Origin: Rhodopirellula europaea 6C
Lineage (GTDB): Bacteria; Planctomycetota; Planctomycetia; Pirellulales; Pirellulaceae
Assembly: GCF_000338295.1 (NCBI RefSeq)
Contig: NZ_ANMO01000168.1
Coordinates: forward strand, 1-64,000
Reading direction: 5' to 3'
Length of the DNA stretch: 64,000 nt
Part shown: positions 1 to 64,000 of the stretch, one piece after another
How positions within the stretch are numbered: the stretch's first letter is position 1
How the letters are laid out: every line of letters starts with the position of its first letter
The notes under the pieces: generated by a model
The model's input: only the letters and a program-made list of their open reading frames with translations
What the model was told of the DNA's origin: nothing
Databases searched by the model: none
Program-made: the position numbers and the translations under genes

Positions 1-752
1 AAATCACCACCAACGCTGGCCACGACGCATTCTTAATCGCGAAAGACATTGCGACTTATGGACCTTTGATCCGTGAACGATTGAGGGACACGGAAACGCA
101 CCCCGCGGTCCCATCGGACATCACGCTGAACGTGGACGAAGAATCAATCTTGGAGATCATTCCCGCCGGATCCAGCGTGCTGGACCTCGGTTGCGGCAAC
201 GGACAACTGCTTGCCGCAATTCGCGATCGACATCGCACACCAGCGCCGGCAGCAACGGCGCATCGACTGATGGGAGTCGAGGTGGCTCAGGAGAACCTTC
301 TGGCAACCGCGATGCGAGGCATCGACGTGATCGACTACGACCTCAACCACGGACTGCCCGCGTTCATCGACGACCAGTTCGACTACGTGATCCTCAACGC
401 GACTTTGCAAGCCGTCGAGAACGTGGTGGAACTGCTGAACGAGATGCTGCGGGTCGGCCGACACGCCATCATCAGCTTTCCGAACTTTGCGTATCGCCAA
501 CTCAGAGATCACTACGTGACACATGGGCGATCGCCGAAAGCACCCGGCGAGTTTGACTTCGATTGGCACAACACGCCCAACCGACGCTTCCCCACGATCG
601 CCGACGTTCGCGACCTCTTGAGCCAACTGAACGTCGTGATCGACGAAGAAGTCTTTTGGGATGTTGACCGAGGTCAACGCATTGAACCCGACAACGATCC
701 CAACCTGAATGCCGATACCGCGGTGATTGCTTTTCACCGCGAAAAACGCTGA
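1..752 (+). CDS. metXW: Homoserine O-acetyltransferase-MetW fusion (3' part)
   Basis: The gene is cut by the left edge and its frame is open from base 3. The first codons read NAGHDAFL, the conserved segment around the catalytic His of MetX-type acyltransferases (alpha/beta-hydrolase fold). About 15 residues later comes YGPLIRERL, the usual MetX end. With no stop, the frame continues into a complete MetW-like domain of about 210 residues with a SAM-binding methyltransferase motif (VLDLGCGNGQLL). MetX makes O-acyl-homoserine for methionine synthesis, and MetW is usually a separate small protein encoded next to metX. A free MetW starting at the first internal start codon (66) is possible, but the unbroken MetX reading frame argues for a fusion. 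Confidence 0.85.
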   Translation, partial: ITTNAGHDAFLIAKDIATYGPLIRERLRDTETHPAVPSDITLNVDEESILEIIPAGSSVLDLGCGNGQLLAAIRDRHRTPAPAATAHRLMGVEVAQENLLATAMRGIDVIDYDLNHGLPAFIDDQFDYVILNATLQAVENVVELLNEMLRVGRHAIISFPNFAYRQLRDHYVTHGRSPKAPGEFDFDWHNTPNRRFPTIADVRDLLSQLNVVIDEEVFWDVDRGQRIEPDNDPNLNADTAVIAFHREKR

Positions 753-807
753 ATTCCAACCACGCCACCCGAGTCGAATAAAACGAATGGAGGCGTCACG
801 AGAGAGC

Positions 808-840
808 GGTAGGCCGCGTATCAAAACATGCGGACCTACC
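808..840. terminator. Hairpin between convergent genes
   Basis: GGTAGGCCGC (808-817) can pair with GCGGACCTACC (830-840) with one bulged base and a loop of about 12 nt. It lies between the metXW stop and the stop of the minus-strand gene ending at 946, where a shared terminator is expected. There is no clear U-tract, so the role is inferred. Confidence 0.4.
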
Positions 841-945
841 ACTGAGGCCTTAACCCGGTTGATGACGCCGCAAAACAGGCCTATAGGCAGACTCAGCAAC
901 TTAGAGGCGTGAACCTATTCTGCGGCGATCGGAAGACGTTTTCGA

Positions 946-1983
946 TCAGCTTTGCTTTTTGTCGGCGATCAGGATGACTCGATCTCCGATTTTGACCGGA
1001 ACCCCGGTGACGGTGACTTCGTCGCCCTCACTCGGCTTTTTCGCCTTCGATGCGAGGCCCATGTCGACGGTCATCATCTTGTCGCTCTCGGTTTTCAACT
1101 TGACAACCAAGTGTTCTTTCCCGCGGACCTTGGCGGTTTTGGTTGACTGAACTTCACCGGTGTACCGACTGCCAGACCGTTCCACCTTGTACATCCCATG
1201 CTTCGGCAGATCGATTGCGGTCGCCACCAGCACTGTCTTGTCGCCTCGTTTTACCATCGGTCCGTAGAAGGTGGCCTCGTCATCTTCGAAGAGCTGAACT
1301 CCTGTTGCATGTCCGCCGAGATCGATCCAGATGTCTTTCCCGTCTTGCGATTTGACCTGCATCATCATCGAGTATTCGTTGCCTCGTTGAACGGTTTTGA
1401 TATCGCGAACCGTGCCCTTCACTTCGTGGCGTTTCCCACTCAAACCGTCTTTGACGGACTGGGCGATCTTGGATGGAGGAACGGCGTTCTTGGACGTGCT
1501 GCCCAGCTCTGAGTAGTCATAGTTTTCATACAAACCATCGCCATCTTCGTCGTCGTAGGTGACGTAGGCGTCGTTCAGGGAATCACCGTCGCTATCGATG
1601 TACCGGGTCGATCGCTCGTACGTGCCGTCTTCATCACGATCCTCGTACGACACATAGCTCTCGTTGTAGTCCTCGCCATAAAAAGTATCGGCGGGAATGA
1701 TCAGTTGGTCGTTGTCTGAGTCGCTGCTCGTGCGAGCATCTTCATAGGAAAAGACCTCGTCATCCCAACGTCCAATTGCCTCGTCCGTTGGGTTGTAGTC
1801 GTTGCCGTCGAACCATTCCGAGATGTCGTACCAAGCGTCGTCTTCGACTTTGCTGCCGCGGTCTTCGGCGTCAAAGTCCCCGGTTTGCCCCATGGCAACA
1901 GGCGCACAGGCAAGCGGGAACGAGACAGCAGCGGTCGCGACCAAAGAACGAAGAATTGGTTGTTGGCGATGGAGGAATTTCAT
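946..1983 (-). CDS. Secreted Asp-rich protein with tandem OB-like repeats
   Basis: I do not recognise a named family. The 345-residue protein starts at ATG 1983, preceded by AAAGG at a suitable distance; the longer open frame upstream lacks such a site. An N-terminal signal peptide (basic residues, then a hydrophobic stretch ending near APVAMGQ) predicts export. Residues about 100-160 hold two imperfect Asp/Glu/Tyr-rich units (SYEDRDEDGTYE and TYDDEDGDGLYE) with DSDGDS, resembling calcium-binding thrombospondin-3 or EF-hand-like loops. The C-terminal half has two similar beta-rich units of about 75 residues (about 180-255 and 270-345), each pairing a GTV/GEV strand with a later GDKTVLVA or GDRVILIA strand, as in small OB-folds. 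Function unknown; calcium binding is an inference. Confidence 0.75.
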   Translation of the reverse strand: MKFLHRQQPILRSLVATAAVSFPLACAPVAMGQTGDFDAEDRGSKVEDDAWYDISEWFDGNDYNPTDEAIGRWDDEVFSYEDARTSSDSDNDQLIIPADTFYGEDYNESYVSYEDRDEDGTYERSTRYIDSDGDSLNDAYVTYDDEDGDGLYENYDYSELGSTSKNAVPPSKIAQSVKDGLSGKRHEVKGTVRDIKTVQRGNEYSMMMQVKSQDGKDIWIDLGGHATGVQLFEDDEATFYGPMVKRGDKTVLVATAIDLPKHGMYKVERSGSRYTGEVQSTKTAKVRGKEHLVVKLKTESDKMMTVDMGLASKAKKPSEGDEVTVTGVPVKIGDRVILIADKKQS

Positions 1984-2311
1984 GGGGTGAACCTTTTGTT
2001 TGATGTTGTTGAGCGCCCGCGACTGCCGCGGACCGAAGTTGAAAACACCATCAACGGAGGCAAACGGCGCGCCACCTCCGCCGCTTAAGGCTGCATGGCA
2101 GACCTCACGCGACTGCACCACCCGATCTCGCACCACTGCGGTCACTTAGCGATCACCACGCCTCGTCATTTCAATCCGATTCGTCTCCGAAAATGCTTGC
2201 ATCCCTGCGGAATCCCGCATCAAATCGTGCGGCCAGACGGTTTGCCGTGTGCTGAACCGACCGGTAGACTCCCGCGATTATGCCTTTTGACGCTAACAAG
2301 AGATTGCGAGC
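1984..2311. other. Divergent intergenic region
   Basis: These 328 bases separate two divergently transcribed genes and presumably hold both promoters. I see the ribosome binding site of the left gene but no convincing -35/-10 pair, repeat, RNA gene or additional ORF. Confidence 0.5.
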
Positions 2312-2824
2312 ATGAGCTTTGGTGCCGGTGCAGACACGCAATTCGAAACCATGCGCGGTCGCGATTTTCCTGCGATTCGTCAATTCACCATTTTTCTCGA
2401 GAACCGGGTCGGGCAATTGCTCGAGGTCGTTCGGCGATTCGAGGGGACTGGGATTCGAATTGTGGCCCTGTCGATCAATGACGCGGCGGAATGTGCGTTC
2501 GTTCGCTTTCTCATCAGCGATGCGGACCGCGGCCGAGAGATTCTCGAGCGAGCCGGGCTGGCTATCATCGAGTCCGATCTGGTTGGCGTTGAGCTCCCCG
2601 AAGGTCCCCAACCTTTGCTTCGAGTTTGCACGGCGTTGCTGCAGGCTGAGCTGAACATCATTCAGGCGTACCCGCTGTTCATGCGTCCACACGGCAAACC
2701 AGCGGTCGCGATCATGGTCGAGAATATTGACTTGGCGATGAAAACGTTGACGGAAAAAGGTTTCCGAATCATCACCGAAGATGACTTAGACGCGGACAAC
2801 CTTCCGCCGCAAGACATCTACTGA
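2312..2824 (+). CDS. Tandem ACT-domain protein
   Basis: The 170-residue protein has two ACT-like modules. The first (about residues 20-90) begins RQFTIFLENRVGQLLEVV, the typical opening strand and helix of an amino-acid-binding ACT domain. The second (about 98-165) contains QPLLRVCTALLQAELNI. There is no catalytic domain, so it is probably a stand-alone sensor or regulatory subunit, perhaps of amino-acid metabolism as in the acetolactate synthase small subunit. A start at the internal ATG 2351 is possible and would remove only a non-conserved N-terminus. No acetolactate synthase large subunit is nearby, so the partner is unknown. Confidence 0.8.
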   Translation: MSFGAGADTQFETMRGRDFPAIRQFTIFLENRVGQLLEVVRRFEGTGIRIVALSINDAAECAFVRFLISDADRGREILERAGLAIIESDLVGVELPEGPQPLLRVCTALLQAELNIIQAYPLFMRPHGKPAVAIMVENIDLAMKTLTEKGFRIITEDDLDADNLPPQDIY

Positions 2825-2880
2825 GTCGTACTACCTTCTCAGGCCAAACCGCACGATGGTTGATCACTCCGTACGATGGC

Positions 2881-2953
2881 TTTCCAAGGCCGTCGAAACC
2901 TATGCTGGCGACTTCCTACGGCCATCTGAATCAGGTTCGATAGCCTTGGAAGG
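2881..2953. repeat. Long imperfect inverted repeat before hemH
   Basis: TTTCCAAGGC (2881-2890) pairs with GCCTTGGAAGG (2943-2953). Just inside, TCGAAACCT pairs with AGGTTCGA with a one-base bulge. The result would be a stem of about 17 bp with a loop of about 30 nt, 45 bases before the hemH start. It could be the terminator of the ACT gene or a structured leader; there is no U-tract. Confidence 0.45.
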
Positions 2954-2997
2954 ACATCGCACATCTCATCCAACCGCCGCCTTCTTGACTTCCCGCC

Positions 2998-4053
2998 ATG
3001 AGTGAACTGCCTCCTTACGATTCGTTTTTGCTGGTTTCCTTTGGTGGTCCAGAGGGGCAGGACGATGTGATGCCGTTCCTCGAAAACGTTTTGCGAGGCA
3101 AGAACGTGCCGCGTGAGCGGATGCTGGAAGTCGCCGAGCACTACAAACACTTCGGCGGCGTCAGCCCCATCAACGAGCAAAACCGTCAGCTCATCGCGGC
3201 ACTGCAAAAACGATTTGACGCCAACGGAATCGACTTGCCGATCTATTGGGGCAATCGGAACTGGGATCCATACTTTACCGACACGCTTCGTCAAATGAAG
3301 ACGGATGGCAAGAAGCGATCGCTGGCATTTTTCACCAGCATGTTCAGCTGCTACAGCGGATGTCGCCAGTATCGCGAAAATATCATTCAGGCTCGTGAAG
3401 AAGTTGGCGAGGGAGCACCGCTGGTCGAGAAAGTCCGTATGGGATTCAACCATCCTGGTTTCATCGCCGCGATGGCGGACAACGTTACTAAAGCGGCCCA
3501 AACCATCGACGCATCGCCAGCCGAAACCAAGGTGCTATTCACCGCTCACAGCATCCCGATGGGCATGGCCGACAATTGCGACTACGAAAAGCAACTCCGA
3601 GAGTCGTGCCGTTTGGTGGCTGATGCTTGCGGTGCGGTGGATTGGGATCTGGTTTACCAAAGTCGCAGCGGCCCACCATCGCAGCCTTGGCTGGAACCGG
3701 ACGTGTTGGACGCAATCGCGGAGATGGACGACGCTAAGAAATTGGAATCGCTGGTGATCCTGCCGATCGGATTTGTCAGCGACCACATGGAGGTCCTGTT
3801 TGACTTGGACGAGGAAGCCGCCCAGCTTTGCCAAGAACGCGGGATCAAAATGGCACGAGCCTCGTCGGCGGGAACACACCCGGATTTCGTCGAAATGATC
3901 TGCGGATTGGTCCAAGAACGGCTCGGGAAATCAAACGAAAAACCCGCCTTGGGCGAACTGGGCCCCTGGCACGATGTCTGCCCGCAGGATTGCTGCTTGT
4001 ACACGCCGCGGCGACCTTCGACGGCGGGCGGGCGACCGGTTCAAGCCAATTGA
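2998..4053 (+). CDS. hemH: Ferrochelatase
   Basis: This enzyme inserts ferrous iron into protoporphyrin IX (or coproporphyrin III in the coproporphyrin-dependent route), the last or near-last step of haem synthesis. The 351-residue length fits the family. Diagnostic segments are LVSFGGPE near the N-terminus, HYKHFGGVSPIN, the catalytic His in LFTAHSIPMGM (about residue 185), and the acidic metal-site region GFVSDHMEVLFDLDEE (about 258-273). The extreme C-terminus has CPQDCC, a cysteine cluster that could hold metal but is not enough to claim an Fe-S cluster. It starts at ATG 2998 and is followed after 108 bases by a Dabb gene on the same strand. Confidence 0.95.
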   Translation: MSELPPYDSFLLVSFGGPEGQDDVMPFLENVLRGKNVPRERMLEVAEHYKHFGGVSPINEQNRQLIAALQKRFDANGIDLPIYWGNRNWDPYFTDTLRQMKTDGKKRSLAFFTSMFSCYSGCRQYRENIIQAREEVGEGAPLVEKVRMGFNHPGFIAAMADNVTKAAQTIDASPAETKVLFTAHSIPMGMADNCDYEKQLRESCRLVADACGAVDWDLVYQSRSGPPSQPWLEPDVLDAIAEMDDAKKLESLVILPIGFVSDHMEVLFDLDEEAAQLCQERGIKMARASSAGTHPDFVEMICGLVQERLGKSNEKPALGELGPWHDVCPQDCCLYTPRRPSTAGGRPVQAN

Positions 4054-4161
4054 TGCGGCGGCTAGAATCACCGACGAGCCATCTTGATTCCGGCCACACC
4101 GGCTTCGTCGCCTGTCTACGAAGCGGTGTTTCTGCCCCCTTTTCGATCCTTCGTGAGCACC

Positions 4162-4473
4162 ATGCCTCGACTCGCCCACCAAGTCTTCTTCACGACCAAA
4201 GACCGTAGCGACGAAACCATCAACGCGTTGCTGGATGATTGCCAAACCTACTTGAACGACCATCCCGGTTTGGTGGGCTTCGCCGTGGGACGCTGCGAGC
4301 CCGACTACGACCGCCCGGTCAACATGGACTTCGATGTGGTGCTGCACACGGTCTTCGAAGACCGCGCCGCCCATGACGCTTATCAAACAGCACCTCGTCA
4401 CCTGGAATTCATCGAGCGTCAAAAACCCAATTGGGCCGAAGTTCGCGTGTTCGATTCGAATCTTCGCGACTGA
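4162..4473 (+). CDS. Dabb-family stress-responsive protein
   Basis: This is a 103-residue protein of the dimeric alpha/beta barrel (Dabb, stress-responsive A/B barrel) fold. The signature is the opening strand RLAHQVFFTTKD, a middle FAVGRCEPDYDRP, and FDVVLHTVFEDRAAHDAYQ followed by a His-containing helix. Members are small dimeric proteins, mostly without a known reaction. ATG 4162 is chosen because the family begins at MPRLAHQ; an in-frame upstream ATG at 4084 would add 26 unconserved residues. It lies between hemH and a peroxiredoxin gene on the same strand. Confidence 0.8.
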   Translation: MPRLAHQVFFTTKDRSDETINALLDDCQTYLNDHPGLVGFAVGRCEPDYDRPVNMDFDVVLHTVFEDRAAHDAYQTAPRHLEFIERQKPNWAEVRVFDSNLRD

Positions 4474-4527
4474 TCTCGTTCAACTTTCACAACCACGTTT
4501 CACTCTCTTTTAAAAGCAAATATCACA

Positions 4528-5124
4528 ATGAGTGTTTTGGTCACCCAAAAAGCCCCTGATTTCACCGCCACCGCTGTCATGCCCGACGGCACATTCAAAG
4601 ACGACTTCAAGTTGTCGGACTACAAGGGCAAGTACGTCCTGTTGTTCTTCTGGCCTCTCGACTTCACGTTCGTTTGCCCAACCGAAATCATCGCCTTCAG
4701 CGACCGAGCCAAGGAATTCCAAGACCTCGGCGTGGAAATCGTCGGCGTCTCGATCGACAGCCACTTCACGCACTTGGCATGGACCAACACGGCGCGCAAC
4801 GAAGGCGGCATCGGCAAAACCGAATACCCATTGGTCGCCGACTTGAACAAGCAAATTTCGCGTGACTACGACGTGCTGCTCGACGGCGGCGTGGCTCTGC
4901 GTGGTTTGTTCTTGATCGACCAAGAAGGCGTTGTGCGTCACCAAGTCGTCAACGACTTGCCACTGGGCCGCAGCGTCGACGAAGCACTGCGAATGGTCAA
5001 AGCCCTCCAGTACTTTGAAACCAATGGCGAAGTCTGCCCAGCCAACTGGCAGGAAGGCTCGCGTACAATCAAAGCGGACGTGGAAGGCAGCAAAGAGTTC
5101 TTCGGCGCCGAATACAAAAGCTAA
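4528..5124 (+). CDS. Typical 2-Cys peroxiredoxin
   Basis: This thiol peroxidase of the AhpC/Prx1 class reduces hydrogen peroxide and alkyl hydroperoxides in the cytoplasm. The 198-residue protein has the peroxidatic Cys in [10 protein letters not shown] (about residue 50) and the resolving Cys in EVCPANW (about residue 170), as in typical 2-Cys enzymes whose disulphide spans two subunits. The conserved Arg is present in LRGLFLID. It starts at ATG 4528 and is followed after 22 bases by the next gene, so the two are probably co-transcribed. No AhpF or thioredoxin reductase is in the window. Confidence 0.93.
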
Positions 5125-5146
5125 GCAAGCAATCGAGCTGATCCCC

Positions 5147-5854
5147 ATGTGGCAATTTCAAGATTTCGCGGCGTCGGCTCCCGGCTCCGCTTGTGACCAA
5201 ACCGCAGGCCAGTGCTTCACCGCGCACTGGAATGCGGATGGGCACGACTGGGTTTGCCACACCGCGGGCGGTAGCAAGGGAATCAGCTTCGGCGATCCCG
5301 ATGGTTCCTTGCACGTGAACTTGTTGCCAGTTGGCGACGACACGCTTCCCGTCGCCACGGAACAATCCGTCCGGGGCGACGTTTGGAACGTGACCCTTCC
5401 TCAGGCCGACAGCCAGTACTCATTGCGACTGGCTTTGCGAGTGGTGGAAGCCACGGAAACTCGACTGGTCATCGAACCCACGCTGTCGATTCAGACGTTG
5501 CTGCTCGACACGCATCCAACGCTGGACCTCACCGCCTTGGGTGATTGCGGCGTGATCTTCGACCAGGGCGACACGTTGGGCGACGGCAGCCCGCCGATTT
5601 CAACCGTTCAATTACACGGCGAAACCGGCTCCATCGCCGTGCTGCTGGCACCCACTGACGCACCGTTCACAACCGATTTGCGTCGAGAAGGGCACCTGCA
5701 ACTGCGTCTCTTCGGCGAATTCCTAGAAAAAGGCGTGATCCGCAAGGCTCGGCCCTGGATTGTCCTGGATCGCTCTGAACAGGGCGTTTCCGAGGCGGAT
5801 CTTCAGGCGTATTTGAAACGATTGTGCGAAACGCCCCTGCCTTTGACGGCTTGA
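5147..5854 (+). CDS. Hypothetical protein following peroxiredoxin
   Basis: This 235-residue soluble protein has no signal peptide, membrane segment or motif I recognise. It is rich in beta-strand-like alternation (for example SLRLALRVVEATETRLVIEP) and has an N-terminal HWNADGHDWVCHTAGG with one Cys and three His. ATG 5147 lies 22 bases after the peroxiredoxin stop; the open frame extends upstream only as the antiframe of that gene. The spacing suggests an operon with the peroxidase, but the function cannot be inferred. Confidence 0.7.
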   Translation: MWQFQDFAASAPGSACDQTAGQCFTAHWNADGHDWVCHTAGGSKGISFGDPDGSLHVNLLPVGDDTLPVATEQSVRGDVWNVTLPQADSQYSLRLALRVVEATETRLVIEPTLSIQTLLLDTHPTLDLTALGDCGVIFDQGDTLGDGSPPISTVQLHGETGSIAVLLAPTDAPFTTDLRREGHLQLRLFGEFLEKGVIRKARPWIVLDRSEQGVSEADLQAYLKRLCETPLPLTA

Positions 5855-5974
5855 GCTTGCGTTTTTGGGCCTCCAGGCTATCCCGCACATTGAGTTTGGC
5901 TTTTCAAGAACGCGTTGCGCGGCAAGAATAGCGGGCTTCCCCACCCGCCTCCCTTCTGATTGGCCGACAGTTCA

Positions 5975-8443
5975 GTGGAACGCCGACTATTTTCGTTCAT
6001 CCTCTCGTCGATGGCGTTTTTCCTGATCTACATGTCCCTTCGGACCATGTTCGCGCCACCACTGCCACCGGAGGAAGACGCGGTCGCGGAAGTCGACGGC
6101 GAAACCGCTGAACCAGCCGAGGACCTGGTTGCCGACACGGATGCGCCCGAGGCCGGCGAAGGTGACGGGGAAGCGACCTCCAAAGAAACAGATGCGGTTG
6201 AGCGTCCCAGCTCGCCAACTTGGTCGACCCTCGGCTCGATGGACCCGACCAGCGGCTACGTGATGCTGGTGACGCTGAACAGTCGCGGCGGTGGCATTGA
6301 GCGAATTGAACTGACCGAACGCAAAGAGAACGGGCGTCTGAAATACCGGCGCGTCGACGTTCGCTCCGGCTACCTCGGGTACTTGGCCGCCAACCCGACC
6401 GCGACGGACCTCGGGATCCGGGTCAACGTGGTCGGACCGGGAACGCCCGCGGATTTAGCAACCGCCGCCGGTGTACAAGGCGGACTGAAACCTGGCGACA
6501 TCATCACCGGGTTCAACGATACCAACGTCAACAACCTGTCCATGCTTCGCGAATCGATGCTGGAAACCAAACCAGGCGAATCCGCAACCGTCACGGTTCT
6601 GCGGAACGAAAAATCGATCGACTTCAAGACCACGCTGACCGAACATCCGCTGGATTTGGTTCGATTGGCCGAACACGGTGGCGACGATGAAGTCGAAGGC
6701 AACCTCTCGCGACTGTCATGTCTTTTGACGGTTGGACGTGTCGGTCGCCGCGAAATTCAATCTGGCGAGAAGACCATCGAAGGCATGGTCGACACGGGCG
6801 ATCTGATTTGGGATGCGTCACAAGAAGCAGACAAGGTTTCCTATCAACTGCAGTTGTCCGACTCTGAGATGAAGCCGGTATCGGGTAAATCAGTTGGACT
6901 GCAACGGACCTACTCGCTGAAACCAGACAGCTACTCGCTGGACATGGATGTGCAGATCGACAACCGGGCCGAGGAAGCACAGGAACTCGCATATCGCATT
7001 GAAGGTGCCAATGGCATCACCCTGGAAGGCTGGTGGTACAGCAACAAGATCAGTCCCAACTGGGGTGGCTCGGCCGCTCGCGACATCGTCTACAAGACCA
7101 CCGCCGAAGGTCACGAACTGGTCTCCGGTTACGCTTTGCTGAAACGGGCGAAGAACGAATCCGAAGCGGATGACCAAACACTGTTCGCTCCCGATTCCGC
7201 ACCGCCGGCTCGCAACCTGAGTTACATCGGTGTCGACGCTCAATACTTCACCGTCGCGATGTTGCCACCGGAAGGCCAAGAGTCACTCAAGACATTCCGT
7301 CGTGCCGCCGCGAATATTATCGCTGACCCAACTGCGGTTCCCGACAACAAAGAACGCGCGGTCAACGCCAGCTTCTATCTCGACAGTGCCATCGCCGACG
7401 TGCCCCCGGGATCGTCGCTCAAACAATCACTCCGATTGTTCGCTGGCCCCAAACAGCCCGACGTGATGGAAGCCTACGGTTTGGGCGATTGCATCTACTA
7501 CGGTTGGTTCTCGTTCGTCGCCAAACCTCTGGGCGGGTTGTTGCACCTGTTCTCCAACGTCGGCAACTACGCGTTGGCAATCGTGCTGCTGACGCTGTGC
7601 GTTCGTGGCCTGATGTTCCCGCTTTCGCGAAAAGCGGCGATCAACGCTCAACGCATGCAAGAGTTGGCCCCTGAACTGAAGAAGATCGCCGAGAAGCACA
7701 AAGACGACATGGAAGCTCGTGTCCGAGCCCAGCGGGAACTGCAACAGCGCGTCGGGTTCAATCCGATGGCTGGCTGTGCCCCCATGTTCCTGCAGTTGCC
7801 GATCTTCATCGGCCTGTACCGAACTCTGTCGGTCGACATCGAACTGCGACAAGCCGCGTTTGCATCCTGGACGACTTGGGCGTCAAACCTGGCCGCTCCC
7901 GACATGATGTATTACTGGGGCGACTGGATGTGGGACTACTTGGGAGGCCGCGGCACCGGTTGGTTGGGCCCGTACTTCAACATCCTGCCAATGATCGTGG
8001 TCTCGTTGTTCCTGGCTCAACAAAAGATGTTCATGCCACCGGCAACGGACGAGCAAACCGCGATGACGCAGAAGATGATGAACTACATGACCTTGGTCAT
8101 GGGTCTGTTCTTCTTCCGAGTGCCAGCTGGTCTGTGCATCTACTTCATCACCAGCAGTCTGTGGGGAATCGGCGAGCGGATCTTGGTCAAGAAAACGCTG
8201 CCGTCCAAACCTCACTTCGACCCCGCAACCCTGCAGGGCGCAGCCGCGGGGGGCGGAACCGTCGATGGCAAAGTCAACAATTCGGCGGGTGCCAATGGAA
8301 AGAAAAGCTCCGACGGCAAACCCAAAACGATGGCGGATCGACTCCGCGAGCGATTGGGAACGCCGGAAGAAGAAGCCGCCCCGCTGCCCAAAGACCGCAA
8401 ACGGCCACCGTCGAAGAAGCCCGGCAACAAGAAACGCCGCTAG
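5975..8443 (+). CDS. yidC: YidC membrane protein insertase with periplasmic PDZ domain
   Basis: YidC/Oxa1/Alb3 insertase places proteins into the inner membrane with or without SecYEG. The N-terminus [19 protein letters not shown] is the usual first membrane helix. An acidic Pro/Glu-rich linker follows, then the large periplasmic domain. Residues about 131-225 are a PDZ-like insertion with [20 protein letters not shown]. The C-terminal insertase core (about 530-742) contains [19 protein letters not shown] and the [19 protein letters not shown] helix. The tail is long and basic, as in ribosome-binding YidC tails. The start is GTG 5975 (giving MERRLF) or TTG 5960; neither has a strong Shine-Dalgarno site. 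Confidence 0.92.
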
Positions 8444-8546
8444 CAGGCTCAGGACCCGCGATTCAAAACCAGACGTAGCGAGTTCCGGCTGATGGGAGTG
8501 GCACTCTCCGTATCAGCCGCCGGGCGACCGCCCCGGATTGCGATCA

Positions 8547-8581
8547 TGCCGACGGAGAGCCTCCGTCGGATACAGGTCCTA
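8547..8581. repeat. Interspersed palindromic repeat, copy 1
   Basis: A perfect 9-bp stem CCGACGGAG / CTCCGTCGG (8549-8557 and 8561-8569) around AGC is followed by a conserved tail (TACAGGT, then CTA). The second copy at 14952-14986 matches 33 of 35 positions. It lies 104 bases after the yidC stop and may act as a terminator or REP-like element. Confidence 0.7.
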
Positions 8582-8693
8582 CCGACACAACAGCTGCCAA
8601 ACCGTTCGCGTCACGCGACTCGACGACCGCAACGCGATGAGGGCGACTGAGCCGATTGCTTGAAGCCGTATCCGGGCAGGGCAGGGCGGTGGT

Positions 8694-9431
8694 TCAATCG
8701 GCCACTTCCCAGCCTTTCTTGGTCAGAATCAATTCCACTGATTCATCCACTTTTTTCGCTTCCAGACCATCGACTCGAAACGTGGTTGGAAAACAGCGTT
8801 TCATGCTGACGGTGGTTCGAGGCGGCATCTCGATTTCATCGACACTTTCATTGGTTTCGATCGAAAGAGTCTGGACCTTGCCTGATCGGTTCAACACCGA
8901 AATTTCGATCTGAGCCGATTTGGGACGGCCAAATAAATGGACGGCGTAATAGGTCGTTTGATCGGCCGTCGCGACAGCGGCCCCTGTTTGCGTGATGTGT
9001 TTGGCCACGATGTTCTCATGGTGCGGCGGTGAATCGATCCATCCCTGAACGAAGATGTCAATCAAACTCTTCGCGGTGACTTCGCCGGTGTTAGTACGAT
9101 AAGCAATGTTCTCTCGAACGACGCAGTACTCGTATCCAGCCGCCTTCGCACGCTCGGCGGGCGTGTTGCCATCCGCGCGGTGGCCATACTTGCCCGACTC
9201 CGCCATAAACTCCGCGAATTTCTTCGCGGTCGCCTGCAGCTCGTCGTTCACTTCCAGTTGACTGAGCTCCTTCTTTTTGCGGTAGTCGTTGATTTGCTTG
9301 ACGATTGCGTTTTCCACTTCCGCAACCATTTCGCTATCGCTTTCCGACTCAACGGAGACCGCCGTCGATCCCTCTTGAGCCACCAACGGACCGACAAACA
9401 ACAAACATCCAAACATCAACCAACCACGCAC
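8694..9431 (-). CDS. Secreted CAP-domain (SCP/PR-1, YkwD-like) protein
   Basis: The 245-residue protein has a signal peptide (MRGWLMFGCLLFVGPLVAQ) and a CAP domain at about residues 40-165. Family marks visible are AIVKQINDYRKKKEL, the His in KYGHRADGNTPAERA, RENIAY, and GWIDSPPHHENI, which supply the usual His/Glu cavity residues. Bacterial CAP proteins are exported and their activity is mostly undefined. A C-terminal beta-rich extension of about 75 residues (from LNRSGKVQ) has no recognised family. It converges with yidC, and the KOPS-like octamers at 8674-8686 sit directly behind its stop. Confidence 0.88.
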   Translation of the reverse strand: MRGWLMFGCLLFVGPLVAQEGSTAVSVESESDSEMVAEVENAIVKQINDYRKKKELSQLEVNDELQATAKKFAEFMAESGKYGHRADGNTPAERAKAAGYEYCVVRENIAYRTNTGEVTAKSLIDIFVQGWIDSPPHHENIVAKHITQTGAAVATADQTTYYAVHLFGRPKSAQIEISVLNRSGKVQTLSIETNESVDEIEMPPRTTVSMKRCFPTTFRVDGLEAKKVDESVELILTKKGWEVAD

Positions 9432-9667
9432 CGCATCACTCCTGATAGAGAATTTGAACCGAAAACCGAATCGCCCGATAAGCAGCGTGATGCAATCGTC
9501 ATGCCTAATTTTCCGGCGTCTGCTTCGTCACGGCACCGCTCGATGCCAATCGGGCGCAACAAGCGATTCCCTTCGTCTTCATCGAGCTGGTAAAACGTGT
9601 CGCAATCCTGGTTTTCGGCGAACCCTTCGCTGTGCCACTCACTGATTTGACACCGTCCCGACTCAGC

Positions 9668-10408
9668 ATGCGAATCCAAGCTCCCTCCTTCGTCGATCTC
9701 GAAACGCCCACCGGTCCGATGCGGACGCATTTGTTTCGTCCGGACGGCTCCGGCCGTTATCCCGGTGTGATTCTCTACAGCGAGATCTACCAAATGACGG
9801 CTCCGATCGCCCGTACCGCAGCCGTGCTGGCGGGACACGGTTTGCTGGTCGCCGTTCCGGATGTCTATCACGAGTTCACCGAACTGGGCGAGTCGTTCGC
9901 CTACGACAAAGAGGGCACCGACCGCGGCAACCGCTTGAAGATCGAAAAGGAAATTACCGCCTACGATGCCGACGCTCGATCCGTCATCGACTTCTTCGGC
10001 GGTGACGAAGGCTGCACCGGAAAAGTCGGCACGGTCGGCATCTGCCTGGGCGGGCACTTGGCATTTCGTGCGGCGATGAATGAGGAAGTCGATGCCGGAG
10101 TCTGCTTCTATGCGACCGACATTCACAAACGAAGTCTCGGCAAAGGGATGAACGACAACAGTCTCGATCGCATACCTGAGATTGAGGCCGAGATGCTGAT
10201 GATCTGGGGCCGGCAAGACCCACACATTCCCGCCGAAGGACGGCGAATGATTTACGACGCGATGACCGCGGCCGGCGTCAGTTTTTCCTGGCACGAGTTC
10301 AACGGCGAGCATGCTTTCATGCGAGACGAGGGGCATCGCTATGACCCAGAACTCGCCCTGCTGCTCAACTCCATGGCGTGCCAGCACCTCAACCGCCACC
10401 TGCGATAG
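9668..10408 (+). CDS. Dienelactone hydrolase family protein
   Basis: This alpha/beta-hydrolase has the Cys-Asp-His triad of dienelactone hydrolases: Cys in VGICLGGH (about residue 130), Asp in WGRQDPHIP and His in FNGEHAFMRDEG. DLH enzymes open dienelactones in catechol degradation, but many bacterial members act on other esters, so the substrate is uncertain. ATG 9668 (246 residues, MRIQAPSFVDLETP) fits the family start; GTG 9632 would add 12 residues. It is divergent from the CAP gene, and no aromatic-degradation genes lie nearby. Confidence 0.87.
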   Translation: MRIQAPSFVDLETPTGPMRTHLFRPDGSGRYPGVILYSEIYQMTAPIARTAAVLAGHGLLVAVPDVYHEFTELGESFAYDKEGTDRGNRLKIEKEITAYDADARSVIDFFGGDEGCTGKVGTVGICLGGHLAFRAAMNEEVDAGVCFYATDIHKRSLGKGMNDNSLDRIPEIEAEMLMIWGRQDPHIPAEGRRMIYDAMTAAGVSFSWHEFNGEHAFMRDEGHRYDPELALLLNSMACQHLNRHLR

Positions 10409-10605
10409 CGGCCGAGAAAACGAATTCATCGCCGATTGGCGATCCCGCCTGGCAATTTGGGGTTGGATGGAAAATCGTCCCACTTACGAATGAGCGACGA
10501 TCGCGTATCCTTTGCGGTTCGTTTTCGCGAAATTCGGAACCTTCCACCAACCCCTGATGGATCGTCCCGTAGCTTTCTTCCCCTCGAACCCTTTGATTTC
10601 GACCC

Positions 10606-12384
10606 GTGTTACGAACCCACACCTGCGGCGCGCTTCGCAAATCTGACGTCGGCTCCCCCGTGACCCTGTGCGGATGGGTGGACAGCAAACGAGACCATGG
10701 CGGAGCCGTTTTCATCGATTTGCGGGATCGTTACGGACTGACCCAGGTCGTCATCGGGCCACCCGAAGCCAACGAATCGCTGATCAAACAAGCCGGCCAC
10801 GTGCCCAATGAAAGCGTGATCTTGATCCGCGGCGTGGTGGCGGATCGATTGGAAGGCAAAACCAACGCGAAACTGGAAACCGGTGAAATCGAAGTTCGCA
10901 GCGAACACTTCGAGATCCTTTCGGCCTCCGAAACGCCTCCCTTCACGCCCGGCCAATCCGATCTGCCCGGCGAAGACTTGCGTCTGAAGTATCGCTTCCT
11001 GGACCTTCGCCGCAAAGAAATGCAGCAGGCCCTGATCCGTCGCAGCGAAATCATCAAGTGCATGCGAGACTACTTCGCCGAGCACGATTTCATCGACGTC
11101 GAAACGCCCATCCTCGGCCGCAGCACACCCGAAGGAGCTCGCGATTACCTGGTCCCCAGCCGCGTGCATCCGAGCAACTTCTACGCGTTGCCTCAGTCGC
11201 CGCAGCTTTACAAACAAATCTTGATGGTCGCCGGTTTTGACCGCTACGTCCAAGTCGCCAAGTGTTTCCGCGACGAAGACTTGCGAGCCGACCGCCAGCC
11301 CGAGTTCACGCAACTCGATTTGGAAATGTCTTTTGTCGACTCGGAAGACATCATCGGATTGATCGATGGCTTGGTCGCCAAAACAGCCAAACAAGTTTTG
11401 GGCAAAGACATTTCACTGCCACTGCCTCGCATGACCTACGAAGAAGCCATGCGTCGCTTTGGTTCCGATGCTCCCGATTTGCGTTTTGGTTTGGAAATCG
11501 TCGACGTCACTTCGGTGGCTGCGAAGACCGACTTCCGAGTCTTCCGCGGAACCGCAGACGCTGGCAACTTCGTCCGTGGCATCAACGTCAAAGACGCCGC
11601 CCTCAAGTTCTCGCGACGGCAGATCGATGAGTTGACCGCGTTTGTGCAACAAGACTTCGGTGCCAAGGGCTTGGCTTGGTTCCGCGTCGAAGATGACGGA
11701 ACACTGTGGAGCCCGATCGCGAAGAACTTTGAGCCGGAACACTTGGCTGAAATCAAAGAACTGATGGGCGGCGAACCTGGAGACTTGCTGATGTTCTTGG
11801 CCGACACCTGGGAAGTCACCTGCAAAGGCCTTTCCGGACTTCGTAAACGTTTGGCTGTGGAACTGAAGCTCTACGAAGAAGGTGAGCTGAACTGCAGTTG
11901 GGTGACCGAGTTCCCAATGTTCGAAAAGGACGAAGAAGCCGGTCGCTATGTCGCCATGCACCACCCCTTCACCGCTCCACTCGAAGAAGACTTGCCACTT
12001 CTGAAAGAGTCGCCTGAGAAGTGCCGTGCCCAAGCCTATGACTTGGTCATCAACGGATCGGAAGCTGGTGGTGGAACGATTCGGATTCATGACAGCAAGG
12101 TTCAATCGCAAGTGTTTGAACTGCTCGGCATGGACGAAGAAACCGCTCGCGATCGCTTTGGGTTCTTGCTCGACGCATTGCGTTTCGGTGCACCTCCACA
12201 CGGCGGGATCGCGTTGGGCGTCGATCGCTGGGTGATGCTGTTCGCTGGCCTCGAGAACATCCGCGAAGTCATTGCGTTCCCCAAAACGCAAAAGGCCGCC
12301 GACATGATGACGGGTGCTCCTGGCGAAGTGGATGCGGATCAACTCAACGAACTGCACCTGCGAACGGTCTCCGCCAAAACCTGA
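10606..12384 (+). CDS. aspS: Aspartyl-tRNA synthetase
   Basis: This class II synthetase charges tRNA-Asp. The 592-residue length is that of bacterial AspRS with the GAD insertion. Order: anticodon-binding OB-fold (residues about 1-105, VTLCGWVDSKRDHGGAVF), the core with motif 2 (YVQVAKCFRDEDLRADRQPE), the GAD insertion (about 285-410), and motif 3 (GGIALGVDRWVMLFAG) near the C-terminus. The start is GTG 10606, giving LRTHTCGALR as in orthologues. Because gatC is present in this genome, the enzyme could be non-discriminating and also charge tRNA-Asn; I did not resolve this from the sequence. Confidence 0.96.
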   Translation: MLRTHTCGALRKSDVGSPVTLCGWVDSKRDHGGAVFIDLRDRYGLTQVVIGPPEANESLIKQAGHVPNESVILIRGVVADRLEGKTNAKLETGEIEVRSEHFEILSASETPPFTPGQSDLPGEDLRLKYRFLDLRRKEMQQALIRRSEIIKCMRDYFAEHDFIDVETPILGRSTPEGARDYLVPSRVHPSNFYALPQSPQLYKQILMVAGFDRYVQVAKCFRDEDLRADRQPEFTQLDLEMSFVDSEDIIGLIDGLVAKTAKQVLGKDISLPLPRMTYEEAMRRFGSDAPDLRFGLEIVDVTSVAAKTDFRVFRGTADAGNFVRGINVKDAALKFSRRQIDELTAFVQQDFGAKGLAWFRVEDDGTLWSPIAKNFEPEHLAEIKELMGGEPGDLLMFLADTWEVTCKGLSGLRKRLAVELKLYEEGELNCSWVTEFPMFEKDEEAGRYVAMHHPFTAPLEEDLPLLKESPEKCRAQAYDLVINGSEAGGGTIRIHDSKVQSQVFELLGMDEETARDRFGFLLDALRFGAPPHGGIALGVDRWVMLFAGLENIREVIAFPKTQKAADMMTGAPGEVDADQLNELHLRTVSAKT

Positions 12385-12417
12385 TCGCGGACTCGCATCG
12401 ATCCATTTGCCCAGCTC

Positions 12418-12470
12418 ACCTCGTTGGTTCGCCAACCAATTCTTGCTACAAACGTTGGTTGGAGCGAGGT
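12418..12470. promoter_or_regulatory. Nested, mutually exclusive hairpins upstream of the permease
   Basis: ACCTCG (12418-12423) pairs with CGAGGT (12465-12470) and CCAACCAA (12432-12439) with TTGGTTGG (12455-12462). CCAACCAA could instead pair locally with the TTGGTT just upstream. Two exclusive folds between aspS and an amino-acid permease resemble an attenuator, but no leader peptide was identified; it may simply be the aspS terminator. Confidence 0.4.
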
Positions 12471-12574
12471 CAGAGCAGGGCAGGGCGGTCGTGCGTTCAC
12501 TGCTGTCGGACCTCGCCGATTGAATCTCTTTTCCATCGACGGATCGCATCATCGCCGCTAATCGCCACCTCGGT

Positions 12575-14764
12575 TTGTTTGGAGCCACCAGCGTCGGCGT
12601 CGGTGCGATCGTGGGTGGCGGTATCCTCGCACTGGCCGGAGTCGCGTTTGCGACGACGGGTCCATCCGCAATCTTGGCGTTTGGTCTCAATGGCGTCATC
12701 GCGATTCTGACCGCTCTCAGCTTCGCCGAGATGGCATCCAAGTTCCCCGAGTCTGGCGGGACTTACACCTTCAGCCGCAAAGTCCTTTCGGTTGAATCCG
12801 CCTTCACGGTGGGCTGGGTCGTTTGGTTTGCATCGATCGTTGCCTCCGTTCTTTACGCGATCGGCTTCGGAAGTTTCGCGACGCTGCTGCTGAGCGAATT
12901 GTTCGCGACTCAAGGTTCGGTCCCGCATTGGCTTGGCGAACCTTGGAGCGTCCCGGTCGTTTCGCTTGCGACGACCGTCGGCATCGGCGGCCTGATGACG
13001 TTTCGAACGTCCGGCGGAGGAGCTTGGATCAACGTCGCCAAAGTGGCTGTCTTCTCGGTTTTGATCATCGGCGGATTTTGGGTGCTGACCGGGCAACCCG
13101 TTTCCAAAACCACCGCTGAGCTACGTCCGTTTCTCGGATCTGGTTGGGGCGGCTTGGTACAAGCGATGGGATACAGTTTCATCGCTTTGCAAGGATTCGA
13201 CTTGATTGCGGCGGTCGGCGGTGAAGTTCGCGAGCCGAGCAAGAACATCCCACGAGCAATGTTGTTGTCGCTGATCATCGCGTTGCTGATTTATTTACCA
13301 CTCCTGTTTGTGCTTTCCACCGTCGGTACCGATGAGTCCCAAAGCATTCGCGAATTGGCTGCATCGGATCCCGAAGCCGTGGTCGCTTTGGCCGCGCGGC
13401 ATTACCTCGGCACGTCAGGTTACTGGTTGGTGTTGATCGCGGCGGTCCTCTCGATGTTCTCGGCTCTGCAAGCCAACCTGTTTGCTGCATCGAGAATTGC
13501 TCTCGCGATGTCGCGGGACAACACACTTCCAAACGCACTGAGTCGCTTGGCCGCCGGATCCGGTTCCCCTTGGATCTCGGTCTTGGTAACGACCGGTTTG
13601 GTGTGCTTGCTGATTCAGCTTCTGCCGGACATCGCGGCGGCGGGTGCGGCATCGAGCTTGATCTTTTTGGTGACATTCGCGATTGCTCATTGGTTGGCGA
13701 TTTTGGTTCGTCAACGCAGCGAGCTGACACCGCCACCGTTCCGAGTCCCCGGTTACCCAGCCGTTCCTGTCGTTGGCGGTTTGGCTTGTTTGGCCTTGGC
13801 GATTTTCCAAGGCATCGCGGTGCCCGAAGCCGGAATCATCGCGGTCATGTGGATCGCGATAGGCGGCGTTCTGTTCCTGTCCTTGTTTGCTCGCCGAGCA
13901 CGCCTGACCGATGTGTCCAACATCGCCAGCAATCCCGAACTTTCGCGACTGCGTGGCAATTCGCCATTGGTTCTCGTACCGATCGCGAATCCCAACAACG
14001 CACGCGCCATGATTGCGCTAGCGGATACTTTGGTTCCCGCCGCACTCGGGCGCGTGCTGGTGCAAACCGTCGTCGTCGCACCTCATGACTGGGATCCGGT
14101 TGTCAATCACCGCCCCTCGGCACAGCTTCATTCGGTGATGAACGAGGTTCTGCACGCTTCGGCAAGTCTCGGTATTCGCTGCGAGACGCTAACCACAGTT
14201 TCCGCGGAACCGATGATGGAAATCGCCCGCGTCGCCAAATTGCATCAATGCCAATCGGTGCTGTTGGGCTTGAGCGAAATCACTCCAGAAGCACGCGACA
14301 CGCCGCTGGAAGGCTTGCTCGGCCAACTATCCAGTGACGTCGTTGTGCTTCGTGCTCCCAAAGATTGGCAGCTCGACCAAAGCCAGCAAATCCTCGTACC
14401 CGTTGGTGGACGCGGCGGCCACGACTACTTGCTCACACGATTGCTCAGCAGTCTCTCTCGTGAGCAACAAAGGCAAGTCAAGTTTCTGCGAGTGATCCCC
14501 ACCGATACGCTTCGTGCCGATCAAAAACGCATCCGCAAAGAGCTGGATCGAACCTCGCGCGTCAACGCTGGCAGAGTTTGTGAACGCGAAGTGGTGCTGA
14601 GCAATGATCCAATCAAAACAATCGTCGATCGAGCCGGCTCAGCGGGACTGATCATTCTCGGGGCTCAGCGACTGGGCCCCCGCCGAAAACTGTTCGGTGA
14701 CTTCACCCGCAAGGTCGCTCTCGAGTCCGACTGCCCCGTGATCATCATTAGCCGCCGCGGCTAA
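12575..14764 (+). CDS. APC-superfamily amino-acid permease with C-terminal USP domains
   Basis: The N-terminal portion (residues 1 to about 440) is a 12-helix APC transporter with GATSVGVGAIVGGGI in the first helix, the usual substrate-binding unwound segment. The C-terminal 270 residues resemble two universal-stress-protein modules (SPLVLVPIANPNNARAM and QQILVPVGGRGGHDY, ending LIILGAQRLGPRR with CPVIIISRRG). USP domains bind ATP or nucleotides and may regulate transport. The substrate is unknown. The first start in frame is TTG 12575, but the conserved text HLGLFGATSVG begins three codons earlier and the frame is open to a stop at 12521 without ATG, GTG or TTG, so the true start is uncertain. 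Confidence 0.88.
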   Translation: MFGATSVGVGAIVGGGILALAGVAFATTGPSAILAFGLNGVIAILTALSFAEMASKFPESGGTYTFSRKVLSVESAFTVGWVVWFASIVASVLYAIGFGSFATLLLSELFATQGSVPHWLGEPWSVPVVSLATTVGIGGLMTFRTSGGGAWINVAKVAVFSVLIIGGFWVLTGQPVSKTTAELRPFLGSGWGGLVQAMGYSFIALQGFDLIAAVGGEVREPSKNIPRAMLLSLIIALLIYLPLLFVLSTVGTDESQSIRELAASDPEAVVALAARHYLGTSGYWLVLIAAVLSMFSALQANLFAASRIALAMSRDNTLPNALSRLAAGSGSPWISVLVTTGLVCLLIQLLPDIAAAGAASSLIFLVTFAIAHWLAILVRQRSELTPPPFRVPGYPAVPVVGGLACLALAIFQGIAVPEAGIIAVMWIAIGGVLFLSLFARRARLTDVSNIASNPELSRLRGNSPLVLVPIANPNNARAMIALADTLVPAALGRVLVQTVVVAPHDWDPVVNHRPSAQLHSVMNEVLHASASLGIRCETLTTVSAEPMMEIARVAKLHQCQSVLLGLSEITPEARDTPLEGLLGQLSSDVVVLRAPKDWQLDQSQQILVPVGGRGGHDYLLTRLLSSLSREQQRQVKFLRVIPTDTLRADQKRIRKELDRTSRVNAGRVCEREVVLSNDPIKTIVDRAGSAGLIILGAQRLGPRRKLFGDFTRKVALESDCPVIIISRRG

Positions 14765-15069
14765 AGGACGAAAGAGCCAAGGTGTCATGGCGTCAATCAG
14801 CATCGTTCCGCTCACCGAAGCCCGAAGGGTCGACACAGCAATCCCATCCGAGCAGAAAGACGCTGGCAAGTCACGGATAACAGACATCGACAAGCTCATT
14901 GTCTCGTCCCTGCTGGGGAGCACAATCGCTTGCTGCGATTGGTTGCGTTCGTGCCGACGGAGAGCCTCCGTCGGCTACAGGTACTAGCGAGAAACCAGCC
15001 TAGAAAAATTCAGAACCGGACAGGAGCCCCGATTCCGTGCAGTGCGAGGCAGGAAACACCTTCGCGAAA
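14765..15069. other. Convergent intergenic region
   Basis: These 305 bases separate the stops of the permease (plus) and the DUF167 gene (minus). They hold copy 2 of the palindromic repeat (14952-14986), annotated separately, and otherwise nothing I can identify. Confidence 0.5.
14952..14986. repeat. Interspersed palindromic repeat, copy 2
   Basis: It has the same 9-bp stem (14954-14962 and 14966-14974) and the same TACAGGT tail as the copy at 8547-8581, with two differences in 35 bases. Both copies lie in intergenic DNA downstream of plus-strand membrane-protein genes and in the same orientation. Confidence 0.7.
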
Positions 15070-15393
15070 TCAGGCCAACTCTTTTTTTAACTTCGCCTCG
15101 GCATCATCCATCTCGCCCGTCGAATTGAACTCGACTTGGACCATCTTCAACCGAGACGTGTCGCCGGCGGTGATGGCGACACGGTTCTTGCTAACGCCCA
15201 ACCATTTCGCGAGCGATGCGATGACCGCTTTGTTTGCCTTGCCGCCTTCCGGAACCGCGTGGACCGACACTTTCAACGCTCCGTCATGCAGCCCACCCAC
15301 CGAAGCCTTCTTGGCTTTGGGAGTCACCCGCACGCGAAACTTCCATGTCAATCCTTCGCACTGTCGGTCCAGTGCGACGCTTGATCCACTCAT
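15070..15393 (-). CDS. DUF167 (YggU family) protein
   Basis: A 107-residue protein of the DUF167/YggU family, recognisable by FRVRVTPKAKKASVGG near the start and VSVHAVPEGGKANKAVIASLAKWLGVSKNRV in pieces across the middle, ending in a charged helix. The family is widespread but has no established function; structures show a small alpha/beta fold. ATG 15393 is chosen because the stop of putA is at 15401, leaving a 7-base gap and suggesting translational coupling. The open frame extends into putA, but that part is not conserved. Confidence 0.82.
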   Translation of the reverse strand: MSGSSVALDRQCEGLTWKFRVRVTPKAKKASVGGLHDGALKVSVHAVPEGGKANKAVIASLAKWLGVSKNRVAITAGDTSRLKMVQVEFNSTGEMDDAEAKLKKELA

Positions 15394-15400
15394 CCGCTTT

Positions 15401-18400
15401 TCATTCCTCCGCGGGTTTCGACAACGCTGCGGAGCGACGCCCCAAGTTGCCATAGCGGTGGTAGTCGTGCGAGATCGATTGCTCGTTCAAGTACCGCAGA
15501 CATTCGATGCGACCATGATCCACAACCGGTTCATCAATGACCGTGATGAAGTTTCGCCCGCAAGCTCGACGAATCGATTCTTTCGCGGGAGTCAGCGTAC
15601 GCATCCGGCTGACACCGCCGCCTTCGATTCGCTCGACCAACTGCTCAACAGATTCTTCGATCGGATCAATCAATCCTGGCAACCAATCGGCGGTGGTTTC
15701 CAGCATCGCCGACTTGGACCGATCCAGCTCGGGCGACAGAGAAAGAGTGAACTGAGTGCCCACACAAACCGCGGCTGAAATCGCCACGATCGCGTCGGCG
15801 ATGTCGTCACCCTTCTCGATTCGAATCGTCATGCCATCGACGGATCGATAACGACGAATGTTGTCTTGACCGATCAATTGATAGGTGTCGTGCTCCAACG
15901 CGAAATCAGTTGCGTTGGCGATCTCTTGCGACGTGATCGCTCGTTCGATCCGGAACTTCTGACCATCGCCCAACATCTCGTCAGAGTAACGACCACGCTC
16001 GATCCAATCTCGCATGCGATCGAGCTGATCGTGCGAAGCCTCCACCTCATCCGTCGGCGGTTGCCAGTCGTTGACGTGCGTGACGCGAGAGAGAGCGAGC
16101 ACGTAGTTGGGACCACCGGCTTTGATGCCGGGTCCGTAAGCGGACAAACCAACTCCACCAAACGGTTGTCGCAACACGATCGCACCGGTTGTCGGACGGT
16201 TGATGTAAAGGTTGCCGGCCGGAATGGATTCTCGCCACAGTTTGATTTCTCGATCGTCCAAGCTTTCCAGTCCGCTCGTCAGTCCATACCCGGTTGAACG
16301 CACGATCTCGATCGCTTCTTCCAGCCGACCAAATCGCATCACGCCCATCACCGGACCAAACAACTCGGTCGTGTGAGTGAAGCTGCCTGGTTGCACGTCC
16401 CATTTGACGCCCGGACGGTACAACGTTGGATTGCCATCGACGTGCTCGGACATCACCAACCAAGATTCGCCACCCTCGAGTTCTTGCAAACCACGTCGCA
16501 GCTTGTCCGTTGGTGGATCCACCAAAGGCGTCACGCGTGTATGCAAATCCCAAGCGGAACCGACCGGTAGGCTTCGAACCGCGTCGGCCAAGATTTCTCG
16601 GAATTCCGGATCATCGAACACTTCGTTCTCGAGCAACAACAGCGACGTGGCACTGCACTTTTGGCCGCTGTGTCCAAACGCCGAGTGCAACACATGCTTG
16701 ATCGCCAAGTCGCGATCCGCCATCGCGGTCACGACCGTCACGTTCTTGCCGCCCGTTTCGGCCAGCAAGTGAAGATCCGGTCGCACGTCCAGCATTCGTT
16801 TTGCGGTTGATGTGCCACCGGTCAAAATGACGGTGTCAACGATCGGATTCTTGACCAACCATTCTTCGGCAACTTCATCGTCACAGATGACAAACTGCAA
16901 TGCGTCGCGTGGAACTCCCGCGTCCCAAAACGCTTGGCACATCAACCAAGCCGGCAACAACGTTTGCATCGATGGCTTGACGACCACCGGGTTGCCCGCA
17001 GCGATCGCGGCTGCAATTCCGCCACATGCGATCGCCAAAGGGAAGTTCCATGGCGTGATGACGGCGACGACACCGCGTGGTTCACACCGGATCCCATCGC
17101 ACTCGTCCCAAGCCTTCATGGTCAGCGGATAGAACTCCAGGAAGTCAATCGCTTCGCTGACTTCTGGATCCGCCTCAGCAACCGTTTTGCCTGCTCCGGC
17201 CACCATGCTGCCGATCCAATCCCCACGTCTTTCGCGAGCCAATTGCGCCACCGACCGCAGGATGGCAAAACGCTCATCAACCGATAGATCCGCCGCCCAG
17301 GTCGATTCACTGGATGCTTTGACGGCTGATTCAACCGCGGGCGAAGTTGCCTTCTTGTACCGACAAGTCACAACGCCAGGACGCGAAACATCGTCGGTGG
17401 TGAACCATTCTGCTGAAACGCGATCATCTCCATCGAGCGATTCCGCATCGGGCAAACCGACCAGCACCGGCGTCACGCAAGTTGCCTGCTCGTCGCAAAG
17501 TGGTTTCCAACGATCCAGTGTTTCCTGTGCCCACTTCGAATTGTGGGGCAACGACCAATCGGTGTCGGGTTCGTTGACGAACTTCGTCCAGTGTTCCGCC
17601 GCGGGTGGCTGCACGGGAGTTTGGTACCGGTTCTGTGTTCGTCGAGGCTGCACCGAAACCGTTTTGCAATCCATCAACGCATCCTTGAATCGCCCCGCCA
17701 ACAATTCAAAGTCAGGTGTGTCCGGCTGCAAGCGATACGCGTGACGCAGGAAGTTCTCGGCACCGGTGTTTTCATCCAAGCGGCGAATCAGATAAGTGAT
17801 CGCGTGCAAGAAATCGGATTTTGTACACGCCGGTGCGTACAACAACATCGCCGCATCGCGTTCGGTCAATGCGCGACGCTGATGATTCGCCATGCCTTCC
17901 AGCATTTCAAACTGGACCGAGTCGGATGCTCCTGATCGCTGGGTCCAAATCATGGCGAGCGCCACATCGAACAAGTTGTGCGAGGCGACCCCGACGCGAA
18001 TGTTTCCATCTGCTGCGGCTGTGATCAGCTCCCATAGCATGCGTTTGAAGTTCGCATCCGTGTCATGCTTGTTCGTGTACGGAGCCAGCGGCCATCCACC
18101 AACCGAAGCATGCACGCGTTCCATTTCAAGGTTTGCGCCTTTGACCAATCGGATCGTCAATGGAGCACCACCACCGGCGACTCGCTTGGTCGACCATTCA
18201 ATCAGGTCTCGCATCACCAAACAGGAATCCGGGACGTAGGCTTGCAACGCAATCCCGGCTTGAACGGATTCCAAATCGTCGCGTTCTAGAGTCTCGCGAA
18301 GCACGTCCGCGGTCAGATACAAATCGCTGTACTCTTCCATGTCCAAGTACACGAATTTGTCTTTCGCCTTGGATCCATCGTCCATGTGGTTGGCGTTGCG

Positions 18401-19111
18401 ATAGAGCCGTTCCAAACGGTCGGCGACCATCCGAATCGTGTGCTCTCGTGCCAGCGGAGACACTTGGCTGTAAAGCGTGGTGAGCTTGACCGAGATACAT
18501 CGCACCTCGGGCATGCGGAGCAATTCATAGAACGACTGCATCCGCCTTCGTGTTTCGTCGTCACCCAGCAATGCTTCGCCGAGCAAGTTGACATTCATCG
18601 CGACGCCGTGACGCTGACGCGATGCCAAGTGCGGAGTCAATAGATCTGGTTCCGCCGGCAGAATCACATTGGCCGTTTCACGACGCATCTTTTCTTTGAC
18701 CAACGGCACCGCCACGCCGGGTAGATACTCGCCAAAGGATTGGAACCCTTTCAGCATGGCCTGTTCAACAGGACTGAAGAATCGCGGAATACCCTGCAGA
18801 TCCAACAAGTGGGTCATCTGGTCCGCCACACGGGCCGGCGTGTGTGTCCGGAACGCTTGATCGGTCATCTCAACCAAAGTGGCTTTGTCGGCATCGTGGC
18901 CGATCATCCGGTCCAGTTCAGATTGCTGGCGACGTTCCTGTGGTGTCTGCAATGCCCGCGACTCTCGCAAGAGATCAGCCGCCATCTCAATCGCGGCGGC
19001 GGCATCCTGCTCGGGGTCAAACCCCTTCGATGTTGACGACAAGGTTGAGTCGGGCTGATTCAAGACACGATCCTTAACAAGAGATTCTGCGGAAACGAAG
19101 ATCGAAGACAC
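15401..19111 (-). CDS. putA: Bifunctional proline dehydrogenase / glutamate semialdehyde dehydrogenase
   Basis: The protein oxidises proline to glutamate in two steps. The FAD-dependent proline dehydrogenase barrel (about residues 130-480) has MNVNLLGEALLG, IRLVKGANLEMERV and YTNKHDTDANFKRML. The NAD-dependent aldehyde dehydrogenase (about 555-1020) has VAVITPWNFPLAI, the catalytic Cys in HSGQKCSATSLL and the late NRPTTGAIVLRQPFGG. A C-terminal region of about 210 residues matches the position of the extra domain in long (type B) PutA proteins. There is no N-terminal ribbon-helix-helix, so it should not repress its own operon. At 1236 residues it is full length; it starts at GTG 19111 and is divergent from the thioesterase. 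Confidence 0.94.
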   Translation of the reverse strand: MSSIFVSAESLVKDRVLNQPDSTLSSTSKGFDPEQDAAAAIEMAADLLRESRALQTPQERRQQSELDRMIGHDADKATLVEMTDQAFRTHTPARVADQMTHLLDLQGIPRFFSPVEQAMLKGFQSFGEYLPGVAVPLVKEKMRRETANVILPAEPDLLTPHLASRQRHGVAMNVNLLGEALLGDDETRRRMQSFYELLRMPEVRCISVKLTTLYSQVSPLAREHTIRMVADRLERLYRNANHMDDGSKAKDKFVYLDMEEYSDLYLTADVLRETLERDDLESVQAGIALQAYVPDSCLVMRDLIEWSTKRVAGGGAPLTIRLVKGANLEMERVHASVGGWPLAPYTNKHDTDANFKRMLWELITAAADGNIRVGVASHNLFDVALAMIWTQRSGASDSVQFEMLEGMANHQRRALTERDAAMLLYAPACTKSDFLHAITYLIRRLDENTGAENFLRHAYRLQPDTPDFELLAGRFKDALMDCKTVSVQPRRTQNRYQTPVQPPAAEHWTKFVNEPDTDWSLPHNSKWAQETLDRWKPLCDEQATCVTPVLVGLPDAESLDGDDRVSAEWFTTDDVSRPGVVTCRYKKATSPAVESAVKASSESTWAADLSVDERFAILRSVAQLARERRGDWIGSMVAGAGKTVAEADPEVSEAIDFLEFYPLTMKAWDECDGIRCEPRGVVAVITPWNFPLAIACGGIAAAIAAGNPVVVKPSMQTLLPAWLMCQAFWDAGVPRDALQFVICDDEVAEEWLVKNPIVDTVILTGGTSTAKRMLDVRPDLHLLAETGGKNVTVVTAMADRDLAIKHVLHSAFGHSGQKCSATSLLLLENEVFDDPEFREILADAVRSLPVGSAWDLHTRVTPLVDPPTDKLRRGLQELEGGESWLVMSEHVDGNPTLYRPGVKWDVQPGSFTHTTELFGPVMGVMRFGRLEEAIEIVRSTGYGLTSGLESLDDREIKLWRESIPAGNLYINRPTTGAIVLRQPFGGVGLSAYGPGIKAGGPNYVLALSRVTHVNDWQPPTDEVEASHDQLDRMRDWIERGRYSDEMLGDGQKFRIERAITSQEIANATDFALEHDTYQLIGQDNIRRYRSVDGMTIRIEKGDDIADAIVAISAAVCVGTQFTLSLSPELDRSKSAMLETTADWLPGLIDPIEESVEQLVERIEGGGVSRMRTLTPAKESIRRACGRNFITVIDEPVVDHGRIECLRYLNEQSISHDYHRYGNLGRRSAALSKPAEE

Positions 19112-19217
19112 GAGGTTCGCCGATCAACCATTGACGGCTAAACTTTGGCAACTTGCAACCGCCTGTTTTGACAACGATTTCTTTACGGCATTCCGCCGCA
19201 ACCCAAAGACGCCTGCA

Positions 19218-19610
19218 ATGACGACTGATTTGCCGCAACATGTGTTCCGTTTGCGAGTTCGCTACGACGAATGTGATCCGATGGGCCTGGTTCACCATTC
19301 AAATTACTTGCGATATTTCGAAATCGGACGGACGGAGTTCCTTCGATCATCGGGGGGCCGGTACCGCGAAGTGGAAGAAGCGGGCCTGTATGTCGTGGTG
19401 GTCCACATCGATTGTCGCTATCGTGCCTCCGCACGTTATGATGATGAAATCGATATCGTGACGAAAATCGCCAAAATCACCGCGGCCAAAATCATCCATG
19501 AATATGAGATTCGCCGCGGCGACGAGGTGCTCGTGCAAGCGACCGTGACATTGGCGGTGATAGATCAGAACGGTCGATTGCAACGTGTTCCCGAAGCATT
19601 GTTGACTTGA
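19218..19610 (+). CDS. YbgC-like acyl-CoA thioesterase
   Basis: This is a 130-residue hot-dog-fold thioesterase of the 4-hydroxybenzoyl-CoA thioesterase/YbgC type. The diagnostic segment is RVRYDECDPMGLVHHSNYLRYFE, split here by the family catalytic Asp (DPMG), followed by RTEFLRSSG. YbgC enzymes hydrolyse short-chain acyl-CoA and in proteobacteria belong to the Tol-Pal operon; no tol genes are seen here. ATG 19218 gives the family length, while an upstream ATG at 19131 adds 29 unconserved residues. The stop overlaps a possible TTG start of the next gene. Confidence 0.87.
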   Translation: MTTDLPQHVFRLRVRYDECDPMGLVHHSNYLRYFEIGRTEFLRSSGGRYREVEEAGLYVVVVHIDCRYRASARYDDEIDIVTKIAKITAAKIIHEYEIRRGDEVLVQATVTLAVIDQNGRLQRVPEALLT

Positions 19611-19645
19611 AGCTCTTTGACTCTTTCCTTCCTGGTGCCCTCCCA

Positions 19646-20701
19646 ATGCGTCCTGACCAACCTACCCGATCGCTCAGCAACCGCCGCCAATTCCTCCGCC
19701 GCCTCGGAATCACTTCCGCCGTTGGTTACGCCGCGTACTTGGCCCACCAAGTCAGCCCCTCGCCACTGAGCACCGACGCCAATGGATTGCTGGGGAAGGG
19801 CAGGGCACTTTGGGCAGCCGAAACGAGCGAAGCAACATCGGAAACCAGCGGCGGCTACCTGAAGCAGTCTCTGAAAGCCGGCATGATCCGGGCCGGTAAG
19901 TCCGACGCAGCCAACCCTTGGATCGAACGGTTTCGAATCGCCAAAGACGCCGGCTTCGAAGGCGTCGAACCCAACACGTCACCTGGTATGGACGTCAAAG
20001 CGATGGTCGCCGCGTCGGCGGAAACCGGTTTGACGATCGACGGAACCGTCGGTGGCTATCACTGGGGAACAACACACACGAGTCCCGATGCAGCAACTCG
20101 CAAGAAAGCTCAACAGTTACTCGAAGAGTCGCTGCAGCAGACCGCCGACTTGGGCGCCAACACTTTCCTAATCGTTCCGGGGCATGGCAAAGACGGCACG
20201 GCCGAAGAAGTCCGCCAACGAGCTTTCGAAGCTCTTGATCGCGCCGTTCCGCTCGCCGAAAAGCTCGGCGTCAAAATCTTGATCGAGAATGTTTGGAACC
20301 ACTTCCTCTACGATCACGGTGGAGACGAAAAGCAATCGGCTCAACCACTGGCAGATTTCGTCGACTCGTTCAACACATCTTGGATCGGTGTCCAATTCGA
20401 TCTTGGCAACCACTGGAAGTACGGCGATGTGGCCGAGTGGGTGAAGACTTTGGGACATCGCATCGGCAAGCTGGACATCAAAGGCTTTTCGCGTGAAAAG
20501 GGTCGCTTCACCGACGTTACCGAAGGCGATATCGATTGGGCGAGCGTCCGAAAGGCACTCGCTGAGATCAAGTTTGAAGGCTGGGTCGCGGCGGAAGTCG
20601 GCGGTGGCGACGCGGAACGACTGAAGAAGATTCACGGCCAAATTGAAACCGCCTTGCATTGCTCAAAATCGCTATCACAAATCAAGGCGGAGACCGCGTG
20701 A
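19646..20701 (+). CDS. Tat-exported sugar phosphate isomerase/epimerase family protein
   Basis: The 351-residue protein has a twin-arginine signal (NRRQFLRRLGITS) and a xylose-isomerase-like TIM barrel (AP endonuclease 2 superfamily). Putative metal ligands are Glu in KILIENVWNHF, Asp in VQFDLGNHW, and Glu in WVAAEVGGG. Planctomycetes have many such secreted isomerase-like proteins, with substrates mostly unknown. ATG 19646 puts the Tat motif about 15 residues in; TTG 19607 would lengthen it and overlap ybgC. The last bases overlap the rsmH start (GTGA), so the two genes are coupled. Two GGGNAGGG octamers (19793-19805) fall in the post-signal linker. Confidence 0.85.
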   Translation: MRPDQPTRSLSNRRQFLRRLGITSAVGYAAYLAHQVSPSPLSTDANGLLGKGRALWAAETSEATSETSGGYLKQSLKAGMIRAGKSDAANPWIERFRIAKDAGFEGVEPNTSPGMDVKAMVAASAETGLTIDGTVGGYHWGTTHTSPDAATRKKAQQLLEESLQQTADLGANTFLIVPGHGKDGTAEEVRQRAFEALDRAVPLAEKLGVKILIENVWNHFLYDHGGDEKQSAQPLADFVDSFNTSWIGVQFDLGNHWKYGDVAEWVKTLGHRIGKLDIKGFSREKGRFTDVTEGDIDWASVRKALAEIKFEGWVAAEVGGGDAERLKKIHGQIETALHCSKSLSQIKAETA

Positions 20702-21675
20702 CGGCGTCGCAACCACTGGACCAAACCAACCAAGACTCTGAGTCAGCCTCCGCCGGTTCATCCGCCGCGGAGACAGAACACGTCAGCGTGATGCCGAATG
20801 AGATCGTGCAATGGGTTCGAGAAATCAACCCGACCACGATCATCGATGGCACCTACGGTGGCGGTGGGCACACACGTTTGTTGGCCGAGGTTTTGGCCGA
20901 CGCGGGCTCCACTTCCGACACGCCGCGTGTGATCGCGATTGATCGTGACCCCGCCGTCGTTCGTCGTGACGAGCAAAAATCTTGGATCAAAAACGATCCA
21001 CGAATCGAGCTGTTTCTTGGCAGCTATGAAAGCTCGCCCAAGGCGCTTGACGCACTGGATCTGACGCACGCTGATGCGTTGGTACTGGACCTCGGTCTGT
21101 CCAGTGATCAGCTCGCCGATCGGAATCGTGGCTTCACATTCACGATTGATGACGCGGAGCTGGACCTTCGGTTCGATCCGGAAAACGGAGTGCCAGCGTA
21201 CCGGTGGCTGCAACAACACAGCGAAAAAGAAATCGCCGACGCGATCTATCAATTTGGCGAAGAACGATTCAGCCGCCGCATCGCCAAACAGATCTTCTTG
21301 CGAGCCCGCGAACGCAATCCGGTGACCAAGGTTGGTGAGTTGGTGGAGATCTGTCGTCGCTGTGTGCCTCGTTCACGCAATCACGACATTCATCCCGCGA
21401 CGCGAACGTTTCAGGCATTGCGGATCGCGGTCAACGACGAGCTCGGTGGACTGACACGGACCTTGCAATCCGCTCCCGAGTGGATCGCACCCGGTGGCCG
21501 AGTCGCGGTGATCAGCTTTCACTCTTTGGAAGATCGCATTGTCAAAAATGCTTTCCGAGAAGATCACCGATGGGAAATCCTGACGAAGAAACCGCTGCGA
21601 CCAACTGACGAAGAAGTCCAAGCAAACCCACGCAGCCGCAGCGCCAAACTCCGAGTCGCCAAACGAGTCGAGTGA
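20698..21675 (+). CDS. rsmH: 16S rRNA (cytosine1402-N4)-methyltransferase
   Basis: RsmH (MraW) N4-methylates C1402 in the 16S rRNA P-site region. The 325-residue protein has HVSVMPNEIVQWV, the SAM-binding IDGTYGGGGHTRLLAE, LVLDLGLSSDQLAD, FEALRIAVNDELGG-type text (here FQALRIAVNDELGGL) and VISFHSLEDRIVKNAF. GTG 20698 is preferred: it overlaps the upstream stop as GTGA, and AAGGCGGAG lies just upstream. The usual neighbours mraZ and ftsL and the mur genes are absent, so the gene is outside a dcw cluster here. Confidence 0.94.
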   Translation: MTASQPLDQTNQDSESASAGSSAAETEHVSVMPNEIVQWVREINPTTIIDGTYGGGGHTRLLAEVLADAGSTSDTPRVIAIDRDPAVVRRDEQKSWIKNDPRIELFLGSYESSPKALDALDLTHADALVLDLGLSSDQLADRNRGFTFTIDDAELDLRFDPENGVPAYRWLQQHSEKEIADAIYQFGEERFSRRIAKQIFLRARERNPVTKVGELVEICRRCVPRSRNHDIHPATRTFQALRIAVNDELGGLTRTLQSAPEWIAPGGRVAVISFHSLEDRIVKNAFREDHRWEILTKKPLRPTDEEVQANPRSRSAKLRVAKRVE

Positions 21676-21772
21676 ATTCCGCAACCGTGACATGTCAACC
21701 TGCAGCACGTTGGTCTCCAACGTGAATCCACCCATCTCATTAGAGAACCACCGAGCGACAGTTCGCGATGCC

Positions 21773-22747
21773 CTAATCGCCCCGGGAAATCAGCCAACCT
21801 TCCGGCGGCGGTGGCAGATCAAACGCGTTGTGATAGTCCCGCTGACGCATCTCGATCCAAAACAACGTCTCTTCTGCGAGCGACTTGTTCATGGGCGAGA
21901 ACGCCGACCAGCGAACCGCTTCGGTCACTCGCTCCTTTGCCACAGTGAAGTCTTGCCGTGCCGCTGCGGCGATCGACGCGTTGATGAGTGCTGCTGCACT
22001 GCGTGGATGCGATTCTAAAACCTGCTGCCAACGCTGTTCCGCAGCCGGCCAATTGCCTGATCGAGCCAACTCGTTGCCACGTCGAATCGCTCGACTGCCC
22101 GGAGACAACCTTGGCGAAGCCAAAGTCACTTGTTGTCGATCGACGCTGGCGGTGAGCAGCCGTTTTGTTTCCAGCACCACCGCGCGGCGTGTTCGTTCGG
22201 CCACATCGGGAATGTTCAATAGATGCGGGTACCGTTGCGAAATCAGTGCCTCGTCGACTGAAACCGGCATCCCGGCCGATTCCGCATCGGGATGCAATCC
22301 AGTCAATCGCCATGACAGGCTGACTTTGTCGTCGCGATCCTCATGTCCGGTTGCCTGCAAAATTTCACCGTGCAACAGATAACGCAATCCTTCGCGTCGA
22401 GCGGCTGCACTGACCGCCACATCGTTGGGTTCTTCTTCGAAACCCGAAACGAGCCGAATGTTCGATGGGCTTTCCAATTGCTCCGCCGCGATCAATCGCC
22501 AACGCAAGGGTTGTTCCGCTAACAGAGCCTCCTCGATCGGATCAGCCCACTCATCAGGCCCAGAGATGCCCATGAAAGCGACTCCAGCCGGTTCGGCAGC
22601 CAACTGTGGCGGTTGCCAAACGTGGACCGGAGCGGTGGTTTTACAACCCGCCAGCAAGATCCAGCACGCGCACACCCCTAACCAAGCACCTCGAGACACC
22701 CAAGGTGAGGGCCAGCGTCGCTCGATGGGAATCGCCGAGCCTAGCAT
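21773..22747 (-). CDS. Putative lipoprotein with TPR-like C-terminus
   Basis: This 324-residue protein has a lipoprotein signal peptide (basic ERRW, hydrophobic core, lipobox LLAGC at about residue 35). The middle part has a short alpha/beta domain (GVAFMGISGPDEW, LRYLLHGEILQATG). Residues about 235-300 read as TPR-like helices (GNELARSGNWPAAEQRWQQ, then AALINASIAAAARQDF). I do not recognise a family; it may be an outer- or inner-membrane-anchored assembly factor. ATG 22747 is chosen because it starts just before the signal peptide. It is divergent from the kinase gene at 22907. Confidence 0.72.
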   Translation of the reverse strand: MLGSAIPIERRWPSPWVSRGAWLGVCACWILLAGCKTTAPVHVWQPPQLAAEPAGVAFMGISGPDEWADPIEEALLAEQPLRWRLIAAEQLESPSNIRLVSGFEEEPNDVAVSAAARREGLRYLLHGEILQATGHEDRDDKVSLSWRLTGLHPDAESAGMPVSVDEALISQRYPHLLNIPDVAERTRRAVVLETKRLLTASVDRQQVTLASPRLSPGSRAIRRGNELARSGNWPAAEQRWQQVLESHPRSAAALINASIAAAARQDFTVAKERVTEAVRWSAFSPMNKSLAEETLFWIEMRQRDYHNAFDLPPPPEGWLISRGD

Positions 22748-22906
22748 GCGGTGAAAAAGCTTCCTTTCGAACAAAAACCGATCCCCGCAGAAAGGGACCT
22801 GAAGCGGACGGTAGCCAAACAGAACGTCTCGCGGCAAGTTATCTTGTGTGAACTAGACTTAGAATCTGTCCGTGAAACTCGTTCTCGCCCCGCGTTGATT
22901 TTTTGT

Positions 22907-24778
22907 ATGGCTTCGTTGTTCGTCATTCGAGGACGTGACCAAGGAAAACACTTCCAGCTCGCACCGACGGTCACGCGACTGGGACGTGAATCCAGCAACA
23001 ATGTGCAGTTGCTCGACAACGAGGCTTCGCGAAGCCACGCCGAAATTCGCGGTGACGGCACCGGACGTCGTTACGAACTGGTCGACCTGGGCAGCAGCAA
23101 CGGCACACTCGTCAACAATCGCAAGATCACACGCCACGTTCTGACCAGTGGCGATCGGGTGGAAATCGGTTCGACGCTGCTGATTTTTACCGGCACCGGC
23201 AACGTGTCTGCTCTCGATGCGGCTCACGGCGTCGACATCGTTCGCCAAGTCCGCGGAGGCGATGCCAGCAACATCGTTTCTTCGCTGTCTCGCGAAGGCG
23301 TCGTCTCGCCATACACACCGGGTGGCTCTTCATCCAACAGCCCATCAACCGATAAACCCGCGACCTCGCCGACGACTCTGCCGCCACCAATCCCGCCACC
23401 CATCGAGAATCAACCAGCGCCGTCTCGCGACCAGGAGGTCGATTCCTCGGCATCGGATTCGGATACACATGGTCAATTCCACGGGCCGCCGGTCATCGGT
23501 CGACTCGATGCAGACCGCTCGCTGGAAGTCATGTATTTGACCGCGATCGCGGTCGGACGGACTGACGACCTAGACGAGGTTTTGGATCGCGTCCTCAAGT
23601 TGGTCTTTGACTGGGTCGAGGCTGATCGCGGATGCATCATGCTTCGCGACCCGGAATCCAAACGACTGACGCCGGCCGCACGCTGCGATCGGGAATCGGC
23701 GACTGATGCAACGAAACAAAAACCTTCGTCCAAACCGCAAGACCGTATCCAAATCAGCCATACGATTTTGGATTACGTGCTGCAACACAAACAGGGCGTT
23801 CGCACAAACGACGCACTTGATGACGAACGGTTTGATTCCGCCGCGTCGATTGTTCAAGGCGGAGTTCGCGAAGCCCTCTGCGTTCCGTTGCAGGGTCGAT
23901 ACGAAATCGTTGGCATGCTTTACGTCGACACCTACACCACACCTGGAGAACTGGTTCGGAAAGGTGGCGCGACACGATTCCATGACGAACACCTTCGATT
24001 GATTACCGCTGTTGGACACCAAGCCGCACTCGCTATTGAAGACACGTTCTACTACTCGGCTCTGTTGCAGGGCGAACGTTTGGCTGCGATGGGCCAAACG
24101 ATCGCCACGCTTTCACACCACATCAAAAACATCCTGCAAGGCGTCCGAGGCGGAAGCTATCTGATCGAATCGGGACTGCAGAAAGATGACACCGATGCGA
24201 TCCGTCGAGGTTGGTCCATCGTTGATCGCAACCAAGAACGAATCAGCAACCTTGTGCTTGACATGCTGACGTTCTCAAAAGAACGCGAACCGGAACTACA
24301 AGATGGCAACCTTAACGAAGTTGTGAGCGACGTGGTCGAACTCATGCAGAGCAGGGCAGGGCAGAGCGAAATTGAACTCGCTTCTGACCTAGATTCGACG
24401 TTGCCGATCGCCACCTTTGATAGCGAAGCGATTCACCGAGCCGTGCTGAACTTGGTCACCAACGCGATCGATGCCGCCACCAAGACGGTGCTAGTGAAAA
24501 CGTTTTACGATGCGGCCCAGGGCTGGATCGTCGACGTGGAAGACGACGGCGAAGGCGTTCCCGAAGAAGACCGCGAACAGATCTTCTCGCTGTTTGAGTC
24601 CAAAAAAGGTGCTCGTGGAACCGGCCTCGGATTGCCCGTCAGTGCAAAAGTGCTGCGTGAGCATGGAGGCACGTTGACCGTCGATGACGCGGCAAGTGGC
24701 GGAGCTCGTTTCCGAATGATCTTACCGGCCACCGGAACTGATATTAGCGAGCTATCACGCAGCGAGACGCAAGCTTAA
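22907..24778 (+). CDS. FHA-GAF sensor histidine kinase
   Basis: The 623-residue kinase combines an N-terminal FHA domain (about residues 20-95, RLGRESSNNVQLLDN, SRSHAEI and GSSNGTLVNN), a Pro/Ser linker, a GAF domain (about 200-385) and a histidine-kinase core. The phospho-accepting His is in the H-box LSHHIKNILQG (about 400). The ATP lid has the N-box NLVTNAIDA, the G1 box DDGEGVPEED and the G2 box GTGLGLPVS. There is no membrane segment, so it is cytoplasmic and may read phosphothreonine signals from Ser/Thr kinases. ATG 22907 (MASLFVIRG) matches the FHA start. No response regulator is adjacent. Confidence 0.9.
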   Translation: MASLFVIRGRDQGKHFQLAPTVTRLGRESSNNVQLLDNEASRSHAEIRGDGTGRRYELVDLGSSNGTLVNNRKITRHVLTSGDRVEIGSTLLIFTGTGNVSALDAAHGVDIVRQVRGGDASNIVSSLSREGVVSPYTPGGSSSNSPSTDKPATSPTTLPPPIPPPIENQPAPSRDQEVDSSASDSDTHGQFHGPPVIGRLDADRSLEVMYLTAIAVGRTDDLDEVLDRVLKLVFDWVEADRGCIMLRDPESKRLTPAARCDRESATDATKQKPSSKPQDRIQISHTILDYVLQHKQGVRTNDALDDERFDSAASIVQGGVREALCVPLQGRYEIVGMLYVDTYTTPGELVRKGGATRFHDEHLRLITAVGHQAALAIEDTFYYSALLQGERLAAMGQTIATLSHHIKNILQGVRGGSYLIESGLQKDDTDAIRRGWSIVDRNQERISNLVLDMLTFSKEREPELQDGNLNEVVSDVVELMQSRAGQSEIELASDLDSTLPIATFDSEAIHRAVLNLVTNAIDAATKTVLVKTFYDAAQGWIVDVEDDGEGVPEEDREQIFSLFESKKGARGTGLGLPVSAKVLREHGGTLTVDDAASGGARFRMILPATGTDISELSRSETQA

Positions 24779-24857
24779 GGCTCTCGCGGAGATGCCTTCT
24801 CTCATGTTTTGCAAATCGAAATTCCCGACTCACGCGAGGATTCACTTGAGCGGGAAG

Positions 24858-25718
24858 TCACTTGAACTGCAACGAGTCAAAGAACTCCGACGGCTTGTCG
24901 AGTTCACTTTCGTGGGACCGCGGCTCGCGTTTGCCGCCAACTAAATCTTGGATCTCGGAGTACGGCGAATACATCACGACCACGAGATTTCGATTGTGAA
25001 CAAAGATTTCGCAGTCCGACCCTTCGATACCGCCCACGCCTGATTGCATGGTCCCCGCCATTCCATCCACTCCGGACCGGGTAACGGGACGAGAATTCGA
25101 AAGACGGATTCTCATGTCTCGCAACAATTCTGCAATCGGAATGCTTGGATCGATTGCCGCCGGCAAATCAGCCACCACCAACGAGTACTGAGAACCGGTT
25201 TCTTTCCGCCGGCCGGTGAGCTCGTGAACCGTCGTGCCGGGGAACTGTTGCGACTTGTCTCTCCGGTCTTCGCCAGCCGGCATGTTAACGGTGTAGCCTT
25301 TGTAACTCACGGTCGTCCAACCGCTGTGACGCGATCCCAGGTACCCAACGGCAAAGATCCCGCCGGCACACAGAACGATGCTCAACACACCGAGTCCAAC
25401 CAAGGTCCCGATGATTTTGAGAGCAGCGTTTGAACCGCCCCCCTTTGATTTTCTGGAAGGCTTCGGCGGCTCATAAACGGTGACCGGTCCCGAGGGTCGA
25501 AAGACCGAAGCCGGTGGCGTTGCCTGAGACGCGCCATAGCCAGGCAAGCTGTCGAACAGGTTTTCCGGAGGCACGTTGATCGGGACTGTGGAACCGGCCG
25601 GGGCTCGAACAGCGAGCATCAACTCACACTTCGGGCACTTCACTTTTCCCGCGTCCATCGTCGCAGGAATCTGCAACGTTGTTTTGCAGCGAGGACACAC
25701 TATCCGACGTCCGGTCAT
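24858..25718 (-). CDS. Zinc-ribbon single-pass membrane protein
   Basis: The 286-residue protein begins with a CPRCKTTLQIP ... KCPKCELMLAV four-cysteine zinc ribbon of the type common in planctomycetes, followed by a Pro-rich linker, a lysine patch and one membrane helix at about residues 100-130 (GTLVGLGVLSIVLCAGG). The C-terminal 150 residues (YKGYTVNMPAGEDRR to the end) form an extracytoplasmic domain with no family I know. The topology suggests a cytoplasmic metal-binding sensor coupled to an outer domain. It is convergent with the histidine kinase gene. Confidence 0.8.
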   Translation of the reverse strand: MTGRRIVCPRCKTTLQIPATMDAGKVKCPKCELMLAVRAPAGSTVPINVPPENLFDSLPGYGASQATPPASVFRPSGPVTVYEPPKPSRKSKGGGSNAALKIIGTLVGLGVLSIVLCAGGIFAVGYLGSRHSGWTTVSYKGYTVNMPAGEDRRDKSQQFPGTTVHELTGRRKETGSQYSLVVADLPAAIDPSIPIAELLRDMRIRLSNSRPVTRSGVDGMAGTMQSGVGGIEGSDCEIFVHNRNLVVVMYSPYSEIQDLVGGKREPRSHESELDKPSEFFDSLQFK

Positions 25719-25755
25719 CGAAACTCCCGCGGTTCATCACCCGGCAATGAGCAAA

Positions 25756-25825
25756 AAAAAGTGTCACATGCCTCTTATGCAAAGCACGCAGCAGGCCGCT
25801 CCGGCAAAAGGCACCTGACACTTTC
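25756..25825. repeat. REP/MITE-like inverted repeat
   Basis: Arms at about 25758-25776 (AAAGTGTCACATGCC) and 25806-25824 (reverse complement AAAGTGTCAGGTGCC) match at 16 of 19 positions around a 29-base centre. From memory, similar GTGTCAGGTGCC-type palindromes occur near REP-associated tyrosine transposase genes in planctomycetes; no transposase is seen here. It lies in the 160-bp space between nrnA and the zinc-ribbon gene. Confidence 0.55.
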
Positions 25826-25878
25826 TCCCAACCGTTCTTCGACAGTGATGCGACAGTTGGATCGGCCCGGATGCCAGT

Positions 25879-26871
25879 TTACCCCAGCGCGGCGGCGAGT
25901 GCGTCTCGAACGACTGGTAGAACTCGACCTTGGACATCATCCAAGGTGCCTTCCAAAAACGCTCCCGCGGCGGCTTTGTGCCCACCGCCGCCAAATTGGC
26001 GAGCAACCTCGTTGCAATCCAAGCCGCAACGACTTCGAAAGCTCAATTTGAAACCACCCCGCACTTGTCCGACGAAGATCACGGCGGCTTGGGTGCCGCG
26101 AATGGCCAGCGTCAAATTAATTGCGTCTTCGGTGTCATTCGGTTGAGCGCCGCACAACTCGAAATCCTCTTTGTTGACGGATGTGTAAACCAACGCTCCA
26201 TCCATCTCGGTGATCGTTCGAGAAAGGATCAATCCGCGAAGTTTTAATCGGCCGAGCGTGTCACGCTCATACAGATCGCCGTACACCTCGCTGGGAACAA
26301 CCCCCGCATCGATCAACCGAGCAATCGTTCGATACGTGTCCGAAGTAACACTTGGGAACCGGAACCATCCGGTGTCAGTCGCAATGGCAGCAAACAAAGG
26401 CGTCGCCATCGTTCGCGTCAGTGGAACATTCAGCGCATCGGCGGCTTGAACGACCAAATGACCTGTCGCTTCGGACTGATAATCCTTGTACATCCGCGCG
26501 CCCAATTCATCTTCACCAACATGGTGATCGAGCACCATTTTGTCGGCTCGCGACGCACGGATGACGTCGCCCATGTCACCAAGCTGAGCCCAGGCGCTGG
26601 TGTCAAGAATCATAATGCAGTCCGCTTTCACGTCTTCGGCCTCAACCGAATCACCCAGCACTTCGATGTTGCCAGCGGGATCCAAAAACGACAAAGCCTG
26701 AGGAGTCCTGTGAGCATTGATGATACGAACATCCTTGCCAATCGCTCGCAGGACTTCCGCCATTCCTAGTTCGCTGCCCAGTGCATCGCAATCGGGACGA
26801 ATGTGGCTGACCAAAACGAACGATTGGTAATGTTGAATTTGATCAACAAATGCTTTCCAGTTAACTCCCAC
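25879..26871 (-). CDS. nrnA: DHH-family phosphoesterase (NrnA-like)
   Basis: NrnA-type enzymes degrade nanoRNAs of 2-5 nt and dephosphorylate pAp, using a manganese-dependent DHH core. Motifs: SHIRPDCDALGSELG (metal ligands), ILDTSAWAQLGD, LDHHVGED (the DHH motif, about residue 117) and the DHHA1 signature GGGGHKAAAG near the C-terminus. The 330-residue length is typical. It follows ribF by 15 bases on the same strand, a likely two-gene operon. Confidence 0.92.
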   Translation of the reverse strand: MGVNWKAFVDQIQHYQSFVLVSHIRPDCDALGSELGMAEVLRAIGKDVRIINAHRTPQALSFLDPAGNIEVLGDSVEAEDVKADCIMILDTSAWAQLGDMGDVIRASRADKMVLDHHVGEDELGARMYKDYQSEATGHLVVQAADALNVPLTRTMATPLFAAIATDTGWFRFPSVTSDTYRTIARLIDAGVVPSEVYGDLYERDTLGRLKLRGLILSRTITEMDGALVYTSVNKEDFELCGAQPNDTEDAINLTLAIRGTQAAVIFVGQVRGGFKLSFRSRCGLDCNEVARQFGGGGHKAAAGAFLEGTLDDVQGRVLPVVRDALAAALG

Positions 26872-26886
26872 GAGCGGGTCTTTCTT

Positions 26887-27858
26887 TCAAGAACGAGATT
26901 GAAGAGATGAAACCGTTTCACGAACGGTTTGTAAATCGATTTGCAGTTGTTGTTTCAAGGCGGACGCATCGGCGAACTTAATCACGCCCCGAACTTGACT
27001 CACCAAAGTCAGCGACAACGACTTTCCATAAAGATCGCCATCATAGTCGAGCAGGTGAGCTTCGATCTTTGTCTCCTGGTGATCGTTGAACGTTGGGTTC
27101 GGGCCAATGTGAACTGCCGTGGGATGATTGGTCGGGCCTTCACATCCTTCCCCACATGTCAGAGCCGCATAAACACCGTGCTCGGGAAGCAACGTCTTCA
27201 CACCGCCCAAATTCGCGGTGGGAAATCCCAACGTGCGGCCGCGCTGTTCACCGGTCGTCACCACTCCGGTCAAACGATAACGGCTGCCGAGCATTTGGTT
27301 CGCCAAAACGATATCGCCTGATGCGATCGCTTCCCGGATGCGTGAACTGCTGACCATGCGTTCGTCGCGAACCGATGGAACCACAATCTCGACGTCAATC
27401 TGACGCTCCGCAGCCAACTCTTTCAAGCGCGTTGTGTTGCCGGCTCGATCGCGGCCAAAGAAGAAATTTGGGCCTTCGATGATGGCCTTGGCTGACAACT
27501 GTTCCACGATCAAACGCTGAAAGAACTCTTCAGCGGTTTGATTCAAAAAATCGCGAGTGGCCTCGCAAACCAGCAAATGATCGATCCCGGAACTGGACAT
27601 CAGCTCAGCTCGACGAGCCAGGCTGGTCAAACTAGGAGGCGCCCCGTGCGGCCGCAGCACCGACGCCGGGTGCGGGTCCATCACGATCGCGATTGCTTTG
27701 CCGCCAACCCGCTGAGCGTGCCACCGGACACGTTCGAGCAAAGCACGGTGTCCCAAATGAACCCCGTCAAAGTTGCCGATACTGACCGCGCCACCCTGAA
27801 GCGATTGATGCAGGTCGGAGTCGCCCGCAAGGTCGCTCAAGTGGATCAGGGAAGTCAT
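26887..27858 (-). CDS. ribF: Bifunctional riboflavin kinase / FAD synthetase
   Basis: The protein converts riboflavin to FMN and then FAD. The N-terminal adenylyltransferase (residues about 20-170) has VSIGNFDGVHLGHRALLERV in part and the ISSSRIREAI-type SSSRIREAIASG. The C-terminal riboflavin kinase (about 190-315) has GRTLGFPTANL and IEAHLLDYDGDLYGK. At 323 residues it is full length. It is upstream of nrnA in one operon, as in many bacteria. Confidence 0.95.
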   Translation of the reverse strand: MTSLIHLSDLAGDSDLHQSLQGGAVSIGNFDGVHLGHRALLERVRWHAQRVGGKAIAIVMDPHPASVLRPHGAPPSLTSLARRAELMSSSGIDHLLVCEATRDFLNQTAEEFFQRLIVEQLSAKAIIEGPNFFFGRDRAGNTTRLKELAAERQIDVEIVVPSVRDERMVSSSRIREAIASGDIVLANQMLGSRYRLTGVVTTGEQRGRTLGFPTANLGGVKTLLPEHGVYAALTCGEGCEGPTNHPTAVHIGPNPTFNDHQETKIEAHLLDYDGDLYGKSLSLTLVSQVRGVIKFADASALKQQLQIDLQTVRETVSSLQSRS

Positions 27859-27967
27859 TCAAACGGAGCAGGGCTGGGGAGAGACAAAAGGAAACGGGCT
27901 GATTTTGCTCAGTATGCCTGATTCACCTCGATTTCGTCAGATCCCATGGTGGTGGGCAATCTTTGAT

Positions 27968-28891
27968 TCAGTGGCTTCCGTTCGCGGGCTGAGTCATCTC
28001 ATCCGCGACCGAGGCCAACGCCTCCAATGCGTGCAGCGAAGTCATGCCCGCATGACTGAATCGGGCTGCCGCCTCATCACCACAGCGACCATGAATCCAT
28101 ACCCCCAACCTCGCCGCATCGGGACCGCTCAAGCCTTGCCCGAGCAACGACGTCACGATGCCGGTCAGCACGTCACCACAGCCCGCCGTGGCCATTCCTG
28201 GATTGCCCGTCGTGTTCTGCCAAACCTGCTTGGCTCCGTTCCCACTTTGATACGCGACGTGTGACGGTCCACCTTTCACAACGATGGTCAAACCCAACCG
28301 ACACGCTAACTCGGCAGCGGCTTCCACTTGAGCGTCGACATCTTTCGCGGGTGCTCCGGTCAAACGCTGCAACTCACCAGGGTGAGGCGTCAACACGCAA
28401 GCGGCATCGTCTTCGCCCCTTTCGAACCGACCGTCCGAAAACCAATTGTTTTGAGCGATGATGTTCAACGCGTCCGCATCCAGAACCAATGGCAAATCCT
28501 TTTTCGTGAGCAGCCCCTCCACGATCGTTGCACCACCTGATCCCGTGGTCATTCCAGGTCCACAACCAATGGCTGCTTGGGCTGATAGTCGATCCTCCAG
28601 CGATTGCCACGCAGAATCGGCGAGCTTCTCGCCGTCATCTCGCAGCCCAATTGTCATCAGCGCCGGATGGAAACCGGCGACACAATCCAAAATGCAATCG
28701 GGAACCGCTGCCGCCACCAAGCCTGATCCAGTGTGCAACGCCGCGATCGATGACAATGCGATCGATCCCGCCATACCACGAGAGCCGCCGATCAACAGAA
28801 CGCGACCAAAATTGCCTTTGTGAGCCGACGATTCGCGATGCGGAATCCGCAGCGGCGGCGGGCTGGTAGACTGTGTCTCAATGGATGGCAT
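27968..28891 (-). CDS. nnrD: ADP-dependent NAD(P)H-hydrate dehydratase
   Basis: NnrD repairs damaged hydrated NAD(P)H. The 307-residue protein is the C-terminal half of the YjeF/Nnr fusion: it has [40 protein letters not shown], and the catalytic-loop text [16 protein letters not shown]. The N-terminal epimerase domain (NnrE) is missing, so the epimerase must be elsewhere or absent. It is divergent from the potassium channel gene with 215 bases between. Confidence 0.93.
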
Positions 28892-29106
28892 TTCAAGCTC
28901 GCAGGTTGATTGATTGTCGCACTGGCAGTGACCGCGAAGTCGGTTTACCGAACGTTCCTCACGTCACGATCAACGTATCAATCAAAGCAGATAAAATGCA
29001 AACGGCGCGCAAATTTCGCGACGCTAAACTGGATCCAGATTCATGAGTCGCGTGGCTTCACGAACCACTCAACTCAACGTTTGTCTCGTCGCAACTTTCG
29101 TTTGTT

Positions 29107-30168
29107 ATGCAGCCCACTCCGCTCCGTCGAATTCTGCTCGGCTTGGGCGTGTTTTCGCTGATTTGTGCGATCGCGATCGTCGCTTATATCCAAATGGGAT
29201 GGTCCGCTAGCGACGCAATCTACATGGTTGTGATCACGATCTTTGGTGTCGGCTATGGCGAAGTCAAACCCGTCGATACACCGGCACTGAGAACGCTGAC
29301 GATCGCGATCATCGTGTTGGGTTATGGAGCTGCGATTTACACCGTCGGTGGATTCATTCAATTTTTAGTCGATGGCGAACTACAGAGCCTGTTGAGGAAT
29401 CGAAAAATGAGCCAAGGCATTGCCAAACTTCGCGCACACACGATCGTTTGTGGATATGGACGAATGGGAGTCCGCGTGGCCGAAGAACTTCAGGAGCTTG
29501 GGCAACCGTTTGTGGTGATCGATGAAAACACGGCACGAGTCGAGGAAGCTCAACAGGCGGGAATGCTGGCCATGGTCGGCAACGCCACCGACGAAGACGT
29601 TCTACTGGCGGCCGGAATCCAACACGCTCGCGGCTTAGCAACATTGCTGCCCGACGATGCCGCCAACGCTTTCATCTGTGTCACGGCGAGAGACCTGGCC
29701 GAAAAAGTCGAAATCGTTTCGCGAGCCGAAAACCATTCCGCTCAAAAGAAACTGATTCGCTGCGGCGCCAACCACGTCGTGATGGCAGCAACCATCGGCG
29801 CAATGCGAGTCACTCAGTTGCTTGTTCGCCCCACCGCGTCCGCTGTTTTGGAATCCTATGGCCTGTCGCATGGGATCAGCGAAGAGCTTTCCGCGATCGG
29901 ATTGAACTTGGAAGAACTGCGACTAACCCGAAGCTCCCCACTGGTTGGCAAACCGCTTGCCGATATTCAAGTTCGCGGCAATCGAGGTTTTCTCATTGTC
30001 GGTGTGAAGCGTGGCGAGGATCCAATCCAGATGAATCCCAGCGGCAACTTGATTTTGGAAGCCAACGACATCGTCATTGTGGTCGGTCACCAAAACGACA
30101 TCGCCGAGTTGTGCTTGGCCCACAAAGTCCAACGACAAGAGATTCTCTATCGTGGCGTCAAAGGCTGA
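29107..30168 (+). CDS. Two-helix potassium channel with RCK domain
   Basis: The 353-residue protein has two membrane helices (about residues 8-30 and 58-82) around a pore loop. The filter region reads ITIFGVGYGEV, so the selectivity core GVGYG is preserved, with Glu where Asp is common. The cytoplasmic part is a TrkA-N/RCK domain with a nucleotide-binding IVCGYGRMGVRVAEE (about residue 115), then a TrkA-C domain (about 265-350). Such channels assemble as tetramers gated by ligands such as calcium, ATP or NAD; the ligand is not predictable here. Confidence 0.9.
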   Translation: MQPTPLRRILLGLGVFSLICAIAIVAYIQMGWSASDAIYMVVITIFGVGYGEVKPVDTPALRTLTIAIIVLGYGAAIYTVGGFIQFLVDGELQSLLRNRKMSQGIAKLRAHTIVCGYGRMGVRVAEELQELGQPFVVIDENTARVEEAQQAGMLAMVGNATDEDVLLAAGIQHARGLATLLPDDAANAFICVTARDLAEKVEIVSRAENHSAQKKLIRCGANHVVMAATIGAMRVTQLLVRPTASAVLESYGLSHGISEELSAIGLNLEELRLTRSSPLVGKPLADIQVRGNRGFLIVGVKRGEDPIQMNPSGNLILEANDIVIVVGHQNDIAELCLAHKVQRQEILYRGVKG

Positions 30169-30181
30169 TCGCGAACCGCCA

Positions 30182-31030
30182 TCAGGCTTCTTCTGACGAA
30201 GCCGCCTCTGTTTTCGCATTGGCAATTCCGCTGGCGATCAAACCAGCGAAGTAGCCGCCTTTGAATCCCGCATCGATGTTGACCACCGCAACATTCGCGG
30301 CACACGACGTCAGCATGCCCATCAATGGGGTCAGGCCGGCAAAATTGGCTCCGTAACCGGTGCTGGCGGGAACGGCGATCACGGGAGTGGCCACGTGTCC
30401 GGCCAACGCCGCCGGCAGAGCGCCTTCCATTCCTGCGACCACCACAATGGCGGCGGCCGCTCGCAATCGAGGAACCGCGGCCAACAAACGTTGAGGCCCG
30501 GCGACTCCGATGTCGTCGATGCGTTCGCAAGCGACCCCCATCCAGGACAAGGTCTCAGCGGCTTCTTCCGCCACGTGAGCATCGGTGCTGCCCGCAGTGA
30601 CGACGGCAACATGAGTGGAGTGGCCTTCGATACCGATTGGGTCCAAATTTTCATCCCCGCAGCCAATTCTCAGCGTGCGGGCGGAGGGGTTGTACCGAGT
30701 GTTATCGAAAACTCGCCGCAACTGAGCCGCCGCGGTCGCGTCGATTCGCGTGATCAAACACCCTTGGCCGACAGCGACCTGAGTTTGCACGATCTGGGTC
30801 ATCAGATCGGTCGATTTCCCCTCACCGTAGATCACTTCGCCAAATCCACAGCGGGTAAGACGCCCCAAATCGACCGTTGCACCGGGAATCGTTTGCATGT
30901 CCGTACCCGCCCCGATCGAGCTGGCCTGGATAGATTCCGCCGCGGCTTCCACGTCGGTTTGCCCCGAAGCGAGGTCCTGCAGAATCTGCAGCAGGGCTGG
31001 GGAGGGGGGTTGATTGGAGGGTTGGTTCAT
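30182..31030 (-). CDS. larB: Nickel-pincer cofactor biosynthesis protein LarB
   Basis: LarB carboxylates and hydrolyses nicotinic acid adenine dinucleotide in making the nickel-pincer nucleotide of lactate racemase. The PurE-like fold covers residues about 125-260. Marks seen are LTRCGFGEVIYGEGK, VVTAGSTDAHVAEEAAE, GMEGALPAALAGH and PVIAVPASTGYG. At 282 residues it is close to the family's length. No larC, larE or larA is in the window, so the pathway must be elsewhere. It is convergent with the potassium channel (13 bases between stops). Confidence 0.88.
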   Translation of the reverse strand: MNQPSNQPPSPALLQILQDLASGQTDVEAAAESIQASSIGAGTDMQTIPGATVDLGRLTRCGFGEVIYGEGKSTDLMTQIVQTQVAVGQGCLITRIDATAAAQLRRVFDNTRYNPSARTLRIGCGDENLDPIGIEGHSTHVAVVTAGSTDAHVAEEAAETLSWMGVACERIDDIGVAGPQRLLAAVPRLRAAAAIVVVAGMEGALPAALAGHVATPVIAVPASTGYGANFAGLTPLMGMLTSCAANVAVVNIDAGFKGGYFAGLIASGIANAKTEAASSEEA

Positions 31031-31153
31031 AGCGTTCTGCTTGACTTTCCGGCCAGGATCCTTCTGACCGTCCTTGCGTGTTTCGCACCGGACAACTTAA
31101 ATGCGAGGCCTTCAAACATAGCCGATTCCCCCGCATTTGGATGCAGATCTGAG

Positions 31154-32368
31154 ATGAAAAGTTGTGTGCTGGCCTATTCCGGTGGTCTCGATACGTCCGT
31201 CATTCTGGGCTGGCTCCAGGACCAAGGCTACGAAGTTCACTGCGTCTACGTGGACCTTGGGCAGCCTTGTGAGGATCGCGATGCCATCATGGAGAAGGCT
31301 CGTACCTGCGGGGCCAAGTCCTCTCGTTTGGTGGACGTTCGTGAAGAACTCTGCCGCGATTTTGCTTTCCCCGTGTTGGCGTGGCAAGCCAAGTACGAAC
31401 AAATCTATCTGCTGGGAACCTCGATTGCTCGCCCGTTGATCAGCAAGGTTTGCCTGGAAGTCGCTCGCGAAGTCGGTGCAACCGCCTACGCTCACGGAGC
31501 AACCGGCAAGGGCAACGACCAATGCCGTTTCCAATTGGCTGCCGAAGCTCTTGATCCCAACATCGAAATGATCGCTCCTTGGCGAATCAAATCTTTCCGC
31601 GACGCTTTCCCAGGCCGAACGGAATTGATCGAGTACTGCGACGTGAAGCGAATTCCAGTCAAAGCCTCGACTGCGAAGCCATACAGCAGCGATGAAAACG
31701 TCCTGCACATTTCCTACGAAGCAGGCAAGCTCGAAGAACTCGACGTCAACGGCGTGGAGCTGGTCGAATTCGGAATGGGCGTGTCACCACAAGACGCTCC
31801 CGACAAACCAGAAGAAGTCACGATCGGCTTTGAGTCCGGTGTGCCCAAGACGTTGAACGGAAAAGCCGTCAACGCTTTGGAAATGGTCGAACAACTCAAC
31901 GACATCGCTGGACGCAACGGTGTCGGTCGCATCGACATGGTGGAAAATCGTTTCGTCGGCATGAAGAGCCGTGGTGTCTACGAGTCGCCCGGCATGACCG
32001 TGTTGTACGACGCGTTGATGTACATCGAGCAACTCACCATGGACCGCGACCTGATGCACCTTCGCGACCGCATGGCTCCCGAAGTCGCTGAATTGGTTTA
32101 CTACGGTTTCTGGTACACGCCCAAGATGGACGCACTGATGTCGTTCATCGAAACGGCTCAACGTCCCGTCACCGGCGAAGTCACGTTGCAACTCTACAAA
32201 GGCAACATCATGGTGTCTTCGCGAACCAGCCCGAACAGCTTGTACGACGAAGAAATCGCGACCATGGAAGGCGGCGGCTCGTACAACCAAGACGACGCCG
32301 AAGGCTTCCTGCGAATCCAAGGCTTGCCTTCGCGAGTCCAAGGCCGCGTGTCACCACGCAAGTTCTGA
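31154..32368 (+). CDS. argG: Argininosuccinate synthase
   Basis: ArgG joins citrulline and aspartate using ATP, the penultimate step of arginine synthesis. The 404-residue protein starts LAYSGGLDTSVILGW (ATP-binding motif) and has YAHGATGKGNDQCRFQ (about residue 115) and SIEDPYxx-equivalent regions conserved in the family. ATG 31154 is chosen because the family starts here. The frame is open upstream for 253 more codons, but that stretch is antisense to larB and not conserved. A strong terminator at 32423-32451 follows. Confidence 0.96.
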   Translation: MKSCVLAYSGGLDTSVILGWLQDQGYEVHCVYVDLGQPCEDRDAIMEKARTCGAKSSRLVDVREELCRDFAFPVLAWQAKYEQIYLLGTSIARPLISKVCLEVAREVGATAYAHGATGKGNDQCRFQLAAEALDPNIEMIAPWRIKSFRDAFPGRTELIEYCDVKRIPVKASTAKPYSSDENVLHISYEAGKLEELDVNGVELVEFGMGVSPQDAPDKPEEVTIGFESGVPKTLNGKAVNALEMVEQLNDIAGRNGVGRIDMVENRFVGMKSRGVYESPGMTVLYDALMYIEQLTMDRDLMHLRDRMAPEVAELVYYGFWYTPKMDALMSFIETAQRPVTGEVTLQLYKGNIMVSSRTSPNSLYDEEIATMEGGGSYNQDDAEGFLRIQGLPSRVQGRVSPRKF

Positions 32369-32422
32369 TTCGCATCGACGATTCACAAGGCAACAACTCG
32401 AGTCGTTGCCAATTCAACATCA

Positions 32423-32451
32423 CGGCGAGGTTCAAACCTCGCCGTTTTTTT
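32423..32451 (+). terminator. Rho-independent terminator of argG
   Basis: A perfect 9-bp stem, CGGCGAGGT (32423-32431) with ACCTCGCCG (32436-32444), and a 4-nt loop are followed by seven T. It begins 55 bases after the argG stop. Confidence 0.92.
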
Positions 32452-32482
32452 ATGGACGCGTGCCAGCTCTCAAACGCTCGTC

Positions 32483-33406
32483 TCAAGGTTGAGTGGACGC
32501 CCATTCGTCCAGCACATCGTCCGATAGGGGCTCACCTCCCGACGGAGTGATCAACGCTTGGACGGTCAACGGTGGCGTTGTATCCGGCAAAAAGTACCCG
32601 CTGCCTTCCACCGTCGCGACACAGACGCCACCATCGGTTGCTCCCCCGAGTCCCTTTCCCGAAGGCGGGTTGATGAGGCCGCCGATCGACCCAACATCCA
32701 AGTCATAGGGCTCCATCCACGATTCGGTCATGCTGTTCATCTGGCCCTCGGCCAGCAGGATCGTCTTCGTCGCGCCATCGGTCACCTGCCGAGGTCCCAA
32801 CGGTCCGGTACTAGGGAATAACGTCCCGGCACCAGTCACCAAGTGATAGACCGTGCCCGTGCCCCAACTGTTGCTCTCCGGATGCCGATAGACCGACGGC
32901 GTTTGGCTGTAGAGAAGCATTTGGTTTTCGCCCTCATTCCAGGGAACATCCTTGTCGATCTGGTTGTACAAACCGTCCTCACCCAGATACGGCAGAATGG
33001 TCACCCGCCACGAGTGCAGCTTCCGCCCTGCGGCATCCACCGTGTACGGGGCAGGGTAGACGCCATGATCGGCAGCGTACGCATTCAGTGCCGTCGCGAT
33101 CGTCTCCAGGTTTTTGATGCTGCTTAAACGCTGGCGGCCCGTGCGTATTTTCTTGGCCGTCCGGCTGCCAACCTGGATCGCCGCGATCAAACCGGCTCCG
33201 ACCAGCAGCAACGCCAATCCGGCCGCGACAAACCAAATCGCCGATTTGTTGCGTTTGCCAGGCCGATTTCCCATCCGCCGCGAGCCAGCGAACTCGGGCA
33301 TCGTGATTTCGCGACCGCATACGACACAGTCGCCCGTGCGACCGCTGTATTCATCTTCCACCTCGGTTTGCGATTGGCAGTGTGGGCAAGTGAACAGAAA
33401 CGTCAT
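32483..33406 (-). CDS. Zinc-ribbon DUF1559-like membrane protein
   Basis: The 307-residue protein has an N-terminal four-cysteine ribbon ([11 protein letters not shown] ... CVVCGREI), a membrane helix at about residues 55-80, and an outer domain resembling planctomycete DUF1559: [20 protein letters not shown], then [26 protein letters not shown], and [13 protein letters not shown]. Normal DUF1559 proteins begin with a prepilin-like GFTLIE helix; here that is replaced by the ribbon plus helix, so it is a rearranged relative. The function of the family is unknown. It converges with argG. Confidence 0.82.
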
Positions 33407-33498
33407 ACGATCCTTTCCATCAAATCAGTGATGCACCGCGTGTGCGTCCAGCCACCAATTTAGCCCATCTCGTCACGACCTGGATCACGAACCGGCCC

Positions 33499-33936
33499 AT
33501 GAAAATTGTTTTGCAACGCAGCCGACAAGCCAGCGTTTCTGTGGATGGCAAAATCGTTGGTCAGATCGAGCGAGGATTGGTGGCTTTGATTGGCATCGGT
33601 CACGAAGACACGGAAGCAACCGCGTCCGCCTTGGCCGACAAGACCGCTGGACTTCGGATCTTTGCGGACGAAAACGGCAAGATGAATCGCAATGTAATCG
33701 ATGCCGGTGGTGACGTGCTCGCGATCAGCCAGTTCACGTTGTTGGCCGATTGCCGGAAAGGACGCCGGCCCGCGTTCACTGACGCCGCGCCACCGGATCG
33801 TGCGAACGAGCTTTACGAGCACTATGTCAGTGAACTTCGCAAAACGGGATTGTCGGTCCCATGCGGAATCTTCGCCGCTGACATGGCGGTGTCGCTGACA
33901 AACGATGGTCCGGTCACAATCATCTTGGAACTGTGA
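33499..33936 (+). CDS. dtd: D-aminoacyl-tRNA deacylase
   Basis: Dtd removes D-amino acids (and glycine from tRNA-Ala) from mischarged tRNAs. The 145-residue length is standard. Marks are [16 protein letters not shown] at the start, [15 protein letters not shown] (catalytic-loop SQFTL) and [12 protein letters not shown] (the GPVT-type cross-subunit motif) at the end. ATG 33499 (MKIVLQR) is the conserved start; the in-frame ATG at 33442 adds 19 unconserved residues. Confidence 0.95.
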
Positions 33937-33960
33937 CGCACGTTTAGAGGTGAGAGGCGA

Positions 33961-34875
33961 TTATCGCTGGGGCAGGGCAGGGGGCCAATTCGGTCGAGCA
34001 ACTCTTTGCCCCATTCCCGGCTGAAGCGCGCCGGGCTGCGTCGCGCCAGGTTGAACCTGTGACGGCAAACCAAAGTTGGAAGGCGACTCCTGCGGTGATG
34101 TCACTCGCGGTTGCCACTGTGGCGGCTCACGAGATTCCCACGGTGCGAACAACGACGGATTGGTGTAGTCCGGATTGATCTCATCCTGGCTGGGAACCGC
34201 ATAGCGATCGCGATCCATTCGCACACGCTGGCGAAGCCGGTCCAAAATTTCGTGATCGCCCCAGGCCAAATACGTGAACAGCCCGAGCTGACCCCAAACG
34301 AAGATGTTGGCCAGCGGACTGCTGCCAAAGAATTTCAACGCCGTGCCAAACGATTTCTTCACTCGCATCGAGCCACGGCTGAAATCCAAGGACCAAATCT
34401 CATCCAAGATCAAATGGGTCAAGAAACCAACCAGCACAGCGCAGGATTTGTAGACCCGAACCGCTTCGCTGGCGCATGGCATCGCCATGTATGCGATCAG
34501 TCCCGCGACCAGCGCCGCGGGGATGCTGTGCCACATGCCTCGGTGAACCGTGAACTTGCGGAATCCCTCCACGGCAACAAATCGAATCGCGATGTAAACG
34601 ATCATCGCCGCCAGCGCCATCGCTTCGTGTGACAGCCCCAAGTCTCGCCAACGATCGATCATCAGCATCGGTACGACCGCCGCCAAAAACAGACTCGTTT
34701 CGCGAAGCGGCACGCCAGAATCGCTGTCCAAATCCGGCAACATCCCCGAAACGCTGCACAGCCCACCGGCCAGCAGCGCACTCTCCATCGACATGCCTTG
34801 GTCGAACACGCCCCAATATCCATAGGCGCATCCGACAACGGTGCTCGTCGAGATATGGGTTTTGAAGCCAGCCAA
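33961..34875 (-). CDS. YdjM/DUF457-like membrane protein
   Basis: The protein (304 residues from TTG 34875) resembles membrane-bound metal-dependent hydrolases of the YdjM/DUF457 family. It begins GFKTHISTSTVVG and has about five membrane helices. The His/Asp-rich loops SGMLPDLDSDSG, HRGMWHSIPAA and LTHLILDEIWSLD carry likely metal ligands. A Pro/Gln-rich tail of about 70 residues follows. A longer frame from GTG 34956 exists, but the added part is not conserved and contains the octamer at 34907. Two GGGNAGGG octamers overlap the last codons before the stop. Confidence 0.8.
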   Translation of the reverse strand: MAGFKTHISTSTVVGCAYGYWGVFDQGMSMESALLAGGLCSVSGMLPDLDSDSGVPLRETSLFLAAVVPMLMIDRWRDLGLSHEAMALAAMIVYIAIRFVAVEGFRKFTVHRGMWHSIPAALVAGLIAYMAMPCASEAVRVYKSCAVLVGFLTHLILDEIWSLDFSRGSMRVKKSFGTALKFFGSSPLANIFVWGQLGLFTYLAWGDHEILDRLRQRVRMDRDRYAVPSQDEINPDYTNPSLFAPWESREPPQWQPRVTSPQESPSNFGLPSQVQPGATQPGALQPGMGQRVARPNWPPALPQR

Positions 34876-35203
34876 TGAAACGCGAACGGGAAGGAGGCGA
34901 CGGGCGGGGAAGGGCGGTCCGACAAAATTTTCCCGAGACACCAACCGCCAAACCACAAAGGCCCCAAACTACGAGGGCGGAGCAGGGCGGTCGCGCACCG
35001 AGAACCATTGGCGTTACCAAATTCAGGCCCCCGCCCGCCACCGGAAATTTTTGATCCGCCAATCGAGCCCCTGCCCCAGACGAGGCCCCATCGCCGGATG
35101 CCCGCCACCGGCTCCCCAAAAAAATTGCTGTTCGCCCTGCCCCTTCCATTTTGCTACAAGCGTCAAAACGGTCCGAATCCGTTGCAGCGGTGAAATTGCG
35201 CTC

Positions 35204-36001
35204 ATGCAGACTTACGACATTCTGATGACGGTCATCCTGGTCGGCGCAACCTTGTTGGGCGCGATTCGCGGATTTGCATGGCAACTCGCCTCGATCGCTT
35301 CCATCGTTGTCAGCTATTGCGTCGCGTACCACTATCGCGAACCATTCAGTCAGAACATTCATGCTGCGCCGCCTTGGAATCAATTCCTGGCAATGTTCAT
35401 CCTGTTCGTCGGGACGTCGTTCGTCATCTGGGTCGCGCTGCGAATGGTCAGCGGAATGATCGACCGAATGCGACTGAAAGAATTCGACCGCCAGATCGGA
35501 GCTCTGTTTGGACTCGCCAAAGGAGCACTCTTGTGCACGATCATCACGCTCTTCGCGGTCACACTTTTTGGTGAAAGAACTCAGCGAGCGATCGTCGCCA
35601 GCGAAAGCGGCCGCCTGATCGCTCGTGTCCTCGCCGAGTCCAATTCGATCATGCCACCAGAACTGGACAGCGTCGTTCGCCCGTATCTGGATCAGTTCAG
35701 CGACGAAGAACTGGGCGAGCCATCGGGCTCGGAAGGATCCTGGCTCTCGCAATCTCAGGTCGCACCGAACGCAAATCCAAATTGGTCGCATTCGAACGTT
35801 CAACCGGCGAACAATTTCGCGCCGCAAAACGGCTTTGAACAAGCCCAAAATGCCGCGCGATCACAGCCGCCATTTAGTGGCTTTGGCGGAAGCCCAACAC
35901 CGACGTCCAACCCGGATTTCAACTCCGCCGCGGGCTCACAACAGCAGGCTCCGACATGGCGTCAATCCGCGACGCCGCAGTGGCAAACGCCGCGTCGCTG
36001 A
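35204..36001 (+). CDS. CvpA-family membrane protein
   Basis: The 265-residue protein has the CvpA arrangement of four membrane helices (about residues 5-25, 28-48, 62-85 and 105-125) starting QTYDILMTVILVGATLLGAIRGFAWQ in parts, with the conserved RGF. CvpA proteins are linked to colicin V export and envelope homeostasis in other bacteria. The C-terminal 100 residues are a low-complexity Gln/Asn/Pro/Ser tail. ATG 35204 gives the family start; the open frame upstream is not conserved. It is convergent with accA. Confidence 0.8.
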   Translation: MQTYDILMTVILVGATLLGAIRGFAWQLASIASIVVSYCVAYHYREPFSQNIHAAPPWNQFLAMFILFVGTSFVIWVALRMVSGMIDRMRLKEFDRQIGALFGLAKGALLCTIITLFAVTLFGERTQRAIVASESGRLIARVLAESNSIMPPELDSVVRPYLDQFSDEELGEPSGSEGSWLSQSQVAPNANPNWSHSNVQPANNFAPQNGFEQAQNAARSQPPFSGFGGSPTPTSNPDFNSAAGSQQQAPTWRQSATPQWQTPRR

Positions 36002-36339
36002 CCGCCCGCTGATCTTCCGCTTGGCGACGACCGAGCGTCAGTGAAACGATCGCGATCTCGGATTCGCGAAGACGGCGAACGATCGGGGCGGGGCATCCTT
36101 CAGATTGCCAGCACCCAGCGATCCCGAGCGTCACGAAACCAAAGCCCAGACGCAGAAAACGCCTGAAACACGTGTTTTACGCACCTCGAATACAACATAA
36201 GGGGCATTATCGGACGTTGCGGGGCGGTCGAAATCCGCCCTGATTCGCCGTGCGAGTCCCATTTGCATCCGACCGTCCCAGCCAACATCCGGTCACCGAG
36301 ATGTTCTCTCGGCGACCGAAACTTCCACTCGTGTCGGCC
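36002..36339. other. Convergent intergenic region holding candidate dif
   Basis: These 338 bases lie between the stops of cvpA (plus) and accA (minus). They contain the candidate dif site (36190-36217) and an inverted repeat GGGCGG / CCGCCC (36222-36227 and 36235-36240). ORFs crossing the region lack conserved features. Confidence 0.6.
36190..36217 (-). other. Candidate chromosome dimer resolution site (dif)
   Basis: Read on the minus strand, the 28 bp consist of a XerC-type arm ACGTCCGATAA, a 6-bp centre TGCCCC and a XerD-type arm TTATGTTGTAT. The XerD arm shares TTATGTT and the final AT with E. coli dif. The XerC arm shares CCGATAA with actinobacterial dif as I recall that consensus. It sits in a convergent intergenic region about 1.1 kb from the octamer strand switch. 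The identity is inferred from arm similarity, spacing and location. Confidence 0.75.
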
Positions 36340-37299
36340 TCAGCTTTCTTCCAAGAAGACTCCGAGCCGGCGGAATTTTTCGTAGCGTTGCTCGAGCATT
36401 TGATCGACCGGCATCTCTTCCAATTCAGACAGCTGCCGCGACAGATAAGTCTTCATCCGAGTCGCCATTTGATGGTGGTCACGATGAGCGCCACCGAGCG
36501 GTTCTTCGAGGACATCATCGACGACACCGAGACGCAACAAATGGTCGCTCGTGAACCGAAGAGCGGCGGCCGCTTTGGGCGCGTGTTCGTGACTCTTCCA
36601 CAGAATGCCGGCACAGCCTTCCGGGCTGATGACGCTGTAGTAAGCGTGCTGCAAAACCGCGACTCGATCGCCGACACCGATCCCGAGAGCACCACCAGAC
36701 CCGCCTTCGCCAATCACGACGCAGATGACCGGCGTTTTCAGATCACTCATCATGAACATGCTTTCGGCGATCACTTGCGCCTGCCCACGTTCCTCGGCAC
36801 CGATCCCTGGATACGCTCCCGGCGTGTCAATGAAACAAATGACCGGCAAGCGATATTTCTCGGCCATTTTCATTTTCACCATGGCCTTGCGATAACCTTC
36901 CGGATGAGCGCAACCAAAGTGACAAGCCGCACGTTCCTTGTAGGTCCTACCTTTTTGGTGACCGATCACCATGACCTTGAATCGATCCAGTTTCGCGAAG
37001 CCCGACAGCATCGCGCGGTCGTCGCCAAAGTGCTTGTCACCGTGCAATTCGACAAATTCGTCAAACGCTAAGTTGAGGTAATCACGCGTGTAAGGACGGT
37101 TTTTATGACGAGCCACTTGGACCGTTTGCCAAGGGTCCAACGATGAGTACGTCTCTTTCAGTTTGGCAACACGCGCCAAACGCAACGATCGAATCGCTGA
37201 GTCAATTTCTTCACTGCGATCAGTGTTCCGTTCCAGCGAAGCGATTTGCTCCTCCAGATCCGCGATCTCATTTTCGAATTCTAATCCGGGTCCGGCCAT
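36340..37299 (-). CDS. accA: Acetyl-CoA carboxylase carboxyltransferase subunit alpha
   Basis: AccA, with AccD, transfers the carboxyl group from biotin to acetyl-CoA to make malonyl-CoA for fatty-acid synthesis. The 319-residue length is typical. Marks are VELHGDKHFGDDRAMLSG, MVIGHQKGR, HPEGYRKAMVKMKMAEKY in parts, FIDTPGAYPGIGAEERGQ and GEGGSGGALGIGVGD. It starts at ATG 37299, three bases after the stop of an upstream Ser/Thr kinase gene, so the two are probably one transcript. Confidence 0.95.
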   Translation of the reverse strand: MAGPGLEFENEIADLEEQIASLERNTDRSEEIDSAIRSLRLARVAKLKETYSSLDPWQTVQVARHKNRPYTRDYLNLAFDEFVELHGDKHFGDDRAMLSGFAKLDRFKVMVIGHQKGRTYKERAACHFGCAHPEGYRKAMVKMKMAEKYRLPVICFIDTPGAYPGIGAEERGQAQVIAESMFMMSDLKTPVICVVIGEGGSGGALGIGVGDRVAVLQHAYYSVISPEGCAGILWKSHEHAPKAAAALRFTSDHLLRLGVVDDVLEEPLGGAHRDHHQMATRMKTYLSRQLSELEEMPVDQMLEQRYEKFRRLGVFLEES

Positions 37300-37302
37300 C
37301 GC

Positions 37303-38247
37303 TTAATTTTCCTCTTCTTCGTCGCTGGTAGGTTCGGGGCGTTTAATCATGTCCTCAGGCGACTTCATGGAGGTGTCATCATCAAAGATGGTCACTTCCG
37401 GTCGACGAGGACGTTTCCGCCAAACTTCGATGTTGCGGAAGACTTTTAAGAATTCCCAAACCGATGGCGGCCGAGCGTCGGGCGACTTCGCCATCATGCT
37501 TTTGACCAAGTCCGCAAAATCCTTGGTCACGTTGTCGTTGTGGACGATTGGACTTGGGATCGATGCCGACAAGTGTTTCGACAGCAGATCGTTGGGAGTC
37601 TGTCCGGTGTATGGTGGCTTGCCTGTGCAGGCTTCGAACAGCACGCAACCGAACGAATAAATGTCACTGCGTTCGTCGCAAAGCTTCCCGCGAATTTGCT
37701 CGGGAGCCATGTAACTGCGTGTGCCCTGGATGTTCTTTGCCTTGTAGAACATCTTGCTCAAACCGGTTCGCTTCGGTTCGGTGATTGTGAAGTCAATCAG
37801 CTTGGTCTCACCGGTATGAGAAACCAGATAATTGTCTGGTTTGATATCGCGGTGGATCCAATTCTTCGTGTGCATGTAGTAGAGGCCCTCGGCAGCTTGC
37901 TCGACGATTTTGTCGAGCATGTAGGCCAGCGATTCCGGGCCCTTGCGAAGCGCCTGCTTCATGTTCATTTCACTGAACAATTCCAACACCAAAAACGGGC
38001 GGCCGTTTTCGACACGGTGATCGATCATCTTGATGATCCGAGGGCTGTTAAGCGTTTTGCCAACGTTGTACTCGTGTTTGAGCGATGCCAGCTCAGCTTT
38101 ATCGTTCGACATCGACTGCCGCAAAATCTTCAGCGCATATCGCTTTTGATCCCCTTCATCAATCGCTTCCCAAACTTCGGCGGTCGATCCAATACGGATC
38201 AGACGAGCAAGTCGGTAAGGACCTAGAAAGTCGCGTGATTTAGACAT
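37303..38247 (-). CDS. Ser/Thr protein kinase with altered DFG motif
   Basis: The 314-residue cytoplasmic kinase has a Gly-rich loop IRIGSTAEVWEA, ATP-site Lys in YALKIL, the catalytic loop HRDIKPDNY (about residue 137) and the APE region SYMAPEQIRG. The Mg-binding DFG is replaced by DFT (LIDFTITEP), keeping the Asp. The last 40 residues are acidic (ending SDEEEEN) and there is no membrane segment. ATG 38247 (MSKSRDFLGPY) begins the kinase fold; the longer frame upstream is not conserved. Coupling to accA suggests a role near fatty-acid or envelope control, which is inference. Confidence 0.88.
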   Translation of the reverse strand: MSKSRDFLGPYRLARLIRIGSTAEVWEAIDEGDQKRYALKILRQSMSNDKAELASLKHEYNVGKTLNSPRIIKMIDHRVENGRPFLVLELFSEMNMKQALRKGPESLAYMLDKIVEQAAEGLYYMHTKNWIHRDIKPDNYLVSHTGETKLIDFTITEPKRTGLSKMFYKAKNIQGTRSYMAPEQIRGKLCDERSDIYSFGCVLFEACTGKPPYTGQTPNDLLSKHLSASIPSPIVHNDNVTKDFADLVKSMMAKSPDARPPSVWEFLKVFRNIEVWRKRPRRPEVTIFDDDTSMKSPEDMIKRPEPTSDEEEEN

Positions 38248-38489
38248 CGAGCGGCTGGGGCTTTGTCGGAAACGGGACGATCGAGTTGAACGATCAAAAC
38301 GATTTTGTGGCCTCGCATGATAGTCCAACCGCCCCCACAGCCGAAAGACGTGTGCCCGGCCCCGTAAATCGCCTGGCGGGAGGCGGGATACCGCCATGGG
38401 AAACGGCGTCTCAACTCGCCACTACCCTGCCCTCCTATCGGTTCACCAACCCAGCGTCCAATGCGGGACCGCTCGAGGCAAAGCCCCAC

Positions 38490-39734
38490 TCAGTGGGTAG
38501 AGATCAGATCCGCATACAGCTCGCGGATCCGTCGAGTCATCGTTTCGTGCCGGAACAGGTCGGTGAATCGAGATCGCCCTTCCTGGCCCATTCGCTGGCG
38601 AAGCTCTTGATCGCCAACCAAACGGATCATTCGGTCCGCCAAATCAGCGACCTGCCCTGCCCCAACCAAATACCCCGTTTGGTCATCGATCACGACTTCT
38701 CGAGCTCCATCGATGTCATAGCTGATCGCCGGCCGCCCAGCGATCAATGCCTGAGGCAACGCTCGAGCCAGTCCTTCTCGGTAGGACGCGTGAACCAGGA
38801 TGTCCATCGCACCAATCATGGCAGGAACCTCTGTCGGAGGAACCAAGCCGGTGAAGATGAAGTGTTCCTTCAATCCCAGCGACTCGATTTGCTGTTCCAG
38901 CTCTGCTCTCAGGATCCCATCTCCGACCAACAGAAACCGAACGTTGGGATGCCGATCCGCAACCAACTTGGCTGCAGGAACCAAGTCAGCGTGACCTTTC
39001 AAATGAAACAGTCGAGCAATCTTGCCCACCACAACATGCTCGTCTCGCAGACCGTATCTTTGTCGAACAGCCTCGCGGTGATCCACCGCATGAACGAATG
39101 GATCGACATTCATTCCGCTGTGAATCGTCACAAACTTTTCGCGAGGTGCGACGCCCGCATCCACCATCAGATCCGTCATCGCGTCGGCAACGGAAATCAG
39201 CTTGTGGCAACGCGAAGCGGCCCATCGTTCACAACGGACAAAGAAGTCATGAGCCATCTTGTATTGGTACTTATGAAACGGCGCACCGTGAACCGTGTGG
39301 ACGACAACGGGACGTTTGCCAGTGGAGGTTCGCTTCAGCCCCCATCCCACATGCCGGCCTAGCAGCCCACCTTTTGCACTGTGCGTGTGAACGACATCCG
39401 GATCAAAGTCCAGCAGAGTCCGCCGCAGATCACGCGAGGCATTCCAGTCATGAACCGGATGAATTGCCCGACGCAGCGAATCAATCAATTCAATTGGCAG
39501 TCCGTCCAGATCGAACCGCCCTGCCCTGCCCTTCGCTTCGTTCGCCGAATCATCAATGTCATCCTCGTTGGTGCGAACACGTTTGGAGAGCAAGTCTCCT
39601 TCCGGTCCAACAGCGGGCCCGGTAACGAGCAAGACCTCGTCCCCATGAAGGTGAACGAGGTCCTGGCAGTTGTGCAGCGTGTTTTCTTGCGCACCGCCAA
39701 TGATCATTCGGGTGATCACATGGGCGATACGCAT
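38490..39734 (-). CDS. GT4-family glycosyltransferase
   Basis: The 414-residue enzyme is a GT-B glycosyltransferase of family 4. It starts RIAHVITRMIIGGAQENT and has VVHTHSAKGGLLGR, GKIARLFHLKGH, FLLVGDGILRAELE, and the family EX7E region YREGLARALPQALIAGRPA. The donor and acceptor are not predictable. Eight bases separate it from the fliA stop, so it appears to belong to the flagellar transcript; flagellin glycosylation is possible but unproven. GGGNAGGG octamers fall at 39519-39531 in a variable linker and at 38655. Confidence 0.9.
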   Translation of the reverse strand: MRIAHVITRMIIGGAQENTLHNCQDLVHLHGDEVLLVTGPAVGPEGDLLSKRVRTNEDDIDDSANEAKGRAGRFDLDGLPIELIDSLRRAIHPVHDWNASRDLRRTLLDFDPDVVHTHSAKGGLLGRHVGWGLKRTSTGKRPVVVHTVHGAPFHKYQYKMAHDFFVRCERWAASRCHKLISVADAMTDLMVDAGVAPREKFVTIHSGMNVDPFVHAVDHREAVRQRYGLRDEHVVVGKIARLFHLKGHADLVPAAKLVADRHPNVRFLLVGDGILRAELEQQIESLGLKEHFIFTGLVPPTEVPAMIGAMDILVHASYREGLARALPQALIAGRPAISYDIDGAREVVIDDQTGYLVGAGQVADLADRMIRLVGDQELRQRMGQEGRSRFTDLFRHETMTRRIRELYADLISTH

Positions 39735-39742
39735 GAAAGGTC

Positions 39743-40540
39743 TTAAGCCCCGAACTCTAGGCGACGAACGCCGAGTTGCTGTTGCAAACGATTAACGATA
39801 GCGGTGTGCATTTGGCTGACGCGAGATTCTGACAGGTCCAACGTGGCCCCGATCTCTTTCATCGTCAGTTCTTCGTAGTAGTACAGAATGATGATCAGAC
39901 GCTCGTTGCGGTTCAACCCTTTGGTGACCAAACGCATCAGATCGTTTTTCTGGACGCGACGAGTGGGGTCTTCACCCTTCTTGTCTTCCAGGATATCGAT
40001 CTCACGGACGTCTTTGTAGCTGTCCGTTTCGTACCACTTCTTGTTCAGCGAGACGACGCCGACGGCGTTGGCTTCGCTCTGCATCTTTTCAACTTCTTTG
40101 ATGTCGATCTCCATGTGAGCCGACAATTCTTGGACGGTTGGTGCACGACCAAAACGAGCTTCCAAGGTCTTCGTCGCGGTGGCCAGCTTGCTGGCTTTAC
40201 TGCGGACCAGACGTGGCACCCAGTCCATTTTACGAAGCTCATCGAGCATCGCCCCACGAATACGGGGCACGCAGAACGTTTCGAACTTCACGCCGCGTTC
40301 AGTGTCGTAGGCGTCGATGGCGTCCATCAGGCCGAACATGCCGGCACTGATCAAGTCATCCAGCTCCACGCCGTCGGGCAGACGTTGCCAAATGCGTTCG
40401 CCGTTGTAGCGAACCAATTGCATGTAACGTTCGACCAACTGATTCCGCAGCGGCTCGTAATCAGGCGCATCTTTCGTGGTGGATTTGAAAGAAGTCCATA
40501 CCTTCAAGATCGGGTCGTCAGCAGTTGCGGTAGCCGGCAT
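39743..40540 (-). CDS. fliA: Flagellar sigma factor FliA (sigma-28)
   Basis: This 265-residue sigma-28 family factor directs RNA polymerase to late flagellar and motility promoters. Sigma-2 contains DDLISAGMFGLMDAIDAYD and FETFCVPRIRGAMLDELRK in parts, sigma-3 the PTVQELSAHMEIDI stretch, and sigma-4 LTMKEIGATLDLSESRVSQ. ATG 40540 is set by a strong GGAGGA seven bases upstream; an upstream ATG at 40561 is less likely. It is the next-to-last gene of the flhA-flhF-x-fliA-glycosyltransferase string. No FlgM anti-sigma factor is in the window. Confidence 0.95.
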   Translation of the reverse strand: MPATATADDPILKVWTSFKSTTKDAPDYEPLRNQLVERYMQLVRYNGERIWQRLPDGVELDDLISAGMFGLMDAIDAYDTERGVKFETFCVPRIRGAMLDELRKMDWVPRLVRSKASKLATATKTLEARFGRAPTVQELSAHMEIDIKEVEKMQSEANAVGVVSLNKKWYETDSYKDVREIDILEDKKGEDPTRRVQKNDLMRLVTKGLNRNERLIIILYYYEELTMKEIGATLDLSESRVSQMHTAIVNRLQQQLGVRRLEFGA

Positions 40541-40682
40541 AGAATCCTCCGTGATGATCACTGATTGCTAACTTCATGTCCGCATCGGAAATCCGCTGCG
40601 TGTCCGTCACTAGCAATGAAATAAGTCTTGGTGTGTTTGAACGTGCGAGTCAATCAGCATCCGTGCCGTCAACAGTCCGCCG

Positions 40683-40964
40683 TCACTTGGTTTGGTTTTC
40701 GGTTTCTTCCGATGCCGTTTCGGCGACACCTTCCTGAAACCACTTCACTCGTTTGCGATACAAGTCTTCCACTCCGTCTCGGATCAACTGATCCGCAATG
40801 GCACCTGCCAAACCTCCGATGCCCATGAAAACGATCAGAGTCCCGATCGCTTCCGAAGCAACATCTCCGGCCATCTCTCCATGCCAGATTCCGCGAAGGA
40901 CAACCAGTCCCATGGCGAATGATCCAAGCGATAGAGCCAATGATCGGGTCACGTCACCGTCCAA
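40683..40964 (-). CDS. Small two-helix membrane protein between flhF and fliA
   Basis: The 93-residue protein has two hydrophobic segments (SLALSLGSFAMGLVVL and IGTLIVFMGIGGLAGAIAD) followed by a charged tail (DLYRKRVKWFQEG, then Glu/Thr/Asn). I do not recognise the family. The start is TTG 40964 or GTG 40952; neither has a clear ribosome site. Its place within the flagellar gene string, 166 bases after flhF and 142 before fliA, suggests a flagellum- or chemotaxis-related role, which is inference. Confidence 0.65.
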   Translation of the reverse strand: MDGDVTRSLALSLGSFAMGLVVLRGIWHGEMAGDVASEAIGTLIVFMGIGGLAGAIADQLIRDGVEDLYRKRVKWFQEGVAETASEETENQTK

Positions 40965-41130
40965 ACAGTGGAGGCAGGCCAGAAAATAAAAACGGGTCGA
41001 ATTCTTCTATCCCAAACTCGTTAAACGGACACTTCAAAAAAAGTCTCAAGTGACTTTCGTCGATCACGTGCCGTCGCAGTTCAGAGTATCGGTCAGCTTC
41101 CCGTTGATACTTCAGTCAAACTTTTCGAAA

Positions 41131-42522
41131 TTAGGCCGCCTCGCCGTAGTGCAAAGATTCGTACCCGTCCATTGTTTCAAATCCCATCTCCCCCAATCCA
41201 GCCGTAGGCATGTGCGGCAACAATTGTGCCACCAGACCCGAAGCGTCAGCCACGGCGATGTCATCGGGGACTTGCTGACCATTGGTCAGATAGCTCAGCG
41301 GCGGCGCGACGATGCGATCACGCCCCGTCAACGCAGCCAACACAGATGCCATACAAGGTGTCTCATCAAGCTTGGTCAGCGTGACCGCGTTGGCTCGCAC
41401 TGGGGCGAAACCTTCTAGCGTCGTTCGAATGTTTTCACCCGAACTGGTCGCACTGAGAACCAAGTGTGTTTCGTCTGGATGTGCCGCTCGCAGAAACTCA
41501 GAGAGCTGTTCGATGCGGGCATCACTTCGCGGGCTGCGGCCGGCGGTATCGATCAAAACCAGATCGACATCCCCCAGTGCACTCAGCGCCGTTTCCATCT
41601 GTTCGGGTTTCTCAACAACTTGCATTGGCAAGTCCATGATCTCGGCGTAAGCCTTCAGCTGCTGGACCGCCGCGATTCGGTATGTGTCAATCGTTAGCAA
41701 ACCAACCCGCCGACGAGCTTCGATGCGGAAACCTGCCGCCAGCTTGGCTACCGTGGTGGTCTTGCCAACGCCTGTCGGTCCAACCAACGCGACCACATGA
41801 CGGTCGCCAGGCTGAGTTCGAATTGGTCCACACAAGTTCAGCTCTCGTGCCACTGCTCGCTGCAGATGTTCCATCCAACGCTGGTCCGACTGCACCGCAG
41901 ATTCAGAATTCGCGATTCCCGCTGCAAAGCTGGACGCCGAAGCCATCCATCTGCGAGCGGTGGCTTCTTCCACTCCAGCTTGAAGTAACCGCAACGAAAG
42001 CGAATCCGCAGGACTCAGCTCTCCAGATGCGTAGCCCGCACCATAGAAACCGCCCTGCCCTGCCCCATGGCTTGCGTTGGCAGGACCAGAATTCCCGGTG
42101 CCTGACGACAGTTGGTGTGACGGGTCATAGTTGTGATACGCCGCGTCAACAGGATTCTGCCCCGGGGAAACGGGTACTCCGCCGGGATTGATTGTGCCGG
42201 CGTTGAGATTAGGTGTCCCCGTTGGCGACGTGCCATAACCGGAGGATGCCGCCACGGAATTGACCGAACGGACATCAGCGGGCTGTAGCGGTTCGTCCGC
42301 GTAGTTTGCTGGAACGCGACTGCCGGAAGCATCGTGCGAAGTTCCATCCGCAGGACCACTGTGCAATCCCGCAGTGACTTCCACATGAGTCCGGCCAAGC
42401 CAGCCCATCCAGCCATTGCGGACCTGCCGCGTATGAAGCACGGAAGCTTCCGGGCCCATTTGCTCTCGGATGTCTGCAAGGGCTGCTTGCAGATTCGCTG
42501 CTCGAAAAGTTCGGATATGCAT
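41131..42522 (-). CDS. flhF: Flagellar biosynthesis GTPase FlhF
   Basis: FlhF is an SRP-type GTPase that sets flagellar number and placement. The 463-residue protein has the FlhF N-terminus (HIRTFRAANLQAALADIRE), a Gly/Ser/Pro-rich middle (residues about 60-175, holding octamers at 42053-42065), and the GTPase with LVGPTGVGKTTTVAKLA (about 245), LTIDTYRIAAVQQLKAYAE in parts, LIDTAGRSPRSD and LTKLDETP. ATG 42522 overlaps the flhA stop by one base; a TTG at 42525 is possible. The N-domain activates GTP hydrolysis in other FlhF. Confidence 0.94.
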   Translation of the reverse strand: MHIRTFRAANLQAALADIREQMGPEASVLHTRQVRNGWMGWLGRTHVEVTAGLHSGPADGTSHDASGSRVPANYADEPLQPADVRSVNSVAASSGYGTSPTGTPNLNAGTINPGGVPVSPGQNPVDAAYHNYDPSHQLSSGTGNSGPANASHGAGQGGFYGAGYASGELSPADSLSLRLLQAGVEEATARRWMASASSFAAGIANSESAVQSDQRWMEHLQRAVARELNLCGPIRTQPGDRHVVALVGPTGVGKTTTVAKLAAGFRIEARRRVGLLTIDTYRIAAVQQLKAYAEIMDLPMQVVEKPEQMETALSALGDVDLVLIDTAGRSPRSDARIEQLSEFLRAAHPDETHLVLSATSSGENIRTTLEGFAPVRANAVTLTKLDETPCMASVLAALTGRDRIVAPPLSYLTNGQQVPDDIAVADASGLVAQLLPHMPTAGLGEMGFETMDGYESLHYGEAA

Positions 42523-44585
42523 CAATCACTCACCACGCCGTGTGACTGGATTTTTGTGTCTTGTGTGATCTCGTTGTACGACAACACACGAACGCGGGGC
42601 ATCGATCCTGCGATGATCTGGCGAAGTCCCGGACGAATCCGAGGACTGACCAAAATGATCGGGGTATGTCCCAACGTGATTAGTTTCTTAACGGCTTGGG
42701 AGATTTTGTCGCAAGTCGAGTCCACTGCTTGAGGACTCATCCGAACAAAAAGTCCTCGCTCGGTATGTTCGATTCCTGCCGCAATGCGGTCTTCCATCGC
42801 TGGGTCGAGCGCCACCACATGCAGTTGGCCCAATTCGTCGCGGTAGCGTGTGCTGATCGTTCTCGCCAAACGGTGACGAACATATTCGCTGAGCCAAATC
42901 GGATCCTTCGTCCGCCCCGCATGATCGCCCAGAGTCTCCAAGATGATGGCCAATTGTCGAATCGGCACATCTTCGCGAAGCAACGTCTGCAGGACTTGTT
43001 GGACATCGCTGATCTTCAGCATGCCTGGAATCAATTCCTCCACGACAGCCGGAGCCGCGTCTTTCAATTCGTCGATCAAATGCTTCGTTGCATCGCGGGT
43101 CAACAATTCGTCCGCATGACGGCGAGCCAACTCTTGCAAGTGAGTTGCCAAGACCGCACCGGGCTCGACCGTTGTGTAACCATAAATCGCGGCTTGTTCG
43201 CGGCGGATCGGATCGATCCAAACCGCTGGTTCGCCAAACGTTGGATCTTTCGTCGGTTCCCCATCAATCACACCCGTCGTGTGTCCGCTGTCGATTGCCA
43301 ACAAGCGATCCGGCAGGACACGTTGTTTGGTCAGTGGGTTTCCGGCGATTCGGATTTCGTATTCGTAATCGTGCAGATTCATGTCGTCGCGAATCCGCAC
43401 CTTGGGCAGCACCACACCGATGTCGCCCGCGATTGAATGTCGGACACCCGTGATCCGCTGCATCAGATCGCCGCCACGGTTCGGGTCAGCCAACGACAAC
43501 AATCCCAGACCGATGGCCAATTCCATCGGGTCCACGTTCAAGTAATCCTCGACCCGCTTTTCGGCCGGTGCGGACGCGGCAGCCTGTTCGGCCTCTTCGG
43601 CGTCCAACTCGTCTTGTTCGTCTTGTTTGTTTTGCCGGTTCATGACCACGGCCAAACCGATGCAACTGGCTCCCAGTGTCGCCATCGGCAGTGCTGGCAA
43701 GCTGGTCAAAATCAACAACGAAAGAAAGCCGCCGGCAACAGCGAGTGCTTTTGGATTGCTGAACAACTGCTGCAAGAACTGCTCAGGCAAACTGGCTTTG
43801 CGAGCACTCCGGGTGACCAACAAACCCGCGGCCAACGAGATCAACAGCGCGGGCACCTGACTGACCAAACCGTCACCGATGGTCAGTTTGGTAAATAGCT
43901 CCGCAGCTTCGGAAACGGTCATTCCGTACCGCATGACGCCGATGTACAGACCACCGGCCACGTTGACCAACGTGATCACGATGCCAGCGATGGCATCCCC
44001 GCGAACAAACTTACTGGCACCATCCATCGCCCCGTAAAAGTCGGCTTGGTTGGCGATCTCTTCACGGCGACGCTGGGCTTCCTTTTCGTCAATCAAACCC
44101 GCGTTCATGTCGGCATCGATCGCCATCTGGCGACCTGGCATCCCGTCCAACGCGAATCGGGCGGCAACTTCACTGATCCGAGTCGCACCCTTGGTGATCA
44201 CGATGAACTGAATCAACACGATGATCACAAAGATAATGATCCCGATTTCGATCCTGTCCCCGGCGACAAATTCACCGAAACCTTGGATCACACCGCCAGC
44301 GGCACCGCCACTGCCGGACTCGGTACTGGTCAAAATCAATCGCGTTGTGGCGACGTTCAGCACCAAACGGGCGAGCGTCGTGGCCAACAACAACGACGGG
44401 AAAATGCTGAAATCCAGCGGAGTGGAGACGTACACTGTCGTCAGCAACACGATCACACCCACGGTGATGTTGGTTGCCAACAGCAAGTCCATCAGGAACG
44501 GCGGCAGCGGCACGAGAATCACCACCAAACACATGATGATGCCAATCGGCAACACCAAATCTCGGTAGCGCATCAATAACTGCAT
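42522..44585 (-). CDS. flhA: Flagellar export apparatus protein FlhA
   Basis: FlhA is the large inner-membrane component of the flagellar type III export gate. The 687-residue protein has eight membrane helices in residues about 10-310 and the cytoplasmic export-platform domain after about 330. Marks are RFALDGMPGRQMAIDADM, ADMNAGLIDEKEAQRRREE in parts, and VIDGEPTKDPTFGEPAVWI. The start is ATG 44585 with AAGGA upstream. flhB is not next to it; the neighbouring upstream gene is the sigma-like protein at 44784. Confidence 0.95.
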   Translation of the reverse strand: MQLLMRYRDLVLPIGIIMCLVVILVPLPPFLMDLLLATNITVGVIVLLTTVYVSTPLDFSIFPSLLLATTLARLVLNVATTRLILTSTESGSGGAAGGVIQGFGEFVAGDRIEIGIIIFVIIVLIQFIVITKGATRISEVAARFALDGMPGRQMAIDADMNAGLIDEKEAQRRREEIANQADFYGAMDGASKFVRGDAIAGIVITLVNVAGGLYIGVMRYGMTVSEAAELFTKLTIGDGLVSQVPALLISLAAGLLVTRSARKASLPEQFLQQLFSNPKALAVAGGFLSLLILTSLPALPMATLGASCIGLAVVMNRQNKQDEQDELDAEEAEQAAASAPAEKRVEDYLNVDPMELAIGLGLLSLADPNRGGDLMQRITGVRHSIAGDIGVVLPKVRIRDDMNLHDYEYEIRIAGNPLTKQRVLPDRLLAIDSGHTTGVIDGEPTKDPTFGEPAVWIDPIRREQAAIYGYTTVEPGAVLATHLQELARRHADELLTRDATKHLIDELKDAAPAVVEELIPGMLKISDVQQVLQTLLREDVPIRQLAIILETLGDHAGRTKDPIWLSEYVRHRLARTISTRYRDELGQLHVVALDPAMEDRIAAGIEHTERGLFVRMSPQAVDSTCDKISQAVKKLITLGHTPIILVSPRIRPGLRQIIAGSMPRVRVLSYNEITQDTKIQSHGVVSD

Positions 44586-44783
44586 CGCCGGTCGTTCCTT
44601 CGGGCTCGAGCGTACTCATCTCATGGCAGCACCTTCCCGGTGCTCCCCAAGCCCGACGGTATCAAAACTTCTTTTTCGTCGAAAGTGAAGAATTCGACTC
44701 AAGTTAGGAGGATGATCGACCGAGAAAGCGGCGACATTTCCAACGCACGGACTTTCACATGTGAACGCCGAACCAGACCGGCT

Positions 44784-45662
44784 TCAGGCCTTCACCTGCA
44801 AACCAGAAAACGCCTTTTGCAGTCCGAGTTTGCCGATTTCGGCTTGGATTGCTTTCGCATCAGCGTTTTCGAGCGTCAACGAGATCTCATCGGCCAACAA
44901 TTGAGCAAACAGAGACCGAGCGATCGGCAACTGCCGCTTCACCTCGGAGGCGGATACGCTGCGTTCAGCCAACTCAGCGACCCGACCAGCAATCACCTCG
45001 GACGATTCACCAGAATGGTCCGCGACCATTCGCATCACGTCGTGAACCAAGTCGTTGACTGGCTCGATAGCGACCACACCAGCATCGCCCGAATCGACTT
45101 CACCTGATTCAATTCGGTGAGCCCGCGTTCTTTCACGATGCTGCTCACGCTCGAGAGCCCGCCAAGTCCTCTGCAGCAATCCTTCTCGCCAATAACTGAG
45201 CCACTTGCGTGATTCTGTTTTCGCGGAATCCAGATCCAATTCACGCGGAGCGACCGATTCGCCGGCTTTTTTCGCCTTGGCCTCGATCTCGGTTACCCGA
45301 GCTTTCGCGGCCGAGCGGAGCCCGAGAATCAAAAAGTCCCGCAATCGGCCCTTCGCGTGACCGGAATACCCGGCTTTGACCAAATGCGAAATCAGAATAG
45401 CCAACGCCCGATCCGCATCCGATTCACTGCCCAATACATCCGTCAGCAACCGACGCATCGGCGGCAAATAACGCAGCACAAACCCGGCGGCGCTGCCCGC
45501 TCCGGTCCATGTCTGCCGAGATCGGCTGAGCCGCACCTCCGATGAGCCGGTCAGCGATGATGCTGCCAGATCGCCCGCATTCGCTGACTTCGATAGCTCT
45601 TCGCGAGCCGAAGCATCAGCGTCGGTCGAAGTGTTGGGATGGGAAACGGCCGGAGGATTCAT
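44784..45662 (-). CDS. Putative degenerate ECF-sigma-like protein
   Basis: I do not recognise a named family with certainty. The 292-residue protein has an N-terminal Ser/Ala-rich segment, then a helical region (about residues 55-110) with LPPMRRLLTDVLGSESDADRAL in parts and KGRLRDFLILGLRSAAKAR, placed where the sigma-2 region of planctomycete ECF-like proteins reads SFRTWL-type text. A second helical part (about 195-275) with EVIAGRVAELAERSVSASEVKRQLP could be a sigma-4-like segment. No -10 binding residues are certain. It is 117 bases downstream of a Ser/Thr kinase gene on the same strand. Confidence 0.5.
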   Translation of the reverse strand: MNPPAVSHPNTSTDADASAREELSKSANAGDLAASSLTGSSEVRLSRSRQTWTGAGSAAGFVLRYLPPMRRLLTDVLGSESDADRALAILISHLVKAGYSGHAKGRLRDFLILGLRSAAKARVTEIEAKAKKAGESVAPRELDLDSAKTESRKWLSYWREGLLQRTWRALEREQHRERTRAHRIESGEVDSGDAGVVAIEPVNDLVHDVMRMVADHSGESSEVIAGRVAELAERSVSASEVKRQLPIARSLFAQLLADEISLTLENADAKAIQAEIGKLGLQKAFSGLQVKA

Positions 45663-45779
45663 CCCCGCATTCTAACTCAGCCATGTCACCAAGTAGCCTC
45701 ACAGACCCCCGAAACCCCGCATCTTGTCGCTAAATTCGGCTGCCAAGGACATATCCACTTTCGGGAAAACGGCTTCCGC

Positions 45780-47996
45780 TCAATCTGTTTTCCAGCGAAC
45801 CGCCAAACCGGGGGCCAATTCAGGCGAACGGTCTCGGGAGTTGAAGCGGGTGCTATTTCCCAACCATCCTTCCTGCGACAACACCAGCGTGACGACACCG
45901 GGAGACGATCGCAAAAAATCATCCAACGCTCTGGAAACGAAGCGGATTCCGTCGGGCTGGTCCTTCAAACCTTCCCCCGAATTATCGAACTGCAACTTAC
46001 CGAGCGGGACCAAATCGCTCAGGCCATTTGCCACGGGACTGGCCTCAAACGAGAGAGCCCCTTCTCCGGTTTCGCTCCAATCCAGCGGGCCGATGCCACC
46101 GGGGGTCCTCAAATCCGATGGCCAACCGTGGACCAAAATCTGTCCCGCACCGGGGTGCGAATTCGGAGCCATGCTCAGCAACAAAGCGGAACGATCGATT
46201 CGCTGCAGAACAGAGCTTGCCGAATCATCCCCGGCCCCAGACGGCGGAGCCAACTGCGTCAGATCAAACCTCAGAAAAGCGATCGCCAACACATCTTTGC
46301 CGTTCGCTCCATCTCGATGAGCAACGACGGCGGGCTGCTTTCCAAAGTCCTCCTCGCTTCCTTTGCGAACATATGTGTCCGCACCTTTTCCGGCACGCGT
46401 TCGAATGGTTTCAAACCCCAACAGATCGCCGGACTGCAAATTTTCGGTGACTTCGAATTGAGATGTCATCGAGTCAACGTGTGCCCCCGCCGGCGATTGC
46501 AGTTCGAAGATCACATCAAAACGCTCCTGGGCCAAGTTGTTGGTCAAGAACTGAACCTCGATCGATTGGGTCTCGCCCGGCGCCGGCAACTGCCTTGGCG
46601 AAAAGGATCGGGGAAACGCGGGAGCCTTGCGCTTGAGCTGCCCTTCTTGTTGCAAATAGGTCGTGATGCGAGCGACCTGCCCCGCTTGCGAATAACGAAC
46701 TCGCGGATCGTTTTCACGCGAGTCGGCTTGGTTGGTCAACTGCAACCGAAACCTGGCCATTTCGCCAACGGGAATCTCGGAATCAGCAATGACCTTTCCC
46801 GTTAGCTGCAACGCTCCCAGTTCAGCAGCCAGTACCGAGGGTGCAGCGTCAGCCGTCGAAGCCGACTTCACTGATTCCATCGGCGTGCTCTTCGAAGCTT
46901 TGTCGCTTAGCCCCCACCACACTCCGCCGGCAATCAGTGCGACAACGGCCAACCCGGCGACGGCAAACAATGCCTTGTTTCCTCCACCGCTGGTCGTCTT
47001 CGTCGTCGCAGTCGACTGAGAGCCCTCTGCCACCGACGAACCGTTGCTCGACGTCGGATCGACTTCGATCGCCAAGCCTGCTTGTTTGGATTGTTGAATT
47101 TGCTCCGACACTGCCATCAGTGCTTTGCGAAAGTGCCCCGCTGTTTCGTATCGCTGCCCGGGTTCCTTGGACAACAACCTCATGATCAGTCGTTCGAGCG
47201 GTTCGGGCACATCGACTGGTTCACCGTTTTGCTTTCGTTGGGAAAGAGTCAACGGTTCACGGCAGAGAATGTTGACGAGTTGTGAGGGCGTGTTGGACGC
47301 CAGCAACGGAACCTTCCCCGCACACATCTCATACATCACAACACCGAGCGAATAGAGATCGGTGCGTTCATCGACCGTTTCGTTGCGAGCTTGTTCGGGC
47401 GACAAGTAACCCGGTGTGCCGACGACGCTGTCACCGCGAGCCAAACCTTGCACCGCCGATCCAGCGACCGCCAAACCAAAGTCCAAAATCTTGACGCGTT
47501 CGGAAGGCGATTGAATCCACAGGTTTGCCGGTTTGATGTCTCGGTGAATGATCCCTCGATCGTGAGCGGCTTCCAAACCCAAGGCGACTTGATCTGCGAT
47601 CGCGATCACTTCCTCTGAGCTGAATTGGCGACCGGATTGCAGCAGCTCCTCCAACGTTCCTCCCTGCAACAACTCCATCGCCAAGAAAGGTGTGCCATTG
47701 CGTTGGCCAACCTCGAACAGCGTCGCGACATTGTCATGATGAACCGCGGCCATCGAGCGAGCTTCCTCGACGATCCGCTTGCGACTGTTCGGCGATTTCG
47801 CGAATCGCTCGTTCATCACCTTGAGAGCCACGGTGCGTTGCAACCGAGTGTCTTGCGCTCGGTAGACATGCCCCATGCCGCCCTGACCGAGCAACTTGAT
47901 CACACGATACGGCCCCAATCGGCCCAATTCGCCAGCTGCTTCTGGGGGATCCAAAAACTCAGGGGGTGAATCAGGTGCGGGCGGTGAATCGGTCAT
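45780..47996 (-). CDS. Membrane-anchored Ser/Thr kinase with DNRLRE-like exterior
   Basis: The 738-residue protein has a kinase domain (about residues 28-300) with GQGGMGHVYRA, VALKVM, HRDIKPANLW, ILDFGLA (intact DFG) and PGYLSPEQAR. A membrane helix lies at about 340-362 (FAVAGLAVVALIAGGVWW). The outer part has a beta-rich region and, from about 535, ADTYVRKGSEEDFGK with FLRFDLTQL, the pattern of DNRLRE/CBM96-type domains that bind glycans. So it may sense wall or exopolysaccharide. ATG 47996 is the first start before the fold; an upstream frame is antisense-like. Confidence 0.85.
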   Translation of the reverse strand: MTDSPPAPDSPPEFLDPPEAAGELGRLGPYRVIKLLGQGGMGHVYRAQDTRLQRTVALKVMNERFAKSPNSRKRIVEEARSMAAVHHDNVATLFEVGQRNGTPFLAMELLQGGTLEELLQSGRQFSSEEVIAIADQVALGLEAAHDRGIIHRDIKPANLWIQSPSERVKILDFGLAVAGSAVQGLARGDSVVGTPGYLSPEQARNETVDERTDLYSLGVVMYEMCAGKVPLLASNTPSQLVNILCREPLTLSQRKQNGEPVDVPEPLERLIMRLLSKEPGQRYETAGHFRKALMAVSEQIQQSKQAGLAIEVDPTSSNGSSVAEGSQSTATTKTTSGGGNKALFAVAGLAVVALIAGGVWWGLSDKASKSTPMESVKSASTADAAPSVLAAELGALQLTGKVIADSEIPVGEMARFRLQLTNQADSRENDPRVRYSQAGQVARITTYLQQEGQLKRKAPAFPRSFSPRQLPAPGETQSIEVQFLTNNLAQERFDVIFELQSPAGAHVDSMTSQFEVTENLQSGDLLGFETIRTRAGKGADTYVRKGSEEDFGKQPAVVAHRDGANGKDVLAIAFLRFDLTQLAPPSGAGDDSASSVLQRIDRSALLLSMAPNSHPGAGQILVHGWPSDLRTPGGIGPLDWSETGEGALSFEASPVANGLSDLVPLGKLQFDNSGEGLKDQPDGIRFVSRALDDFLRSSPGVVTLVLSQEGWLGNSTRFNSRDRSPELAPGLAVRWKTD

Positions 47997-48275
47997 GAAA
48001 TGCCGGGTTGCGATGGGAATCCAATGCATTCCACCTGTCGTCGATGCGTTTGACCGGCTGGCAGGCCGCCCCGCCCGACTCGTTCGGCAGAATCCAACCC
48101 TGCAGGGTAAACACTGGCCCATCGCCCAACAACTCTTCCGCCACGGAAATCTGTCCCCATGGAATCCATTCCGGGTCTTGATACGATTGGCCGCTGGATT
48201 GGGCGAAGACCACCGCCCTGCCCTGAACATCTACCCGCTCTGAACATCTAATCGCCTTCTACCCGCGACGAGCCC

Positions 48276-49241
48276 GTGTCACGAACCGCTATCCATGATC
48301 TCGCCGACGGAATGACGTTGGCCCAGCCGTTCCAAGCTGCTGACAAACAACTGCGAGTCAATCGTCAGGGTGGCAAGTACATCCTGCTGAAGTTGTCCGA
48401 CCGATCCGGCACGATCGTCGGAATGATGTGGAACGCGGACGAAACCACCTTCGACACGTTCGACCGCGGGGACTACATCCACTGCACCGGCCGCACCCAA
48501 ATCCACAACGGATCGCTGCAAGTCATCCTGACCGAGATCCAACGCATGGATCCCGCAGAAGTGGACCAAAGTGATTTTGATCGGTTCGACGCGACCCAAG
48601 CCGACAACAACTTCACGCGTCTGAGAGAATTGCTGGCCACGATCTCCCAGCCCGCCCTGCATGCGTTGGCCCAGTCTTACCTGAACGACGAATCGTTCGT
48701 TCAATCGTTTCGACAAGCCGCCGCAGCGGTCTCCAACCATCACGCTTATCCAGGCGGACTGCTCGAACACACCGTCAACATGATGGAATTGGTCCGACTG
48801 ATCTCACCGCGATATGCCAAGGTCGACACGGACCTGTTGTTGATGGGAGCCTTCCTGCACGATCTGGGGAAGATCGACGAACTTCGAGCCAGCGGCGAGA
48901 TCAGCTACACCGATCGGGGGCAACTCGTTGGGCACATCGTCATCGGCGTCCAACGCTTGGGCGAAAAGATCGCGGAAACCGAAGCCACCACCGGCCAAAA
49001 GTTTTCCACCGGACTGCGGCATCAATTGGAACACTTGATCGTCAGTCACCACGGCGTGCTGGAATACGGCAGTCCCAAGATTCCGGTCACGCTCGAAGCG
49101 GTTGCGTTGCATCACATCGACAACCTCGATGCCAAGCTTGCCTCGTACTCTTCGATCATTGATTCCGACATCGCCGCGGATGGTAACTGGACCAACTACA
49201 CCCCATCGATCGGACGCAAACTCTGGAAGGGCGACTCGTGA
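48276..49241 (+). CDS. yhaM: YhaM-like OB-fold/HD 3'-5' exoribonuclease
   Basis: YhaM family proteins are 3'-5' exonucleases (RNA and DNA) with an N-terminal OB-fold and HD domain. The 321-residue protein has an OB-fold at about 10-95 ([18 protein letters not shown]) and an HD domain with [14 protein letters not shown], the HD pair in FLHDLGKI (about 190) and [15 protein letters not shown] 48276 is the start. The last four bases overlap the queC start (GTGA), indicating translational coupling. It is divergent from the kinase at 47996. Confidence 0.92.
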
Positions 49242-49975
49242 ATTCGACCTCACAACCTCAATCCAATTCCACCTCGCAAGACGCTGGCAAAGCGGTTGTG
49301 TTGCTGTCCGGTGGACTGGACAGCGCCACCTGCGTCGCCATCGCCCGCGACAAAGGATTCGAAGTCCACGCGATCAGTTTTCGGTACGGCCAACGCCATG
49401 ACGGCGAACTCGACCGCGCGGCGAAGCAAGCCAGTTTGATGGGCGTGGTGTCACACCGCGTGATCGACATCGACTTGGCGCAGCTTGGCGGGTCCGCCCT
49501 GGTGGACTCGTCCATCGCCGTCCCCAAATCGGATCACGTTGACAAAATTGCGGGCGACATTCCGGTGACCTACGTCCCAGCACGCAACACAATCTTTCTG
49601 TCCTACGCCTTAGCGGTTGCAGAAACGTTGGGCTCACGAGACATCTTCATCGGCGTCAACGCGCTCGACTACAGCGGCTACCCGGATTGCCGTCCAGAGT
49701 TCATTGACGCATTTCAAACGATGGCACGCTTGGCCACCAAAGCAGGTGTGGAAGACGCGCACTCGCTCACCATTCACACGCCTCTGTTGCACTGGACGAA
49801 AGCCGAGATCATCCAGCGCGGCATCGAGCTCGGAGTGGACTACTCCCAAACGCTGTCCTGTTACGATCCACAAGGCAGCAGCGACGAGATGCGTCCCTGC
49901 GGCCAATGCGACGCGTGCCTGCTGAGAGCGAAAGGTTTCGCAGAAAACGAAATCGCCGATCCCGCCATCGGCTGA
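49238..49975 (+). CDS. queC: 7-cyano-7-deazaguanine synthase
   Basis: QueC makes preQ0 for queuosine from carboxy-deazaguanine, using ammonia and ATP. The 245-residue protein has the PP-loop [11 protein letters not shown], the substrate region [18 protein letters not shown] and the zinc site [11 protein letters not shown]...[10 protein letters not shown] with four Cys. It starts at GTG 49238, overlapping yhaM. No queD or queE is present in the window. Confidence 0.95.
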
Positions 49976-50039
49976 GACAACGATCCGGTTGATGTGGACT
50001 TGGTTGCGATGACGCTTGGCCGTTGAGGCCTGCCCGACG

Positions 50040-50061
50040 GAACAGTTGAGGACAACTGTTC
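50040..50061. terminator. Perfect hairpin between convergent genes
   Basis: GAACAGTTG (50040-50048) pairs with CAACTGTTC (50053-50061) around AGGA. It lies between the queC stop and the stop at 50087 on the minus strand, so it may end both transcripts. There is no U-tract. Confidence 0.6.
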
Positions 50062-50086
50062 TACTCTCGCACCCCGAAGGGTTAGC

Positions 50087-52168
50087 TCACTTCAGCAGGA
50101 ACCCGTTGAGGTTCCAACCGGTTTCGGTGGTTTCGACAAATCCGAACGCGTTGCGGAAGTACTTCTCGACCTCGCTGAACGCTGGCCATTTGCTGACGTT
50201 CAAACGCTCGATGGGTTCGTCCGCTTTGGGCTCGTCGCCTTCGAGCATTCGCCGGACCAAAGAAGCAAGAACCGAATCACTGTTCTTCAACTCACCTTGG
50301 CGTTGAAGTTCGTACTTCGCTCGCAACGACTGACGCAGACGCACCACGCGTTGAAAAGCCACTTCATCGGCTCCCATCTCGCTGGTCATTTCCAGCAGTT
50401 CTTTGACTTCATCCAGGTCTGCGAGCTTGTCGCCCTGTCCAGTTTGCATTCGCTTCGCGACATCGACCAACCACTCCACGTGGCTACTAAACACCAGGTG
50501 TGGCTTCTTGGAACCCTTGCCCGCAGGGACCATCGCGATGGCCCATGTGTTCAACAGCGGAGTCTGTTGTTCATCGATCTCTTCCTCGAAGCCGAGATCA
50601 TCGAAAAACTCATCATCCAGTTCATCGTCGCCGCTGCCGTGTTTGACTTGCCAAATCTCAATCCCTGGAACCGTGTCGACTTTGAAAACATCCGGTTCGA
50701 CTTCCATCGCTTTGCGAACCGCCGTTCCAATTGCATCCGCATCACGGACTTCGATCGCCACCAAGACGCGTTCCGAATCCACCGTCGCGGGCAACGTGTT
50801 GTCAGTCAGCAACAACAGGTGTTCGGAAAGGTTTGGCAGAACATTGTTCTCAATATCAATTTGCGGCCCTTCCTCGTCGTCGCGGATGCCTTCAATGCTG
50901 GGCCGAAAAATTTCGTTGTCGAAGGCTTCGTCGACCAAAGTCTCCACCGCCCAAAACGCTTCTTCGATCTTCCAGTTCACTCGCGTGAGGCTGGCTGTGT
51001 TCGCGGGAACCCATGCCGGAATCTCATCCAGCGGAGTGTTAGGAAATTGCAGCATCCGAGCCGCCAAACGATAGCGACTGGGTTTGTCGGTCACGGGTGG
51101 AGCATGCACGTAACCACGATGCAGCAAGTCGAACTTGCCCTGACCCACGACCGCGATACCACCGGCCGCTTGCAAGGCATCGAACCCTTGGTTTTCCAAT
51201 AGATTCAAAATGCGAACCTTGTTGCCACGATCCACTTTGGCAACGTCGCGAATGATCCGGCCCATCGTCAACGGTTTAACGAACCATTCAACCTGCGAAC
51301 CTTCCGTTTCGATTTCACTACGCGACAGAGCCTGCTTCCAAACGGTTCGCAGCAAAGGTGCCTTGTCCAAGGAATCTTCGCGGCCATCGTTTGCAATCGC
51401 GTCCAGGATCTCCAACACCACCGAATCACGATCCGATGCGATCACGCGATCTTTGGTGAGCGAGACAACAACTTGTTCGATCTTCAGTTGCCCAGGTCGC
51501 GTCTTTGGTCGGTAAACGCGAACGGTCTCGCCCGCATGAGTGACATCGGTGCGGGTTGCGCCGTCGGCTTTCAGATCTTGATCAACTCGCTTCAAGACAT
51601 CTTCCGCTTCCGCGTGCTTTCCGCGAATGTCGGCCACAACACAAACCGAAGAAGGTCGACGGTTGTCGTTTTCAAAGGGCAACCAAACCGCAATCACTTC
51701 TCCAGTCGCGATCTCGTACAGTTCTTTTGGACGCAAGCCGACCTTGTCGCCGAGCTTTTCCCACACGGCACCTTGGCTGCCAAAATTGGCATCGATCAAT
51801 GGCTTCATCGAAGGGTCATCCGTGATGCCAGACAGTGTTGTCTTCTTCCACGAATCACACAGCACAGTCAGGTTGGGAATACGCACCACGCCGGCCGCTG
51901 TATCGGGCAACAACTTCAACGCCGTCATCAAAACTGGTTTGGCATCGCCCTGCTCTGCTCCAGCTTTCTTTGCGGGCCCAGCTTCCTTTGCGGGTGCCGC
52001 ATCTTGAGCGACCAAATGTGATCCAATCAAACACACGGCCAGAACGGCTGTCATCACATGGAGCACCGCGACGCGGCGAGCCTGTGTTCGACCGTCGAAG
52101 TTGGAAAAATATATTCGCGTGGGATTGATCACTCGTTTGTCCGCCACTTGCACCCGTTGAAAATTCAT
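50087..52168 (-). CDS. Large secreted protein of unknown function
   Basis: The frame from ATG 52168 is 693 residues; the first conserved-looking part is MTAVLAVCLIGSHLVAQD, a signal peptide beginning at 52054 (655 residues), so the start is uncertain. The mature part is a mixed alpha/beta protein with repeated acidic stretches (DDELDDEFFDDLGFEEE) and several LLTDNTLPATV-like blocks. I do not recognise the family, although planctomycetes carry long secreted proteins like this. There is no membrane helix after the signal peptide. Confidence 0.72.
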   Translation of the reverse strand: MNFQRVQVADKRVINPTRIYFSNFDGRTQARRVAVLHVMTAVLAVCLIGSHLVAQDAAPAKEAGPAKKAGAEQGDAKPVLMTALKLLPDTAAGVVRIPNLTVLCDSWKKTTLSGITDDPSMKPLIDANFGSQGAVWEKLGDKVGLRPKELYEIATGEVIAVWLPFENDNRRPSSVCVVADIRGKHAEAEDVLKRVDQDLKADGATRTDVTHAGETVRVYRPKTRPGQLKIEQVVVSLTKDRVIASDRDSVVLEILDAIANDGREDSLDKAPLLRTVWKQALSRSEIETEGSQVEWFVKPLTMGRIIRDVAKVDRGNKVRILNLLENQGFDALQAAGGIAVVGQGKFDLLHRGYVHAPPVTDKPSRYRLAARMLQFPNTPLDEIPAWVPANTASLTRVNWKIEEAFWAVETLVDEAFDNEIFRPSIEGIRDDEEGPQIDIENNVLPNLSEHLLLLTDNTLPATVDSERVLVAIEVRDADAIGTAVRKAMEVEPDVFKVDTVPGIEIWQVKHGSGDDELDDEFFDDLGFEEEIDEQQTPLLNTWAIAMVPAGKGSKKPHLVFSSHVEWLVDVAKRMQTGQGDKLADLDEVKELLEMTSEMGADEVAFQRVVRLRQSLRAKYELQRQGELKNSDSVLASLVRRMLEGDEPKADEPIERLNVSKWPAFSEVEKYFRNAFGFVETTETGWNLNGFLLK

Positions 52169-52318
52169 TCAAGATCCGTCTGAAATCATCGGAATCCATC
52201 CGAGCCCGCGTCTCTGCGCGACTGGCTCAGCCGGCCGATATCGTAAACCCTTCCATTTCGGGCCGAAATGCCGATGTCACCATCCATCGCCTGATTTGTG
52301 CCCTTGCAAGAGACCAAA

Positions 52319-53755
52319 ATGACCGAAACGCAGGAAACTCCGTACCAAAACCCCCTGATTGAGCGTTACGCGTCACGAGAAATGGCGTTTCACTGGGGCC
52401 CCCAGCGGCGATTCGCATCCTGGCGAAAGGTCTGGATTGCACTCGCGGAGGCCGAACAAGAACTCGGAATCGCGATCACCGATGCCCAAATCGAACAGCT
52501 GAAGTCGTTCGAAAATAATTTAAATCTGGATGCGGCGGCCAAATACGAACGCGAACTTCGCCACGATGTGATGGCTCATGTGCACGCATACGGGGACCAA
52601 TGCCCGGACGCCCGTGGGATCATCCACCTCGGCGCGACCAGTTGCTTTGTGACCGACAACGCCGACCTGCTGCTAATTCGCGAAGCTCTTGAGCTCACGG
52701 CCAAACGCTTGGCGGCCACGATCGACCAAATGGCAAAATTCGCTGCCGAGCACCGCGACCTGCCCTGCCTCGCCTTCACCCACTTTCAACCGGCTCAGCC
52801 CACCACGGTCGGAAAGCGAGCATGCTTGTGGATCTACGACCTGGTTCTTGATCTCGAAGCGATCGAACATCGTCTCGAAACGCTGCGAGCCCGCTCGGCC
52901 AAGGGCACCACGGGAACCCAAGCCAGCTTCCTCGAGTTGTTCTCTGGCGATCAAGACAAAGTTCGAGCTCTCGAAAAACGTATCGCAGAAAAGCTCTCGT
53001 TCGATTCTGTCTACGCCGTCACCGGACAAACCTACCCTCGCAAAGTCGACGCTCAATTGCTCGACGCCCTGTCCGGAATCGGGCAAAGCCTGCACAAGAT
53101 CGCCACCGACATCCGCTTGCTAGCCGGCCGCAAAGAAGTCGAAGAGCCGTTTGAGAAGAAGCAAATCGGCAGCTCGGCGATGGCCTACAAACGCAACCCG
53201 ATGCGGAGCGAGCGAATCTGCGCTCTCGGTCGGTTTGTCATGAGCCTGCAAAGCAGCCCCGCGATGACCGCGGCGACTCAGTGGATGGAACGTACGCTCG
53301 ACGACAGCGCCAACCGCCGCTTGGTCATCCCGCAAGCGTTCTTGGCGATCGACGCGGCACTCGTGTTGATGCAAAACGTTGCCGACGGGATGGTCGTCTA
53401 CCCAGCCACGATCGCGAAAAACTTGGGCGCCGAACTGCCGTTCATGGCGACCGAGAACATCTTGATGCAAGCGGTCGCTGCGGGCGGTGACCGTCAAGAT
53501 TTGCACGAGCAAATTCGCGTGCACAGCCAAGCCGCGGCACTGGAAGTCAAACAGAACGCTGGCGACAACGATCTGCTGGAACGTCTCAAAGGCGACGAGA
53601 ACTTCGCCGGCATCGACTTGGAAGCTGCGATTGATCCGCACGCTTACGTGGGGCGAGCTCCCCAACAGGTCGACGAGTTCATGGAAGCGATCATTGCTCC
53701 CATCCGCCAGCGATACTCTGGCAGCGACAGCTTGAGCGTCGAAGTCACAGTCTGA
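52319..53755 (+). CDS. purB: Adenylosuccinate lyase
   Basis: PurB cleaves SAICAR and adenylosuccinate in purine synthesis. The 478-residue protein has [17 protein letters not shown] (catalytic His region), [30 protein letters not shown] and the fumarase-superfamily signature [16 protein letters not shown]. The longer length with YKRNPMRSE resembles the eukaryote-type enzyme more than the short bacterial one. It starts at ATG 52319; a GTG at 52298 is seven codons upstream. Confidence 0.95.
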
Positions 53756-53785
53756 TTTCAACGAGCAACTGCCTGTCAACGCAAA

Positions 53786-53818
53786 GATCTCGCCGGTTCG
53801 CATGGCACCGGCGAGATC
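53786..53818. terminator. Perfect hairpin between purB and porin gene
   Basis: GATCTCGCCGGT (53786-53797) pairs with ACCGGCGAGATC (53807-53818) around a 9-nt loop. It lies between convergent stops at 53755 and 53846, where a bidirectional terminator is expected; neither side has a long U-tract. Confidence 0.7.
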
Positions 53819-53845
53819 AAGCTTCTCTCTTGAATAGTCCGTTTC

Positions 53846-55177
53846 TTAGAACAAGAAGATCGTGTCGATACCGAACGTGGTTTGTTCGTCTTCGTCGTTT
53901 TCCAAGATACCGGTCACGTCGGCTCCGTCTGCCCAATCCCAGCGAATTTCGGGACGGATCAAGACGTTGGCGTGCGGTTTGACGTTGGCACCCAAGGTCA
54001 ACGCGTAGACGTCAACGTTGCCACCATCGAACACACCCGCGTCGGCGTCATACCACTCAAAGCGGCTGCCCAAGGCCAAACAATCGCTGACCGTGTAGAT
54101 CAGGTAGTTGTTCAGACCGTAGGTCTCTTTGAAGTTGCCACCGTTGCCGTCTTCGGCGTCCAAGTAATCTGACTGCAGGACATACTGCAGTTGATCGGTC
54201 AACGCGATGTCGGTGACGATCGAGTGCATGTAGCCTTGCGATGTGGTGCCGGCTGGCTCATCTGCAAAACGTCCCGCAACCGTTGCGTAGGTCACGGTGA
54301 CGTCGTCACTCATGGCCAACGAAACACCGCCCAAGAACGAGTCGCCGTTGTCTTCGAATCCGCTGTCCCAGCCCAAGGTGTAACCACCGTAGAGAGTCAG
54401 GTCTTCGCCAGCGTTGTAAGTCGCCAATGCACCGGTGTGGGTGAAGGGCTCGCTGTTGTACATCGTGTAAGCGTGGCTGTAGAAGAAGTTGTCTGGAGCG
54501 GCAACGACTTCGTAACCAATGATCGTGAAGAAGCGGCCAAACTTCACCGACAGGTCTCCGTAGCCCACTTCGCCGTAGACCTGTGGCAACGCACTGCCAT
54601 ACTCGCCGCGATCCCAACCGGTGTCCCAGTGACCATTGTCGATGCCGAACGCTTGCGTGTCCTGAGCATCGATGCCGTAGACGTAGTCAATGCGTCCGCC
54701 GAAATCGAACCCGTCCGAGGTGTCGATCGCTTTTTCGGCGTAGAACCAAGCTTGATGCAAGTTGGCTTCGTCGGGGCGGTTGTTGAACAAAGGCAACGCT
54801 TTGCTGTGGTAGCCCATTTGAACCCAGCCGCCGACGGTGTAGCCACAGGCTTCGCCGAACAGGGTGAACGGATCGCCGAGATCGCAATCGAACATGCCGC
54901 AGCCACCATCGTCGAACAGGCCGCCTCCCATGTCCCCACAACCACCATCGCAGGTCAGTTCGCCGCAACCACATTCCATTTCGGGAAACGTGTCACACGA
55001 TTCATCACAACTGGCGTTGAAGTGCCCCACGGGGACAACTTCGGACTGACTGGTGGCCATTCCACCTTGATAGCTTGCGTCAGCCACGAATCGGTCGGCG
55101 GCAGAAACGCCATTGAGGCTTCCCAATCCAACCAAGCCACCGAGGGCCAACCACAAAGCAGCTCGTTTCGATTTCAT
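53846..55177 (-). CDS. Outer-membrane porin (BBP2-like), paralogue 1
   Basis: The 443-residue protein has a signal peptide (LWLALGGLVGLGSLNGVSA), a region with about nine Cys (residues about 55-115), and a beta-barrel of the planctomycete BBP2/OmpL-like porin type. Barrel marks are GGWVQMGYHSKALPLF, FFYSHAYTMYNSEPFTHTG, YGGYTLGWDSGFEDNGD and a terminal aromatic strand TFGIDTIFLF. Most barrel segments match the next gene. The cysteine-rich part could cross-link to the proteinaceous cell wall, an inference. Confidence 0.85.
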   Translation of the reverse strand: MKSKRAALWLALGGLVGLGSLNGVSAADRFVADASYQGGMATSQSEVVPVGHFNASCDESCDTFPEMECGCGELTCDGGCGDMGGGLFDDGGCGMFDCDLGDPFTLFGEACGYTVGGWVQMGYHSKALPLFNNRPDEANLHQAWFYAEKAIDTSDGFDFGGRIDYVYGIDAQDTQAFGIDNGHWDTGWDRGEYGSALPQVYGEVGYGDLSVKFGRFFTIIGYEVVAAPDNFFYSHAYTMYNSEPFTHTGALATYNAGEDLTLYGGYTLGWDSGFEDNGDSFLGGVSLAMSDDVTVTYATVAGRFADEPAGTTSQGYMHSIVTDIALTDQLQYVLQSDYLDAEDGNGGNFKETYGLNNYLIYTVSDCLALGSRFEWYDADAGVFDGGNVDVYALTLGANVKPHANVLIRPEIRWDWADGADVTGILENDEDEQTTFGIDTIFLF

Positions 55178-55531
55178 CTTGCTCGTCCCTGATCGATTTC
55201 AAATGGATTCGCCGCGTCCACAGTGACTGCCACCTTCCATGGCAGCAAACCAGTCAACCGTGTCGACCGCCAAGTAGAGGCGATTCCTTGCTGGGATGTA
55301 TCGTCGCCGCGGCGCGTTGTAATTGAGACCAACGCCATAGAAACCCCAACCCGAATCACCGGAAAATCCGGCCCCGCGTTAAACTTTGCGGGTTAGGAGG
55401 TTGATCCGGCGAGTCTGAAGCCGTCGGTCATGCTCTTTGAAATCTTGAACGCAAACGAAAAAAAGCCGGCTCATCGCATTTCTGCGGTGAACCGGCCTCT
55501 TGGATCTCACGAAATCTTCGTTCGGGGCAGC
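55178..55531. other. Intergenic region between porin paralogues
   Basis: These 354 bases hold the terminator of the second porin (55458-55496) and presumably the promoter of the first, whose start is 55177. I find no other gene or repeat. Confidence 0.5.
55458..55496 (-). terminator. Rho-independent terminator of porin 2
   Basis: Read on the minus strand, a 14-bp stem (55483-55496 with 55465-55478, two mismatched pairs), a 4-nt loop and seven U end the porin at 55532-56890. The stem core is GCCGG/CCGGC. Confidence 0.92.
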
Positions 55532-56890
55532 TTAGAAGGTGAAGATCGTATCGAAACCGAAGGTGGTTTGATCGTCGTCATCATTTTCCAAGATTCCGGT
55601 GGTGTCGCCATCGACCCAGTCCCAACGAACTTCGGGACGAATCAAGACGTTGGCGTGAGGACGGTAGTTGATACCGGTCGTCAGAGCGTAAACGTCGCTC
55701 CCGGTGTTGTTGCCGTCATCGAAGACGCCTTCGTTTTGGTACCACTCGAAGCGGCCACCCAAGGACAAGCAGTCATTGATGTTGTAGATCAAGTACTGGT
55801 TGATGCCGAACGTGTCGCGAACGGTTGCACCAGCAGCATCTTCGCTATCCAGTACGTCCGACTGAATGATGTACTGCAAGTTGTCGCTCACAGCGTAATC
55901 AGCAACGATCGAGTGCATGTATCCTCGTTCGGCTCCGCCAGCAACGCCTTGACGCTCGTTGAATCGACCAACGGTCGTGGCGTAGGTCAGGGTCAAGTCA
56001 TCCGTCAAACCAGCCGAGAAACCACCGAGGTAGCTGTCGCCGTTGTCTTCAAAACCGCTGTCCCAACCCACCGTGTATCCACCGAATACGCTCAGGTCAT
56101 CCGAAACGTCGTACGTTGCCAAAGCACCGGTGTGGGTGAAGGGCTCGCTGTTGTACATCGTGTAAGCGTGGCTGTAGAAGAAGTTGTCCGGAGCGGCAAC
56201 GACTTCAAAACCAATGGTCGTGAAAAATTTACCCACTTTGACCGACAGGTCGCCGTAGCCCATTTCAGTATACAACTGAGGGATTGCGTGACCGTAGTCG
56301 CCGCCGTTGTCCCAGTCGTTGTCCCAGTGACCGTTGTCGATTCCGAACGCTTGCGTGTCGGGTCCGTCGGTACCGTAGACGTAATCAATACGTCCACCGA
56401 TGTCGAATCCACACGAAGTGTCGATGGCTTTTTCAGCGTACAACCATGCTTGTTGCAACTGAACGTTGTCGGGACGGCTGTTGAACAAAGGCAATGCCTT
56501 TGTGTGGTAGCCGATCGACGCCCATCCGCCGACTTCGATGCCGCAGACGTCGCCGAACAGTGTGTAAGGGTCGTCCAAGCAGCAGTCGCCCATACCGGGC
56601 AAGCAGCTTCCGAGGCCACCGCCGCAGAGCGAATCACAACCGCTGTCGCAGCCTGAGTCGCATCCACAATCACCCAAGCAACCAATGGTTTCGCAACCGC
56701 AAGTCACTTCGTTCTCGCAACCGGTGTCGCAGCCGCCAACAGGCTCACAACCACACACGGGCTCACCACAATCGCAAAGCGATGAGGTGCAAGAGACCAA
56801 TCCAATATCATTTGCTGAAGCGCCGGTCAGGTTCGTGGCATTAACGCCGCATGCAACCGCTGCGATCAGAGCTAGTTTACTAAGCTTCAT
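55532..56890 (-). CDS. Outer-membrane porin (BBP2-like), paralogue 2
   Basis: The 452-residue paralogue has a signal peptide (KLSKLALIAAVACGVNA), a 90-residue Cys-rich stretch with about 19 Cys (repeats of CDSGCDSGCDS), and a barrel very like paralogue 1: GYHTKALPLFNSRPDN, FFYSHAYTMYNSEPFTHTG, YTVGWDSGFEDNGD and the terminal TFGFDTIFTF. ATG 56890 has GGAGA upstream; the longer frame is unconserved. The barrel likely passes small solutes, and the Cys-rich part probably forms disulphides outside the membrane. Confidence 0.85.
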   Translation of the reverse strand: MKLSKLALIAAVACGVNATNLTGASANDIGLVSCTSSLCDCGEPVCGCEPVGGCDTGCENEVTCGCETIGCLGDCGCDSGCDSGCDSLCGGGLGSCLPGMGDCCLDDPYTLFGDVCGIEVGGWASIGYHTKALPLFNSRPDNVQLQQAWLYAEKAIDTSCGFDIGGRIDYVYGTDGPDTQAFGIDNGHWDNDWDNGGDYGHAIPQLYTEMGYGDLSVKVGKFFTTIGFEVVAAPDNFFYSHAYTMYNSEPFTHTGALATYDVSDDLSVFGGYTVGWDSGFEDNGDSYLGGFSAGLTDDLTLTYATTVGRFNERQGVAGGAERGYMHSIVADYAVSDNLQYIIQSDVLDSEDAAGATVRDTFGINQYLIYNINDCLSLGGRFEWYQNEGVFDDGNNTGSDVYALTTGINYRPHANVLIRPEVRWDWVDGDTTGILENDDDDQTTFGFDTIFTF

Positions 56891-57456
56891 TGCTTTCTCC
56901 GTTGATATCCCAATCCAATTGGGTCGTTTCGTGTCACCAAGATTCAAAATGGATGCTGTTCGAACGGGAAGCTGTGCCCCCACAATTAGGGAGGGCCGAT
57001 CTCTCGCTCTCAACGATGAAACAAACGCAGTCCATCGCTCTTTCAACGCACACGCTGCCTGCCGCCGATGGCACATCGAAACTTTCAGGCAATCGCTTCG
57101 GAATTCGAATCAATCACCTCGAGAAATTTCGAGTGAGTTGAAAGCAATCCATCATGTCGTCGGGAGAATTCATCGGTGGGTTAGCGGGATCTGTCCTCAA
57201 CCGGTGCACAAAACGACTTAGAAACCGCCCGCGAGGTGCGCAACGCGCCTATTGATCCTCATCTGCGGGTCGCTCTCAACGTTCCAGCTGGGCAAACTTT
57301 GACGCTTCCCACTCCGAACACGCCCCGCATCTGAAAATCCTGCTTTCAATAAAACGTTCCACCCGCTATCCTGCGGGGCTTCTCCCTGAAACCAGGGATT
57401 TTGACCGTCTCAAACCACATTCATGACAATCACCGCGAGCGGTGGCGGAGAATCAG
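56891..57456. other. Divergent intergenic region with possible rpmB promoter
   Basis: These 566 bases separate the porin and rpmB starts. A possible promoter for rpmB is TTTCAA (57344-57349), 17 bases, TATCCT (57367-57372). After it lies TCCCTG (57383-57388) paired with CAGGGA (57393-57398) before TTTT, a small leader hairpin. ORFs crossing the region overlap the porin antisense and lack family features. Confidence 0.4.
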
Positions 57457-57729
57457 ATGGCACGACAGTGCGAAGCGTGCGGCAAAAAAGTCCAAATGGG
57501 CAACCGTATCGAAACCCGGGGTAAAGCGAAGTACTTGGGCGGTGTCGGTACCAAGATCACCGGCTGTACCCGCCGTAAATTTGTCCCCAACTTGCAAAAA
57601 GTTCACGTGACATTGCCAAACGGCACCAATAAATCGATGCGAGTTTGCACGCAGTGCATCCGCAGCGGTGTCGTTCGCAAAACGGTGAAAACCAAACCAT
57701 TTGACGTCAGCGGCAGCAAAAAGTCCTGA
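57457..57729 (+). CDS. rpmB: Ribosomal protein L28, zinc-binding form
   Basis: This 90-residue 50S protein has MARQCEACGKKVQMGN and the late pair VCTQCIRSG, giving two CxxC-type pairs that suit a zinc ribbon. The central RKFVPNLQKVHV is the conserved L28 core. ATG 57457 is set by GGAG seven bases upstream; an in-frame ATG at 57442 is less likely. It overlaps gatC by one base (TGATG). Confidence 0.95.
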   Translation: MARQCEACGKKVQMGNRIETRGKAKYLGGVGTKITGCTRRKFVPNLQKVHVTLPNGTNKSMRVCTQCIRSGVVRKTVKTKPFDVSGSKKS

Positions 57730-58052
57730 TGTCCAGTTCCGGCAACGGCAGCGGTGGTTCGGTCGACATCCAAAAATTGGCTCGACTGGCTCGACTTCAG
57801 CTTACGGAGCAGGAGCAAACCGATTTTGGTCCGCAAATCACGGACATCCTCGGTTTCGTTGAACAATTGTCCGAACTCGACACCTCCGGTGTCGAGCCGA
57901 TGACGAGTGCGCTGGACGTCGAAAACTGCTTCCGCGACGACGCTCCCGACCAAAGCCTGTCATCCAAAGCGGCGACACGCACGGCTCCCGCCTCTCAAGA
58001 CGGCACGTTTTTGGTACCACCAGTCCTGGGAAACACTTCTTCCAAGAAGTGA
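57729..58052 (+). CDS. gatC: Asp/Glu-tRNA amidotransferase subunit C
   Basis: GatC stabilises the GatCAB complex that converts Asp-tRNA-Asn or Glu-tRNA-Gln by transamidation. The 107-residue protein has VDIQKLARLARLQLTEQE, FVEQLSELDTSGVEPMT and RDDAPDQSL, all conserved. ATG 57729 overlaps the rpmB stop by one base. gatA is not immediately downstream; the next gene is on the other strand. Confidence 0.94.
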   Translation: MSSSGNGSGGSVDIQKLARLARLQLTEQEQTDFGPQITDILGFVEQLSELDTSGVEPMTSALDVENCFRDDAPDQSLSSKAATRTAPASQDGTFLVPPVLGNTSSKK

Positions 58053-58257
58053 AGCGTCACGAGTAGGACTCCCGACAAAGATTCGATCCCAGAACCCTGC
58101 GAGTGCCGGGCGGAAACCACCGCTGCCAATCGATACGCAAGCACTTTCATCAGAAAGCCTTGCAAATGAGAGAGACGCGCGGATATCAAAAAATCCGGCT
58201 CAGCTACCAACTAAACGGAACGACGCTCGGACGGCCATTGGATACGAACCCAACCGG

Positions 58258-59718
58258 CTACAGATCGACAACCGTGTCGCTTGCCGAATCGTCTTGATGC
58301 TTCCGCAACTGCTCCATCGCTGCCAAAGTCGCATCGCAATACGATGACACGGCTGTCCCCCAGGCCTGTTCCTTTGTGGCCTGGCGGGCTTGTTGCAACA
58401 ACTGGTCGACATCCTGCCAATCCAACATCCAATTTCGCTCTTCAGAAGTCTGGCGAAGCTGGGTGATCACATCGTCCATGCGAAGCAAGAACGCTTCATG
58501 CGAATTGGCCCTGAATCGGCGGTAAGGCCCGGTCCCCAACGCGGTTTCTCCGCTTCCGATATCGAGCGATTCACCCGAATCCCAAGGACCACCGCTCCCC
58601 GCCGGATCGCCTGAACCACCCTGCCCTGCCCCAGGCATGCCGGGCATCCCAGGAACAGGTGACGAGCCACCTGCCGAACTCCGGTCTCGAACACGACGCG
58701 TTTTCAGTGGCCGCCTGCGTTCATTCGGCTTGAACACACCGCTCGCCCATACCGCGGCTGAGATCGACCCCAGTATGAATGCGACGATTGCCGAGCCCAC
58801 GAACCGCGGACTGACCAAAGCTGCCGCCAATCCAAAACCGACCGCTCCCGTCCAACAGAACGCGGTGGTCGCAATCAACGCCCGCGAGGAAACCTCATCC
58901 GCTCCCAGAGAGCGGGACTTTCGAGGTGCTCCATTGTTCTGAGTTAAATGCTCATCATCAACTTCGACAACGATCAAAGTGATGTTGTCTGGACCGCCCC
59001 GCAGATTGGCCAGATCGATCATCACCCGTGCCGCTTTATCGACATCGAGCGAATCCAGCAGAACGGCCAATTCGTCGTCTTCGATTTGCCCAGTCAGCCC
59101 ATCGCTGCACACCATGAAGCGATCGCCGACCTCCAGATCAAACGGCCCCTCCAAATCAACCAACACCTCAGGAGAGGGCCCCAACGACCGAGTGATCACA
59201 TTCTTGGGAATCGACTTGCTGAAGACACTGTCGCTGTGAACTTTTCCGCTGGCTTGCATCTCCCAAACCAGCGAGTGATCAAACGTCAACTGCTCCAGCA
59301 CGCCTCGCCGCAGGCGATAAACTCGCGAATCTCCGACGTGTGCCACATAAGCGGCACCGTTGACCAGAACCAGCGAACTGGCGGTCGTTCCCATGTTCAG
59401 GAACTCAGGATTACTTTGTCCGCGTTCGTAAATCGCGGCATTGGCCAGATGCACGGCCTCAGAAATCGCGTGCTCAGGAGCCTCTTCTCGCGATTGGTAG
59501 TAGTGCATCGAAATGCGTTCACTGGCAATCTGCGATGCCAACTCACCGGCCGCGTGGGCTCCCATTCCGTCAGCGACGACGAACAGGTGCCCACGTTGGT
59601 TCAGACGTTCGGCGGACTCAGCGATTAAAACCGCCGATGAATCTTGATTGTTCGCACGTCGCATCCCGACATGGGTCTGCTCAGCGAACTTCACTCCGGG
59701 GCGCCATGAACCTGACAA
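58258..59718 (-). CDS. PP2C-type Ser/Thr phosphatase with membrane and linker region
   Basis: The 486-residue protein has an N-terminal PP2C domain (about residues 7-265): VGMRRANNQDS, VVADGMGAHAAGELAS, VGDSRVYRL, MVCSDGLTGQIEDDE and RGGPDNITLIVVEV, with the metal-binding Asp residues. Two membrane helices follow (about 276-322). A Gly/Pro-rich linker (holding octamers at 58619-58631) then leads to a helical C-terminus (about 425-475). Such phosphatases oppose Hanks-type kinases, of which two are in the window. The start is ATG 59718. Confidence 0.92.
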   Translation of the reverse strand: MSGSWRPGVKFAEQTHVGMRRANNQDSSAVLIAESAERLNQRGHLFVVADGMGAHAAGELASQIASERISMHYYQSREEAPEHAISEAVHLANAAIYERGQSNPEFLNMGTTASSLVLVNGAAYVAHVGDSRVYRLRRGVLEQLTFDHSLVWEMQASGKVHSDSVFSKSIPKNVITRSLGPSPEVLVDLEGPFDLEVGDRFMVCSDGLTGQIEDDELAVLLDSLDVDKAARVMIDLANLRGGPDNITLIVVEVDDEHLTQNNGAPRKSRSLGADEVSSRALIATTAFCWTGAVGFGLAAALVSPRFVGSAIVAFILGSISAAVWASGVFKPNERRRPLKTRRVRDRSSAGGSSPVPGMPGMPGAGQGGSGDPAGSGGPWDSGESLDIGSGETALGTGPYRRFRANSHEAFLLRMDDVITQLRQTSEERNWMLDWQDVDQLLQQARQATKEQAWGTAVSSYCDATLAAMEQLRKHQDDSASDTVVDL

Positions 59719-59921
59719 ACGATTTGTGACCGAGAACTTGTAACCGAGAACACATCCGACCGACGAACTTAAACGCCTCTTACAGACTACTTGACGAATT
59801 GTAAGTCGCCACGTGTGTTGAACCTAGTGCATTGAAGGCTCTGACGCCACGATTTTGATAGCTTCACCTTCGAATGGACGTCACACGGTCGTTTGAATAA
59901 AAAAAGCGATCAACGCATTCC

Positions 59922-61169
59922 TCAAACAGGAGCGATCAACTCAGCTGCCAATCGACAAGCGTCCAAGAACTCATCCACCATCAAGTACTCATCCACCGTA
60001 TGGATGGACGCCTGACCACACCCCAATGTGACCGCTTCGATGCCGTGCAGCATCAACCAATTCGCGTCCAAACCGCCATTGGCGACTTCACACTGTGGAG
60101 AACGCCCCAACTGCGAGATCAGGTCCGTCGCCGCCAGCACAGACGGGTGATCCTCCGCCAATCGAAACGCCTCATAATCGACTCGGCTGCTGAACTCAAA
60201 GCTGCCTGCCCGGCCCTGGACGTCCTTCACCGACTGAACCGCATTTTCGATCGCAGCTCGCATCTGAGACACGATTTCGGCACGAAACTCGGCATCGTGG
60301 CTGCGAGCCTCGGCCCGCAACTGAACTTCTGGCGTGATCACATTTGTCGCATCGCCACCCTGAAACACACCGACATTCGCGGTCCCGCGACGCCCGTCCT
60401 TTTCAACCAGCCCCAACCAGCCGTTGCGATGCAGACTGCTGATCGCTTCGGATGCAATCACAATGGCGCTGACGCCTTTCTCGGGAGCCACACCGGCATG
60501 AGCGGCATGCCCGTGGATGGTCACCTGAATCCGTTCGCCACCGATTGCTCCATGACGAATTTTGTCGAGTGCTCCGCCGTCGAAGTTGAAGGCTCGGTCA
60601 ACACGGCCGACTTTAGACACGTCCAAATGACGCGCACCTTCCAAACCAACCTCTTCCTGAATCAAGAACGTGATCGCGGCCGGAGCCAGTCTTAAATTGG
60701 GATTCTTTGCCTGACGCGACAATCGCTCGACGATCGCACTGAGAATCACCGCACAACCGCTGCGGTCATCGGCACCCAAGCCCGTTGGCCCATCAGCCAC
60801 GACAATTCGGCCTAATTCGTCGTCATCGCGAATCAGAGGGTTGGATCCGACACAAATTGGAACAGTGTCCATGTGTGCGGAAAGCAACGTCCGCGGCAAC
60901 GAATCGTCGCCCGGCAACGTGACAATCAAATTGCCCGCGTTGCCATCCAAACGGGTCTTCGTCCCAGCGTCATCGGACTGAATCCAGTCCGGATCCACTC
61001 CCGCGCGAACCAACATTTTCTGAATCGCGGACGAAATGGCGGCTTCATCGCCACTCTTGCCGGAAATTCGGGTCAGTTCGAGAAAGCGATCCAAGGCTGC
61101 GGACTCATCGATCGCGGCCCATGACGAAGCACCTTTCGCGTCAGCATTCATCGCTTCAGACTGGCTCAT
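59922..61169 (-). CDS. M20-family peptidase (PepT-like)
   Basis: The 415-residue enzyme is a zinc peptidase of the M20/PepT-like type. Metal residues are in LLSAHMDTVPI, LGADDRSGCA, IQEEVGLEGARH and a late HTVDEYL, with a dimerisation domain insertion (HAAHAGVAPEKG). It probably cleaves N-terminal residues from small peptides, but the substrate is not predictable. ATG 61169 overlaps the upstream stop as ATGA (4 bases), so the two genes are coupled. No signal peptide is seen. Confidence 0.9.
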   Translation of the reverse strand: MSQSEAMNADAKGASSWAAIDESAALDRFLELTRISGKSGDEAAISSAIQKMLVRAGVDPDWIQSDDAGTKTRLDGNAGNLIVTLPGDDSLPRTLLSAHMDTVPICVGSNPLIRDDDELGRIVVADGPTGLGADDRSGCAVILSAIVERLSRQAKNPNLRLAPAAITFLIQEEVGLEGARHLDVSKVGRVDRAFNFDGGALDKIRHGAIGGERIQVTIHGHAAHAGVAPEKGVSAIVIASEAISSLHRNGWLGLVEKDGRRGTANVGVFQGGDATNVITPEVQLRAEARSHDAEFRAEIVSQMRAAIENAVQSVKDVQGRAGSFEFSSRVDYEAFRLAEDHPSVLAATDLISQLGRSPQCEVANGGLDANWLMLHGIEAVTLGCGQASIHTVDEYLMVDEFLDACRLAAELIAPV

Positions 61170-61438
61170 CGCGTGCGGCTAGCACGACGTGGCGACTGGT
61201 CTTCCACGCGAATTGGCTGTGCCGCGGTGCCGGTTTGTGACTGATTCAACCGCCCGATCGCAAACCATCCGGCTGCCAACAGCAATCCGCTGGCGGCAAA
61301 CGAGGCCAACATCGGAACGACGTGAGCGGGTTCCGCGGCGTAGTGAGTCAAACCTTCCGTGCTGCCATGCCCTGGGTGTGCCGAAGCGGGAACGGCCAAA
61401 ACCAAAGCGGCAATCGAGCCAATGAGTGAACGCGACAA
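61166..61438 (-). CDS. Small exported HPGHG protein
   Basis: The 90-residue protein (from TTG 61438) has a signal peptide SLIGSIAALVLAVPASA, then HPGHGSTEGLTHYAAEPAH, and one more hydrophobic stretch (MLASFAASGLLLAAGWFAIG). HPGH followed by His-rich text occurs in HupE/UreJ and other nickel or cobalt proteins, so metal binding is possible. The longer frame upstream has no plausible start of note. Its stop overlaps the M20 peptidase start. I do not recognise the family. Confidence 0.65.
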   Translation of the reverse strand: MSRSLIGSIAALVLAVPASAHPGHGSTEGLTHYAAEPAHVVPMLASFAASGLLLAAGWFAIGRLNQSQTGTAAQPIRVEDQSPRRASRTR

Positions 61439-61564
61439 AATGAACTCAGAAGAATCAAGAGAAATGAGAAGAGCCGATTCACCGGCAGATTTCACCTTCG
61501 GCGACCAACCCCAATGCACCTGCCAACCAAACAGCAGAACCACGGAGCCGGATCGGCCGACTGA

Positions 61565-62524
61565 TTATACGCCCTGGTCGAGCTGTTGTTGACGCATCCG
61601 TCGACGTTTTCGTTGTTCGTCGGTCACTTCCGCGGCACAACGTGAACAAGCCACGCCACGTTCGTAATCGGAATGCTGCTTCATTTCCGGGGTCAATGGC
61701 CATCCACATCCGTGGCACAACTCATACGCCCCGGCCTGCAACTGGTGATCGACCGCGACGCGATTGTCGAACACAAAACATTCGCCCTGCCAACGAGATT
61801 CCTCTTCGGGCATCTTTTCCAAATAATTCAGAATCCCGCCGCGCAGGTGGTACACCTCTTCGAATCCGCGTTCCTTCAAATATGCGGTCGACTTTTCGCA
61901 CCGGATCCCCCCGGTGCAAAACATCGCGACTTTGGGGTGCTTCTTCGGATCCAAGTTCTCTTCGACAAACTTGGGGAATTCGCGAAAGGATTCCGTGTGA
62001 GGGTTGACAGCACCCTCGAACGTGCCGATCTCGATTTCGTAATCGTTTCGCGTATCGATCAGCGTGACATCGGGATCATCGACCAACGCATTCCAATCCT
62101 GGGGCTCGATGTAGGTGCCAACCGATCGCAGCGGATCGATGCTCGACACGCCCATCGTCACGATCTCGCGTTTCAGCCGAACCTTGGTTTTGCGAAACGG
62201 GATCTCTTCGCAGTACGACCATTTGACATCCATTCCTCGAAAAGGAGTGGCTTTGTCATCAAGCTCCATCGACCGAAGCCACTCAACGAATGGCTCCATC
62301 AACTTCCGAGGCCCCGCGATCGTTCCGTTGATACCTTCGCCGGCGAGCAACAACGAGCCACGAATACCCTCGTCCGACATTCGCTGACGGAACGGCTCCC
62401 GCAGCGATTCAAATTGCGGCAATGGAGTGAAGCAATACAGTGCCGCGACGGCCACCGGTAAATCAGCGGCACCAGCCTCGGCGGGCAATTCGGTTGAAAC
62501 GGAAGAAGCGTGTGATTCGGTCAT
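61565..62524 (-). CDS. trhO: tRNA uridine(34) hydroxylase (TrhO/YceA)
   Basis: TrhO hydroxylates tRNA U34, using a rhodanese domain. The 319-residue protein has the N-terminal YceA domain ([11 protein letters not shown]), the rhodanese active-site loop [10 protein letters not shown] (Cys at about residue 205), [14 protein letters not shown] and a C-terminal part with paired Cys ([18 protein letters not shown]) as in the longer TrhO forms. The start is ATG 62524; it overlaps no other gene. Confidence 0.93.
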
Positions 62525-62542
62525 GGCCGAAAACTTACCAAT

Positions 62543-64000
62543 TCATTTGACCCATTGCAGCCAAGCATCCACGTAGGCAATCGGAGTCATGTTCATCCCC
62601 GCCTGAAAAGCCTGCGGGAATGGCTGGCCCGATTGCAGGTTTCGCAGCACGGCGTCAAAGCCCCGTCGATTCTGCCGAGACAGCAAGGACTCCGCGATCG
62701 CAACCGCCATCCGGTCGGCTCGCTCGGGCGGCAACTTTCCATTGAGGAAATCCTTGCCTGACTTCAAGCTGCCCACCGCGGTGACCAATTCGGCCTGCCG
62801 TCGCATGTTCGCATTTCGATCGCGTTTGGACTCCCCACCCGAAATCGCGGTCCCGAGTCCTTGAGCAAACCATCGTGGCACACCTTCGCCGCGACTGACC
62901 ACCGCAAGGCTGGCAACCGGAGCCACAACCCGCTCGGCAATTTCTTCTTCGCTCGCACGTTCCGATGCGACGACCGCGACGTAAGCACGGATGCCGTCGT
63001 ACTTCCAATGAGACAGCCACTCGGCGGGCACGCTACGGCCCTCGACCATTTTCGCAAACTCGCTGTAGTCATACCGCTTTGGCAAAACATAGATCGAAGC
63101 TTTGCCATGGAAGAAATCCTCCGGCGAGCCATCGGCCTTGGGCAAAAACTTGCGAGCCTGTTGGAGAGCGGCTTCTGCCGACTCCGCTACCGTTTCGAGC
63201 GTCGCCGGCGAGACTTCCCCCCAAACTGCGAAGTGGTCGCTTTGGTGATTTTGCAATCGATTGACATCAGCCCCCGCCAACCGGAATTCATCTTCCGCAA
63301 TCTCCGCTCGCCGCTGACTGACCTCGGAGGATGCCGCCGCGGACAACCAAGCCTGAGCGGTGACAACCTTCATCGGCGTTTGCACGAGAGCTTCATCCAC
63401 CTTGGCACCTTCGCTGATCCACGTCGAAATCAGTTGGATGTCATTGTCAGAAAGAGGCGGACGTCCACCTGCGGGCATTCGATCGCCAGCGCTGCCGCGA
63501 AGTTTTTGAACGAGCAGGCTTGCTTCGCCATCACCAGGTTTCATCACGGATCCGCTGTCGCCGCCTCGAAGCATTTGAGCGAGCGTGTCCATTCGTAAAC
63601 CGCCGCGAGTCTGCATCGCGTCCAAGTGACACCCGGTACAGTTCTCCACCAACAGCGGTGCCACGTCCTTCGAGAACGAAACGGTTTCATTGCCGGTTGG
63701 CTTGCCGACCATCGTCGGCTGATCGGGTTCTGGTGTCGCTGGCGTGTCGGGAGTTGCCTCGCCGCTTTTCAAGCTGGTCAGCATCGCGGTGGGATCAGGG
63801 CCATCAAACTTGGCACCTTGCGTGACCCACTGCTTCAACGTGTCCAATTGTTCCTTGCTGACTTTTCCTCCGCCGCGAGGCATGTCGCCGGTTTCGATCG
63901 TTTCAATCAATCGACTGGCAATCACATCACCGGGAAAAACTACGACTCCCTCGGGGGGCCCTTCCATCAACTTGGCAAACGTCGGCATCGCGAATCCACC
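62543..64000 (-). CDS. Planctomycete cytochrome c protein (3' part)
   Basis: The gene continues past the right edge: the frame is open to base 64000 (GGFAMPTFAKLMEG) and the internal ATG at 63988 is not a credible start. The visible 480 residues contain two planctomycete cytochrome-like (PSCyt1) segments: MPTFAKL...GDMPRGGGKVSK, which is only the end of the first, then VENCTGCHLDAMQTRGG with a CXXCH haem motif and DRMPAGGRPPLSDNDI. The remainder is an alpha-helical domain of no known family (YIDAWLQWVK-like end). It is probably exported and redox-active. Confidence 0.82.
   Translation of the reverse strand, partial: GGFAMPTFAKLMEGPPEGVVVFPGDVIASRLIETIETGDMPRGGGKVSKEQLDTLKQWVTQGAKFDGPDPTAMLTSLKSGEATPDTPATPEPDQPTMVGKPTGNETVSFSKDVAPLLVENCTGCHLDAMQTRGGLRMDTLAQMLRGGDSGSVMKPGDGEASLLVQKLRGSAGDRMPAGGRPPLSDNDIQLISTWISEGAKVDEALVQTPMKVVTAQAWLSAAASSEVSQRRAEIAEDEFRLAGADVNRLQNHQSDHFAVWGEVSPATLETVAESAEAALQQARKFLPKADGSPEDFFHGKASIYVLPKRYDYSEFAKMVEGRSVPAEWLSHWKYDGIRAYVAVVASERASEEEIAERVVAPVASLAVVSRGEGVPRWFAQGLGTAISGGESKRDRNANMRRQAELVTAVGSLKSGKDFLNGKLPPERADRMAVAIAESLLSRQNRRGFDAVLRNLQSGQPFPQAFQAGMNMTPIAYVDAWLQWVK

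Follow-up and report, generated by a model that had tools for sequence, protein, structure and literature searches.

Polar KOPS-type octamers and a candidate dif site in Rhodopirellula, and their position relative to the GC-skew terminus in Pirellulales

The closest described relative of the octamer array reported here is the FtsK/KOPS/XerCD-dif system of E. coli. KOPS-like GGGNAGGG octamers also occur outside E. coli, in V. cholerae with its dif1 and dif2 sites, while in B. subtilis (SpoIIIE and its SRS) and in L. lactis (KOPS) a polar octamer or heptamer oriented to dif is read by the gamma domain (PMC5357621). Architecture imparting sequences (AIMS) are likewise strand-biased octamers, which strengthen toward the terminus (PMC5993296).

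Planctopirus limnophila and other planctomycetes divide without FtsZ, and in P. limnophila three of the usual division genes are dispensable while ftsK is apparently essential (PMC6952346). A published dif survey failed for the one planctomycete that it included (PMC3025954). A word search of the AIMS text in PMC5993296 found no planctomycetes named, and our literature search, in which few subscription papers were covered, did not turn up any description of KOPS or dif for planctomycetes or Rhodopirellula.

Here we describe a 64-kb stretch of Rhodopirellula europaea 6C DNA, referred to as the window. It carries an array of octamers that are very probably KOPS, FtsK loading and orienting signals leading to a dif-type site at 36190-36217.

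The octamer array, its dif-type site and the associated proteins

The window includes 22 GGGNAGGG matches, 11 on the plus strand (8674-34914) and 11 on the minus strand (35069-58631), without exception (Table 1); our recount agrees exactly with the original prediction, which had given these numbers by eye. Nineteen of them are GGGCAGGG (the other three lie at 19793, 30999 and 34907), and 12 of the 22 occur as overlapping pairs, six in all, offset by 5 bp. When all 6-, 7- and 8-mers of the window were ranked by polarity, GGGCAGG came first among the 7-mers (9/0 left, 0/17 right) and GGGCAGGG among the 8-mers (8/0 left, 0/11 right). Chance can be rejected as the source of the array: 100 dinucleotide shuffles gave a mean of 5.38 and a maximum of 14 GGGNAGGG matches, and the best 8-mer z of 4.36 compares with a mean of 3.12 and a maximum of 3.74 in 60 random 1-kb block flips. 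A search of the window against Rfam gave no matches.

Table 1. Octamers, dif-type site and neighbouring genes in the window
Feature	Position	Strand	Basis or remark
Two overlapping KOPS-type octamers GGGCAGGG, rightward	8674..8686	+	pattern match
KOPS-type octamer GGGCAGGG	12478..12485	+	pattern match
Overlapping octamers GGGAAGGG/GGGCAGGG	19793..19805	+	pattern match
KOPS-type octamer GGGCAGGG	24354..24361	+	pattern match
Octamer GGGGAGGG, degenerate pattern fit only	30999..31006	+	pattern match
KOPS-type octamer GGGCAGGG	33049..33056	+	pattern match
YdjM-type inner membrane protein gene (PF04307), dif neighbour in the order	33961..34956	-	landmark for dif in relatives; no role claimed
Two overlapping GGGCAGGG, 3' end of YdjM-like gene; identical 13-mer in G004	33970..33982	+	
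Octamer GGGAAGGG, final plus-strand site	34907..34914	+	pattern match
Octamer GGGCAGGG, first minus-strand site; left of dif, pointing away	35069..35076	-	
Octamer GGGCAGGG; left of dif, pointing away	35135..35142	-	
Colicin V production gene (CvpA-type, PF02674), adjoins dif	35204..36001	+	landmark only
Candidate dif-type site, 28 bp, between CvpA-like gene and accA	36190..36217	+	sole dif-pattern match in genome
accA-type gene (PF03255), other flank of dif	36340..37299	-	landmark only
KOPS-type octamer GGGCAGGG, leftward	38425..38432	-	pattern match
KOPS-type octamer GGGCAGGG	38655..38662	-	pattern match
Two overlapping octamers GGGCAGGG	39519..39531	-	pattern match
Two overlapping octamers GGGCAGGG	42053..42065	-	pattern match
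KOPS-type octamer GGGCAGGG	48216..48223	-	pattern match
Two overlapping octamers GGGCAGGG	58619..58631	-	pattern match

The strand switch falls between 34914 and 35069, at about 35.0 kb and 1.1 kb to the left of the dif-type site, so that two of the 22 octamers (35069 and 35135) point away from dif and the GGGCAGGG copies of the window, scored against dif, are 17 toward and 2 away. The prediction that all octamers point inward therefore holds with respect to the switch and fails for these two with respect to dif. Both are kept in a close relative, G004 (4436482 and 4436532), again to the left of its dif (~4437544). The switch point itself was considered as dif and rejected, as the 155 bp between the last plus and the first minus octamer contain, by eye, no dif-like site.

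The 28-mer was found through k-mers common to 30 loci around the YdjM-type neighbour gene. A 6-bp centre separates its two 11-bp arms, which show partial inverted symmetry (arm ends CATAA/TTATG), and by eye the 28-mer fits the gamma-proteobacterial consensus given in PMC5993296 and the F. alni site given in PMC3025954. Its pattern is present in exactly one copy in each of the 17 genomes searched (none for the reversed control) and lies beside the YdjM-type gene in 34 of the 40 loci fetched from the order; it is absent within 20 kb in the other six, and five of these six genomes, searched whole, have one elsewhere. On sequence grounds, 36190-36217 is a candidate dif and the presumptive target of the window octamers.

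Octamer polarity is conserved across many families of the order. Among the matches listed within 325 kb of dif in G004, GGGCAGGG has strand counts of 36+/3- to the left of the site and 0+/43- to the right, and in the 400 kb around dif it ranks top of all 8-mers, with 60 copies toward and 2 away. As expected of KOPS, density rises toward dif in this genome: 29 copies of GGGCAGGG lie within 50 kb of dif (both sides), against 1.3-2.4 per 100 kb at distances above 325 kb in the left arm. In G004 the genome-wide polarity that had been predicted is strong up to about 1 Mb from dif and weak farther out; in a second genome, G102, it extends over most of the listed sites. The 34 dif-bearing loci of the 40 fetched carry 277 GGGCAGGG toward dif and 11 away. 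Among the named records that the dif pattern retrieved, there are 63 copies toward and 2 away in 18 Pirellulales-type loci, 36 other planctomycete loci show a weaker polarity (49 and 10) and in eight Negativicutes-type loci the polarity of this octamer is nearly absent (5 and 4). For this tally 94 of 119 loci were grouped by title, the remaining 25 (other phyla and unplaced bacteria) being left out; it is not independent of the 34-locus tally, since some assemblies are common to both.

The FtsK gamma domain (PF09397) is found above the curated cut-off once in each of 14 genomes (85.7-97.2 bits against a cut-off of 30.6) and a 57-residue stretch of it aligns with the FtsK gamma structures of P. 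aeruginosa and E. coli. One residue of the DNA-facing loop differs from E. coli (Asn to Gly), and R1289, described as contacting XerD (PMC5052618), is conserved; in several genomes an acidic tail follows the domain. Two XerC/D-type recombinases (E < 1e-92 to the XerD model; next best 1.7e-55) are present in all 11 genomes searched. The dif-type site, the gamma domain, the recombinase pair and polarity across many families all bear out the idea that FtsK-orienting sequences with the E. coli-type octamer extend to planctomycetes.

dif and the GC-skew terminus

In G102, GC skew changes from minus to plus at the dnaA-dnaN-gyrB cluster and from plus to minus on the opposite side, at 3.2-3.85 Mb of 6.43. 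Its dif lies at 1.957 Mb, inside a uniformly positive skew arm; measured from the dnaA-dnaN-gyrB origin, dif is at 30% of the chromosome and the skew terminus at 50-60%. The skew terminus brings no change in polarity, which holds for most of the listed sites, and from dif to 3.21 Mb GC skew assigns 36 of the 39 octamers to the lagging strand. In G004 there is no sign change at dif and there are four in the genome, which indicates that it is rearranged. Thus in both widely skew-sampled genomes dif is away from the skew shift and forms the centre of the array in place of the GC-skew terminus, which argues that selection for pointing at dif maintains the polarity and that it is no by-product of leading-strand composition. 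The expectation that the octamers surround a terminus is borne out if this means dif and not if it means the skew terminus. Leading-strand placement is a usual correlate of KOPS more than a mechanistic need; if it were defining, the octamers would be called KOPS-like.

In all ten complete genomes the distance between dif and the shorter DnaA gene amounts to 15.5-38.7% of the chromosome and in none does it approach 50%; this gene adjoins dnaN and gyrB at the skew origin, as examined in G102 only. The longer DnaA gene was rejected as an origin mark: it is exactly opposite dif in G004 (49.6%) but 3.5-35% from dif in the other nine. No DnaA boxes were found in five G102 samples, a result of little weight. 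Near 0.5 Mb in G004 the octamers run 1+/5- and then 7+/0-, a hint of an opposite switch at the origin.

We lean toward the view that in Pirellulales the zone where FtsK converges and the replication terminus are uncoupled: a single replication arm would hold dif with its KOPS, about 15-39% of the chromosome away from the origin-type dnaA, and the KOPS between dif and the fork-meeting zone would be on the lagging strand, against replication. It is distinctly less likely, though worth weighing, that the system is of the standard KOPS/dif kind and the true replication terminus does coincide with dif, GC skew giving a wrong position for it as a result of rearrangements or unequal replichores. Such an arrangement fits the usual distance between dif and the skew shift, within 3% of the genome (PMC3025954), the rearranged state of G004, a skew sign change located 0.24-0.54 Mb from dif in a third genome, G105, and the terminus-like local skew at 13 of 33 short dif loci; at the other 20 the sign is the same on both flanks (33 of the 34 loci entered this test, one flank being too short). 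It fits poorly with G102, whose single clean pair of skew changes leaves dif inside one arm, and with the displacement of dif from the shorter DnaA gene in all ten complete genomes. If uncoupling is true, pumping direction would be an independently selected chromosome coordinate, which perhaps suits cells without FtsZ that send a finished chromosome through the bud neck after replication. If dif truly lies away from the fork-meeting zone, these bacteria would provide a natural experiment separating pumping from replication direction, which coincide in model bacteria.

Composition, gene strand and integration remnants

It is very improbable that the octamers are simply G-rich words which track leading-strand GC skew, the window being a replication terminus. 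KOPS of model bacteria are indeed described as leading-strand words (PMC5357621), and of the 33 short dif loci 13 have skew that is positive on the left and negative on the right, while none shows the reverse (mean 0.0215 versus 0.0013). Window skew, however, is negative on either side of 35 kb (one of 32 bins is slightly positive), so that no G/C switch lies beneath the octamer switch; in G004 skew is likewise negative on both flanks of dif, over at least 400 kb, and it is positive on both in G102, where the lagging-strand octamers contradict this reading. Moreover, 55 other octamers of equal composition are unpolar in the window (39 versus 37, against 17 versus 2 for GGGCAGGG) and give 316 versus 211 in the 400 kb of G004 (against 60 versus 2); across the 34 loci (1372 versus 620) they are polar but far less so than GGGCAGGG, which some of them overlap. 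The local G/C strand bias that the original prediction had named as a possible explanation therefore does not account for the polarity.

Even less probable is that the 28-bp site merely resembles dif and was left behind by an integrated phage or plasmid: identical arms do appear on viral contigs (at least 120 stretches), but the single copy per genome, the YdjM-type neighbour in 34 of 40 loci and an octamer polarity centred on the site all oppose it. Codon use combined with a gene orientation that happens to switch here can be dismissed, for although about half of the G004 octamers in 400 kb are sense in genes (28 of 62, by a simple gene caller), the 21 antisense and 13 intergenic ones are still polar, reading frames vary and gene strand, by the same caller, does not switch at dif (left 64+/48-, right 66+/55-). 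Polarity is thus not explained by GC skew, gene strand or composition-matched octamers.

Proposed mechanism and comparison with described systems

If the octamers act as KOPS, the FtsK gamma domain would bind GGGCAGGG in one orientation and the motor would load on one side of it and translocate toward the 28-bp dif. There FtsK would pair the dif sites of sister chromosomes and activate the XerC/XerD recombinases, which may resolve chromosome dimers while the final stretch of DNA is clearing the division or bud neck. Each step, from binding and loading to translocation and recombination, is modelled on E. coli. A conserved KOPS array with a named dif site would give the apparently essential ftsK a testable job.

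Among the systems described, the V. cholerae dif sites differ in being near GC-skew shift points (PMC5357621), and AIMS in being centred by the studies describing them on the replication terminus, checked with dif (PMC5993296). B. subtilis and L. lactis use other motifs, whereas here the proteobacterial octamer is found in a distant phylum. With E. coli the planctomycete system shares GGGNAGGG octamers which converge on dif and are denser toward it, an FtsK with a gamma domain in which R1289 is conserved, and an XerC/D-type pair. In contrast to E. coli, the planctomycete array is strongly biased to GGGCAGGG and includes tandem pairs with a 5-bp step, the arms of dif are different, and in several genomes the FtsK gamma domain is followed by an acidic tail. 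Two genomes also have dif at a long distance from the GC-skew terminus, with some of the array oriented against replication.

Strand-switching octamers and a dif-type site

The degenerate KOPS-type (FtsK-orienting) octamer GGGNAGGG, the E. coli consensus, occurs 22 times in the window. As the original prediction had it, 11 copies lie on the plus strand up to 34914 and 11 on the minus strand from 35069, without exception. Shuffled windows contain 5.38 copies on average and 14 at most. The predominant form, GGGCAGGG, accounts for 19 of the 22, and 12 of the 22 are in overlapping pairs. In an unbiased scan for words switching strand at 35 kb, GGGCAGG was the top 7-mer and GGGCAGGG the top 8-mer. 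The strain's own genome (7.19 Mb in 273 contigs) carries 482 copies of GGGNAGGG and 213 of GGGCAGGG, an average of about 4.3 and about 1.9 copies in 64 kb, so that the window is enriched roughly fivefold and tenfold respectively. Local G/C strand bias, the alternative raised at the outset, fails to explain the switch, since GC skew is negative on both sides of it.

Of 97 genomes of the order (Pirellulales), 86 carry a homologue of the YdjM-type gene that lies beside the switch. The k-mers common to the surroundings of 30 of these homologues define a single conserved block, the dif-type site of the table, which is present in 34 of 40 20-kb pieces around YdjM-type homologues. A looser pattern matches exactly once in each of 17 genomes (reversed control, 0) and is present in five of the six genomes whose 20-kb piece was without the block. 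Two window octamers are exceptions: they lie left of dif yet are oriented away from it. We consider it very probable that these octamers form a KOPS system and that the dif-type site they surround is genuine.

The YdjM-type gene encodes a membrane protein and adjoins dif across the order, the two lying within 20 kb of each other in 34 of 40 fetched loci. In one planctomycete record (L205) there are two oppositely oriented dif-type matches, separated by about 80 bp. Exact copies of the dif arms are also present on viral contigs (L270-L389), in at least 120 stretches, above our chance estimate; these are possibly phages using host XerC/D at dif.

Locations of the dif-type sites and of genes
Feature	Location	Description	Basis
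dif-type site	window 36190-36217 (+)	arms ACCGAACATAA and TTATCGGACGT, 6-bp centre	shared k-mers
YdjM-type gene	window 33961-34956	beside octamer switch	
DnaA-domain gene, G004 (same genus)	C1:890613		
Shorter DnaA-domain gene, G004	C1:6247093		
dif-type match	L205:2032-2054		
dif-type match	L205:2113-2135		

Octamer polarity in related genomes

The window aligns almost end to end, at about 88-92% identity, with 4.40-4.47 Mb of G004, a close relative assembled into one 7145576-base contig. Over the 325 kb on either side of the switch, GGGCAGGG in G004 is distributed 36+/3- to the left of dif and 0+/43- to the right. Farther out on the left arm, successive bands give 4+/2-, 12+/3-, 10+/9-, 9+/2- and 3+/4-; on the right, the GGGCAGGGK subset beyond 325 kb gives 6+/22- and the GGGCAGGGM subset beyond 4.76 Mb 5+/36- (counts only). 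The expected genome-wide polarity is thus strong for about 1 Mb and weak beyond. Over 400 kb of G004, 60 GGGCAGGG copies point toward dif and 2 away, against 316 and 211 for composition controls. With a simple gene caller, no gene-strand switch was found at dif in G004, and its octamers occur in sense, antisense and intergenic contexts.

The suggestion that KOPS-type polarity extends to planctomycetes is borne out by the 34 dif-bearing loci of the order, in which 277 copies of GGGCAGGG are directed at dif and 11 away from it. The corresponding figures are 322 and 47 for GGGCAGG, and 1372 and 620 for 55 other octamers of equal composition. The 13-mer GGGCAGGGCAGGG was found in 36 of 40 relatives, its reversed control giving 8 matches in all.

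The dif pattern also matched 119 loci in named records, and 94 of these were grouped for a tally of GGGCAGGG (toward versus away): Pirellulales-type, 63 versus 2 (18 loci); other planctomycetes, 49 versus 10 (36); Phycisphaerae or Kuenenia, 5 versus 0 (6); delta or myxobacterial, 12 versus 0 (12); acidobacterial, 8 versus 3 (10); Negativicutes-type, 5 versus 4 (8); and Armatimonadota, 1 versus 0 (4). By our arithmetic, about 30 chance matches are expected in a collection that large, so lone matches in odd taxa are no proof.

Position of dif relative to the replication terminus

The array had been proposed to surround a terminus. A dif-type site does lie near the switch, but in G102, another member of the order (6428985 bases, one contig), dif is away from the skew terminus. 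A short DnaA gene opens the G102 contig, and dnaN and gyrB come next. Skew was sampled at 20 positions, 20 kb each. Between 0 and 3.53 Mb it is positive with a single exception (-0.004), although about zero in two samples near 3.2-3.5 Mb; beginning at 3.85 Mb it is negative. Origin and skew terminus are therefore opposite each other and dif (1.957 Mb) is mid-arm. The octamers switch at dif: among the first 100 listed of 134, 30+/3- lie to the left and 6+/61- between dif and 4.64 Mb, the last 34 being 14+/20- by subtraction. Past dif the polarity continues unchanged through the skew terminus, and from dif to 3.21 Mb 36 of 39 octamers are on the skew-lagging strand (P = 2e-8, one-sided binomial).

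Around dif in G004, negative skew extends over more than 2 Mb on the left side and about 0.8 Mb on the right. The principal switch from plus to minus lies near 2.0 Mb, and octamers from there to dif (62+/17-) are again opposed to skew. The extra skew changes, together with a shorter DnaA gene (6.247 Mb) lying away from the skew minimum near 5.4 Mb, indicate rearrangement in its history. In the 20-kb samples of this contig the sign of skew changes about four times, which suggests large inversions in the past. At least two DnaA-domain genes, long (open frame of 466-694 aa) and short (360-426 aa), are present in each of 13 genomes.

In a third genome of the order, G105, skew falls from +0.035 at 3.20 Mb to -0.045 at 3.50 Mb and stands at -0.026 beside dif (3.738 Mb), with references at 1.5 and 4.8 Mb near zero. 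The distance from dif to the shorter DnaA gene, whose role as an origin marker was tested in G102, amounts to 15.5-38.7% of the chromosome in all 10 complete genomes. For known dif sites, PMC3025954 gives a distance from the skew shift of no more than 1.4% of the genome at one sigma and 3% at the extreme. Across 33 short loci, with at most about 13 kb on each side of dif, skew sign is equal on both sides of dif in 20, changes as at a terminus in 13 and as at an origin in none; the 13 leave room for some coupling of dif and terminus that may persist in other families. G102 gives good support for an uncoupling of dif/KOPS from the replication terminus, and G004 gives support; that it holds throughout the order is a conjecture we somewhat favour. 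A possible reason for it is that, if replication ended before the chromosome passed through the bud neck, the centre of pumping would not need to be the point where forks meet.

FtsK, recombinases and known dif systems

FtsK_gamma gives one match in each of 14 genomes. The gamma domain of the strain's own genome aligns over 57 residues with those of P. aeruginosa and E. coli in PDB, including 2VE9, a KOPS co-crystal. It conserves R1289 and has Gly for N1296 (residue numbers set by R1297 and G1318 in PMC5052618); in that paper R1289 is the E. coli FtsK residue whose change weakens XerD activation most. The XerD model finds two recombinases with E < 1e-92 in each of 11 genomes, the next best being 1.7e-55. 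The composition of the tail that follows gamma was scored in 9 of the 14 FtsK loci: eight (L391-L395, L397, L401, L403) have an acidic tail of 29-169 residues with 37-58% Asp/Glu, and the tail of L390 is not acidic (8%).

According to PMC3025954, dif prediction failed in Planctomycetes, where one genome was tried. Read on the opposite strand as ACGTCCGATAA, centre and TTATGTTCGGT, the planctomycete block resembles two published dif sequences, the consensus given in PMC5993296 and the site of Frankia given in PMC3025954.
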